The position numbers and the translations under genes are program-made. Shown here piece by piece: positions 1 to 64,000 of a DNA stretch of 64,000 nucleotides (position 1 is its first letter; each line of letters begins with the position of its first letter). Under the pieces are notes generated by a model that saw nothing but the letters and a program-made list of their open reading frames with translations, made no database searches and was not told the DNA's origin. Source of the DNA: Anagrus nilaparvatae (Eukaryota; Arthropoda; Insecta; Hymenoptera; Mymaridae); contig JAKSXM010000263.1 of NCBI GenBank assembly GCA_022575985.1, forward strand, positions 10,892,001 to 10,956,000. Reading direction: 5' to 3'.

Positions 1-285
1 TTTATGAAAATTGTTTTTCCAGCACCTTTTTTTCGCATAAACGTAGTTTAATGGACGACGTGACGAAATGCGTAAGTAAGAAGAAAAAAAAATCAAAGTT
101 AGATTGTGATTTAAAAAAAAAAAATAATAAAAAAAATTTTAAATACAAACCCGTAGGTCCACTAATCATAAAAGTCCAAGGATGTTTCAAAGCGTGATAA
201 AAATGATCCATTTTTGGTTGTCAGCGCGCTAAATCTTCGGTGCAGAAAAAAAAGTCTTATCCTAAACACTTGCAATCAAAATGGC

Positions 286-510
286 TGCGGTTGCTGCTGC
301 TGCTGATGCTACAAGCTCGATTCGGCTCGCGCAGCGTCCGAAACTGCTATCGCTGCCGCCGCTGCCCCACGCGCTTAGCGAGCCTCGTTGTACGCCGAAG
401 CGAGTTAGATCATTAGTCAGCGCTGAAAATTATACAAACCTGATTGAATGCACTGCTGCCGCTGGTAGAAAACTGCTGCTGCTGCTGCTGCTTCTGCAAC
501 TGCTGTTAGG
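286..510. repeat. GC-rich imperfect CTG/GCC triplet repeat tract
   Basis: A 225-bp island unusually rich in GCTGCT, GCCGCC and CTGCTG triplets in otherwise AT-rich DNA. An open frame on the plus strand reads mostly Ala and Leu runs, which is what triplet repeats give in any frame, so I do not call it a gene. It could be an old microsatellite or the 5' end of an unrecognised exon. Confidence 0.4.
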
Positions 511-639
511 TAATTAAAAAAAAAAAAGGCTAGGAATATATTAAAAGAGAAAGAAATAGAAATGCAATTGTTTTAGTTTAACAAAAATTTTTTTTATTTT
601 TATTTTATTTAAACATGGCCAAATGGCAAACTAAAACTA

Positions 640-2226
640 TCATTTACATATCTACGTTTCGTGTACACTGTTTTACAAACTTTTCTTTCTTTTTTGGTAC
701 GTCTAAAATTTTGTACGTCTAATTGCATGTTTGTCGTTCACTGTTATAGCATTGATTTCCTCGCACGCGAGTGATTTTACACTATCAAAATTTATTTTAT
801 CACTGTTTTGATTATTTAGCCTGATACCCTTGACTTTGCAAACTTGTTCACTTGTCTTTCCTGATCCTCAGAGCGTAAAATTTCGGTCCGCCGGAGACAA
901 AACACGTTATATACGCGTTTTGACCGTACACCTCGAGTTCTTTCGTGAGATCTTCAAGAAGCGAACTCGTCTGTAAATCAGTGGAACCCACCTGTTCGTC
1001 CATAACGTATACAACTGAATCCGTGTCACAATACAAGCTGGAAGGGCCAAGGTGTTCAAGGTAATTGTAAAGTTTCAATCTCGTCTGAGCCATTACGTAA
1101 GCAGCCAAAACTACGTTTGCTGTATTTAACGGTTCGTGACAACCTTCTTTGGTCCTCATGCTCAGGTACAACACGTTGTCGTTAACGGGTACAAGCGCAG
1201 CCACTTTGCTCATTGGACAAGCCAAAAGAGCTTGTAACTCTGCAGGATCCTGAATTATCTTTGTCTGCAATTTTATTTTCCTGCTGACCGAAAAATCCCC
1301 TAAGCGAATTCAAATAAAGCTTCGCTACGCCTCTGAGAGCAACATTCTTTTGAATTTTTTTCTCTCTATAGCTCTATGCCCTCGCTCTCCTTGACGTTTT
1401 CGATGTAAGCGTCTATCCTCGCCTCGTCGATGCACTCGGACGGTAAACCGCTGGCCTCGGTTTTAAGCTTGTAAAAAGTGTCGATATACTTGGCAAAGAG
1501 ACCGCCAGTCTTTGTGGCCTGATTATACTTTGTCATTTTTCTGTAATGCCAAATTTCGTAAATTTCAGGGATAACATAACCCTTTTCAATCGCTTTGTTA
1601 ATTTCCAGAGAAATCCAAGTCCCTGTAAAACATCGCAAATTTTCATCCTCATGAATATAAGCCTCTTGGCTCATCTCCTCGCAACAGGTTCTGCACAAAG
1701 CAAACAAAAACTTATTGTGCATTTTCACGGGCAAAACAGGGTGCAACAAGTTTCTAGGTGGTAGTACTTTGCAGTAAACTATACCATCTACTTTTGCCAA
1801 AAAATTTTCATAATTCTCGCCAGTGAAATCCTTGCACTCTGCCAACCCCACGTACAGTTTTGGATGCCCAACCGGAAATTCACCTCTTTTACATATTGGA
1901 TAGAGTGAGGTCACGTCTACGTATTTGATTTTTTCGACCTTTCTTGTCTCGTACAGTTTCACAAAATTTTCGGTCCTAACCCCGTAAAATGCATTTCTCA
2001 CGTTCAGAGGTTCGTACTTCGTCAAACTATGTTGCGAAACGTATTCTCTCATCTCTTCTCTCTCTTTGAATTCTCGATTGAAATCACACTCCCATATTTC
2101 GTATATCTTGTAATTATTAGCGCGTATTCGATTGGCGATCGCTAACGTACGATCTGTGCAATATTTGCTTACGGCTACGTCTCGGTTAGTTTTGTAACAT
2201 TTATTGCAAACAGACGCTTTTGTCGA
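640..2226 (-). pseudogene. Decayed family B DNA polymerase (protein-primed type, Polinton/adintovirus-like)
   Basis: Family B polymerases of this protein-primed type copy linear elements from a terminal protein; here only the polymerase half remains. Reading down the minus strand there is a Cys/Trp-rich lead-in (2226-2050), motif A DVTSLYP (about 1905-1925), a motif B region around 1275-1345, motif C YCDTDSVVY (about 1010-1040) and a C-terminal stretch ending in IRRTK near 700. The gene is broken. Frames change near 1345, 1270 and 840, in-frame stops lie in the last 100 bases, and the usual Trp of the motif B region is Arg. No capsid, integrase or packaging ATPase lies nearby, so this is an isolated fragment. 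Polinton/Maverick or adintovirus origin is inferred from motif style; a linear-plasmid-type polymerase is the alternative. Confidence 0.75.
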
Positions 2227-2229
2227 TTA

Positions 2230-3740
2230 AAATCGCCAGTAAACAATGTTTCATCAGCTATTAAATAAAAAAATTTAATTTTAAGATTTAATCAAGTTTC
2301 AATTAATACGGCACAATAAAAAAAAAAAATTTTTTAATTTGTATATTTGTAACACGTTGCCTGCATCATATTCATCATCACGCCTCACTACAATTTGTAA
2401 ATTATCTAAATCAATATCACAAAATAATTTATCAAATTCATCGCCATCAAAATTAATTTGCAAAGATATTTATTTTAATATACTTAGGACTTAGCTTAAT
2501 CAGAAAGCTGCAAAAAACTGACTGACGATAAAAATATAAAAATTTAATGTCATAGGATTAAAAAAAATCAGCTCATTTATGCATATTACCTCTGAAATTT
2601 GTTAAAAAATTTTATCAAATCAAAAACTGCATCAAACGAGAATTGAAAATAATTATTTTTATTTATGCTGTAAAACAACATTTCACCATCAAAAAAATAA
2701 AAAAATATCATGGTCTTAACAAGAAACTAATAAAAATTAAAAATGAAAAAAAATTATTTTTTTTTGCACCGAGCTAATATATATTTCTTTTTTCATTAAA
2801 CTATAAACAATTATAGAATAAACATAGTAAAAGATTACATTATAAAAAAAGAATACAAACATAGTTTGTCACACAATAAAAATAACAAGGAAAAAAAATT
2901 TTTTTTCTGCTGAAACAGCAATAAAAACCCTAAGAAGATATTTACTTTTCATTCTAAAAAACTACAATTCAATTATGATAAGATGATCATTATATTAAAA
3001 ATAAAAAAGTTTGCTAATAGAAGGCAAAGAAATTTCGCGTAGAAATGACCAAAAATTTTTTTATACTTATAAATAACATTATAACTATATGGGTAAATTT
3101 AAATGAAGTGAGGGCGATTTGTATGGTCGGGTCTCTGCCCCAAAGTATTTTTTTCTGAAAGTACTACCAAAAATAAGTAACCAGCCCAATTTTTAGCCTC
3201 CCAGAGTAAAATCATGATTTTTGGCAGCCATTTTAGTGTTTTTGACTGTCGTAAAAAATGTAAGAAAAATGAGTCATAATTTTTTTTTATTATTGCTGTA
3301 ATTTCCCCTAAATTTTGGATTAGTTAAAATAATTTGGTCATTCAACTACCTAAAATTACAAATATTTCCAACAGATTTCAAGAATAATTGTCATGCAAAT
3401 TTCCAGTAATTAACGAGTGATTAATTAAAATTCAATATCTTTGGTAGGTCATTAAAAAAAAAAAAAAAAATAATTTAAACTGATAAAAAGTATACAAATA
3501 CATTTATACCTCAAAAAGCAACGACAATGCAATTTATAAAAAAAAAAGAGAGCATTATTAACACTTATTATTATTATTATATAATAAAGACGAGGCATCA
3601 TCTTACTCTCCCTGCGATGTCTAAGTTCACTCACTTATGACTAAGCCAAGTTCGTATAATAAATCACCCACACATACAAATAAGTGTATTTACCATTTTG
3701 CTGACATCTACAGTCTCGCCACAGTGGAACTATTACTACT
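2230..3740. other. AT-rich spacer without recognisable genes
   Basis: Long A/T runs, no credible open frame on either strand and no repeat pair that I could see. A short GC-richer patch at 3110-3150 has no recognisable identity. Confidence 0.5.
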
Positions 3741-4786
3741 TATATGGGCGATTATTTCTCAACACTGCCACCCCCTCTGTCCAAAAATGGTGGCAACTTA
3801 AAAAGATTATGGTTTTCTCAAATTGACTGGAAAAGGTTCTAATTATTTATTCTTATTGGCTTTTTCGACTCTGTAAATCTACTGTGCCAATTTTAGGCAC
3901 TGAACGGTAGCATGTCCAAATTTTAAAATCAGAAAAATTGAAATAAAAGTAGATTTACGGTAATTTTTTTGAAATTTTTTTGAAATTTTTTTCTCTAAAA
4001 AGTTATTATTTACTAAAACAAAGAAAACAAGATGTCTTGCGTGTTAATTGGTTGATTTCTTAAAAATTTTTGTGGGTGCTATGTTGTTTTTAAAAATGGG
4101 TGAAAAACGGCTACTTTGACTGATGATATCTCGGAACCTACATATCCAAAATAAAAAAGTTTTAGTACAAATGGTAGTCTTTTGATACATAATAAGTGCG
4201 CCGAATATCAGGGGATTTGGTTAAGTAGTTTTGGTTTTAGCAATTTTAAAGGTGATTCTGAAGCAAATGACCCATTTTTTTAAGAAAATTAATACCGAAA
4301 ATTGCTAAATCCGAAACTACTCTATCAAATCCCCTGCAATTTAGCACACTTATTATGTATCAAAATACTACCATTTTTCATTAAAATTTTTTTATTTTGG
4401 ATATGTAGGTTCAGAGATATCAACAGCCAAAGTTTACGTTTTTTAAACACTACATACATAGCACCCACAAAACTTTTTAAGAAATCAACCAATTGCCACG
4501 CAAATGGTCTCATTTTCTTTGTTTTAATAAATAACTACTTTTAAGAGAAAAAAAATTTTTTAAAACTTACCTTAAATCTACTTTTTCAATTTTTCTGATT
4601 TTAAAATTTGGACATGCTACCATTCAGTGCCTAAAATGGGCACAGTAGTTTTACAGAGTTGAAAAGGCCAATGAGAATAAAAAATTAGAACATTTTCCAG
4701 TTAATTTGAGAAAGTCAAAAACTTTTTAAATTGCCACCATTTTTGGACAGGGGGGTTGGCCTGATGGGGAAATAATCGCCCGTATA
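3741..4786. mobile_element. Fold-back element with arms of about 500 bp
   Basis: The left arm, starting TATATGGGCGATTATTTC, is matched in inverted orientation by the right arm ending GAAATAATCGCCCGTATA (one indel and a T/C change). Matching blocks continue inwards: a block with GGTGGCAAC on the left, GGACATGCTACC on the right, and CAGGGGATTTGG close to a short loop near 4268. No ORF of the usual transposase size is present, so this is a non-autonomous fold-back or MITE-like element. TA or TATA at both edges could be the target duplication, but TATA is its own complement, so this is not decisive. Confidence 0.7.
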
Positions 4787-5359
4787 GTATTAAGATTAAG
4801 ATATATTACGTTATAGAATATGTCCACATGGAGTTGTAGTCCGAGTTACTATAGCTGCAAGAATTAAGAATTATTATGTGGTCCTTATAATGTAAGAATA
4901 TTTTTTTCTGTAAAATTTTTTATTAAATTAATGTTTGGTAACTATTAATTTGCCTTCGCTATTTAACATATTTAGCCTCTTTGTAATACTTAATCTACTT
5001 GATTTTATATATTTATAATTATGTTTTGGATATTACTTATTTTTTTACTATTATTTACTTTTATTTTGTCTTCTATATCAATAGATAACCCATTGAATAT
5101 TAATATTGCATTGTACAGACTACTTTTTTATCCCTACTTTCTTTTTATTACCTAAAGGGGTTATTTTTTTTTTTCTATTTTGCTTTAGCTTGTACTTCTA
5201 TATCAAATACACTATTTTACGTTTAATGATTGTAATATAATAAAAATTTTTTACTGATAGCAATTTTTTGTAATCTTCTTCAAATTATGGTAAGTTTTTG
5301 TATTTTTTATACATAATTTTTTGTATTTTTTGTAGTACTAAATTTAGAAGGTCTATATT

Positions 5360-6107
5360 GTTATTATATGCACTTCCCCATGCCACCATACCATACATCA
5401 CAGTGGATTGAATTAGTGGATAGTATATTTATAACGTTTGTTTATATTTTAGAACTCAGTTGACTTATAATATAGGTATAAAAAGCTACATTTTTTACTG
5501 TTTTTTTTATTTGAGTTTCCCTTCTTAGATTCGAATCTATTATGATGCCCAGGAACTTGCTTTCAAAAACACTTTTAATCGTGTTCTTTTCCATTTCAAC
5601 TTTAAACTCTTTGGGTTGGATTCATATATGGAAAAAGTCGTGCAATCTGTCTTTTCTATATTTAATATTAGTTAGTTCGTATTAAGTCAAACATATATTT
5701 TCACCATTTTGTGATTTGCGTCCCGCTTAACCTCTTTCTAATTCTTTCCTCTATATATCACTGTTGTATCATCTGCAAACGATATGATATCATTTTCAAA
5801 TAGATTAAACAATTCATTTATGTATATAATGAATGGTATGGGACCTAAGACTGACCTCTGTGGTACTACTATCTCGACATTAGATTCATTACTGTAACAG
5901 TCATCTATTTTCACAACTTGCTTTCGATTTCCCAAATGACTTTTCATTATATTTTTTGTCTTTCCACGTATTATTTTCTAACTTACTATATAGTATGTTA
6001 TTTTTAACCATACCGAATGCTTTTTGTAGATCAAGGAATATTACCGCCATAGGGGTAGAGGTGTCTAGAGATTCGTATATATTTTTACTTAAGTAATCAA
6101 TGGCCAT
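5360..6107 (-). pseudogene. Degenerate LINE reverse transcriptase (Jockey/CR1 group)
   Basis: Translations from different minus-strand frames give ordered non-LTR reverse transcriptase blocks. FLDLQKAF (about 6060) is the palm block before the catalytic centre. The block around 5860 has VPQRSVLGPIPF where active elements have PQGSVLGP. FADDT (about 5775) is the catalytic YADD equivalent. The thumb block KFLGIIIDSNLR is near 5540 and an LIQSTVMYG block near 5400. Frames change between blocks and the diagnostic Gly of PQGS is Arg. No endonuclease part was found upstream. It is an old 5'-truncated copy and not the same copy as the LINE at 45.6 kb. Confidence 0.8.
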
Positions 6108-6109
6108 AC

Positions 6110-7280
6110 TTGCGTTTTATTGAATTTATAATTCATTTTTTTTTTCAAACGTTTTTTTGAATATGTTCACCGAGAAAGTATTATTTTGGGCAAAATAAAA
6201 AGCACCGAGCGAATTTTTTTCTTTTTTGTTTTTTTAGGACCTGTAGGTACCCTAAAATCGAAATTCACTGGAATCTCGGAGGCACCTTCAAATTTTAATT
6301 AAAATTGTTTCTAGCCAACCGTGGCTAAATACCATTTGGTCGAGGGTTCGAGCCCCTATTCAGGAAAAAATATGGATATTTTTTTCACTCAAAACCAATT
6401 TTTAAATAATAATTAAATTAAGGTAAATTTTTAATTAATTTACCTTAAAAAATTGTTTACCATCGATTAAAAAATTTTAACAATTTATTTAAGGTTGCTC
6501 ACGCAGTTTATTAAAAACGAATAATATGAACTAAAATTTGCTGAAAAGAAAGATAATGAAAAAACAAATCCACTGATCTCAAATAATACCCAGGTTCCTG
6601 ATTAATTAAGAAAGAAATAAACTGAAAATTTTTAAGGTTAACACGCGTTCCTATGGGAGTTGATATTGTTTTACTTCGTACTAATTTAATAACGAATCTT
6701 TTAAGATAAAATTGTACACACGTGTTATTTAACAAAAATAGAAGCTTGTTTAAGAAAAAAATACAATAGTTGCCGATCAAATTATAAACACATAATTTTA
6801 GACGCGGACCTTTTTCAATAAAATGTTTTGTATATAAAAAATTTTTTTTACAAAGCGGTCATTATATTATTATTCATAATAACTTATGAATATTCACATG
6901 TCTATAATATAAATAATAAAATTTAATTAATTAGTCATGCCCCCCTCTGATGCCACCCTAAAGTATACGAACCTAAAACCGTTGGCCATCTTAAAATTGT
7001 AAAAAATTTTAAAATAAAAATTATGGCATGAATCACCTTTACATACATCACCTTTACATATCTTTGAAATATAAGATTATTGTGATTTTTCAAAAAATGG
7101 TGATGATAATTATTATTTAAATGATTTTGTATTTTGTTTTTGTATAATATTTTTTATAATATATTCTATTGTTCTAGATGTTTCTACATTTCATTTCTCT
7201 AACAAATTTTTTGTTATTATTTAGTATTTTTTGTTATATTATGTTTATTATTTTTTTTTTATTATTTAAAATATTTTTAT
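6110..7280. other. AT-rich spacer
   Basis: No supported gene. A tRNA B-box-like GGTTCGAGCCC occurs at about 6344, but no cloverleaf can be drawn. An open frame at 6511-6780 on the minus strand has low-complexity composition and no recognisable domain. Confidence 0.4.
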
Positions 7281-7590
7281 TATTATTTTTGATTTTATTG
7301 ACCTGTACTGGGCATAATTCTTAAATGAATCATATTAAATTAAATTGTCCTAACTTGATATGTGTATGTTTTAAATAACATCCGTTTTTTTATTAAGACA
7401 TATCAAGCGGCAATATTATATAATTTTTAAATGAATTTAAAAATTATATAATATTGCCGCTTGATATGTCTTAATAAAAAAACGGATGTTATTTAAAACA
7501 TACACATATCAATTCAGGACAATTTAATTTAATTTTATTCATTTAACAATTATGCCCAGTACAGGTCAATAAAATCAAAAATAATAATAT
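7281..7590. repeat. Near-perfect palindrome of the ribozyme-bearing repeat
   Basis: Sequence from about 7281 to 7434 is repeated in inverted orientation at 7434-7590 with very few differences. The centre is an AT-rich self-complementary core at about 7418-7447. The right arm is the start of the 475-bp unit carrying the hammerhead motif; the left arm is therefore an inverted, truncated copy of that unit. Confidence 0.85.
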
Positions 7591-7895
7591 ATATATACTT
7601 AGAAAATATTTGGGCGATTAATAAAAATAAATAAAAATTTAATATTAAATAGACCTAGACCCGCAACCGGTCATTCCATTCATTTCATATATAGGGAACG
7701 AATGGCTATAGTATCTCGCAAGTGATAAAATAGGCATTCGTTCACCATATAAGAAAAATTAAAGACGTAATACACCAGCGTCTGTGGCACACACCAACAC
7801 ACTCAGCCACACTGAGGAGATCTATGTGTTGGTGCTGATCGAAACTCTGCAGGTACCTTCTATACCTACATTAACAACCGCCTATTTTTGAAAAA
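7421..7895 (+). repeat. 475-bp repeat unit carrying a hammerhead ribozyme
   Basis: The unit starts TAATTTTTAAATGAATTT at 7421, and the same text restarts at 7896, giving a direct-repeat period of 475 bp. The first half is AT-rich; the second half (7655-7885) is a GC-richer island that contains the ribozyme. The head-to-tail copies plus an inverted truncated copy resemble the pseudo-LTR arrangement of Penelope-like elements, known to carry hammerheads, or ribozyme-bearing satellites and retrozymes. No protein was found, so the family assignment is inference. Confidence 0.75.
7776..7849 (+). ncRNA. Hammerhead self-cleaving ribozyme (helix III open)
   Basis: Every core position of the hammerhead consensus is present in order. 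GTC at 7780-7782 is the cleavage triplet. Helix I is TGTGGC (7783-7788) with GCCACA (7806-7811), six perfect pairs. CTGAGGA (7812-7818) matches CUGANGA. Helix II is GATC (7819-7822) with GATC (7837-7840). GAAA (7841-7844) closes the core. Helix III pairs CAG (7776-7778) with CTG (7847-7849) plus G7780-C7845, with one C/T mismatch. The loops of helices I and II contain CACCAACACA (7792-7801) and TGTGTTGGTG (7825-7834), ten complementary bases, fitting the loop-loop contact of natural hammerheads. That complement could alternatively form a competing simple hairpin. Cleavage is predicted after C7782. Confidence 0.8.
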
Positions 7896-7962
7896 TAATT
7901 TTTAAATGAATTTAAAAATTATATAATATTGCCGCTTGATATGTCTTAATAAAAAAAGAGAT
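7896..7962 (+). repeat. Left part of second repeat unit, interrupted by the giant element
   Basis: Matches 7421-7487 of the first unit almost base for base, then stops at 7962 inside the unit. The missing continuation is found at 38039-38208. Confidence 0.85.
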
Positions 7963-8062
7963 CCCAATAAGCACAATTCAATTTTTTTGAATACGGCTCG
8001 TATACGGAAATGGGACAAATTTCTAATTCGTGTCGTATTCGTATCGTACTCGAGTCGAATAC
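7963..8062 (+). repeat. Left terminal inverted repeat of the giant element
   Basis: Starts CCCAATAAGCACAA and then holds several overlapping copies of CGTATTCG/CGTATACG-type motifs, ending near ACTCGAGTCGAATACC. Clustered subterminal repeats of this kind bind the accessory protein in plant CACTA elements; the same use here is inference. Confidence 0.75.
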
Positions 8063-8399
8063 CGTAAATTTTAAATTTTTTGATAATTAAGTATTTATTT
8101 ATTGTATTTATTATTACTTAACTATTTATACAAAATAATTTATCAGATACACCATTTAATATATTTCTTAACTTAAATTTTCATTACTATTTTTATCGAA
8201 ATCTTTTTTTTTTTTTGTACATAGGAAAGAAAAATAATGAATAAAATGAAAAATATTCAAAAGAAAAGGTAGGTTAAATAATTCTTTTTTAAATAATGTT
8301 AAAATATAGGAATTTGCTTATTTATTATTTATTTATTACTTAATTATAAGATTATATATTTTTATTTAAATTTTAACACTACTGTCCCTATAAATCAGA

Positions 8400-8704
8400 A
8401 TCTAGTAAGATACGCCCTGTACTCAGTACTGCCTGTACATGAAATGGTTCTTTACATTTATAACCACAGATTAGGTTATACTTGGATATCCGCCATGTAT
8501 TCAGCTTCTTTACGCGCGCAAAGTGTGTGTTTTACTGTTTTTGCTTAATTGCTGAATTTGCACACGCGTTATTTTCTAACTCAATTTAGTGCTTAAAAAA
8601 TTAAATTAATTAATCTATTAAAATATTTAGTTGTTATAAATAAAAAATTATTTAAAAAACGTTTATAATTCAATAAAAAACTATATAAAATATAATATTT
8701 GTGG
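8400..8704 (+). promoter_or_regulatory. Possible promoter and untranslated first exon
   Basis: A slightly GC-richer stretch just inside the left end of the giant element, closing with a good splice donor (G|GTGAGT at 8704/8705). Two exon-like segments with proper AG and GT borders follow at 9018 and 9228. Nothing here codes for protein, so a 5' untranslated leader for the plus-strand genes is one reading. I see no specific promoter motif. Confidence 0.25.
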
Positions 8705-9017
8705 GTGAGTATAACCTTTCAATTTTCCCATTTATTTAACCTTTTTATTGTGCATAATTTTAACAAATTCCTAATTTTAATGTTTAAAATATTTTTTTTT
8801 AATAATTAATTTTTAAATAATGAATTAAATTTTTTGATAATTGATCGGTTTAATTTTAGTATAATAAAAATTAAATTAAATTACATTTTGCAAAATTTTG
8901 TAGCATGCTAGTAAGGATTTGGTATAGACCCACGTGGTTTTAAAGATTGTCATACATGTAATCTAAATATGTTAACAAATTTATTAAATTATTCATAAAA
9001 ATATTTATTGTTGGCAG

Positions 9018-9151
9018 ATACTTGGCTCTTCGTTAAATATTTTAAGAAGGTAGTACACACCAGCTTATACCGATTGACCAATAAATGGTGGAACCCATTT
9101 CATTTATCTCTTGCTTTTCACTATATTGGATTACAATTCTACTTTCTCAAA
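9018..9151 (+). other. Exon-like segment, copy 1 of a tandem pair
   Basis: Preceded by a T-rich tract and TTGGCAG (acceptor) and followed by GTAAGT (donor at 9152). Its first 14 bases (ATACTTGGCTCTTC) recur exactly in copy 2. No long open frame, so it would be non-coding or an untranslated exon. Confidence 0.35.
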
Positions 9152-9227
9152 GTAAGTTTATTTTGCTTTATTTAAAAATATTTTAACAAACTCATTAAAT
9201 TATTTATACACATATTTTTGTTGGCAG

Positions 9228-9319
9228 ATACTTGGCTCTTCATTACACCGATTGATCAATAAATGGTAGAACACATATCGCTTGCTTTTCAATATATATA
9301 GTTTCTGCTTGTGCACAAA
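9228..9319 (+). other. Exon-like segment, copy 2 of a tandem pair
   Basis: Same acceptor context (TTGGCAG) and same donor context (CAAAGTAAGTTTATTTTRCTTTATT) as copy 1, with an internal deletion relative to it. The preceding intron-like sequence is also duplicated, so the duplicated block is about 210 bp (8960-9170 and 9175-9350). Confidence 0.35.
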
Positions 9320-9937
9320 GTAAGTTTATTTTACTTTATTTAAAATTACCTTAAGGGCCAAAATGACTGACAATCACCACGTAAAATTCGTTATATTAGA
9401 GAGTGGCTACTCAAATATTATGTGTATGACAATGTCACAAAAGCTGATTTCGTAGTCACATAATACATTATGAAAGTTACTGCATCGTCTGCTTTGCGTC
9501 AATATGATTAGCCTCCAATTTTTTAAAATTAGCATGCATATATAAAAACAAATATTAATTAAAATTAAAAAAATAATATATATGTATATATGCTTGAATT
9601 AAAATTTATGCATTCCAACACCTAACAAGCAAAATAAAATAATGTGAATTACATTGCTAGTTACTGAGTATATGCATGCAACTAGCAATTTATAAAAAAT
9701 TTGTTTTTGATAAAATTTTTTTTTGTAGTTTAACTGCATATGAAATAAAACTCTTTGCAGTAGAGCAAAAACATTATAATTATAAAAAACTCTATAAAAG
9801 AATGACTTAGAGAGCTAATATTAGGTTTACGGTAACATGCTTTTTGACCATTAAAAGCTTTTTTTACAATAATTTAAAATACTTAAATTAAATTTAGAGG
9901 TTCTCATCTTCCTCATTATAGTTTTTTGGTATGGCCT

Positions 9938-10500
9938 CTAATAAGTTTGCATTTCTTGACTAGTTGTCATGAAAAGTGCGGTTTCAGGAGGGTAGTAAGT
10001 AGCCAAATGAATATGGCCTTGATTAAATGGATAAGCTTTAGCTTTTCGTAACATAATTTGCAAAATCCAAAAAATGCTTAACCATACTGCTCCCAGTGCT
10101 CCAACTGAAAAAATTCTAAAAGTAACGACACCTTTGTATTCATCCATTAAATACCCACATATTAAACTTCCAGATGAAACACCTATTCCTTCGAATATAG
10201 CTCCAACCAATCCTTGAATAGTAGCTTTAGTTCCTGATGGAGCTACCTTATTTCCATAGAACACCCTTGTTGGCCAACATAAGCCAAGAGTTGGACCATG
10301 CAATATTTCAATGCGAATAATAACCCACGGATTTCTGATCAAAGTATACATCATAAACCTTATGGCTTATACAAGAAGTACAAGGCTCATAGCATTAATG
10401 TGCCCAATTTTCCTCAAAACAGTCCCAGATATAAAAGTGAATGGCATTTCCCCAAAAAAACTTTGAACGCCTTTTAATAATCCTTGTAAGGATTTTAACC
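9938..10500 (-). pseudogene. MFSD6-like major facilitator transporter fragment
   Basis: The minus-strand frame reads membrane-protein sequence typical of the MFSD6 branch of the major facilitator superfamily. It runs from a GVQSFFGEMPF-like loop (about 10465), through a KIGHINAM block (about 10400), then EILHGPTLGL (about 10310), GTKATIQGLVGA (about 10230) and GSLICGYLMDEYKG (about 10150), ending with one more hydrophobic segment and a stop at 9938. A TAA stop interrupts the frame near 10366, between the KIGH block and the next helix. Only the C-terminal third is present; the earlier helices were not found. Together with the neighbouring MSH5-like remnant on the same strand, inside the giant element, this looks like captured host sequence rather than a working gene. 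Confidence 0.75.
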
Positions 10501-11276
10501 ATTCAACTTTTGATAACGCCTTTGCGATTGTATTACAAATATTATAATATTTATGAATTGATTAATTTAGGCACCTACTGTCTTGTTTGCAAAAAATTGA
10601 TATTCATAATTAATGTTACTCCACATAACGACTGAAGTTAATATTTTATAACGATATGAAATATTAATTCTCTACGGCTCTAAAGTTATTAGGATAACTG
10701 CTAACTCCTAATCTTCTGAAATTTGCCGTATAAAAAGAATTGTTAATACGGAGTATTACTATAATTATCATACATAAAGATGTATGTTATATAAAAATAG
10801 TTATAGGGAAACGGTCTGAAAAAGCTGGATATCTGAAAACCCACATCTTCAGATAAAGAAATTATAAATAATTTTTTAATTGTAATTTTGGGGGCCCAAA
10901 GATATTAATTCATTATCAACTACATTAAATCAAATTTAAGACAACCCAGCATACTACGAAGGTATATTAAAATTTCCAGACTTTTTCTCTCTTCTTCACA
11001 TTGCCTTATGTCCTTCTAAATAGCCTTAGAATATAACTATCTCTTTTTATTGTTGTACATGTTTTTAATTTTATGAAATTAAACAATTTAAATCAAAGAC
11101 AATAAAAATAATAAATATGAAGAAATAATGCTAAAATTAATTTTAATATATTTTGAAAAGAAAAAGATAGACATATTGTAAGGTTATTTAAAATAAGGAA
11201 AGGCAATGAGGGTAAAAGAGAACAAATCAAGAAGTTTTAAAAAACCTTTGATCTTTCGACTTTTAGTTCCTCTAGT
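10500..11276. other. AT-rich spacer between two gene fragments
   Basis: No supported coding sequence, and no clear intron or exon signals linking the flanking MFSD6-like and MSH5-like fragments. Confidence 0.4.
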
Positions 11277-12815
11277 TTAAAAATCAAATAACATTGATAA
11301 TTTATCAGCTGCTGATAAGATATCTGCTGATTCAGCAGGAATAAAGCTACCGATATGTGCCAAATAAAGTATTTGACCAATTTGTTTTAAATATGCAGTT
11401 TTACCGCAGCCATTTGGTCCAACACATAAGTGCACAACATTTTTATGACATGAGATTATGTCATTACTAATAAATTCACTGTTCATTTTTAACGGATATG
11501 TACTTTTCTTAACGTTGATTATCTTATTATTTCTTAACTGAGGTTTAACGAAACTCTCCGGCAACTTCATACAAAGATATTAATGCATCAGGCTTACCAT
11601 ACTGATATATAGCATCAGAAATTGCTTTAGCGTTATCACTGAATAGACTTTCGAATCTTGTAATAAGTCTAATGTTTCTATTTATTATAGATTTATGTAT
11701 GTTTTCAAAAATTTTATCAAGTCTTTCTGTTAAAGGAGTTTTGTAGTAATTAGTCCCATTGGAAGTAAATTTGTATTCTAATTTATGAAAACAAGATTTT
11801 TCACTAATATCATTATTGTTACTGATTATAGCTATACCAAATCCAAGTGTAGGAAAATTTACCAAGCGATAATTTTCAATGTCTGATAATATGAAGTCCA
11901 AATTTTTAGCATACAGTAGAGATATCGTTGTAGGTAAATGATAGTAAAGAGTTTTTAAAATATCAAGATATTTATCTGTCCCCGGTTTTATTGCAATTTG
12001 AGTTGGAGAAAAACATTTATCAGAACTGATTGTATAATCTAGAATACACTTTGAATAAATAATTTTTCTATTGATGCAATTAGGAATCTGATCAATCAGT
12101 GCTATGTTTACTTGCTGAGAATGACAAATAAATTGAGTATTGATTAAGCTGTAAAGTATTTTGTTTAAATGTAAAAAAATGTAAATAGTCTCTAATTTAA
12201 ACTTTTTAAATTTTCAAGAGATATTTTTTTATTTTTAGTAGGTATAATATTTGATAAATTTGATTAATGCATAAAAAATGGAGTTATGTCTGATTTAAAT
12301 GATGTATTTTGAGAAACTTTTAAATATTCTATAAACTGCAGTCTTTTATTAAGAGTTTTGATATCTTTGCTTGGAAATTTAAAAAATTCCCATAAACATT
12401 GAGATCCAACTTTAGATTTATATCGATTAAACATAGAATATAAATCATATATCTGTTTTTTGTTTTGATATTTTTTGTATAAAAAAAATTTACTGCTACA
12501 TAGATTCAAATCCAAAAATGATTCTGTATGAGATTCTGTATCTATTATAAGATAATCATCCTAATTAATTTTTGTAAACTGAATTTGATTAATCAAATTA
12601 TTACTACTTCTTTTTTTTAAATTCTTATTTAAGAACATTAATAAAATTCCCATCGAGTAAACATTACCAAAAGATGAAAAATTTATCAACGAATTAGCAA
12701 AAATTTTGTTTTTATCACAATCTCTATTTTTAGACAATATACTACTACTACACTTTTGAAATGAATAATTATCATTTGACAAAGAAATTAATTTGTAATT
12801 TGTTTCTTTACACTA
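11277..12815 (-). pseudogene. MSH5: MutS homologue 5-like pseudogene
   Basis: MSH5 pairs with MSH4 to stabilise meiotic recombination intermediates. Minus-strand blocks appear in the right order for MSH5. A lead block with NSLINF and a GILLMFL segment lies at about 12690. The core block LYSMFNRYKSKVGSQ (about 12445) corresponds to the connector/lever region. A lever block covers 12180-11905, a clamp-to-ATPase stretch 11901-11545, then the Walker A motif GPNGCGKT with YLKQIG and GSFIPAES (about 11420-11330). It is broken: an in-frame TAG at 12559-12561, a stop at 12264 followed by a frame change, another frame change near 11550, and loss of everything after the P-loop, including Walker B. There are no obvious introns. 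The MSH5 assignment over MSH4 rests on the block order and the GSF(I/V)PAE signature. Confidence 0.75.
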
Positions 12816-14040
12816 ATTGTGTACACTTCTAACTATTTATAGACATTTTGATAGAAAATAAAATCTAAACTTAAAAAAAAGCTTGATTTTTATTAAAAAT
12901 AGACATAACTTTTGTTTTCCAAAAAGAAGTATTTTTATTTTTAGATTTTACATGATTTTTATGCTAAAAATGTAAAAAAATCAAGAAAATCATAATTTAT
13001 AAATTTTCATTTTTTGTATATTTTAATAATCTATTTTAATTTTAATATTTGTTACGTCCAATTATAAAATTTATAATAAAAATTTTTTTTATCGACCTTG
13101 CTGGACCAATAATAAATCTTTTCGATTTATAACTATAAACTCACTTTTTTGATACGTGGATATAATCTATATCTCTTTTAATTAACGTACCCAGTAGTTG
13201 CTATTCATCAAAATGAATTTTTTATTGAAACCATGATTTTAAAATTTAGAAAAAATGAATCTATTTTAATTAAATTGTTTAATTGAGATGCATCATTCAA
13301 AGGATACTAAAATTACCCTTGTAAAATTTTCCGGATAATTCAAATTTTTTGTCAGATTTTCATTTGTGGTTTTGGATAAATTATATTTATTGTTTTTCAG
13401 TGTTATATACCAGATTATCCTCCAAAACAGGTTAAATATCTCACAAAAAAAAAATAATAATAATAAAATAAAATAAAAAATGACCAGGAACATTTTTTTC
13501 CTTGTCAACTGACGAAGAAAAATCTTATGCAATCCTTCTCTATAAAAACTCTAGAATTACTTTTTCATGTCAGCAGTAAAAATGCACTAATTTCCGCTAA
13601 ATGGTCGGAAAAATTTGTTTTCTCGACACTGTCAAAGAAAAATCGTATATATATACAACCCGTGTCCATATATAAACGCTTTGCCTCGGATTGTAATTTG
13701 GGTTCTTTGTCCCCAACATATTTGTAATAATTTTTTAAACCAATTTTAAGCAAAAAAATAATATAATTTGTTTTTTACCTAATTATGGGAGATAAAACCC
13801 ACCTGCTAAAATACTTATGTTTATGGGTAAATGCTAGGAAGTCACGATCCAAAATTCAAGTGCCTGAATGCATTTATTTGAAAACTTTCTGGACTAAAAT
13901 TGATATAAAACTAATAAGTTTTTTAAACTCCCAAATACAATAGTAACATTTGTTTTTTTTTTTTTTTTTTAATAAAATTAAATTATTTTTGCCAATAATA
14001 AATTCACGATATGAAATAGCAATATTTTATACATTATAAT
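12816..14040. other. AT-rich spacer
   Basis: No supported gene. Opposite-strand open frames at 13527-13753 overlap one another and show no recognisable motif. Confidence 0.35.
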
Positions 14041-14054
14041 TTAAAAAATAGGAA

Positions 14055-14262
14055 TATGTCTATAGGATTTAAATGATGTATTTTGAGAAACTTTTAAATA
14101 TTCTATAAACTGCAGTCTTTTATTAAGAGTTTTGATATCTTTGCTTGGAAATTTAAAAAATTCCCATAAACATTGAGATCCAACTTTAGATTTATATCGA
14201 TTAAACATAGAATATAAATCATATATCTGTTTTTTGTTTTGATATTTTTTGTATAAATTTTG
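14055..14262 (-). pseudogene. Second copy of one MSH5-like block
   Basis: A segment of about 200 bp nearly identical to 12284-12490 of the MSH5-like pseudogene, in the same orientation, about 1.77 kb away. It carries the LYSMFNRYKSKVGSQ block and nothing else of MSH5. The near identity means this duplication is much younger than the decay of the gene, or was maintained by conversion. Confidence 0.85.
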
Positions 14263-14989
14263 TAAATAATATAATATGGTCACGTGACTTAGCGGGAAAT
14301 CAGCAAAATAAGTAACAAGTCAAAATTGAAAAAAACGGAAAATTCACGAAAATCGGTATTACGCGCTTAAAACAAAAATTACTCTCGGGAAATTTTTTTT
14401 AGTAAAATATATGCACTTTCGGAAAATTTTGAGAAAAAAAAAATTTTTTTTAGCGGGAAACTTTTGAGTTATTTTCACTTAAAGTTTTACACAAATTTGA
14501 ATTTTCCCGCTAATTGGCATAGAGTAGGAAAAATCTGACTGAAAATTTGTATTCCTCATCAAATTTTACATCGACTTCTTTCTTTTTTTTTTTAACGTTT
14601 TTTAGAGCTTTTTCACGGGAGTTTCAAACATGGTGGCTGAGAAGAGAAATTTGACAAAAAAATTTTAATCAGCATAGCACCCTTAAAAATTTATAGAAAA
14701 CCTTCAAATTCGGGGAATCATCTATTTTTAAGTTGTTTTATCGAAAAAAAAAACAAATTTCCTATTTTTGAGATCTCGCATATCACTTTGTGCTATTTAT
14801 CCATGGAATTACCCTCAGTTCTTATATTTCTATGATTAAATTTTAAAAATTTTCTTATATCAAAGACAAAATCGTTCTTTCTAAGGACATTTCAGCAAAG
14901 AAGTTAAAAATAAAGACCCTTTAAGGACCACAAGGACCATTTTCTGAAAATAAGAACTTTGTAAGGACCACAAGGACCATAAGGACTGG

Positions 14990-15125
14990 TAGACACCCTG
15001 TGTAGGATAAGCCTAATTGACAAAGAGTCTCGACTAGGCCGCCTAGCCTCTTCGGCTACTTTTGTACGGACGTTTTGTCCATACTGTCGAGCCGCAGTCC
15101 TCTTAACCACGCCCACACTTCCTTT
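14990..15125 (-). repeat. Possible tRNA-derived SINE head
   Basis: A GC-rich island in AT-rich DNA. The minus strand reads GGGCGTGGTTAAGAGGACTG, resembling the A-box and D-arm of class II (Ser/Leu) tRNAs. Next come an anticodon-arm-like stretch and GGACAAAACGTCC, which folds like a long variable arm. The T-arm is not recognisable, so it is not a functional tRNA gene. Short AAGGACCACAAGGACCAT repeats lie on the plus strand to its left (14920-14985). Confidence 0.3.
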
Positions 15126-15486
15126 ACTTCCACACTAGCTCAGCACACCTAAAAACCCCCCAAACAGTCTTCAACTATTATATTTTCAGTTTTAAAAATT
15201 TTGGCATTTTTTAGAAAAAGTTTGGCCAATTTCGAGTCCGCAAATTCGAATTTTAAAATTTAAGTATAAAATTCTTGCTCAGCTCACCTGAAAACGCCTC
15301 GAAACTGCATTTTTTTTCTCTACTTTGAAACATTCGGAACTTTTTCAAAAAAATTGTCCAATTTCGGGTCCGACGTTTTAAATGAACCCCCTCCACCTTC
15401 CCCTCAAAAATTTTTTGAAAATTTTTTTTTTCACTAAATATGCGCTTAAGTATATATGAAATGAAATATGCGTTAAACTCTCGGTT

Positions 15487-15680
15487 AAACTGTAATAAAA
15501 CATTAAATCTGTAGATGCGACAATAATATATGAAAACACATTCGAGTATTTTGTCATCCTATTATAAAATTCCGCTGTCCAGGACCAGCCAGGACTAAAT
15601 AAAAATAAATTTCATGGGATAGTAATCAGTATTTGCATTAAGATGCGATATTAAATATATTTTTCTTGAGTTAAATTGCT
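15487..15680 (+). repeat. Dispersed repeat, copy 1
   Basis: Shares blocks such as AAAACATTA, ATCTGTAGATGC, GTATTTTGTCATCCTAT and AGTAATCAGTATTTGCATTAAGATG with 16527-16740 in the same order and orientation. The two copies bracket the palindromic element at 15945-16377. A weakly similar stretch also lies near 52190-52570. Confidence 0.65.
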
Positions 15681-15944
15681 ATCTCTAAAAAACTCATCAA
15701 TTTTTTGTCTAATTTATTCGTGTTTGGATTGGTTAGGCTGATTTTTTCATTATTTATTTTGTTAGTTCTAATTTTTATTATCTTTTAAAATACTTAATTA
15801 TTAATAAAATTTTTTTAAAAAAATAGTGAAATAAGAAATACAATAACTATTTTATTATACAATCTAAAAATAAAATTGGTCGTTTCATTGAAGCTCTGTA
15901 GTGTTAGCGCCGCGCTGTATACAAATTTGTAAACAGTTTTAACC

Positions 15945-16377
15945 TATTAAGGCCTAAGCGGACACTCTTGGACACTTGCATTTTTCGGTAATAAAAACTG
16001 CATATTTTAGACTAAAACCCTCACCTAGTAAGTAATTTGGGTTGCTCTTTTCATTTCCGGGGTCCGTTTTTTGATACAACCCCTGCGAAACCAGATATCA
16101 ACCCCTAAAGTGGGGTAAACTTTCAAGTAATTCTTAAGGAATCTTTAGTTTTTCCCAAATGCGAAAAAGTTTTTTTTTAGCATAAACTTATTTGTATTTG
16201 GGAAGAACTAAAGATTCCTTAAGAATTACTTGAAAGTTTATCCCACTTTAGGGGTTGATATCTCGTTTCGTAGGGTTTGTAGCGAAAAATGAGTTCCAGA
16301 AATGTAAAGAGCGACCCAAATTACCTACTAGGTAAGGTTTTTAGCCTAAAATATGCAGTTTTTATTACCGAAAAATG
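15945..16377. mobile_element. Fold-back element, family TTAAGGCCTAAGCGG, short copy
   Basis: Starts TTAAGGCCTAAGCGGACA. Its left arm (GGTAATAAAAACTGCATATTTTAG, then CCTAGTA, the GTTTTTTGATACAACCCCTG block and an AGTGGGGTAAAC block) is matched in inverted order by the right arm, ending GCAGTTTTTATTACCG. The right arm lacks the outermost 35 or so bases, so the copy is end-truncated. The middle holds the mirrored AATTCTTAAGGAATC and TTTGGGAAGAAC segments. No ORF. A fuller copy is at 26930-27860. Confidence 0.75.
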
Positions 16378-16526
16378 TTAATAATTATTTATAATAAATT
16401 CATCGAATTAATTTAATTAATTGGAAAAATAAACAGTATTTATACTGTTTTCTCATTATTATTAATTTTTTAATTTTCTAATAACATAAACTGTAAAAAT
16501 AATTATAAATGTTAATGAAAAATGTT

Positions 16527-16740
16527 TAAACTATAACAAAACATTACATCTGTAGATGCAACACATAACATATGAAAATTAATTGCAGTATTTTGTCATC
16601 CTATAAAAATTTTGCCATCCAGGACAAAAGAAATATATATTTTAAGGGTTGAAAAAGGTTCTGATCCGAGGCGCGTAGCACCAACAGACAGTAATCAGTA
16701 TTTGCATTAAGATGGGTATTAAATAATTTTTTCTTGAGAT
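16527..16740 (+). repeat. Dispersed repeat, copy 2
   Basis: Counterpart of 15487-15680. It carries an extra segment, rich in CG relative to its surroundings (about 16640-16690), that copy 1 lacks. Confidence 0.65.
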
Positions 16741-16749
16741 ATATTTGGA

Positions 16750-17225
16750 AAATATAAATTAAAACAAGTGCTGATAAAATAGGGAAACCAGATTTTTTGA
16801 AAATTTTTATTTTGCCTAAAATCGAAAAGGGTTTATATGGAAAAATGTAAGATTTTTTTTTTCTAAAAATTTTTTCTGTTTTTATACTGAAAAAGGCTTG
16901 AAACAATTAAAAACTTAAATCAGTATGGTTAACAGCGTAAGGCAGCTAAAAAAATCTGATATAAATGGATTTAAGTGAGTTTTAAAAATTTTGGATCCTT
17001 AGAAATTTAGGCTTTATTCTCATAAAAGCATTTGAATTGGTTAAAATTCCTTATAAACCAAGTTTTCTAAACAAAAGAGTGCTGATGAAATAAGGGAACT
17101 AGATTTTCTTGACAATTTTTATTTTGTCCAAACTCAAAAGGGTTTTATATGGAAAAATTCAAACAAAAAAAAATATTTTTCCAATTTTTTGTTTTTTTGT
17201 ACTGAAAAACTTGTATTTGGTTACT
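16750..17225 (+). repeat. Diverged tandem duplication of about 320 bp
   Basis: The blocks GTGCTGATRAAATA, a GGGAAMYAGATTTT block, AATTTTTATTTTG and a GGGTTTATATGGAAAAA block occur at about 16768-16850 and again at about 17080-17155 in the same order, with clear divergence. No coding function recognised. Confidence 0.5.
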
Positions 17226-17306
17226 AATTTTATGTTGTATAAAAAATCGAGTCAATTATTGTGCATTTTGTTTATTTATAATGGATAATTTTTTTTTTAT
17301 TTACAG

Positions 17307-17485
17307 AATGTCTGAAAGGGATCAAATGGCAGCGTGCTGTCACTGTAAAAAAGAAATGGCTGCTAACGGTGGGCATAAGTGTAAAATGTGCGATTCCGTT
17401 GTTCATGGAACAGAAGATTGTTCTAGACCCGTGTTTTTCGAGGGATATGGAAAACCTACTATCTGCCTTGGATGTTATTACAAAG
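17307..17485 (+). CDS. Zinc-binding domain exon, candidate first coding exon
   Basis: A single exon with a strong acceptor (a run of T, then TTTACAG at 17300-17306), an ATG at 17308 and a donor AAAG|GTAAAT at 17485/17486. It encodes about 59 residues: CCHCKKEM, then HKCKMCDSVVHG, EDCSR, EGYGKPTICLGC. This gives four CxxC or HxC-type pairs, probably binding two zinc ions. Similar Cys-rich modules occur in transposon-derived proteins such as the KRBA2 type. The exon ends in phase 1. The DUF4806-type gene 13 kb downstream starts with an exon needing phase 1, and the joined reading frame stays open, so this may be its N-terminal exon. The alternative is a solitary fragment of another transposon gene. 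Confidence 0.45.
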
Positions 17486-17639
17486 GTAAATTATTCAGAA
17501 TGATAATAACAGAAGTATATGCTTAAAAAATCTTAATATACGATAGCATGTATTTATTATACACATTAAAATTTGGGATCTATTTTATTTTTGGACATGC
17601 ATATAAATCTTAATACTATATTGTTTGAATATTTAATTG

Positions 17640-17960
17640 TGCTTATGCTGTGTGGCTGTGCGTCTGTGCGTGCGATTATACGTTTACAACTAAAGTTCCA
17701 CCGAATCAATTTACATATAACCGGTGTGCCAAAATGAAGACAAAAAGTATGCGAGTAACATAAGCTTGTGACTAATCTATTGTTCTTTTGGAGATATTTA
17801 ATTTTAAATATTTTTGGGAAAATAAAATTTATGAAATTTTCCTTAAAAAGAGAAATATCTAATAAATATGATAAAATCATACTGTTGAAATTGGTATTAT
17901 TTTATACGTACTCGGTTTAATTTTTATTCAAAACGGACGTTATAAAATGTTTTCTGAGTG
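17640..17960 (+). repeat. Dispersed repeat following a GTGYGTSTG-rich start, copy A
   Basis: Shares the order ACCGGTGT, an AAAAAGTMTGC block, ACATA, a TTTTGGAGATATTTAATTTT block, ATTTTTGGGAAAATAAAATTT and TTATACGTACTC with 44380-44690 and 44765-45070. The unit appears to begin in a GT-rich microsatellite-like tract. No coding potential; family unknown. Confidence 0.6.
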
Positions 17961-17964
17961 TATT

Positions 17965-19800
17965 AAACGGTAAAAAAGTTACAAAAATTTTTTTTTGTGT
18001 ACTAAAATTAATACATGACATAAGTTTTCATTTACATTTTTATTCAAAACGGTCTTATTATCTTTAAATGTCTATACAGATTTTTCGGAGACAAAAAATT
18101 TTTATTTATTAAAATTTTTTTTTTCATTTTTTTTAAATATGCAGGATAAATATACATCTGAGAAAAATAAACGAAAATTAATTGATATTGCATTGGTAGA
18201 ATAAACTCAGGGTTGTTTAAGAACTTTGTTATCAGTATAACATTATTTTTTTTAAGGAACACTGCGCATATACATAATATTAAAATAATCATTCCCTTTA
18301 TATAAAAGGTCATACTTTTTCCAAATCTGCTGTTAGTATTGACCTACTACCATTCTTTTAAAACCGAAAAATAGGGCTGAAAAAGGGTAAAAAGAGAGTT
18401 TTATTGAAAATAATTATTAATATTAATAATCAATTTAATTGCACGATCAGACTTATTATTTATTTGATTAATTAATAAATTCTTATCATTTATAGGTGCA
18501 ATTAAATTGATTTTAATTATTTAATTAATTATTTAATCATAATTCAGATCAAAATTAAAATCATATGCTAACATTACACATGCATAAGTAGTTATACTTA
18601 TAGATTTTGTTGTTTTATTATAATGTAATCTGTGATTATAATAGTCAACAGAAGTACATTGCATTTTATTTAAATTTCATAAATTTCAATATTTCATAAA
18701 AATAACTTTAAAGATTAAAAAACAATTTAAAAGTAACAGTATGGTTTAATTTGTTGTACACTGTAAGGGCAAGCTATTATTAATTTCTTAATGAATAAAA
18801 GCTGGTGCGGGTATTGACGAATAAGAATTAGCTGCACCTGAAAATTCTGTTGAAATTTCATAATTGTTATGGAAAATTTAATTTTGATATTATTTTTGGT
18901 TTCAGTTTGTTGTGTTTAAGTTTTGTTGAAACTCCTTGAATTTTTGAGTAACCCTCGTTTATCATTGTAAAATCATTATTTTTTTTACGGATAATAATAT
19001 CATTAAATTTTGTGATTTGCATATTATTTGCTTACTTTAATTAACATTTGTATTCATGAAAATTGGGAAAAGTTTTGAGTACCTGCTAGAATGTTAGTTA
19101 CATTTTTCAAGCAGCAAAAAAATAATAAACGACCTGATTAAAGTATTTGCTTGAAATTTCAATTCATTCAGGCGAAGCAAATTGAAAATGTAATGGCTAA
19201 AAAATATGTGCTTTAGGCTGCTGATAGGAAATAACTATTGCTTAAACAATGGAGAAAATATTGGTTTTAACCTTGCGATGCAGTTGTATGCACGAGCGAG
19301 CGTAGCAAGCGAGTTCAGTTAGCATGCAAAGATCAAATTCCATAATTTACCCCGTGATTTAAAACTTACATATAATACAATATTATTTTATGTTTTTAAT
19401 GTTTTATATATAAAAAAAATTATACCTAAAGACTTATTTACGTCTTCCTTAGATTTGTATGTGTCTGTAAGGCTTGATGTGTCGTTTTTTTATTTGTTGT
19501 ATATATATATATATAATATTTTTTTTTTATTTGACTTGCTTAGGCTATGTTGGTGTAAGGCTTGACATGCTCTTTTCCTCTCCCCTGTAATATTACATAT
19601 GGCTTATGCAATTATTTGGTAGCGAATTTAAATTCGCTGTGCTTTTAATTTTTCTTATATATATTTGGCATTGGCTATTCGCGGACTGAATAAATAATAA
19701 ACTACAGACAGCGTCTATTAACAAAGAAATTATTGTAAATACTTAAATTTCCAGGAATTTTTCTTTGAACATTTCACTCAGAGACACTAATTTTTTTTTT
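17965..19800. other. AT-rich interior of the giant element
   Basis: No gene supported. A local inverted repeat TCAATTTAATTGCAC/GTGCAATTAAATTGA lies at 18420-18520, and an (AT)n tract at 19500-19516. Confidence 0.4.
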
Positions 19801-19809
19801 TTAAAGTTT

Positions 19810-20157
19810 TGCATGGACGCCATTTTTTCAACTGTAAGCCAATCTCGTAAACAGACGGCTTCAATTTTAATTAAAGTAAAAAATGAAAAGCAGAAAAATA
19901 ATTCCGGAAAATTCTGAAGATTGGTGTGCCATTGCGCGTGGAGTAGACGATTTTTTTATACTAAATTTTCTTTTATTTATTAAACTGTTTTAGGAAAATT
20001 TTCAGTCACCAGGCAAAGTTGTCCCATCTTCAGAATTTTCAGGAGATTATTTTTCTGCTTTTAATTTTTTATTTTAATGAAAATTGAAGCCATGAGTAGG
20101 TGAGAAAGCGTCCGTTTGCGGGATTGGCTTGTAGCTGAAAAAATGGCGTTCATGCAG
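19810..20157. mobile_element. Small inverted-repeat element (MITE-like)
   Basis: The left arm TGCATGGACGCCATTTTTTC is mirrored at the right end (GAAAAAATGGCGTTCATGCA) with one mismatch. The blocks GTAAGCCAATC, GGCTTCAATTTT and GCAGAAAAATAAT are mirrored further in. About 350 bp, no ORF. Target duplication not resolved. Confidence 0.65.
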
Positions 20158-20585
20158 TAGTCTTAAAATTGTATTTAATGAAAAATTGTTAGTTTTTCAA
20201 AAGAATTTAAAATTTTGTGCACAGTGCAGATAAACAAATTAAAACAAACCCCAAGTCGAGGATATAAGAATTATTGTTACTGATGTGTGAGCGATGCGTG
20301 TTATACACAAATTTCTTGGTAAATAGAAATCGCGTTTTCTGCCAAAGTTTTATATGTGAACGTGTTTAAAGTTTCTAAGACGCCTTACAAAGTAATACTT
20401 TGCTTTGTATTTTAAGTAAGATAAAAGAATTAGTTATTAAATATTGCTCTCATGGATGGTAAAATCGTTACAATTTCTGTCTTTCCGGGAGACATCTGCA
20501 TTAAACTTTATGCGTGTAACATGTAATATGTGTGTAACATTTAGGATACTACTAAAATTTCAAATTTATCTTTTAAATAAAGCTA

Positions 20586-20600
20586 GGGGGGCAAGCCCCC
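20586..20600. other. Perfect GC hairpin GGGGGC-AA-GCCCCC
   Basis: A six-pair all-GC stem with a two-base loop in very AT-rich DNA, at the start of a short GC-richer stretch (20586-20640). It is not followed by a T-run that would suggest a terminator. Possibly the end structure of an unrecognised element. Confidence 0.4.
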
Positions 20601-21307
20601 TGTACGCTGACGTGTGTCAACCCCCTCAGATCACAGTAAGATGTCGATTGAAAATAATGATCTTTTCCCGCAGTTTTAATAAATTTAAGGCTGTTAAACC
20701 TAACGTCTGAATCTTTGAAGTCAATTAAATTAAATTTAAGACTTGAGGAAAATTCACTAGAATGAATCTTTTTCATAATACTTTCATAAACTTATTTTAT
20801 ATTTTTCCTTGCACCACATGCGCTTTTTTACTTATTAAGCATGTGAACTTTTTAAACACAGCATTTTTAATTATAACCTGCTTCACACCTACTTTTATAC
20901 GTTGTTCAAACATTTAGTTTATTCTGTGCATGACTTATTGTTAAAGATAAGTTTAACAATCCTTAGACCAGCTAATAATGTTTTATATGCTCATTAATTC
21001 AAAGGACTCATTCATTAATATGTACATTAAATAATATGATATTGAAAGTAGGATCATATGCGAATTGTAAATTATTACACCTACAACAAGTCTCTCAGGC
21101 TGGTATGGGTTTGGCAAATTACATGATGCTTGGTAAAAGTTACAGAAGTTTGAAGGTAATACCAGGATGGACCTCAAATATTAGGACCCCATGCAACGTG
21201 TTGGAAAATTAAAGACAAATCGAAAGTTTTTTACACGTGTAAAATAGGGTTTCAAAAATTACGTCTTACCCAATTATGAGTCTTATTGTAATTTAAGGCG
21301 GCATTAT

Positions 21308-21645
21308 TAAATTATTGAGTCTGGTCCTTCCCGACTCCGAAAGAAAATTCGAGCTGTGAAACGGCAATTTGTTTAACTTTAGGTTCGGCTTGCATTGAAA
21401 TCATAAAGAATGTTAATCTATCGTTAATCTATTTTTGTTTTATAAATTTGAGTTGCTAAAAATAGTTGATAAAATAGATATTTTAAATATTTATTTTAAT
21501 TATAAAATGGTTTTTAATGTTAATTATTATATTGTATTCAAAATTTTAATTTATTTTTAATTAAAGCCGAATCTAAAGTTATAAAAATCGCCGTTTCACA
21601 GATACCACTTTGTTTTCGAGTAAGGAAGGGTCGGACTGAATATAA
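21308..21645. mobile_element. Small inverted-repeat element (MITE-like)
   Basis: The left arm AGTCTGGTCCTTCCCGACTC followed by GCTGTGAAACGGC and AACTTTAGGTTCGGCT is mirrored by AAGCCGAATCTAAAGTT, GCCGTTTCACAG and GGAAGGGTCGGACTGA. The arms are about 80% alike over roughly 80 bp. No ORF. Confidence 0.65.
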
Positions 21646-22601
21646 TCGTCAAAAAATAAATATAAAATAACTAGAAAATTATTTTTATAAGGCAAAAATA
21701 TGATTTTTAATATTCATGTTACAAATTTATTCAATTATGCATATTCAAATCGTCTACTGCTTGGGGTCTTCTACTCTAGCCTTCATGCAAGCCAGCCTGA
21801 GTGATGTAGGTATAATAGGTTACAGCTCTCATATAAACAATGTATTCAATATCATATTATTTCATGATTACAATCATTTTAATAGATTAAATACCTTAAA
21901 CTAAAAGCATTTCAAAGGCCGTTAATTTGGAGACGAAGGAAGCATTCCTACTTTAGTCGTATTCAAGACAAATTTCGGATTGCACAAGAATTTATTATCA
22001 TAAACAGAAGGCAATTATAAAAAACCATAAAATTAAAGGTGAGATAATTTTAATCTCAAAATCACGTGTCTTTGGTTCTAAGTCTTATAAAAAAACACTT
22101 AACCTGTTTACTGAACAATATTAATTGAGGCTAAAAAAAAATTAAAATTATGTGCATTATATACAAATCTTATACATTTTAGCCTTTTCACTGTAACGCT
22201 TGAAATAAAGTTTTAAACAATTAAAAAGTATTTGCAGATGTTAAAAACATTTCTTTGCTTTAGAAATATGATTTTAACGTTCGTAAGTTTTTATAAATAA
22301 TAATTAATTGATAGTAAATGCTCTATTCACGTTTAGTAATATAATAAAATGAATATTTTTCAGGTAACATCTTTCGTTCGTGAAAATACTAAAAACCATC
22401 AATTAATTATTTTTTTGATTTCTTTGTAAACATTTTGTTAAAAAAAATATTCAGCAGAATAATCATAATGAAAATAGTTCCGAAAAGTTTTTAATTCATA
22501 ATAAAGTAAATTTAACCGTAAAAAACTAAAAAAACCATTTTTCCATTGCAGTGGACGTTTTAGTGAACGGGTTGATTATGAAAAATCGTACTTTTGCTTA
22601 A

Positions 22602-22924
22602 CAGCCCGGCCACACTATGACTTGAAATTGAAATTAATTAAAATTAAATGAAATTGAAAAAAAATCCGTGGAAGGGGAAGCCGCAGTTTTTAAAATTTAT
22701 TTATTTATTTAATAAAAATCAATTAAAAATAAGGTAATAAATGAAATATTCATCTTTTGTTAGATAATTGAGTTATAAATACGTAAATAAATAAGAAATT
22801 GCTAATTTAATTTGATTTTTAATAAAAAAATAAATAAATTTTAAAAAGCGTGGCTTCCCCTTCCACCGATTTTTTTTCAATTTCATTTTTAATTTCAATT
22901 TCAATTCATAGTGTGGCCGGGCTG
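22602..22924. mobile_element. 323-bp MITE with CAGCCCGGCCACACTATGA ends and TAA duplication
   Basis: The ends are inverted repeats CAGCCCGGCCACACTATGA and its mirror, running on through the Cys-like block GAAATTGAAATT and GGAAGGGGAAGCC for about 80 bp. Flanking TAA at 22599-22601 and 22925-22927 is a 3-bp target duplication fitting the TWA preference of PIF/Harbinger elements. No ORF, so it is non-autonomous. Confidence 0.75.
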
Positions 22925-24346
22925 TAAATGGAAAAATGCAAATATTAAAAAAAAATTATTTTATAGGTGGTAGATTTGATTGAAAAAAAATTATTTATAT
23001 AACTTTTATTTTTAAAATCTTCAAATTTACTTTAAAGAAAATAGACGATGCGCCTCTGCGCACAAAACTTCCTGCTTATGCTCAAAATTGAAATCTTTAA
23101 AATTTTAAAAAATTTTGGTGCTATTTTAAATCAGAGAAAATTTCACAAACAAAGTAATGATTTAAACAAAGTTTTTTTTATTAAAATTCAAATTAATGCC
23201 CTACATCGACTCTTAAAATAGAATTTTTAATGGTTATGTGCTCGCGCATAATAATCAATTATGCAGTAAACCAGCGAACAGTCATGATTGTTTAATTTAC
23301 GTCATGTTAAAAATAGTTTTTTACACTTAATTATTAAAAAAGTTGTTAATATAAAAAATAATTATTCATAAACTATACGTTGACCACGGCCTACACTATT
23401 TACACTATTTTTAGTAGTTGGTATGTTGTAAAAAGTCTTGTCTCGGTGACACTTTTCATCGAATTAGGAAATTAGATTTTTTTTATACATTTTCATATTA
23501 GTTCTTTTATATTAATAATAATAAACCACCTTTTTTAATAATTAGATTAGTTTTTAAAATAATATATACACTGTTTATTGTACAGGCGCTATTTAAAGTA
23601 GTGGGCACGGTTGGACCCAGAATTTAAAATTTATTTATGCAGTAAATATTATTTTCATATAAGTATAATAATTTTTTGATTTGTTACTTCTTTAAGTCCA
23701 GTGTTAATTTATTCAGCAATTTCTTAATACTAACTTTTAAAAAAAATAAACAGTTTTGAAATTCAATTTGATTAATTTTCGAAAATCACTTGTTTAAAAA
23801 AAATTTTTTTAAATACATTTTAAAAAGAATGTGTAATTCGGTGAAAGAAAAATTAATTTGTATATTAATTTGTATTTGTGCACAGTTAATTTTTAAATTA
23901 TCACTCTATTTATGAGAATTTTTACATTAATAAACTCATTACCATTAGAAGATTGTCTAAATTCTTAACTCCTGTTCAAAATCAAAAATAAAAATAAAGT
24001 TATATAAATAATTTTTTAAAATGCAGCACTTTTTATTCATAGCGTACATGTGCTTGAGTACGTATAGAAAAAAGAAAAAAAAAAAAGAAAATAAAAGCTT
24101 ATGTGCATTACAGTAGAATTTTTCAGTAAATGTGTTTTTTTAAATCTTTTAATTATTTAAAGAAATTAAAAAAAATTTTTTTGGATACGCTTTTAACAAC
24201 GTTTTCATTAATAATTATTTCAAAATTCACTCAGCACTTTTTGGAACCAAATGGAAAAGGCAGACATCTTGTCACCGAATGTACTGTAGTAATATATGCT
24301 CAGTAGTAATATATATTTGATATATTGGAAAAATATATTTAAATAG

Positions 24347-26501
24347 CAACATGTCTCGAAAACCATTTCACTTTCTCGGCCGAAGTCAACAGCATCGTCT
24401 ATTAAGTGAAGATTTTGAAGAAGATTTGCGGATAATTAATCAAGACGAAGAAATAGAGGGTATGGAATTGGGAGATGAAAATATAAACGAAGAAAACAAT
24501 AGTACTATTTTACATGAGAATTATACCGAAAATCCGCGCAGTATGCATATGGACGATGATGCAGTAGATGTAGAATCAACGTTGAATGCATTGTTTAATT
24601 CGTTCTTTTTAGATGACGACTCGAATGTAGACTTGGGTTTAGAGGACGATGATACTCAAGAATATTGGCTTTCGGAAAGTGAGGCAGATAATGATAGTGA
24701 ATCAGATCATGATTTTGAAGAAAAGATACTAGAACCAGGTAATGAAGTTCATACAGAAAAATGTAAAGTATCTGAAAACTGTCCTCTAAAATCAAAGCTC
24801 CAAGCAGCAACATTTGTAGGGAAGCTAACTTGTGAAGATACCCATGAATTCATGACTATTATGCGTGAAATAGGACACGAGGAACTTCCAGTTGATAGGC
24901 GCACTTTATTGGGTACTCCGAGAGTAACCAATATAATTCCATGCGAAAGTGGTGAATACTTTCATTATGGTATAAAAGAAGGTCTTATATATGTATTAAA
25001 ACGATATAATTTAAAAAAAAAATTATTCATAGATATTGGTATAGATGGATTGCCTTTAAGTAGTAGTAGCAATCAAAAGTTATGGCCTATTCTAGGAAAA
25101 ATTAAGGGAGCAAATGAAATACCACCTTTCCTTATTGGTTCATACTATGGGTATAAGGAACCCGAGAATGCTTCCCCCTTTTTGGATGAATTTATAAATG
25201 AATATCTAGATCTAAAAGCGAATAATTTTTCATATGAAGGAGTAACGTATAATGTAAAAATAAATAATATTATTTGCGATATACCGGCCAGATGCAAGTG
25301 TACTTGCAGCAAGTACTATACTGGATTCTTTGGATGTAGACATTGTAAAATTGAAGGGTTACGCTACAAGAAAAGAACCATTTTTTTGGAACAAAATTGT
25401 GAATTGAGAACAAATGATAATTTTCGCAATAGACAGCAAAAGGAACATCATGATGGAACTTCTCCTTTTGAAAAAACAGAAGTTGATATGGTAAACTCCT
25501 TTCCAATCGACTATATGCATTGTGTTTGTTTGGGAGTGATGAGACGTTTATTAACCATCTGGTTTAGAGGAGATCCTAAAAAGAAAATAAAACCATATAT
25601 TCGCTCATTAAAAGTAATGGAAGAAGTTTCAAATTTGTTTCTAAGCTTTGGAAAATTTATGACAAAGGAGTTTAACAGAAAACCCCAAGCGCTAACCGAA
25701 ATAGGAAGATGGAAAGCTACGGTATTGAGATTCTTTTTACTATATGCTGGTCCAGTGATTATGAAAAAGTATCTTCCTGAGCGCGAGTATAAACATTTTA
25801 ATAGCCTGAGTTGTGCTATTCGAATACTTTGCGATCCAGTCTTGTGCAAAGAAAAAAATAACTTTGCTAATGAACTATTAAGAGATTTTGTCACAGAATT
25901 TGCTGATATTTATGGACATGAGTATTGTACTATAAATCCTCACAGCTTAATACATCTAGCAAAAGAGGTAATTAATAACGATGGGCCTCTGGATTCTTTC
26001 AGCGCTTTTCCCTTCGAGAATTATATGCAATTTCTGAAAAATATTCTTAGGAAACGACATCAACCTCTTCAGCAATTGCATCGAAGGTTAAAAGAAGGTC
26101 GTTGGCCAAAAAAACAACCTCGAGTAAAAGCAGCTACTTTGAAAAATCCACTAAAAACTCGATTACCATTAAAATGCCAACAAGCTCATCGAAGATTAGT
26201 TCTACCTACAGTAGAATTTAGTATAGATTTTCCAAATAATTGTTGCATATTAAAAAATAACGTTTACTTTATTATTTCTGGAATTGGTAAATTAGACGGA
26301 AATATTGTTATCATTGGTAGACGATTCCTAAATGCAATAAATTTGGAACATTATCCTATGGCATCTACTGAAATAAATACTTGCATTTTGCAAAATTTAT
26401 CTGAGAAACAAGAAGTGTTTGATATAAATGAAATAAAATCAAAAGCTTGTATTTTTGTGCATGAAGATGTATTTTACGTAAATAAACTCTTACATTTTTG
26501 A
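24347..26501 (+). CDS. CACTA/En-Spm-like transposase (Tnp2 family), 716 residues
   Basis: This would cut and join the ends of the surrounding giant element. The frame is intact from ATG at 24351 (context CAACATG; a possible splice acceptor AATAG lies at 24342-24346) to TGA. Residues 1-150 are very acidic. D228 and D232 lie in LFIDIGIDGLPL, followed by LWPILGKI and an FLIGSYYG block, as in Tnp2-type transposases. D310 lies in ICDIPAR, followed by a Cys cluster (C315, C317, C319, C329, C332, with H331) that probably binds zinc. D387 lies in FPIDYMHCVCLGVMRRL, the most diagnostic motif. E556 in FPFENYMQFLKN is a candidate late catalytic acid. The family match is by motif; the exact catalytic triad is my guess. 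It is the largest intact frame in the window. Confidence 0.75.
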
Positions 26502-26509
26502 ATAAGAAA

Positions 26510-26925
26510 GTGTACAATTTAATGCATTATTTAATTAAAATGCTTTGAATGAAGCACAAATGTAGCGTTTTGTGCACACTTTCGTTTCAGAGCTTTGCAT
26601 TTTTAAAATACCATTTTTCTTTATTTGCGATTTAATTATTCATAATTATCGTAGTTTTGTAGGTTATGTATTATTATAAATATATAATTGACTTAATCAA
26701 AGGGTTTATTTACCGCAAAGCGACAGCTTCATATTTCTAAATATAAATGTATACATATATCAAATTTTTTTATACTTATTTTAAAAAATTGTAATTCAAT
26801 TTTGTTGTTAATTGTATTTCATTTCAATGAATATTATTTTAAAATATAATATTTTTATTAAGTATTAAGTAATTTCAAAAACAGTAATTTTTATTAAAAA
26901 CATTATCATTTATTTTTATTTTTAA
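26510..26925. other. AT-rich 3' flank of the transposase
   Basis: No coding sequence. AATTAATTAAAAT-type stretches occur; a clear AATAAA just after the stop was not identified. Confidence 0.3.
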
Positions 26926-26929
26926 AAAA

Positions 26930-27860
26930 TTAAGGCCTAAGCGGACATCCTTGGACACTTGCATTTTTTGGTAAACTGCATATTTTAGGCTGAAAAACCT
27001 TTGGGTCGCTCTTTTTATTTCTGGGGCCCGTTTTTTGATACGTCCCTGCGAAACGAAATATCAACACCTAAAATGGGGTAAATTGTTAAATAATTCTTAA
27101 AGAAACTTTAGTTATTTTCAAATAAAAAAAATTTTTTAATTAGCAAAAAAAAATTATTACAAGGAATCCCAAGAAAAGGTTAAAAGTAAAATACGTATGT
27201 ATTAGCCATTGCAACCCTCCCTGGGGGTGTCTTTAGTAAACAAAGGGGTGAGTTTTATAAATAAATGAAAGATTGAATATTTTGTGCCAAAAAGCTCACC
27301 TAGTAGGTATTTCGGGTCTCTCTTTTCATTTCCGCAGCCCGTTTACACCTACACCCCTGCAAAAATATTAGTAAATTTAAAAATTTACCCCATTTTAGGG
27401 GTTGATATCTCATTCGTAGGGGTTGTAGCTGAAAATGAGCTCCATAAATGAAAAAAGCGACCCAAATTACCTACTAGGTGGGGGTTTTGGCCCAAAATAT
27501 TCAATCTTTCATTTATTTATAAAACTCACCCCTTTGCTTACTAAAGACACCCCTAGGGAGGGTTGCAATGGCTAATACATGCTTATTTGACTTTTAACTA
27601 TTTCTTGGGAGTTCTGGTAATAATTTTTCATGCTAAATAAAAATTTTTTGCATTTGGGAAGAACTTAAGTTTCTTTAAGAATTACTTGAATATTTACCCC
27701 ACTTTAGGAGTTGATATCTCGTTTCGCAGGGGTTGTATCAAAAAACGGGCCCCAGAAATGAAAAGAATAAATTACCCACTAGGTGTGATTTTTAGCCTAA
27801 AATATGCAGTTTTTATTACCGAAAAATGCAAGTGTCCAAGGATGTCCGCTTAGGCCTTAA
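26930..27860. mobile_element. Fold-back element, family TTAAGGCCTAAGCGG, long copy
   Basis: Ends are TTAAGGCCTAAGCGGACATC and its exact mirror GATGTCCGCTTAGGCCTTAA. Outer arms carry AATATGCAG and ACGGGCC blocks and a GGGGTAAAT block. An additional inner pair of arms, from ATTAGCCATTGCAACCCTCC (27200) to its mirror (27573), makes a palindrome inside a palindrome. No ORF. TTAA at both ends could be a piggyBac-type duplication, but because TTAA is palindromic it could equally belong to the arms. Confidence 0.8.
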
Positions 27861-28155
27861 TAGGTTAAATTACCAGCCCTTTTTATAGCCAATAAGATTG
27901 CGACTATTAAGGGCAATGTCATAACGCACGCTTTTTTATATGAATAGATTATTCGTAAGATAGTTGCTTTCTTAGCATATTCTAACAATGTAGTAACATT
28001 AAGGATAGGAGTACTTATACAAAAGATATTTCTTAGTAATTATTTCATTAATTTTTTAAGCACTCCTTTATTAGAAAGTTTTTAATTATACATTAGTTTT
28101 AATTAATTTGTATAATTAGTTGTTTGTTGAATGTCCAAATGATTATTTCAAAAAA

Positions 28156-28414
28156 TTCAATGGGATCCGACTTTCTTGGACTATTTTAAAATAAAAATTT
28201 TAAAAAGAAATGTGATATATACCTAATAGTATGAAAAATTTTATTTTTTATTTATATATGTATAATAATTATTTTAAAAAATAGGTTTAAATTAAATTTT
28301 TATTGCTTGATAAAGGTCTTTGATAAGGTCATCGGTCAGATGACGAAACGTTAGAATAAAAAATAAATTTGTTTTTTATTTTAAAATAATCCAACAAGGC
28401 TGTATCCCATTGAT
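28156..28414. mobile_element. 259-bp inverted-repeat element
   Basis: About 39 bp of inverted ends: TCAATGGGATCCGACTTTCT followed by an ATTTTAAAATAAA block, mirrored by TTTATTTTAAAAT and ATCCCATTGA, about 80% alike. Inside, 28320-28350 holds GGTCAGATGACGAAACG. This resembles the degenerate ribozyme-like motif common near Penelope-like repeats, but it does not satisfy the hammerhead core. Confidence 0.6.
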
Positions 28415-29766
28415 TTTTTTGTATAATTAGTTTAAATAGAACATTCTGGTATACTCTTATTATAAATAATTGTAAAAGAAAAGTAAAAAAAAGTTAATAA
28501 AAAAACTTTATAATTTTTTTTGTGATAGAACAATTAAAGTCTTAATCTTTATTTTATTAATTATCTAATAGAATTTAATTGTTCTAAAATTCTGGAAGTT
28601 TTGAGAACGAAGTTATGTGTGTTGTAAAAATCTGTTTTAATCCTATAAAAGGAACGACAGATTTTCGCATAGCCTATTCATAGTTTTGCTGTCTTGAACT
28701 TCAAATGTATTCAACTTAATCTTCAATAAATCGTTGCATTTACTCTATATATTTACTATATTTTTATTTTAAGACAGTGAAATTCCATAATCCATTTTTA
28801 TTTTCACCAAACAAAATTTGCATATTGCAAATAGATATATTGTAATTATTTTTTTTCTTTTCAGTGATATCTTTTAGTTGCAATGCAACGGTCATCTTAT
28901 ATTGCGAATAGCAATATAAGACCTTAAAAGGTCTCTGCTGAAAACTGAAAAATTTTAGTGTTAGCACGTGCTCTTATCGGAGTTGATATTGTTTTACTTA
29001 GTAATTCAATAACGAATTTTTTTAGATTAAATTGCCATACAATAGTTGCCGATCAAATTATAAACACATAATTTTAGTCGCGGGCCCCTTTCAATAAAAT
29101 GTTTTGTATTTAAAAAAATTTTTTTACACCGCAGTCATTATATAAGAAAATGCATTATTATTAAAAATAACTTCTAAATATTTACATCTATAAAATAAAT
29201 AATAAATTTTAATTAATTATTTATGCTGATGTCACCCCAAAATATACGGACCATAAACCGTGAGTCACCTAAAAAACAATACAATAGAGTTGATTACTTA
29301 AAAGGTGTTTAAATAAGTCTGTGTACATTTCAATGACGTACTGTGTTTTTTTAAAATAAATTGTTAATTCAAAGTTTTTTTAACATAAAAAATAGGCAAA
29401 GGCAATCCGTTAATTGATCTTATATTTCAGATTTCAGATAGTTGCTTCTAATTGAAAAATAATATATAGGTTTAATAATTCAATTAAATTACTTTTTTGG
29501 ATCTTCTTTTTCCAATCATCAAAAGATAAGCTTTACTTAAAATTTATTAGATCGCTTGTAAAAAATGTAAATACAAATGTAAAATGTAAATTTATGTAAA
29601 TTGTGAAAAATGTAGCCGGCAAATTCCACAAAAAACGTTAATTTTTGTTAAGTTTGATAGATTACCCAACATAATATTAATAGAGTAAGACCTCCTGTAT
29701 TTAAATTTTTATCTAACATATTTTAATTTGCCTTAACAACATTAATAAATTTTGACCAATTATCCC

Positions 29767-30462
29767 TACCTACTACATTCCAATAGGTAAAATGGTCCAT
29801 TCGAATGGGTAAATCAGTAGGTTTTACTCATTCACATTGGGTAAAAGAAAGTAATTTACCCAAAGCGCCACCGAATGAGTAAATAAGACAGCATTTACTC
29901 ATTACAATAAGTAAAATAGTATAATTTACCTATTGGCTTATATCACGGAGGATTTAACTTAATAAATAACCTTAAAATTATTATTTTTTTATAAAATTAT
30001 TAAAAAAAATATATTAAAAGGAATAAATAAAATAATTATGTTTCTTTATGCAGTGTTTAAATTACGTTTCATAGGTTAGAAACTATAATAATTGTAAAAT
30101 TATAAAATTGAAATCATAAATAGTTATTTTAATGTAATAATTAAATGTCAACAAAATGAAAGCAGTTTATTTTACTCTATCGCTTCTTATTTTTTTTTTA
30201 GTTTTATTTATTTTATTTTTTCAGAAATTCTATATAAAAATAATAATTGTAAGGTTATAATAAATAAGTTGAATCCTCCGTGATGAAAGCCAATAGGTAA
30301 ATTATACAATTGAACTTATTGTAATTGAGTAAATGCTATTTCGTTTACTCATTCGACAGCGCATTAGGTAAATTACTTGGTTTTACCCAATGTAAATGAG
30401 TAAAACCTACTGATTTACCCATTCGAACGGACGATTTTACGTATTGGAGTTTAGTGGGTTAG
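29767..30462. mobile_element. 696-bp MITE with long inverted ends and iterated GGGTAAAT/ACTCATTC motifs
   Basis: The left arm, starting CCTACTACATTCCAATAGG, is mirrored at the right end. Arms of about 190 bp contain repeated pieces of GTAAA next to CATTCG, CATTGGG or AATGAGT, and close with ATCACGGAGGATT and its mirror. The centre is AT-rich and non-coding. It sits just upstream of the DUF4806-type gene. Confidence 0.75.
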
Positions 30463-30756
30463 GCAGATTAAATTATATGAATATTATAGTATATTTTGTA
30501 ACAAATTTTGTGTTTACATTAGAAAGATCACTGTCAAGAATGCCTGTCAAACCCATGCAGAAGTGTGACAGTGGTGGTGAAACCCACCAAGATGTACAAA
30601 AAATGTTAAAGAAAAACTTATTTTATGAATTGAAAATATTTAATTAAAAATGGTTTTTACAATATATTAGTTTTAAATATTTAGCTCGGTATAAAACCAT
30701 AATACAGGCAAATTTCTTTTATGAAATAACATAATAACAAATATTTAAATTTATAG

Positions 30757-33700
30757 GATCATTTTGTGTTGTATGCTTTATGGATAATAAAAATGTCGAA
30801 TTCAAGGATATAGTATCAACCGCTTGGTTAAATGTAAATGAAGAAGCTCTTTATTGGCCAAAAAAAATGAAGGCAGATTTATTAAAAATTGACATAAACC
30901 AGGTTGATATTATCATATACACAAAAATACAAGAAGTTCATGGTCCATATAGTAAGTATAGGTGGTATCATATTTATAGTATATATTAAGCTTAGTGGTC
31001 TTTGATAAATAACGTCCAAAATGTTTGGGTACGTTTATCTTAGTAGGTCAGAACATGTATAGGTTTATCTTAAAATTTGTCAATTTGGTCAAAGTAGAAG
31101 GTGCAAAAACTGACAAAAAAGGGGTATAATTCTGGTTATTGTTTTGTATATTTTGACATTCGGCATCTAAAATTTTGAAAAAATAACGTATCAGATCTAA
31201 ACTTTGACTATAAACAATATTTCTAAAATTAGTACTCCCAAAAAATCAGAAATCAAAATTTTACCTAAAACAATGGTTCCTCTATGAGAAATAAAAAAAC
31301 CATTTATACAAGATAAAAATAAAATAAATATTTTAAAATTTAAATTTGTTTATAAATAATTTAACAAATTCTGTTTTACGAATATAAATATTTTAATAAG
31401 CTAACAACTCAAACAGTAGAAGATCTAAGTTAAATAGAATAAATTTTATATTTATAATAAAAAAAATCGTGCAAAATATAATTTATTTGATAATACTCTT
31501 TATTTTAATAATAACAGTATTGCTGTTTAATTTTATTTGATAAATTTTTTTTTGAAAAATTCCAAACGCCAAAATACACGAATCAAAAACAAGCAATAGA
31601 GACCAGTTTATAACGGTTTGAAAGTCTTGTAGCCGAAAAAAAAACAAAAAATTCGGAAATTGAAAAAATTTGCATTTTTGAATAAATATGGCTCATTTTC
31701 ATTTTTTTTGCAAAAATAGATTTAAAAAAAATAATATAAAAATCTTGTTTTAGTGCTGTAATTTTTAGAAAACATAAAGTAAAAATTTTTTTATCAAAGG
31801 ATCAACTTGTTATTGTCATAAAAACTTAGTAAAATTAAAAAATTTTTATTATTGTGTTTTTAAACGATTATTTCTTGAGGTATAAAAAAGTATTTTTATG
31901 CTTTTTTGAATAAATACGTAATTTTTAGTCATATTTTAAACTAAAGTAGCATCTAAAACATTCATTTAAGGTTAAAAATAGCTGTTGGTACATCTAAAAT
32001 TAAGTGAAATACAAACTTTTAAAAAAAGGAAATAAAAATCCATGCACTTATTATTTTTCTTAAAACACCAAGTTCTTAATAGGAACGGTAAAGGCTTTTT
32101 AGAGGAACGGTAAAGACATTTTTGTCATATTTTAGCCAGAAATTTTTTTTCAACTTAAAATTAAGTTCATTTTTATGGTGTATGGTCAACAACTTTTTGA
32201 AATACAAACTTTAAGACAAAAAAATTTGACAATTCTTACTTCAATCAGTATATACGACCACGTGACACTATTTTTGCAAAAAAATGAAAATGAGCGATAT
32301 ATGTTTTTCCCTTTTTTAGTCCTTTTGTGACCCGATAAATTTAGAGCCAGAAAAATTTTTACATTATAAAATATTTATTTTTTTTATATAATATTTATCT
32401 TCTAATTAAAACAAATATTTTGAATCAGAAACTATGAAAGAGGCTAGAGAAATTTTAAATAAATTATCGTCTGACGAGTCAGGAGTATCAAATAATGAAA
32501 CCCAAAATGTAAATTCTACACAAGAGCAAGGTAGTAAATCAAATTCTCATAAACGCAAGATAAAACCAAACAAAAAAGACGATTACATTTATGGAAAAAA
32601 CGCAACAGGAGAAACTGTGAAAGGTAAGCTTAAAGTTAATATTTGGCAAAAAACTGTATTGTTCACGTACAAAACAGTTTACGTGAAAACTTTGCGTATA
32701 AAACAAAATAAGCTCAAAATAAAAAACAAAAATAATTTAAGGAAAATAAAAAAAACATTTTTGAAAAGTGTCAAATAAGGCTAAAAATTTTTGAATATTT
32801 TCTTTTTTTTCAAGTCAAGTAATCAATAAGTAAAAAACCATATTCAAAACGGTATAATAAGAAAATTTTAAAAGAAATAAATACAAACAATCAGCTCAAT
32901 TTTATTAAATGATGACTGCATTGCAAAAATTTTTTTTCTATTTATTGTACATTATTCTTAAGCATAATAATCATAATGATAAATTCTTATCTGTAATTTT
33001 TTGCAGTTCCCCGAAAAAATGTAACAAAAAAAAATGATACTGCAGTAGACGCAAATGATATTGAAAATACTGATGATGATAAATCTGAAGAAGAAGTTAG
33101 TGATAACAATGATAATGACATGTCAACGGAGCTTGGTCTCGAAAGTAAGATTACAATTGGTTAAGGAATTATTTTTTGTATTTAATATTTATTTTGTATA
33201 TTAATGAAAATTGTAAACTTTTTTCAGGTACCTCAATCACACAAAATATACCCCTTTCTACTTTGACCGATAAAGAAATAGTTATGAGTACACGTAAGAA
33301 AAAAATATTTTTTTATTTTTGTTCCAAAAGTTTTAATATTTTTTATATTAAGTCTAGAAATCAAAATTATTCTAAGAATTATTTGAAGCCCCTAATTAAA
33401 AATTATTATATGTCCCTACAGCTGAATTATTCTAAGTCCCTAAATTTAAATTATTTTAAGTCTCATTTGACCCCCCCCCCCTTAAATAGGACAAATTTGA
33501 CCCTCCCTTAATTTTCAAGTTCTGAAGTACCCCCTCCCTATAAACATGTTCCATGATAATAAATTTTACATTGCAATACATGCAGCATAAATGCAATAAA
33601 TTTTTTATTTTAAAAATTATTATTTTTTTTAAATATTTAATTATAAAAACAAGTAACAATCTAAAAAATCACCGCAATAAAATTATTAAATAGTTTGATC

Positions 33701-36617
33701 GTGTACGAGTTTAGCATTTTTTTTTTATTCAAATATGTTTTCATTTAAAAATTCATACAGAATTTTTCTTAAAAAGTTTTTCTTTCTAATTTTTTTTTTT
33801 ACTTATTTTCAAATCACATTAAAAAATAATAAATTTCGGAGGTTACTTATTTTAAAAAATAAAGAATTTTATTTTAAAAATTGTTGTTTACAAATTATTT
33901 AAATTTTAATTAATAAATAAAGTTTAAAGTTGTTTTTAAATTTTGTTTTTAATATTACGTGATTATTAATTTTTATTGCTAAATATATTTTTATGCAAAT
34001 AAAATTAACTTTAAAAATTAAGGTTTCTGTATACAAAAAAATAAATGCCAAAACTTCACCATAGTAGTATTTGCAGATAACTTATTAATATATATCTTAT
34101 CTTTATAATGATACGCATTTATTACAGGCCTGATTTCTTATCTAAGATAAGCGAGAAGATAAGTTACTGTTAAATAAACTGAAAAGTACTAATAAACAAT
34201 TTTAACTTGCTTTAAAATTTAATTCCAGTTAATTTTCTATGTCCCTGTGTACACTAGCGTCATAAAGGAAATTTGCTAAATGATTGATTTACGGTGTATC
34301 TGTAAAAAATTAATCGTGTTGCTGGCACTGTAATAAATTGTGCCCAAAAACTCGACCATTTTTTTAAAAATTGAAATTTAAAAATTATGACACATATATG
34401 GATAATATAATATGAAAGAACTACGTAGGAATTTCGTATATTACCGAGGTGTGAGAAGTTGGTTGCACGAATCACCAGCCGTGTGCCAGTAACCCACACC
34501 GAGATGTGTATAAAAAATTTCCGCCAAGTTCTTTGTGTTATTTTATACTTCACCTAGTAAAATAATGAGTGTCTGGTACTTTAATTTAAAAAAAATATTT
34601 AAAATAAAATCAAATTCGTTTATTTCAAAAACTAAAACTCCTTAATTTTAAAAATAATATTAGACCAATTGGCATGATGTGCATTAAATAAAAATTAATA
34701 AATATTTTTTAAATTAACATTAGAATCCAAAAAAAAGATGACAATAACGCCAAAGCCGGCTTCTGTAACTCCTGTAGTTCCAAGAACAGATCCTGTACCT
34801 AAACCATCCAAAGAAAGTGACACAGCAAGTGGTATGTAATAATTACAAATTGCAAGTTAACTTGTCTGTGTATAGAAAAATAATTTAACATTTTTTTAAG
34901 GTTCAGGTGTTTCAACATTGCAAGACAAGTTTAATAAACGTATGCTGTTTAAGATGAATAAGTTCAGACGGGAAGTTGATTCTAAAATAGCTGCTGCTCA
35001 TCGACGTCATCATGGTCAACGTTCTGACTTGGAGCTCAGAGGGCCTAATTTAAGTAAGCTGCCAAAAATACCGATAAGGTATCAGATACATATTGATCTG
35101 TTGGAAACAGCTCTTAAAAATGTAAGGGATACAGAAATAGCTAAACAACAAATAGTAAGTTTATTATATTTTATATATTTTGATGTGCTTGCACAGTTCT
35201 ACCCTACATATTAAAAACCTTAACATCTGCATTTTAACGTTTTCGAGATATTAAGCGAAATGTATTATCATTAATTTTTTAATGTATTTAAATATTTTTA
35301 AAAAAAGTTAACATGTTTTCATACTAAAATGTATGCTCTTTTTAATAGTAAAAAAATTTTTTCCTCTTCTCCAGTCTTTGTATAAAAAACTTAAAATGTG
35401 CCATTTCAATATCTGAATTTGACGGAAAATACAGATTAAAAACATCAATATCTGCATGTATTGAACGGCCAGGCTACTTTGCTTGAAATTTCAAACAGTT
35501 GTTGAAATTAACTAAAAAAGACTTTAAGAAGCTTAATTCATTTTTAAACATTTTTTTGAGGAAAAAAATATTACTTTCTACGAATTTCTTAGTTCATTCT
35601 TTTTTATTTATATTAGCATTTCTCGATAAATTTATGGTTTGTAGCTGCTGTGACGTTTTCAAGAGAGAATAGGGGGTTAATTTTATAAAATAAGGGGTAT
35701 AAAATTTAAGCTTTCCTAAAGTCTGTTTTAGTTGATCTAAACAACTGCTTGAATTTTCAAGTAAGAAATTTTACAAATTTCAGTATGCAATTTCTCAGGT
35801 ATTGATGAAGTACCACGCGATGGCAATGCATGAGAAAAACCTCAATATTTACAAAGACAAAGATATGCCATTTTCTGCGTATTCTTTTTTTTATGCATAT
35901 AAATTTTTTTTCAATATCTAAGACTGCAGGTGTGTTATTGGATATCACTAATGAAATAATTTTTGCACCATTGATTAGAGAATTTGATATCGATTACGCC
36001 CATATAAAAAAACTCATTTTCCATAAAAACCTTGATATTGAGGAATTGTTTAATAAATTATAACTTTATTGTTTACTATTTCTATTTAAAATGTATTAAA
36101 AATTCCTTTAACATTTTCACAGGAGAACCTTATGTTATTTCTTGGAGGTGACACACCAAAAGATTTAATCGAGAATACATTTGACGCCTTGTATACGAAA
36201 AGATGCTTACATGGGATATACAGTTGGTCCGGAGGGTCAAGAACAAAAGGCGTTCAAAAAAAAAAAGTTTTTAAGGATCTTGCAGCTGTGAAATTCGTAT
36301 ACAGTAAGAAAATTTATAAAAATATGGATATGAGGATTTTTTTATCTTTACCGCAGGTGACAACGAATTTTTAAAAGTTTTGATCTAAGTTTGATAATAG
36401 TCACCAAAAGGAAAAGAATCCTAGTTTATATATTTATTTAATTTAATAATATAATTACGATTCCTTTTTAGCAAAAGCAGCAATGATAACTTATGCAAGC
36501 GGTGACACCAACTTAACTTATTGTGAAAAAATGGCTAAAAATTATATGCAAAGAGTCCGTGATCGGAAAGACGAAGTATTCACTGATGAGGAAGATGAAG
36601 CAAGTGCAGAAGAGTAA
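30757..36617 (+). CDS. DUF4806-type protein, multi-exon, apparently intact
   Basis: I place exons at 30757-30951, 32429-32623, 33007-33144, 33228-33293, 34724-34831, 34901-35154, a possible 15-nt exon 35784-35798, 36123-36303 and 36472-36617. All have AG and GT borders and join without a stop. The first five introns are all phase 1; later ones are phase 0, 0 and 1. Read with the zinc-binding exon at 17307 the product is about 491 residues; from the internal ATG at 30780 it is 424. The N-terminal strand FCVVCFMDNKNVEF, the KEAREIL block, acidic linkers, an LLETALKN helix and LGGDTPKDLIE followed by GIYSWSGG match the layout of DUF4806 proteins. The molecular role is unknown. Linkage to the transposase suggests an accessory DNA-binding role, by analogy with TnpA of En/Spm. 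The 15-nt exon is the weakest part. Confidence 0.6.
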
Positions 36618-36619
36618 AA

Positions 36620-37900
36620 TACAAGAACTAACTTTGCGTATATAGTATTTTTTTAATTTGTGTTTTTCTAAGTTTTTATTTTGTCTAGTTTTTGATTTAA
36701 ATTAGAATATTGGTTTTTTTGCCCTTTGCTACAGAAATATTTGTATTTTGCATTAGCCAACATTATAAGAATAATAAAACTAAAAAAAATGTAGATTGTT
36801 TACTCATCTAAATATTGTTTTAAGAATTATAAATTTTATTTTTATTTTGTCTAATGCAAATTGTATTATTTATGATAATCAAAAATATATTTAATATATT
36901 TAATATATTAAAAATTAAATATTTATAAGAATAAAAATTGTTTATTTTTTATGCTAAAATTTTGTATCATGAATATAATTTAATTTAAGATTAAAGTAAG
37001 TACTTATTTCTCAAGTACTTACGCTTTCAATTTACGTTTACGTTATCAAAAAAATTTTTTTTTTTTTAGTTTGTATTCTTTTAAATTTAGATACACATCT
37101 TATAACTTAAATAATTCCGTTCCACAATGTGCCGATTTAATTAAAAATTATCCGTCTTTGTACAATTTTATTTTTTCACTTATTTATTTGTTTCAAAGCC
37201 TTCGAATACTTTTTAGAAACATGATACTTTTTTCAAATTTTCATTATTTGACTCAGATTACGGGTAATAAAGTTAGTAATAATGTTCATAAACAAGATTT
37301 TTTTAATTTCAAATATATTTGGTAACCTTGTGAAATGCAAATTTTACATACTTATCATGTAGCGATGAGCACATTCTTTTATTATAAAAATGAAATTTTA
37401 CGTAATCAGAAAATTTTTTATTGAATCGGTACATTGTGCGTTGATTTGAGAATAAGTTATTTTGAGAATAACTCTGAAGTAAAAATCTTGAGTTTTAATT
37501 TAAACAAAGCTTTGAAAAAATTTACTTTTTTATTTTTATTTTATTTGTAAGCAAATAAGAAAACAATTCTCAACCAACTGAATACTCTGCATAGAGTTTT
37601 GCAATTTTTTTTAAAACAATGTGCAACTCCGTTTCAACTATTTACAATTCCTTTGCAATTCTTCGCAAGTCTATGCAGATTTTTTTGTTAGTTGTGGTTT
37701 AAAGAAAACACAGTAAACTTAATCATTAATGTTAATGTTATAAGTATTTTATTAATAAAACTATTTAATTTAAAAATATATTGTTTGAAAACTTTATTTT
37801 TCACAAAACTCAACAATTATTCCTTTTTTATTCCTGTTTATTATATATATATATCAGTTAATTTATAATTTTATACAATTTTAAAATTTAAAATAATTTT
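36620..37900. other. AT-rich stretch between the DUF4806-type gene and the right end
   Basis: No gene supported. AATAAAA at 36771-36777, about 155 bases past the stop, is a possible polyadenylation signal for the DUF4806-type gene. An open frame at 37071-37325 is low-complexity Phe/Asn-rich and probably spurious. Confidence 0.4.
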
Positions 37901-37904
37901 TTTT

Positions 37905-38038
37905 AAGAATCCGATACGAATACGATACGTATACGAATATTTGTCCCATTTCGTATTCGATCCGTATGCGTTTCGTATACGACACGAGTCCGCTCGTATT
38001 CGTCTCGTATTCGCCTCGTATTGTTTGTGCCGATTGGG
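37905..38038 (-). repeat. Right terminal inverted repeat of the giant element
   Basis: Read on the minus strand: CCCAATCGGCACAAACAATA, then at least eight tandem-like CGAATACGA/CGTATACGA motifs up to about 37910. It aligns with the left end at roughly three-quarters identity, with about 50 bp more of the repeat motifs. Confidence 0.75.
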
Positions 38039-38208
38039 GATGTTATTTAAAACATACACATATCAAGTTAGGACAATTTAATTTAATATGATTCATTTAA
38101 CAATTATGCCCAGTACCGGTCAATAAAATCAAAAATAATAATATATATATGCTTAGAAAATATTTGGGCGATTAATAGAAATAAATAAAAATTTAATATT
38201 AAAATATT
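38039..38208 (+). repeat. Right part of the interrupted second repeat unit
   Basis: Matches 7485-7652 of the ribozyme-bearing unit at about 95%, starting with the duplicated GAT. It diverges at 38209, before the point where the ribozyme would lie, so this second copy has no hammerhead. Confidence 0.85.
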
Positions 38209-38209
38209 T

Positions 38210-39030
38210 TATTTAAAGTTTTAATTACTGTAAGCTTAGACTGTTAACTTCCTTTACATTTATCCTAATTGACCAAGATTTTAAAAATCTAAGCTTTCCT
38301 TAAGTTCAGGTAATTTTTAATCCATCGAGCACGTATAAAAAATTTTGTTTGCTACAAATGAGATTTTGGTTGCTTAAAGCAGATTTGTTCTTTAGTCAAA
38401 TTTTTTTGTACTTTTAAATTATTGCCACTATTTGCTTATATTCTAAAATTGTCTAAAATATAATCATAAATAATTTTTACTTAATTTTAAAAAGTTTTAA
38501 ACAATATAAATAACTAAAAGAAAGCAATAGATCAGTAGTGAAAACATTGGCCTGATGCAAGGTAGTCCGCAGTTTGACCCCAGAGAAAAAACCTTCTAGG
38601 CAAAATCCTTTCTATGATGGTTAATATGCAAAAAACACGTATCATTACACAAGCATTAACTTTTGCAAACTAATGAGTAAACTCTTTAAAAACTCAAACA
38701 TCAGAAGAGCATACTTTATGAAAAATCTCATCGAAAATTCAGAAACGTTCAAAATATTAGACGCTGTAAAAAAGTGTGGTATATCTATGATAATTACCAT
38801 ATTATACCATACCAATATAAATTATTATGTAATAGTATGTATGGTATAGAACGGAGTAAATATTTTAAATATCTTTGTTTTAACATTTTCAGGTGAATTA
38901 ATATAAATTTGTATTATATTTAGTCATTTATTTGAATCTCATATTATCAATTGTTAATTCACAATGCTTACACATAATATTAAATAAAAATTTTACATTT
39001 AATTGTTACTATATTTCAAATAAATGAATT
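38210..39030. other. AT-rich spacer
   Basis: No gene supported. At 38545-38585 a TGGCCTGATGCAAGGTAG stretch followed by GCAGTTTGACCCC faintly resembles tRNA A and B boxes (tRNA-derived SINE), but no arms can be drawn. Confidence 0.3.
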
Positions 39031-39034
39031 TTAC

Positions 39035-39308
39035 CCTGAATTGTCCTTTTCCATTTATTAAAACTGTTTCTGGATCTTGTCCGGTATTCACTGCAAGCCG
39101 ACCAGGAAACCGTTCAGCTGCATCTTCATGCATCCAGTCACTTATAAGAAGAACGTGTGTAGTCAGATCATAATCGTATAAGTGACTATTAGGATCCTTA
39201 GTTGGTGGCTGACGCACGACTATACTACCGTATAATCCATCCATTTTTTGTAATCCTGTATGAGCATGCCAAAAATGCGTTCCAGAATTTCCAGCTATCC
39301 ATTGATAT
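39035..39308 (-). CDS. Laccase-type multicopper oxidase, one internal exon
   Basis: Multicopper oxidases oxidise phenols or metal ions while reducing oxygen to water; insect members act in cuticle tanning and related roles. This minus-strand exon has an acceptor (AATTAG|ATATCAATGG, exon start 39308) and a donor (CAGG|GTAAAA, end 39035). It encodes about 91 residues without a stop. It contains the copper-ligand motif THFWHAHTG, then DGLYGSIVVRQPP, LLISDWMHEDA and VNTGQDPETVLINGKG, all typical of the first to second cupredoxin domain. No other exon was recognised in the window, and a 1.8-kb transposon occupies the upstream side. It may belong to a gene with long introns or be an isolated fragment. 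Confidence 0.75.
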
Positions 39309-39382
39309 CTAATTATACAAAAGTATGTAGAATAAAAATTGAAAACAAAATAAAAATTTTTAAAACTAAACACTGTATATAT

Positions 39383-41172
39383 GTTACACCCCAAACGTGT
39401 AATTGACCATTTCATGAAATGGTCAACTTTATGACCAATTCATGAAATGTTCAACTTTTTGACCAAATCATGAAATGGTCAAGCCGCTTGCCCATTTCAT
39501 TGGTCAGAAATCTTCAATTTTTTTACACTAGTTGGTCAATAATTTTAGAATGAATAAAAATAACATTTAAGTACACAGAACACGGAGAAAAATAACTGTT
39601 AAAAATAACAAAAATTGCTGGTTATGTTTACATTATTAAGTTTTGTTATTTTCTGTTCAAATATTTTGTAAATATAACCATGTTTATAGTTAGAATTACA
39701 ATATTCTGACTTCATATTTGTAAAATTTACAAATTTTTTTTGTAATTAAAACTAACCCCGTTTTACTAAAATTAACCTTGTAAAATAAACAAAATATTTT
39801 TCTCCGTGAAGTCGGTACTATATTCTTTAATTTTAATAATTAATAATTAAAATCGCTTGCTACATAATAAAAAAAATTATTAAAAAATTTCTAAAACTAA
39901 AATATATAATTAATTAAAAAATTTATATATTATAGTATATTTACATTTAAAATAAATAGCATTATTTTTCTCACACATGCTAATTCAATTATTTTTTATT
40001 AAAAAAAAATTCTTAATTTCTCAGGTTCTATTTAGTCAATAAGGTACCATAATCAACAGTTTATATGGTAACTACTACTCCGTCCCATGAGAAATGCACG
40101 ATTCATCCTTAAATTAGCAAAAACCACCCTGAAAGAAAATAACTATTTGCTGATCTGAAATTCTTTTTAAGGCCCCCTTTTCAAAAAATTTTTTTTTTAT
40201 GAATAAATTTTGTTTAAAGTATTTTATTATAAAAATACTCCAATTTTTTTTTTAATTTTACATTACTATGAAAGAAAACAAAAAAAAGGTTTATTTTTAT
40301 TTTCTAAATTTTGTACATTTTATAGAGGGTGTCAAAGTAGAGGCTGTAAAAAAACGGTTCCAGTTGTGACGCCTATTGTAGGCATCAAAAAATAAAAACG
40401 CTATATATTCTCTATAGATAAGTTTTTGAGTTAGAACTGGAACCGATTTCAAAAAGTAGTATTGATAAAAACGCGTTTAAATTTTTTAAATGCTTATGTT
40501 TTCATATGACTGCGGCCCATAAAAATCAAAATATCTGAAAAACATAGTTTTTTCATTACACGCTGCAAAAAAGATCTACTTTCTTACTTTCGGGCGATCT
40601 TTTGTATGTGTTGAACACGGGAAAAAAGGTAGGAAATTTTACTTTCAGAACTGTTTGCACTCGTTTGCTACGCTCAATCGTTCATACAACTACATTGAAA
40701 GCCAAATCCTATTTTTTTTCTCTTGTTAAACAAATAGATATTTTTTGCCTAAACATTTTTTCTTGAAATATTAAATAAGAAAATCAAAAAAACAGAAAAC
40801 GCATAAAAAAGTTATAAATTATAATTATAATTTATATAAGTTATAAATTATAATTATATTCATATAAAATATATAAATATATATTTTTATTAGAAATTTT
40901 TTACTTAAAAATTATTTTAAATTTAGATTTGTAACATATTTATTATTAATATGTATTTTTAATTATTAATTAATAAAATTAAAAAATATAATAATGAATC
41001 CTATGTACATAAATGTTATTTTTACTCATTCAAAAATTATTGACCAACTAGTGTAAAAAAATTGAATATTTTTGACCAATTCAAGAAATGGTCAAAATTT
41101 TGATCAATTTATGAATTGGGCAAGGGGCTTGACCATTTCATGAATTGGTCAATAACACGTTTGGGGTGTAAC
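39383..41172. mobile_element. 1.79-kb TIR element, ends GTTACACCCCAAACG
   Basis: Inverted ends of about 160 bp: GTTACACCCCAAACGTGT..., with several internal GACCAWTTCATGAAATGG units, then ACACTAGTTGGTCAATAAT; all are mirrored at the right end. The ends contain tandem variants of TGACCATTTCATGAAATGGTCA, which is itself nearly palindromic. The interior is AT-rich with no transposase. The flanks are (TA)n, so an 8-bp or 2-bp duplication cannot be told apart. Confidence 0.75.
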
Positions 41173-41179
41173 ATATATA

Positions 41180-41530
41180 TATATATATATATATCCTAGA
41201 GGTACTGTAGTGAATAGAGGTTCTCTAAACGAATGGTGGTTCTCTACTGAACATTTTGGGCTCCTGATGGGCAATATATAATCTAATTTGAATCTGCCCA
41301 TATTGCGGGATTTTCAATAAGACGTCCAATACAAAAAACCGTCAGTCTCGATACGCCTAATTAGAAGAGGCTTCCTTAATTTTTTCTGAGAACCGCGAGC
41401 TGGTATTTATGCAACTTATATTGCATAAATCTCTCCAAATTTACGTCATAGCTGACTTTTGGTCTCACGCTATTGTGCTAGATCAGCATCAGCGGAAATG
41501 CACCAGCTGTGTAAAATAAAAAATAGTGTC
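41180..41530. other. GC-richer unexplained stretch
   Basis: About 350 bp with normal base composition (unlike the surrounding DNA) and TTATGCAACTTATATTGCATAA, an imperfect palindrome, at about 41410-41435. No open frame or known repeat recognised. Confidence 0.4.
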
Positions 41531-42070
41531 TTTTTTTTTTATTTTTTAAATTCAGGATGACGCAGATTTTAAAAAATACAAATATGTTTACTTGTAACTA
41601 TTTTCATAATAATTAACTATTATTTTTTTTTTTTTATAAATCATTTTTATTATCAAATAGATTTATGTTATTTTGAGGTAAAAAATTTTGAAACTTTAAA
41701 AGATTCGATTCCGAATGTTTGTACATTTATTTATGTGTCTGGTTATAAATATTGCAAAAATGAAAAAAAAATTTATTACTTCGTAACTTTATTTTTTTTT
41801 TTTTTTGAAATAAGGAGGTACAGGAAACCCTCCGTATTCGCGGATAATCGTATTCGCGGATTCAAATATACGCGTTTTTTCAAAATATACCGGGATTCTT
41901 TTTTCGCGGATTTGAATTTGGTTTTACGCGGTTTTGTAGCAATGTTCACAATTATTAATTTTTTTTTTCACAAGATTTTTGGTTAAAAACATTATAAAAA
42001 TTTCCTTTTTGGCTAATTAAAATAAATTAAAAACAATTATTAATTTTTTTTCACAAGATTCTGCGAAAAA

Positions 42071-42157
42071 GCAGTGCATGTATACGAAGAATTATATAGA
42101 GATATGATCCGTACAGCTAAACAGAAGACCCTTACAGATTATTTCACTTGCCAATAA
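42071..42157 (+). pseudogene. C-terminal remnant of a Tigger-like transposase
   Basis: A 28-codon frame ending VYEELYRDMIRTAKQKTLTD-YF plus a few residues and TAA. The KQxTLxDYF ending is characteristic of pogo/Tigger DDE transposases. Everything upstream (HTH and DDE core) is gone. Its place, close to the right end of the host element once the nested insert is removed, is what simple internal deletion would leave. Confidence 0.7.
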
Positions 42158-42210
42158 AATAATTTTCATTCTCAAAATTTTTTTGTTTTACTTTATGTAC
42201 ATATATACTA

Positions 42211-43887
42211 GGGTTGTTCACTAAAAAACAAAAGTGCGCCAAAAATGTTCTTGCTTAAGTATGTTGAAGTTTAGGTGACAAAATGATCCCGTACTAAATT
42301 TCAGCTTATTTGAGAACGATTTAGGGGTCACACAAACCCAGGGTAGCTCTCAAGTGGTTAGCTAACACCGACAATTAGTGCAAACCACAAAATTTTTTTT
42401 CAAAATACGTTTTCTATGCTTCTTAACATGTTTTCGGTGTCGCTAAACTCGAAAATAAGGTCCTCAGAGTCCGAAAATACCTTAATCACCCTTAAACACC
42501 GAAAACACCTCATTTTTTATCAAAAATTTTTGGATTTTATAGCGAAAATCATATATATTCGAAACATCTGGATTATAAATTACAATTGATAACTTAGAAA
42601 TGTTGAAAAAATACCGAAAACTCCTTCCGTTTATTCCAACGCGCCTTCTTGGCTGAGAAACGCAGGGCTCAATTTTATAACAATGTTATAAGATAGGGTT
42701 TTTAGGCAATTTTCCAAATAACGCTGTCTTATTGCAATTCTACCAAAATACTATCGTTTAGTCTCATTTTTTTCGAATAAGTTTTTCCTTTCAAACGCCG
42801 TAAACCGCAATTTTGCATCACCGACTTTCTCATTGCTATAGTTAGAAAATTAAATATCCATTTTTTGTCAAAAATGACCAGTTTTAAAATTGCTTATAAA
42901 ATTTTAATTTTTAAAGAAAATGAGTCTTAAAGGTCTCAAAAATTTCAATTAAGCTCTAAGGTTTGAAAAAATTTTTACTCCTTCCTTTTCAATTGTTTGT
43001 TTAGCAGATATGATAATTTAAAAAAAGTGTCTTAATTTAAGGTTTTTTTATAAAAAATCATATTTTATCACTATCTTTGTCGAGTCATATCTCAAAAAAG
43101 TATAAAGCAAAATGGACGAGTGAAAATTTTTCGAAACTTGAGACTAATACAAAATATTAGAGACCTATAAGACTTATTTTCTTTAACAATTACAATTTTA
43201 GCAGCAATTTTAAATTTGGTCATTTTTGACAAAAAATGGACATTTGATTTTCTAACTATAGCGATGAGAAAGTCGGTGATGAAAAATTGCGGTTTACGGC
43301 GTTTGAAAGGTAGAACTTATTCGAAAAAAATGAGACCAAACGATAGTATTTTGGTAGAATTGCAATAAGACAGCGTTATTTGGAAAATTGCCTAAAAACC
43401 CTATCTTATAACATTGTTATAGAATTGAGCCCTGCGTTTCTCAGCCAAGAAGGCGCGTTGGAATAAACGGAAGGAGTTTTCGGTATTTTTTCAACATTTT
43501 TAAGTCATCAATTGTAATTTATAATCCAGATGTTTCGAATATATACGATTTTCGCTATAAAATCCAAAAATTTTTGGTAAAAAAAGGGGTGTTTTCGGTG
43601 TTTAAGGGTGATTAAGGTATTTTCGGACTCTGAGGACCTCATTTTCGAGTTTAGTGACACCGAAAACATATTAGGAAGCATAGAAAACGTATTTAAAAAA
43701 AAATTTTTGTGGTTCGCACTAATTTTCGGTGTTAGCCAACCACTTGAGAGCTACCCTGGGTTTGTGCGACCCCTAAATCGTTCTCAAATGAGCTGAAAAT
43801 TGGTACGGGATCATTTTGTCACCTAAACTTCAACATACTTCAGGAAGAACATTTTTGGCGCACTTTTTTTTTTTTAGTGAACAACCC
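42211..43887. mobile_element. 1.68-kb near-perfect palindromic element nested in the Tigger copy
   Basis: Ends GGGTTGTTCACTAAAAAA and mirror, with TA on both sides (42209-42210 and 43888-43889). Each arm is about 800 bp and highly similar, for example GTGCGCCAAAAATGTTCTT at the left and AAGAACATTTTTGGCGCAC at the right, and CCAACGCGCCTTCTTGGCTG with its mirror. The loop is near 43000-43090. No protein is encoded; short open frames are in arm sequence. Confidence 0.85.
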
Positions 43888-44343
43888 TAATATATACATA
43901 TATATACTACGGTCCCAGTCCCGCGTTATTCGCGGATTTTCTTATTCGCGGGCTTTTTCCGGTCTCAATTACCCGCGAATACAGAGGGTTTCCTGTAGGT
44001 GTAATATATATTTGCTAGATGTAAAGAACTTATATTGTATGAATATGTGTTGGTATGATGTAACTTTTATTTAAAGTCGGCAAAAGACGTAAATTTAACT
44101 ATAATGTAATTCAGGTAAGTCTTTAATTATGTAGTATGCACCCTACCGTTTTTCAATAATATAAAATAATGGAGCCCCCCCCCCCCTGATCTGTTCCCGG
44201 TGTTCTTGTTATTGATTTATTATCATTAATTTTTATTATTATCATGTTGTTATTGTCCAAAATATATATATCTTATATAATCTTACTACTATAGTAAGCT
44301 TATAGTAGTAAGTTCTATATATATTTAAAAATTTATTTGTGTG

Positions 44344-44348
<5 letters not shown>

Positions 44349-44378
<30 letters not shown>
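44349..44378 (+). repeat. (TG)n microsatellite
   Basis: About 15 uninterrupted TG units, at the start of one copy of a dispersed repeat. Confidence 0.95.
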
Positions 44379-44379
<1 letters not shown>

Positions 44380-44380
<1 letters not shown>

Positions 44381-44690
44381 CATCATCAGGGTCAAACCAG
44401 TGAACGAAATTGTATAAAACCGGTGTAAAATTAAAGAAAAAAAGTCTGCGGGTGACATAGGCCATAGTTTTGTGACAAAGCTATTGTACTTTTGGAGATA
44501 TTCAATTTTTAGTGTTTTTAAACTTGATAATATTTTTAAAAATTTTTTAATATTAATTTAAATATCTTGAGACAATCAAAAAATTTTAGTGTCGCAGTTT
44601 GTAGTATTCGATTCAGCACCAAATTTTGCGATTCTCCTAAATTTTTATTCAAAACGGAGGTACATTTAAAATTTTATAAAATATTTTTGA
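44380..44690 (+). repeat. Dispersed repeat, copy B
   Basis: Begins ATCATCATCAGGGTCAAACC after the TG microsatellite, then AAAACCGGTGTAAAATTAAA, an AAAAAGTCTGC block and a TTTTGGAGATATTCAATTTT block. Same family as 17640-17960 and 44765-45070. Confidence 0.65.
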
Positions 44691-44764
44691 AGCTGGTTAA
44701 AAATTTAAAAAATTTTTTTTTATTTTTTATGGTATTTTTAATCATCTATTTGTGGGTCTGTGTG

Positions 44765-45070
44765 TGTATGTGTTTCATCATCAGGGTCTAATTGATGAAA
44801 AGTCAAAATGAAGTGTCAAAATATAGAAAAAAAGTCTGCCGGTGACATAGTTTTGTAACTCAGCTACCGTACTTTTGGAGATATTCAATTTTTACTATTT
44901 TTGGGAAAATAAAATTTTTTTTTGAAATTTTGATTAAAAAGTGAAACATTTTCTAAATATGATAAAATTTTATGGTCGCAATTGGTATTACTCGATTCGG
45001 CACTAATTTATACGTACTCAGATAAATTTGTATAAAAAAGGACGTTTCTTTAAAAATTTGTAAAATTGAT
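44765..45070 (+). repeat. Dispersed repeat, copy C
   Basis: Begins GTGTATGTGTTTCATCATCAGG and follows the same block order as copies A and B, extending further to TTGGTATTACTCGATTCGGC and a TTTATACGTACTCAG block. Copies B and C are tandem in the same orientation. Confidence 0.65.
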
Positions 45071-45599
45071 TTTTCAAAAAAAATTTTTGTAATTTGCGGT
45101 AAAAATAAAAAAACCAGAGAAAAATTCGAAAAAAAGAAATTTTATAGATTATGTACTGTTCAGAAAACAAAAACATGATTGCTGTATCGTATATTAATTT
45201 TTTTACAAATCAGTTAATCGAGATTATCATTAACGAAAAATTAGGGCCCTTTGAAAAACTAGATTTTGAATATCCAGGAGTCAAACGCACGATTGTTTAT
45301 TTAAAAATGATTGTATTACTTGCAATTTATATTGTATACACTACAAACTATTAGGACTATAAAAAGGCCCCTCAAAAAATTATTTGATAATTTTTTATTA
45401 TGTGGCCTTAAATTCTCAGGATAAAAAATACCGAAAAAATTAGATTATATATTAGATTATTATTATTATTCAGTTAATCACACAAAGTTTTAAATATGAA
45501 ATAATTAGCCGACTAACATGATTCATAATAGGTTTTGAAGTTTCTAAGTCTATAAGTACCAAAATAGTACACGATATACTAATACTTTAGTATATTAAT

Positions 45600-48492
45600 G
45601 CTTTTAGCATTTTAATGCTGGATTCTCTTCGTGCGGGAGAAACATGTCGATTCCATAAGAAAAAAATTATCTACGGGATTTTCCATACAAGTGTTGGTCT
45701 ACTCTGATACATCTGCCCCAGGCAAGCAGCATAAAATGGAGTACTTGTGTAGTGTCTGGGATTACCATTCTCCTCCTGTTTTGGTTGGTCTTGTATACAA
45801 ACCACCTGATGCTGCTTTAAACTCTGACCCCACCTTACTTTCTAATGCGTGACCTATGCTCTGATTTCAGCCACAAGGTTATAATGGGTGACTTCAATGC
45901 GGATCTTCTTGTTAACAATACTGCTTCTCACTATATTAAAAGCTTAGCTAATGAATTATCACTTAAAATAGTTAACCATGGTAGTACTCATCATCTTTTT
46001 GGTTTACCCATTCCAAAAACCTGGCTTGATCTAATCTTCGTTTATGACAATGATGAAATTATTAATTTCAATAACATCCCTCCACGCTTTCACACTGATC
46101 ATCACCTCATTGATGTAGAAATTTCATTAATTATACCTAAGCCTCCTCAGAATGACTTCACTTATAGAAACTTTAAAAGTATTACTCCTGAGGACATCAA
46201 TGAGTTCATGTTGAAGTGTAATTGGCAGTGTTTTCAGTCTCCTGATTTTGATCTTGCAAACGGCCTAGACTGCCTTAGTAAAAACTTGCAACTAGCAATG
46301 GACGAACTATCACCATTAAAAACGATTAAATCAAAAAGACGTAAAGAACCCTGGATAGATGATAATTTACAATTTCTAATACAGAAAAGAAATGCTACTG
46401 AAAAAAGATACTTACGTACCAAAAACAAAACACTATTAAATGAAATAATAACGCTTACACAGCAAATAGAAGCGGAATCCACCACAGCAAGAAATAAATT
46501 CTTTCATGACCGACTAGACGACGCAATTACTACTGGAAATGATTTCTGGAAAGAACATAGACACCTAGGCCTGCTACCATATCCCAAAAGTGAACTTCAT
46601 TGGTTTTCTCCTGAGGACCTTAACATCCATTTTTCTAAAGTCTAACTATCTGATACTGAAAACTCGCAAGATATCGCTGAAATTATTATGTCGGCCTCGG
46701 ATAGTCGGTTTAAATTTCGTGAGGTTACTTTTAATGAAGTGGTCTTAGCTGTTGCACAATTCAAGTCACAGGCCACAGGTAAAGATGGTATTCCACACAG
46801 TATAATTGCGAAATCTCTTTCATCTATTGGTCCTTACCTTGTTCAGTTATTTAATCAGTCGCTTAAACAGGGAATTTTTCCTTTGGCTTGGAAAACCTCC
46901 TTGCTCGTTGCCATAAAAAAAGTCTCAATCCTCTCCTTACCATAAGATTTTAGACCTGTAGCCTTACTATGTTTCTTATCTAAGGTACTGGAAAAATTAG
47001 CCCATGATCAAATTACACAATACCTGTACAATTCTTGATCCTTACAAACTGGTTTCAAGCAATTTAGTAGTACAGAGACAGCAATGCTGAAATTAACTGA
47101 AGATATCAGAATGGGAATGACTCATTACCATCCTGCTTCAGTTTGACTTCAGCAAGGCATTTGATACCGTCTCTCCAACTGTAGTTCTGACTAAATTAGA
47201 AGAAATGAGGTTCTCTAAAAGTGCTTTAATTTGGCTAAAATCTTATCTAGAAGGTAGATAACTGAGTGACCTCTAAAAAATTATTATCAGAACCTCGCCG
47301 TGTCAATCTTGGTGTACCACAGGGATCTATGTTTGGTCCGCTTCTATTCTGTCTTTATATGAATGACATCTCCAAATATTTGGGTCCTGATGCCTTTCAT
47401 TTACTGTATGCGGATGATCTTCAAGTATATGTTCAGTTCCCTCCTGAATCCATATCTGATGGAGTAAAGGCGCTAAGCATGGTAGCTCGTAGAGTTTCTG
47501 AATGGACTAAGCTGATGTTTCTTCATCTCAATCCTGATAAAACCAAGGCAATTTACTTTGGCTCACGCACTTTTGTCAATCGTCTAATTAAGCAGAATCT
47601 ACCCGGTATTAAAATAAATGAAAGTACTCTAGTACCATGTGTGCATGAAGTAAAAAGTCTTGGTTTGATTTTGGACAATGCATTAACCTGGGAATCTCAG
47701 GTAATTGCAACTGAGAAAAAAGGCAACAAAATATTATACACCCTGCGATTTATTAGACACTGTACCTCTGAAACTCTGCGTAAGCGACTTGTCCAAGCAT
47801 TAATTACACCTCACCTGGACTACTGCAGCACTGTTATTTTAGATGCTAAAACATCTCTATTGGACAGAATACAATGACTTAAGCTTAAGATAGACACACG
47901 CAGATTGTATTTTTGTAATATTATTATTTACAAAATACTACGCATGAATCAGCCAAATTACTTAGCAAATATGGTTACAAGAAACTGGTTTAAACAGACT
48001 GCAAGAGGGATGTCTAAAACTATAGAACTGATTGTACCTGATATTATAAAGGAGAGAGGGACTAATTCTTTTCAGGTATTGGGGGTAAAAAATTGGAATT
48101 CACTACCCATTTCTATTCGAAACCTCCCTTCCTTAAGTCGTTTTAAAGCTGCTCTTTTTAAGCACCTTCATACCAAAGAATCGAAATTGGATGGCTCGAA
48201 GCCTGCTGTTGATTAATATACGCTTTATTTACTTATTTAATTTTTTAATGACTTATTATTATAGGTGCAATAAATTTTAGTATACTGGTTCTGTGATGGT
48301 TTTACCAGATATATACACTCTTTCAACTTAGTTTTATTTTAAATTTAAATAAATTATATGTAAACTGACTATATACCAAATAATTGTTATACCAAATTAT
48401 ACACTATAAGGTTATTATATTTTATGTACAAGTATATATTTTTTTTGTATTTGGTGCAAATAAACTTTATCTTATCTTATCTTATCTTATAT
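45600..48492 (+). pseudogene. Jockey/CR1-group LINE, nearly full second ORF, degenerate
   Basis: Encodes the nuclease and reverse transcriptase that copy LINE RNA into the genome. In order on the plus strand: the distal endonuclease (VYKPPDA at about 45805, VIMGDFNAD at 45883, the histidine block HTDHHLID at about 46095); the linker KEPWIDD; the fingers block TGKDGIPHSI (about 46780); PQGSMFGPLLF (47320); YADDLQVYV (47407), the catalytic site; SLGLILDNALTW (about 47665); and a C-terminal NWNSLPISIR block (about 48100). The 5' part of the endonuclease is missing, and stops and frame changes fall at about 45850, 46645, 46945, 47025, 47145 and 47877. The 3' end is a CTTAT pentamer array (48463-48492), as expected for a tail-repeat LINE. 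Confidence 0.85.
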
Positions 48493-48884
48493 AGCCAGTA
48501 TTTTATGCTGCTTTGCAAAGAAATCGTCTGGTGACGTATAAGTAGAAAATACCGTGGCAAATTAAGTTTTAATCAGTACAATTTATAAAAAAAATAAAAA
48601 AACAGAAATTTTTATTTTAATATTTTACTTCCAGTTTTTTTATCTAAAAATATGAAAATAATAGCATATTTTTTGTATAAAAAGTAAATTTTTTAATAGT
48701 TATTTTGATTTATTTTTATTTAATTCCATTAAAACCTGCGATATCTCTTGCTCCGTGGTATATCAGCTGTTTATTTATCGTGTAAATAAAATACTTGTGT
48801 TTAAGAGAAAGTTTTATTTTTTAATTGCTTTTTTTCTAAATAAATTAAATAGCTATTTTATTGTTATGCAATAATAATAAAATA

Positions 48885-50206
48885 ATGGGAAAGAGATGCT
48901 TTGTGAAGTCTTGTGAAAATAGCAAAAAAGAAAAAGGAGTTACTTTATTCAAAGTACCAAAATATTTAGAATCATTTACTAAATGAAGTTTTGTGTGTGC
49001 TTGTGAAAATTTATTAATAAAGACAAATTCTTTTATTTGCGAAAAACATTTTCGGAGTGAACACATAATTGATAATTTCACAATCAATGATAAAACTGGA
49101 AAGCCTATATTTGAGGTAATTAATTTCAAAATATTATTTTAGAGGTTAAATTGTATATTAATATTTTCTAAATTTTTTAGAGGAACCTGGTCAAGAAGCG
49201 TTTAAATAAAAATGCTATTCCAGTTTATTTTAATGACCATGATTACTCCGAAAACTTTTTTTTAAATAATAAACACCAAGAATTAAATGAAGCTGCCAAT
49301 AATAGTCAAGAAAATGTTAAAAATGTAGTTATTCAAATAATTATTCTTTGAAATATAATAATCAATACCCAGGTAAAAATAACGTCTTAATTTTGCATGC
49401 ATGAGAATACTTTATTATACATTGTAAATATATAAGTATTATAACTAAACGCAATAAACAATAATGTTATTTATTATTAATTTATTTAGAAATCCCAGTT
49501 GATGCGGATATTGAAACAGAAACAAATCATAATTTGTCAGTTAATGATTTATTGATTTCTAAAGGTAATTTTTAAAATAAAATTTATTATTATTTCATGA
49601 ATTAATCCTAACTTAAAAAATAAAAATAAAGTTTCAGATGAAGTTTTGCCAAATATATCATCCGATAATTTAAATATCCAAATGGACAAAAATATGGATG
49701 GAGATGAAGTTAATTTGAATAATAAATTATCTGTTGATATTACTTTGAATTCTGAAGGTAATTTTTTATTTTGTATTTCTGGTTTTATTTACTGGGTTAT
49801 TTTAATAATTTTAAACTATAGCTTATAATAATTTAGCAGGAACTTATCCAGATATTTTGATTTTAAATGCAAATAATGACTACAATACAAATTTAAAAGA
49901 AAAAAGGAGATTATTTTCTAAGTTATTAGATGTTGTTTTAAAGTTTACTTCACCAGCTTGAAGTTACACAATTCAAAAAGATCCAAATGCAGTGATGATG
50001 AGGTTCGCTGGAATATTAAACAGGTAAATTCAAATAAATTGGCTATAAATAATTATATTACTTAAAATATTATTACAGTTGGTTGTGAATGCTGATTTAA
50101 CGATGAAAGTTTATATTTTAAATAAACATTATAAAACCTTAAATTTAAATGATTATGATCATTTAATGGATACAATTTTTAAAGTAGAGCAAATTCCTGA
50201 ATGCAT
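48885..50206 (+). pseudogene. THAP-domain transposase remnant, several exons
   Basis: ATG at 48885 opens a THAP zinc-finger reading: CFVKSCEN, LFKVPKYL, FICEKHFRSEH, giving the C2CH ligands. An internal TGA at about 48984-48986 replaces the expected tryptophan. A donor GTAATT follows at about 49117. Further exon-like blocks with AG/GT borders are at about 49181, 49491-49564, 49638-49757, 49842-50020 and 50082-50206. They include SYTIQKDPNAVMMRFAG and MKVYILNKHYKTLNL, and a second TGA lies at about 49960. Such proteins are typical of P-like and ISL2EU/Harbinger-like transposons; I cannot choose between them. The DDE core is not seen. Confidence 0.55.
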
Positions 50207-50215
50207 TGGAGGGTT

Positions 50216-51028
50216 GCTAATTTTTTCTTGGTGTTTAGAAATTGACGTATTATGGATCTGTTGTGAATTCCATATGTGTTGTAAATGTTTTCCATGAGCA
50301 AAACCATGGGATTTTGAGCATTTTTGTTCAATCCAAGCTCCATTTTCAATAAGTTGATAAGAAGTTATTACTCGTTGTAAAGTTTTAATAAGATGTGGAA
50401 CAGTTGGTAAAATGAATTTTACGAGTGAAAGATGTTTAAAAGTTTTTTTTTTTTTTTTATTTTTAACGACGTTTCGATCGATTAAGATCCTTTTCAAGCT
50501 AAAAAATATAATGAATTTTTTAAGATTTCCTGTTATATTTTGGATGTGTTTTGGTAAAACATCATTGCTTCTACAACTTAACAAAAATCTTTTATGTGAG
50601 GTTGCTAAAGCTAATTTTTTCTTGGTGTTTAGAAATTGACGTATTATGGATCTGTTGTGAATTCCATATGTGTTGTAAATGTTTTCCATGAGCAAAACCA
50701 TGGGATTTTGAGCATTTTTGTTCAATCCAAGCTCCATTTTCAATAAGTTGATAAGAAGTTATTACTCGTTGTAAAGTTTTAATAAGATGTGGAACAGTTG
50801 GTAAAATGATTTTTACGAGTGAAAGATGTTTAAAAGTTTTTTTTTTTTTTTATTTTTAACGACGTTTCGATCGATTAAGATCCTTTTCAAGCTAAAAAAT
50901 ATAATGAATTTTTTAAGATTTCCTGTTATATTTTGGATGTGTTTTGGTAAAACATCATTGCTTCTACAACTTAACAAAAATCTTTTATGTGAGGTTTCTA
51001 AAGCTAATTTTTTCTTGGTGTTTAGAAA
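50216..51028. repeat. Tandem duplication of a 394-bp unit (two copies plus 26 bp)
   Basis: Units start at 50216, 50610 and 51003, each with CTAATTTTTTCTTGGTGTTT, and are nearly identical, so the duplication is recent. The minus-strand translation contains HKRFLLSCRSNDVLPKHI, reminiscent of the N-terminal region of Penelope-like or similar retroelement proteins. It also has ATTAAGATCCTTTTCAAGC next to GACGTTTCGATCGAT, a motif often seen near such elements. Identity is uncertain. It interrupts the THAP transposon remnant. Confidence 0.7.
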
Positions 51029-51034
51029 TAATCT

Positions 51035-51600
51035 CTTATAACTGATTTCCTTAAAATTATGTCCCTGAAAAACGAAAATCGATTTTTCTCTTATAAGACG
51101 AGGTCAAAAGCAAAAATAAATGGTTTCATCGGATTCCTGAGGAAAAAACATATAAGTCCCTCTTGTAAATAATATTCAAAAAAACTTTTTTTGAAAACTG
51201 CTAACCTTTTATAATAGATTTCCTTAAAATTGGGACCCTAACAACAGTGGTTTCAATAAAATCGATTTTTCTCCTATAAAGCGTGGTCAAAAGCAAAAAT
51301 AAATGGATTCATCTGATTTATGGGGAAAAAATACATAAGATCCTATAGTAAATAATATTTAGAATAATTCATTTTGTAAAGCATTATACTTTTATGATTG
51401 ATTTCCTTAAAATTGGGACTCTAAAACATGACAAAAGTCGATTTTGCTCATATAAGAAGTAGAAGCTAAAATAAATGGTGTCATCGGATTTCTGGGGAAA
51501 AAGTATACAAGACCTTCTTTTAAATAATAATCAGAAAAACCTTTTCTGAAAACTACTAACTTTTTATAATAGATTTCCTTAAAATTGCGACCCTAAAATT
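51035..51600 (+). repeat. Satellite-like array, about 3.2 units of about 172 bp
   Basis: Each unit carries TGATTTCCTTAAAATTRKGWCC, then ATCGATTTTKCTC, AAGCAAAAATAAATGGWTTC and a GGGGAAAAA block. Unit-to-unit divergence is obvious. It may be the subterminal repeat array of the surrounding transposon or an independent satellite. Confidence 0.65.
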
Positions 51601-51840
51601 ATTTTATTATATTGTGTGGAATTATCCATATTTAGACTTTTTTTAGATCAATATTTTATTAAAATTTATGCAATATTTTTTGATCAAATAAAAAATTTTT
51701 ATATTTTTTTTTACCCTTAGACTCTCTGTTTAAATTTCATAGCTTAATTCATTATATGTTCTTCTCAATTTTTTTAAATTAAATCGCATTGAAAAAACAA
51801 TGATAAAAATAATTTTTATATCTTTTTCTACTAAACAATA

Positions 51841-52032
51841 AAAGATTATTGTTGCAATTGTCCCAACGGTTGGCGGACCGTAGGATGTTGCTCACATACA
51901 GCTGCCCTTATATATTATTTATAACATGGACGTTACCTTTCCAAAAGCATAAAACCTGCTGAAGTATTAATTAATTTATTCGATTTGGATAACATTTGCC
52001 CCGTTATAGACGAAAATAGTGATGAAGATTAA
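51841..52032 (+). pseudogene. C-terminal SWIM-like zinc motif of a transposon protein
   Basis: Reads CCNCPNGWRTVGCCSHTAAL, then a TAA in the middle, then KPAEVLINLFDLDNIC and an acidic tail to TAA at 52030-52032. The CxC...CxH arrangement is the SWIM-like finger that ends several insect and cnidarian transposon proteins. It is on the same strand as the THAP remnant 1.8 kb upstream and could be the tail of the same element, split by the tandem repeats. Confidence 0.5.
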
Positions 52033-52034
52033 TA

Positions 52035-54361
52035 AAACATATGCTTACATAAAGTTTTAAAATAATTACATCATCAACATTTTTCTGTAACATTTAATAG
52101 GATTTAATTTATAAAAATATTTGTAATTATAAAAAATATAATAACAAATAAATATAATCTTATTACCTAAAACTCATGATCCCCTCTTTTCTCATCGAAT
52201 TATTCGTGATTTGATTGGTCGCGCTGATTTTGTCATGCGCGTGATTTATATCAGAAGTTTTGCGGTCACATCGTTCGCGCGATATTTAATTTTTATTAGT
52301 TTTTAAAAATTTTGAATTATAACATATTTAAAAAAAATAAAGAAATAATTTTCTTATTTTACTATACATTCTACTAAAAATTTTGTCAGCGATTTTATCT
52401 GTAATTAATCGATTCATTTAAGCTTTGCAGTATTTGCGCTGCATATAAATTTCTTATACAATTTTAAATATTAATTTTTGAATTTATTATTATAAATTGT
52501 AAAAATAATTACATATATAAATAATTAAATATTATTGGTGTGAAAACACACCTTTAGTATTTTAAATAATATATGTAAAAAAAGAGAGAAGATAACGCAC
52601 GCATGACCGACGGGGACTCTCGTCGAGTAGTGCGCGCTCGGCTTTCGTGCTTTATGCATGTACAATAAATCAAGTATATTTAATCTAACAATTATTGTAA
52701 TTATTTTACATGCCTTCACTCTTTTTACTCCATCATAAACTGTTACATGTCCATTTTGGTACTTTAGCCTTTATTAAAAAATAAAACAACTATAATCAGT
52801 GACCGTTTTACTGTGAAAATTTATCAAGATTAAAAAGGAGTGAAAGTGAACGTTGCCATGCGGCCTTTATCATATTAGTGAATGTGTTGAAAATTATTCA
52901 TCATTACTATAATTATTTTTATTGCTCAAAAGTGGATTAAATTTTATGCACTTTGTGCTCACACATTTTTTTTGGGTGAAATATCTTTGGAGAAATTTTA
53001 TATTGTTCAAAAAAAAAAATCGTTTGTTAAAAATTTAAATCACAATGGCCGCCTATTGAAGAGAGCGCGCACGCCTCAACATTAAAAACTATATAACATA
53101 CAAAGACTGTATAAGTGCCATGTGCTTTTATTTTCTCTATAAAAAATCACGTCAAGAAAATAAATATTCAAGTGAAAAATAAATAAATTTTTTATCTGAA
53201 GTTTTCAAGAAAAAAGAAAAATGAAAAGAGGAAAATTTTCTTTCTTTTTCAAATAAAAAATTAATATAGAATAAGAAGAAAGCCGCCATTAATGACGTCA
53301 TCGTCATCCTCATTTCTCTCATCATTCATTTGAAAGGGGAGAAGTACGATCCACGATTCGGAGTCCACGGAACAACACGAAGATGCACGAGTCTAACTTT
53401 GAATTTTTTTTTCTCTCTTCTCAATCGTCGTTCCTGCGCCACTTCAAATCAAAATGGCAGTTCATTCTTATTGCTGGTAATGTCGCCTTCAAAAAGCAAA
53501 TGGTCAGATAATTCGCTCACGATTCGCCATCTTATTAAAAAAAAGGGAGTCATCGATCCTGCGCATCACTTTAAGTCATGATTTTTTCTTTTTCTTATTT
53601 TCTTATAATAACTCTCAAATTACTTACAATCAGTCGATTATCTATAATTAAAATTAAAGTTATCAAATTTATTTTATTAAAATCATCTTTTTTATAATAT
53701 TTTTTGAAACCACGTACAATCTTCTTAATCAATTGTGCGTTATTAATTTTTATTTAGAAATATCAATTTATGCCTATAGTCTAGATATAGTTAGAGTGTC
53801 TTCTGCTCTATTATGTCTTTTTTCTTTAATGTAAAAAAAGGCAAAAATTATTAAAAATAAAAAATAAATGGTATTTGTATGTTATTTATATTAAATTCAA
53901 TTACTTAAAATTAATCATAAATAAATGTATAATATTGTCAAAAAATGTATCAAATGTCTTTTAAAAAAAAAAATTAAAAATCTCTCTCTCTTTTAGTCAG
54001 ATTAAACTCTTTATCAATTACTTGAACTTCTAATCAGCTTAACTTATTTATTAAATTCAATTTAAAAATAAAAAATAAATAAAATTTTCAAAAATAAATT
54101 AAATTCTTTTTAATTATTATTATCATTGTAATTTTTACTAATTATTTGGACGTTCCTAAGGTACTCTTATCATCTGGAAGCTGCTTCTTTTGGCTTGCAT
54201 CCTTGTCAGATCCACGTGGGTTCCAGCTCATTGACAATTTATCCTGCTGCATCATCTTCGCGTCTTGGAGCATTGATCGTTGGATGTCCTGGTGGTGTCA
54301 TTGGTCTCATGTTTTCACAATAGTATTTATATGTCATAAACTTAAAATTTATTCTGTTAAG
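52035..54361. other. AT-rich stretch without supported genes
   Basis: Holds a weak counterpart (52190-52480) of the repeat around 15700-15940. Moderately GC-richer patches lie at 52590-52650, 53280-53580 and 54150-54310, with no domain recognisable in any frame. The patches could be leader sequence of the BEL element that continues after 61661. Confidence 0.35.
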
Positions 54362-54366
54362 ATTTT

Positions 54367-54642
54367 TATTAGGTTTGTGGGTTATTTAAATAAAAACACT
54401 TATTTATATTTTAATATAACACTCAATGTTTATTCACGTCTAAATCCCAATCTTAATAATCACGTCTTAATTACACTAAAATATAGTTAATAATTAGTTA
54501 TTATAAAATGTCGAACACGCCGATACAATATAGAGAGAACGATGTCGATACGACGGTTGCTATACAAGCACTGAGAACTTCGCGTCCCTTTCTTCTCCAC
54601 ATAGTATAAAGTGGATGTGATAGAGAGCGCCACATTCCAACA
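54367..54642 (-). repeat. 3' LTR of the Copia-like element
   Basis: Identical to 61386-61661. On the minus strand it contains GTGAATAAACATTG, whose AATAAA is a possible polyadenylation signal. Confidence 0.9.
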
Positions 54643-56481
54643 CTCCCTCCCGATCTCGAGCACATCCAACAGCTAACTACTTATCTGAAACAAAAATAAT
54701 CAAAAACATATCAAATGAATATTATTAGCTCATCTTAATCAAAAACACTCTTTTACAACACACTCTAGAATACAATCCTTTTCACATCAATTTCGCGCCT
54801 AAATTTATTGCTAAGACACATCTTTAACACAGACATCACAAAATTACGATATTAAGTAATATCATCATCGAACCAAGGAAAACAGTCGTTATTATTAGTT
54901 TTGACGTCAGTTTAAAGAAACTGTATTTTTAACTTTTCTTTTCTAATATAACACATCATAAAATATTGCGCTTGACAAATTTATCAGATTAATTATAGTT
55001 CTAAAATAATCTTAATACAAACCTGCTTATCAATTAATTATTTTATAATTCATAATATTCGCAACCAATTAGTTTTGAATGTACACTCAAACACATATAA
55101 CTCAAAGCTACAGATTTATTTCTTTAAAGTAATAAATGAAATATTTGATAATAGCTTAGTTGTCTCCTAAAAAGTTAATTTTAGTTTCATTAAAATTCTC
55201 AGTACTCATCTAAAATCCTTTTGCAATATAATAATTAGCCATTTTCTTTAATAAGGATCATTTCATTCCATATGATTTTTGTAAACGTTTTCAATTCAAT
55301 GGCAATGTCATAATATAATTTTATTGTGTCTCGTCTAATATAACTTTCATTTTCCTTAAGTCATTAAGAAATTTGTTCATACTTTTCACAGACTCAAATG
55401 ATTAAAATATCTTATTTCTCTGAAATTCTTATTGGAAACATATCTTTCTTTCCATTCTATTCAGTTCTGAGTTGACTTAAATTTTATACTTTTTCACGTC
55501 ATTTTAAAGACTCTTCTTAAATCATTTTTATATATTTGAACATTGTGTATCATAAATAATTTAAAATTCTTTTCTTTAGTTTAATTTTAACTGAACCACA
55601 CTATTACTCAAAATTATTGCTGCGTCTAATTTTAATAAGTAATTTTAAAATTGTCATCAGTTAATGGGTAAATTAGTCCCACTTTTAGAGTATGTAAATA
55701 AAATCATTCTTCTTTAATGAAAGATACTTATTCTATTTCTTGAGACTCATCTAATTCTATCATAGTTAAGAACTGCAAGAGTTTAGATTTAAATTTATTT
55801 ATCTACGTCGTTAATAAAGGCTTTTCACGTCCATTCATCTTGTAATTTAAATTTCATGTATTTATTATTAAATATTTTATTTTTGTAGAATATTTTGATT
55901 TCTAATCTTAAGTTTTCTAATTATCAAAATCCTCTGAAATATAGTATTTTCATCTTTCCTATTTTTCTCGAATCTGAAAAATTAATTATGCTACCTAAAA
56001 TCGATTAATTTCATTAATAGTTTTCTACAAGTTTATATGTTATATGATTTCTATTCATTTTGTAAAAGAAAAATTATATGCAATTTTATAAGACATAGCT
56101 TGCTACAATATCTACTCTCCCCATCTATTTTAAAAAATTGCATTAATTTATTATAATGATCAGATTTTTGATTAATTTTATTTATCAATAGATAATAAAA
56201 TCTTCGATTTTAATTAAAATTTTGTTAACTTTGTTTTCTTTTACACTCTCCCTCCGTTCTTGACATTTCAATTAATTCTCTTTAAATATCTCATCAAAAT
56301 TTTATCAGTAAATTTTTCTTATTACATCAAAACCTTCTCGAGAATCTTTTCTACATTTGAATAGTATCACATATTCATAAACTTATCTTGATTCAGATCA
56401 AAGGAAAATTCAACCAAAGTAAATTAAACTAAAGTACTTCATTAGTATAATAATACTTATAGATTATAATAATACTTATAG

Positions 56482-56485
<4 letters not shown>

Positions 56486-56516
<31 letters not shown>
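56486..56516 (+). repeat. Long poly(A) tract inside the Copia-like element
   Basis: About 30 consecutive A, directly after a duplicated AATAATACTTATAGATTATA block. A T-run of similar length is at 59258-59290. Confidence 0.85.
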
Positions 56517-56519
<3 letters not shown>

Positions 56520-59254
56520 TTATAGATACACGTCTAAAGTTTATAGTTTATTTAAATGCAGTCAGCATATTTTAAATTGTTAAGAAAGTTCAAATCTAAA
56601 ATATAACTTGGGCAAAAAATTTCCTCATATTGAAATATGAATCATATATTCATTAATGAAAATTTATGAAAAAATCTAATCGTCAATATATCATAATTCT
56701 AGGACTACAAGGTATTAGATTGTCACATCTCATTCAGCTATTTATTTAAATATTCAGTAGACTAAATATTTTGATTTGACTTGACGTAGTAAACGTCAAT
56801 GTCTGGTTTTATACCATTTAGTGATATTTATACGTACTTTCCAAACACATCCTTATTTCGTCTATAGTTTCGAATAACTGTCAAAATATAAAAATTAGTT
56901 AGTTGTTGATTTTAATAACTTCTCTAATAAATAAACATAGAATATCGTTGATTTCGAGTTGATAACGTATTAACTCATATATTTAATTCATAATTGCCTA
57001 TTTAATTTTGCACTCATCTAGTCTTTAGCTTAGAAGATAATTTAAAATTTTTGACACATCTTAAAACGTACATTTCTTTTAATAAAACTTATCTCTGCAT
57101 AGTTATACAAATAAATTAATTTTATTTCCTGAAGAATTTTAATTCAAGTTCAGTCTTATAACCTTTCTTCGTCATTAAGAATAGCTCATCACAAATATTA
57201 ATTATATACAAGTTAGGATAACTTCAAAATTAAAATCTATCTCAATTTATTGTAAAATTTTATTTTGAACTCATCTTTATTTCTCGCTTCAAAAATATAA
57301 GTAGACGATTTTATGATTAGAATTTGCTCTTAAAGTTTATTGTATACTCTTATCTATTTTATCTTTATAAAGGTCACCATATTTAATTCATTTGTATATT
57401 TTAATATATATCCACAAAATAAATATAAAGAATATCAGACTGAGGTATGAATTTGGATATGAATTTAAAATATTCAATTCTTAATTGCTAAAGAAACATC
57501 TAAATCATTCATAATTTAGTAGAAATACTCCCTCCGATCTTAAGTACTCAGTTGTCATTTTTTATTCAATATGTCATAAAATTGTTTTCAACTTTATTTT
57601 ACTAACAATGTAGTAAAAACAAGTTAAATAAACGTAGTAAATTAAATCCTTTGATTTTTCATTAGACAGATATAAGTCACTTCTTATAAATTTATTAGTT
57701 GTTAGTAAAGTATCACATTCCTTTTCACTTCAGTTGTAAAAAAAAATTTTACTATAACGTAGATTTTAAAACATTTTTGCTATTGGCAACAAATATATTA
57801 ATATTTATCTTTTCATCGATCTTCAACAGCCCTTTTAGTGTATTTTTACAATAATTATAATTTCTACATTATTCGAATAACAAATACATCAAATATATTA
57901 TTTATATTACATAAATAGATATATATTTCAAATACAGTTAATTTGTTTTCCAAACAAGAACTCTCATCTTTAAAATATAGTCGAATTAAATTCTAAAAGG
58001 AAAATTTCATTTCAATAATTTTCATATATTCTATAAATTGTAATATTCTAAATCTTATTCTTCAAATTTTCCAAATCTTTTATCTGTTGATTCAAAATTA
58101 CTATCCTTCATATAATTTTACCTCAAGATAAAGTTTTAAATTTCTATTTTATTAACATTTATCTTAGGAATAAGGGTTTGATCACATTTTAAACTATCAC
58201 ATCAAAATATGAATCTAATTTTTAAATTTTATTGTTTAGTTTTCAGACATATACATATATTAAAACAAATGTTTATAATATATAGGTTCTACAAAACTCA
58301 TATATAAGAAAATTTAATTTGTGAACAAAAATTTATATTGGCTTATAGATTTTGACAAGATAGTGAATTCTATAAAGCCATTCAATTCTTAAGTAATAGA
58401 TAATTAACCCTTGGTAGAATCGGAGCAAGCCCCAGACATTCCACCTTTTGCAAAATTCAGTAAGTAATCTGACTTCTTTATGAGAAGTATACCAGATAAT
58501 AAACTAATATTACTCTTCAGAAATATTGATACCACATCTATTGAATTGTATTTACTCAGATCAGCATTTATTTCAATCTATAATATCTTAAGCTCATCAT
58601 CCTTAATTGTTGTTGTGATTTATGTATTGTGACTTATGTATTATTTACATTATTAAGTAATAAACCCAATGTATTAATATTATTAAATACTTAATACAAT
58701 TATTTAAACTTATCGCATTATCTTCAAATTTTCTAATTTGTCAATATCTCATTTTGAAAATTATTTTAAAATATTTTCACATTCTGTAAAAATCTACTTC
58801 ACTTACTGGAGGTATAATATTATATATTAAACTTGATAAACATGTTATAATATCATAATTTATTTCTAAATGGTCGCATCTAAAGCCTTTTTACAATATC
58901 TAATATTATCAGATTTATTTATTCAGGATCCTGTTAATTATTATTTTATTATTTTTATGACTTAACTGCAGTTTAATATCATAAATGTTCAACACTTTTA
59001 TATAGTTAGTAAACTATTTTATTTTAATTGGTGGGGTTTAATTGAACACATCTCTCGTCAACTCATCATTAACACATAATAATTTAGCATCTCATCTCAT
59101 CTTAATATATTCTTTTCTTAATACGTCTCTAAAACTTTTCTAAAATTTAATGATATTTCTCTTCTATTTTCAATCTCTAATCTCATCTTTGATTTCCATT
59201 TCTAATCTCATTTTCCCCCTCCAATAATATTCGCTGGATTTTAAAGGTGAAGGC

Positions 59255-59291
<37 letters not shown>

Positions 59292-61367
59292 CTATTCAAA
59301 AACTTTTATCTAAATTAATTCTGATCTTCATTTAATCACATATAGGTATATAAAATAAGAAAATAAACTTCTAAGTAAATCAGCTGAACACAAGCATGAT
59401 AAATTCTGAAGTTCATTTATGAACTCTTTTATTTCAAATATTAAGTTTTATTTACCTTGTGATATTTAAACCTTCCGACTTCTGTATCAATCAGCTGAAC
59501 ACAAGCATGATAAATTTAGAAGCGAATGACCTCTTTTACATCCGAACACAAGATAGTATCAAAGATCACCCTTGCAGACACATAAAAAATTAAGAACACA
59601 TTAAAATTTTACAGTATCTACAAACCAGCAGTGTTGAATTTAAGAAATATTTAAATATTTATAAATATTTATTTGATTATAATTTATTTTAACACATCTT
59701 GTTAAGAAAAATTCAAACATTCCATCTCGATCAAATACAATATCTTAATATCCTAATTTCATAATATTTAATGATCGTGAGTAGGTACCTATATTAAATT
59801 TTTAAATACGTCACTATAAAATTTAATGTTTGCTTAGATCTAAGACTTTAATAATTTTAATTTTTAGTAACACAAAAAAATTTAATTTATTTTGTGTTTA
59901 AAAACCTCTTTATTTCCTTCTCTTATACATGTATAAATACTGCCTCATCTATTATATTTAATATTATATAATGGTATAGCTTCATATTCTCATCAATTTT
60001 TCCATAATTTAAATAATTTTATTCATAAATGCATTATTTTTAAATTTTATCATCAGTCAGGTTACATAGAACAAAATATTCTAAAAATTTTTGCATTAAA
60101 TTTAAGGTTAGGCATACACGCGCTCTCACACGCAGTGCACATACGTGAGCGAGCGCATATATGAACCCCTATAAAAATTTTATGCAAATATGAGTATGGA
60201 TTACATGTACATGTATCCGCTTCGAACCACTCAAGAACTCACACAAACAAATTCGCACCTCGTGAAAAAAAATTTATTCACATCAATTATGGGGGCATGT
60301 TTATTTTATATGCATGCATAATTATATATTTAACTTTTTATACTTAATAAAGTATATAAAAGACAAACAATCACGCCTTATTTAATAATTTAAAAAAAAC
60401 CCACACATCGAAAATTTAAATAGTTCATTTTGTGCATGGCCCTCAAATATAGAACACATATATAAGAAAGCACACACACACATACAAAACAATGTTTCCG
60501 CATAATAAAATATCCACTCATCCTATTTTCAATTTTCCTGGTCTTTTACATGTATGTAATAAATAGTACATAAAATTAAAACACTCCGAACTCCAAAATT
60601 TAAAAAAAAATTATTCATATACTCTCACATACAGGACACATGTATATTCGAGTATTGATAACTTTCATAAATTTTAACCGCCAAAAAGTAGCGTCTAAAA
60701 TGCGCGGCTAACATTTTATGTATATGTTACATGATTAACTCACACACACACACACATATGCATTTATTAATACATAAAAATATTATTATTGGCCATTAAA
60801 CACACCCACACATACACATTTCTAAAATTAATTTTAATTTTAATGAAAATTAATTTTAAAAAAAATTTTTCGTCATTTTAAAAAAAATTTTATGATAAAA
60901 AAAATTTCATTTGCACTAACATGCCTTCGGGTCGTCAACGACGGCCTTTTTGTACACATTTTAACAAAATAATTTCGCGTCGAAACTCGTCTACACGCGT
61001 AATAAAAAAAATTCAAAATTTTTGTTTTAAAATTTAAATTAATATTTATATCCGAAAATATAAAAAAATTAACTTTTCTTTCTTTTCTATTTTTGCCGGC
61101 TACAAAAAATTTTATCGATCATGCACACATTTTATTTTTCCACTTCCGCTTCGTAAAATAAAGATCTTACCCTCTCTACCTTCAGCCATTTTTAACCTCT
61201 CTCCTTGGTTATGTGAAAAAAAAATTCACACTAAAACACCAAATATTTTAAATAAATAATCTTTTATTTATTTAAAAAAAATAACACCACACACCAAAAT
61301 TTTCTTTTACATAAAAGAAAAGAGAGCTATTTTTATTTCACTCGCGCGTCCGCGAGGGAAGCGTGTT

Positions 61368-61385
61368 ATGCTGCGGCCCATGACC
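61368..61385 (-). other. Primer-binding site of the Copia-like element
   Basis: Immediately inside the 5' LTR, the minus strand reads GGTCATGGGCCGCAGC, similar to the Copia site that pairs with an internal part of initiator Met tRNA. Position and sequence both fit. Confidence 0.6.
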
Positions 61386-61661
61386 TATTAGGTTTGTGGG
61401 TTATTTAAATAAAAACACTTATTTATATTTTAATATAACACTCAATGTTTATTCACGTCTAAATCCCAATCTTAATAATCACGTCTTAATTACACTAAAA
61501 TATAGTTAATAATTAGTTATTATAAAATGTCGAACACGCCGATACAATATAGAGAGAACGATGTCGATACGACGGTTGCTATACAAGCACTGAGAACTTC
61601 GCGTCCCTTTCTTCTCCACATAGTATAAAGTGGATGTGATAGAGAGCGCCACATTCCAACA
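61386..61661 (-). repeat. 5' LTR of the Copia-like element
   Basis: Identical to 54367-54642 and followed by the target duplication ATTTT. The element lies upstream of the BEL/Pao gag in the opposite orientation. Confidence 0.9.
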
Positions 61662-61666
61662 ATTTT

Positions 61667-62243
61667 GCTTATTGAACAATTTTTTTGTAATTAACATCTT
61701 GGTTATTTATATAGTTTTCTTTAAATTAATCTTGAATTAATTATTTTATTTAACATTAGTCTTAATTGTTCAATTCACAATTCTCTTGTAGCAAATGATT
61801 ACCACTTGTTAAAATTTTATTTCAAATTTTAAAACATATTACAAATTATATTATTATTATTTTATAAATTTTGTAAATACTAATGTGCAATTTATCCTTA
61901 TTATTTTTTGTTGTAAATAGTTATTCTTAAAATAATTTGTTTTTTTATTATTACAAATAATTTTTGATTCTGATTCAATTTTTTTTTGGCTATGTAATTT
62001 TTAAACTTATTTACAATTTATAATTGTCATCTAGCTATTTTAATGTTGATTTATTTAATTTTGCAATTTATTCTCAATTAACTTTAATAATTAAAATAAA
62101 TTAATTTAAAATACTATTAACTTTAAAAATTAAATTTTAATCAACTATTACAACAAATTTCAATTATTTTCAATTATATTAACAATTAATTTAATTAGTT
62201 TAAACAATAAATTGCATATTGGTTAATTTTGTACTTAAGAGCC
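61667..62243. other. AT-rich leader before the BEL gag
   Basis: Very AT-rich, no gene. Probably the untranslated leader of the BEL/Pao element, cut by the Copia-like insertion. Confidence 0.4.
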
Positions 62244-63705
62244 ATGGCTTCCATCATTTTGGAACAAAATACTTTGATCCCTAAAATAAAAAATGCTTAT
62301 GAAGCATTTGATAAGGACCCCCAAAAAAGCGTAGCCTCTTGTAGAGTGAGGATGACTGGGCTAATTAAAAATTGGCAAAGGTTTGAAAGCAATCACCATC
62401 AAATCTTTGCCTCTAAAGACTTAGATTCATTAATGAAAGAACAGCCATATTTTACTGATAAAGTTTTTGATCAATTAGATGAACAACATCTTGTAAATTT
62501 AACATTATTTCAAACTTATTTAGACAGTCATACCTCCTCTGAAGATCGTGACCGTGAACAAACCCAAAGCAATATTGTAGTCCATCAACAGTCTGAGGAC
62601 TTAGAGCGTTTGCTGCGTCTCGATCTCCCTGATTTTAGTGGAGATTATAGGGAATGGGAGTCTTTTCGCGATATTCTTCATTCGTCTGTAGTCTCAAAAC
62701 TTAAAATACCTAACATTACTAAATTGCGTCACCTTAGAGCCCATTTAAAAGGCGATGCTGCTGACTTAGTTAGCAGTTATGCGTTAACTGAGGACAATTT
62801 CCTAATTGTCTGGAATAAATTAACTGATAGATTCGAAAATAAAAAGCGCTTAGTAAATGCTCATGTCGCAGCAATTTTTAATATACAACCTATGACTAAG
62901 ACTAGTGCAGTAGAATTAAAAAAAATCTTGGCTAGTCTTACTACTCCTCTTTCTGCATTGAAGGTTTTAGGTCGGCCTATCGATTCGTGGGATGATCTGT
63001 TAATCTTCCACATCCTTTCTTTATTTGATAACGAGACTAAAAGACAGTGGGAATTATACTTGTGCAACGTATCCTTGTCTGCACATTCCACTCAGTTAAC
63101 TAATCAAAATACATCCGTTTCTAATGATAATAATCATGATAATCGTACTTTATCAAATTTTATTTCTGACCCTCCAAATCTTGACTTATTAATTCAATTC
63201 ATGGAAGCCCAAATTGGCATGTTAGAATCCATTGAGGAAAATACTAATGTAATAAATCACGGTAGCAGTGTAAACTCTAATTCGAATAAATTTAAAAACA
63301 ACAATGTAGCTACACAGCCTCAAATACAAGTTTTCCATACTCAATTAAAGTCTAATAATAATAATAATTCCAAATTAGAATGTCTTATGTGTAAAGCCAA
63401 TCATAAATTACAAAACTGCAACAGTTACAAGAAGTTAACCCCTGCTAAAAGATATGAGTTCATAAAGTCTTTACAAAGATGTTGTAATTGTCTTGGCAAT
63501 CATTCCTATTTTAATTGTTCTTCAAATGAACTATGAAATATCTGTAAGAAAAAACATCACACATCCTTGCATGATAACAATTATGTGAACAAATTTCAAA
63601 AACCTCAAGATTCTGATACTGCCAATCATGATTCCGATGAAAATGTCAATTTAATTTCAAATCGAGTCTCAGATAACGATTCTAGTCAAAGTTTTGAATC
63701 AGCTT
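62244..63705 (+). pseudogene. BEL/Pao retrotransposon gag (DUF1759 type) with one nonsense codon
   Basis: Gag packages element RNA into particles. From ATG 62244 (context GCCATGGC) there are 430 codons to a TGA at 63534-63536. The N-terminal 110 residues are helical. LPDFSGDYREWESFRDI (about 62625) opens the DUF1759 core, followed by KLRHLRAHLKGDA and GRPIDSWDDLL. The C-terminal zinc-knuckle region has CLMCKANHKLQNC and CCNCLGNHSYFNC. The frame then continues past the TGA as NICKKKHHTSLH to a stop at 63703-63705. In BEL proteins a Cys is expected at the TGA position, so this looks like a TGT-to-TGA change. No protease or polymerase part follows in the last 300 bases. Confidence 0.85.
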
Positions 63706-64000
63706 AAGCCCCTCAGCTGCCTTCAGATAACTTGTCTTTTTGTTTGTGATGAGCCTAAGTCCTCACTTCCGTCTTAACTGTTTAATCCGGTTAAGCAAGA
63801 GTGCGAAACCCAGTTGTAGGCTCCCATTCAAAATTAAATTAAATTTAAAAAAAAAAAAGTCTTAAAAGTCATAATTTAATCACGTATGTAACTTGTCTAT
63901 TTTTTGATATTTTTTGACCTAAACTCAAAATCCGTATTCTAATATTAGATAGGAGAGTGGTAGATATCAATTTTCTTAATTGTCGTTTTATAAAATTATA
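63706..64000. other. Sequence after the BEL gag, no pol recognised
   Basis: A GC-richer block (63710-63830) without an open frame, then AT-rich DNA. The expected aspartic protease and reverse transcriptase of a BEL/Pao element are not visible, so the element is truncated or interrupted here. Confidence 0.4.

Follow-up and report, generated by a model that had tools for sequence, protein, structure and literature searches.

A 30-kb transposon-like unit in Anagrus nilaparvatae, probably one copy of a giant cut-and-paste family related to animal CACTA-like elements

The window, by which we mean the whole stretch of 64,000 nucleotides analysed here (Anagrus nilaparvatae, Hymenoptera; contig JAKSXM010000263.1, forward strand), holds a transposon-like unit of 30,076 bp at 7963-38038, flanked by GAT duplications at 7960-7962 and 38039-38041. 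The left junction reads ...AGAGAT followed by CCCAATAAGCACAA, and the right junction TTGTGCCGATTGGG followed by GATGTT. When the two flanks are joined with one GAT kept, they align to an intact repeat copy at 7420-7649 without gaps over 230 columns, with 9 mismatches. The coordinates, the duplicated GAT and the single GAT of the neighbouring copy in the original prediction are exact. The inverted ends, CCCAATnnGCACAA, match at 12 of 14 positions, a level reached by 178 of 2,000,000 random opposed position pairs in the window and, with an equal 3-bp flank as well, by 10 of 2,000,000. With up to one mismatch allowed, each strand of the window has a single CCCAATnnGCACAA match, and exact matches are confined to the two ends. 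Clusters of TCGTATTCG-like motifs adjoin these ends as had been predicted, with five in the left 150 bp and seven in the right 150 bp (the plus strand of the window has 34 in all), and ATGGGACAAAT lies in inverted orientation at 8010 and 37949, one per element end. The features of the unit and its immediate flanks are as follows.

7420-7649, plus strand: intact neighbouring repeat copy, the empty-site reference
7960-7962, no strand: target-site duplication GAT, left copy (flank alignment to the empty site)
7963-7976, plus strand: left terminal inverted repeat CCCAATAAGCACAA (flank alignment, chance test)
7987-8063, no strand: left subterminal motif cluster (TCGTATTCG-like; ATGGGACAAAT at 8010)
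9941-10366, minus strand: MFS_1_like transporter piece, C-terminal part only (Pfam E 1.8e-18)
11280-12812, minus strand: adjoining MutS-family pieces, disrupted by stop codons and changes of frame (MutS_V E 1.2e-9)
14021-14257, minus strand: duplicate MutS piece, 93% identical to 12246-12483
17308-17502, plus strand: zinc-finger exon, SCAND3-like (Pfam Znf_SCAND3 E 6e-5, below cut-off)
24351-26501, plus strand: transposase, 716 aa, single intact frame (frame, protein search, alignment, predicted model)
30780-36617, plus strand: second gene, spliced, 419 aa (eight exons, GT-AG borders)
37916-38013, no strand: right subterminal motif cluster (inverted ATGGGACAAAT at 37949)
38025-38038, minus strand: right terminal inverted repeat, reverse complement CCCAATCGGCACAA
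38039-38041, no strand: target-site duplication GAT, right copy (flank alignment to the empty site)

The transposase has 214 relatives at E 0.001. Among the 120 of these that were listed, the top one (P0001) shows 90% identity along its full length and sits on a contig of 3,174 bp; the first six named ones are all from Hymenoptera (Trichogramma kaykai, Linepithema humile, Formica fusca, Cardiocondyla obscurior, Temnothorax americanus and Eretmocerus hayati), with beetles, ticks and fish after them. One relative, P0057, is labelled a protein of a bacterial (Sedimenticola) MAG, which is suspected to be eukaryotic contamination. In an alignment of 25 sequences (24 relatives chosen from the 120), the invariant columns include D232, D310 and E556, as well as D387, and by conservation and fold the first three would form a putative catalytic triad. 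The predicted model has a RAG1/Transib-like core at residues 144-589, RNase-H-like with the conserved D, D and E, and ends in a BAH-like domain at the C terminus (residues 593-711, window 26127-26483), where several columns are common to most of the 25 sequences. Pfam Transposase_21 (TNP2) was not among the matches at E up to 1; a DUF4218 match fell below the cut-off (E 0.0018), and DUF4218 is annotated in some of the relatives in precomputed form.

The second gene is composed of exons at 30780-30951, 32429-32623, 33007-33144, 33228-33293, 34724-34831, 34901-35154, 36123-36303 and 36472-36617, and a further exon upstream is possible. Its product had no relative at E 0.001 among 4,311 candidates in a protein search. 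A weak Pfam match to DUF5525, an unrelated family (E 0.007), was rejected as an identification. A link to the DUF4806 tail of P0017 is likewise not claimed because the pairwise matches are weak (BLASTP 1.5e-4; hhalign E 0.0019, probability 14.5%); this BLASTP compared three chosen proteins with neither the low-complexity filter nor composition correction switched on, and in it a low-complexity stretch of P0104 outscored the DUF4806 link (2.2e-5). In the other inner frames that were scanned, all Pfam matches were below cut-off.

The genome (488.7 Mb, 393 contigs) was searched with both element ends, as the original prediction had proposed, and the match counts are lower bounds. The left 118 bp gave at least 14 matches: six pairing left ends including that of the window, six unpaired ones and two cross-matches to right ends. 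With the right 138 bp there were at least 23, comprising six pairing and 11 unpaired right ends and six cross-matches to left ends. Five other paired copies were found, one of which has a damaged left terminus.

C155: 7,081 bp, duplication TAC, non-coding
C113: 6,194 bp, duplication TAT, non-coding
C79: about 6,989 bp, left terminus damaged, non-coding
C342, 14426032-14462268: giant of 36,237 bp, duplication TCT
C95, 18001017-18035019: giant of 34,003 bp, duplication CTA, left end CCTAAT

All five paired elements with intact termini, that of the window included, have 3-bp duplications. The longest frame in the three short copies, flanks included, is 147 aa. The 6-7 kb copies (L009, L010 and L011), which share these ends and lack a long frame, are full of large internal palindromes and repeats. 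The ends are not confined to short MITEs, an outcome that had been named as speaking against the prediction, because there are two other giants, C342 and C95. Two of the unpaired ends were followed further, the left end at C79:11707943 and the right end at C175:1639398, and no partner of either was found at the expected distances; the former is 99.6-99.9% identical to the left ends of C342 and C95, and the latter 98.6% identical to their right ends.

The two other giants share gene content with the window element. The transposase homologue is intact in C342 and carries an in-frame stop in C95, and between window and C342 the dN/dS is 0.148 over 708 codons; judged from codon comparison, the transposase is under purifying selection. 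Five of the eight exons of the second gene have counterparts in C95, at 42-64%, and the zinc-finger exon is retained in C95 and C342 at 46%, with weaker zinc-finger matches near right ends in C337 and C147. Zinc-finger exon, transposase and second gene have the same order and strand in window and C95. Both plus-strand genes, the transposase at 24351-26501 and the spliced gene at 30780-36617, are as intact as first proposed, and the accompanying suggestion of a possibly autonomous element is upheld as regards coding capacity, to which the intact transposase frame, the spliced second gene and the dN/dS would point.

Over the 28.9 kb in which they were compared, C342 and C95 are themselves about 99.8% identical, and they lie in unrelated flanks. 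The comparison was made in eight pieces (685, 7,013, 5,211, 3,795, 2,053, 5,948, 2,555 and 1,673 bp) and omits about 5.1 kb of C95; in total there are 56 mismatches and 13 gap openings in 28,933 bp, with identity per piece of 99.3-99.9%. The likeness begins at the left terminus within one base and overruns the right terminus by 15-19 bp, an overrun taken as chance. An extra stretch of 2,226 bp in C342 (14446849-14449074, G000), which leaves a 4-bp overlap at the corresponding C95 position, is likely a nested insertion. Because the two giants are near-identical and sited in unrelated flanks, units of 34-36 kb appear to have moved whole and recently.

It is very probable that 7963-38038 is one copy of a giant family of DDE cut-and-paste transposons related to animal CACTA-like (TRC) elements. 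Its ends, duplications, empty site, gene content and conservation, together with the near-identical giants at unrelated sites, are observed in the sequences. That the stretch is one mobile unit, as originally proposed, is borne out by its empty site and duplicated GAT, by the inverted ends, and by 3-bp duplications in five of the five paired elements with intact termini. The element is predicted to encode a transposase of the RAG1/Transib fold that ends in a BAH-like domain, together with a spliced second gene product and a zinc-finger exon. We infer the biochemical steps and the accessory roles of the second gene, the zinc finger and the BAH-like tail. The transposase would bind the subterminal clusters of CGTATTCG-like motifs, and the second protein and the zinc finger may assist it, either by binding DNA or in an accessory role. 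The CCCAAT...GCACAA ends would then be paired across 30-36 kb and the unit excised, and insertion at a staggered 3-bp cut would account for the 3-bp duplication. By way of chromatin, the BAH-like domain may influence where the unit inserts, and the short non-coding copies, which have matching ends, could be mobilised in trans by this set of proteins.

One alternative is that a small transposon swelled in place, reaching 30 kb by nested insertions after its arrival, such that this copy never moved at its present size. The window element does contain five palindromic (foldback) repeats amounting to 2,718 bp, and a single giant of its own subfamily was found in the end searches, whose counts are lower bounds. 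Its present exact length may therefore include later nested insertions. The 34 and 36 kb relatives, with their differing sites and duplications, argue against growth in place, since their near-identity at different sites indicates that the giant size does move in this family; so does the spacing from zinc finger to transposase, 7-8 kb in both subfamilies. On balance, swelling of this copy after arrival seems rather unlikely. Large self-complementary (foldback) repeats with arm identity of 76-90% lie at 42194-43904, 3733-4793, 26921-27869 and 29768-30459 of the window.

The MutS and MFS pieces bear on a second alternative, a composite in which two short ends of the same family trapped host DNA and moved it once. 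The MFS frame extends upstream past a stop, as judged by eye. In the MutS stretch, MutS_V is above the cut-off and MutS_III below it (E 9e-6); a PDB search gave a MutS match at 7.8e-10, and a PDB search with a 222-aa MutS piece gave no matches. The corresponding protein search returned 29 matches, of which the best is 25% identical over 89% and the three named by organism are bacterial. For that reason the pieces are reported as MutS family alone; first readings as MSH4 and then MSH5 were dropped, and NCBIfam offered no better one. Neither the MutS nor the MFS pieces were found in the C95 letters read (18001701-18001999 missing) or in C342:14432501-14461499. Their detection in the window copy alone among these three would suit a composite, as would the existence of short copies with the same ends. 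Against it, the family's own three genes lie inside the unit in the order of the C95 giant, and purifying selection acts on the transposase. We consider a composite origin improbable, more so than swelling in place.

An assembly artefact, or a chance pairing of unrelated ends, is hardly credible for a locus that has, as assembled, exact duplications, a gap-free empty site, ends that pass the chance test and five other paired copies with matching ends. Equally far-fetched is a Polinton/Maverick or other virus-like giant: the size range, a type-B DNA polymerase piece in the window (1369-2052) and a sub-cut-off Baculo_LEF-2 match to an inner frame (E 0.029) speak for it, but the polymerase piece lies 5.9 kb outside the element, the duplications are 3 bp as opposed to the 6 bp of Polintons, and among the inner frames of at least 70 aa, of which 22 out of 45 were scanned, no polymerase, integrase, capsid or packaging family reached its cut-off.

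Plant CACTA/EnSpm elements combine 3-bp duplications with subterminal repeats, and both features recur here, the former in every paired element with intact ends. The original assignment to the CACTA group was right in direction, as judged by the fold, the DUF4218 trace and the CCC ends, but the terminal CACTA core is absent (the ends read CCCAAT, or CCTAAT at one C95 end), and Transposase_21 was not among the matches listed at E up to 1. The transposase resembles Transib and RAG1 in predicted fold over residues 144-589, yet identity is 8-13% among the RAG and Transib matches listed, the match to RAG1 does not extend to the BAH-like tail, and the Transib target duplication is 5 bp. Animal TRC elements are described as having CCC ends, 2-bp duplications and, for the two with a stated length, sizes of 5.2 kb in Tribolium and 9.2 kb in Aedes, and SmTRC1 as having a repeated motif within its terminal repeat (PMC1636069). 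The comparison covers ends, duplications and size: the ends here likewise begin with CCC, and the Tribolium end CCCTAGTAGCACC... (PMC1636069) resembles CCCAATAAGCACAA, whereas the duplications are 3 bp and the giants 30-36 kb. The family is thus called CACTA/TRC-like and not a member in the strict sense, because CCC ends are common to TRC but duplication length and size differ.

Several other systems share one trait or another with this family. En/Spm elements of a red alga, enlarged to 16-20 kb with 4-5 ORFs (PMC6431247), have in common more than one gene and large size, although the window family is 1.5 to 2 times larger. Among giant animal elements, the same review of transposable elements over 20 kb describes fish Teratorn as one moved by a DDE enzyme, alongside the Polintons/Mavericks (PMC6431247). 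Because Teratorn is described there, giant animal DDE elements are already known, of other kinds. It is a piggyBac-herpesvirus fusion of 41-182 kb with short inverted ends (PMC6431247); it differs from the window element in its piggyBac transposase and herpesvirus genes, neither of which was found here in the frames scanned. Animal Pack-TIRs, whose captured sequence has a median length of 224 bp, resemble it in holding non-transposon sequence (here a candidate capture) between TIR ends, while the window unit also carries its own genes; they are reported from none of the insect reference genomes surveyed in that source, and from fly populations as one family, Ssk-FB4 (PMC8277862). Among the titles and abstract openings listed by a search of one literature library, there was no animal CACTA-like element this large and no transposase of this kind with a BAH domain.

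In nature, cut-and-paste transposition is described as less efficient the farther apart the ends lie, although artificial constructs have been moved at 100-200 kb (PMC6431247). Near-identical copies of 34-36 kb in one genome make the pairing of distant ends directly testable, and whether chromatin guides insertion could be probed through the predicted BAH-like tail. If captured, the MutS and MFS pieces would also point to a route for moving gene-sized DNA. We put forward tentatively, as a possibility somewhat short of even, that a giant lineage with a RAG1-fold transposase and a chromatin-reading BAH-like tail moves 30-36 kb in an animal, occasionally with blocks of host genes, and so constitutes a natural large-cargo system beyond the usual length limit.

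The surroundings of the element offer observations of their own. The interrupted repeat had been described as bearing a ribozyme, and a hammerhead candidate does match at 7776-7849 (plus strand; CTGAGGA...GAAA, stems I-III, complementary loops judged by eye), beside the interrupted copy and outside its 7895-7962 piece. A descriptor written after the site was seen has this single match in the window and none in 100 mononucleotide shuffles. Rfam returned no matches at gathering score; over 7000-8100 at E up to 5 it gave eight, no ribozyme among them and mostly microRNA models on an AT-rich palindrome. RNA folding gave no signal (z -0.8; 44 of 200 shuffles equally stable). The polymerase piece at 1369-2052 (minus strand; DNA_pol_B_2, E 1.9e-15) is possibly another large element or a viral remnant. 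Direct repeats of 276 bp, 100% identical and separated by 7 kb (54367-54642 and 61386-61661), are possible LTRs; beyond them, at 62229-63536, lies a frame with DUF1759, a domain that occurs in BEL/Pao elements. A reverse-transcriptase frame (RVT_1) at 45845-47877 on the plus strand, preceded by a sub-cut-off endonuclease match, is probably a non-LTR retrotransposon.
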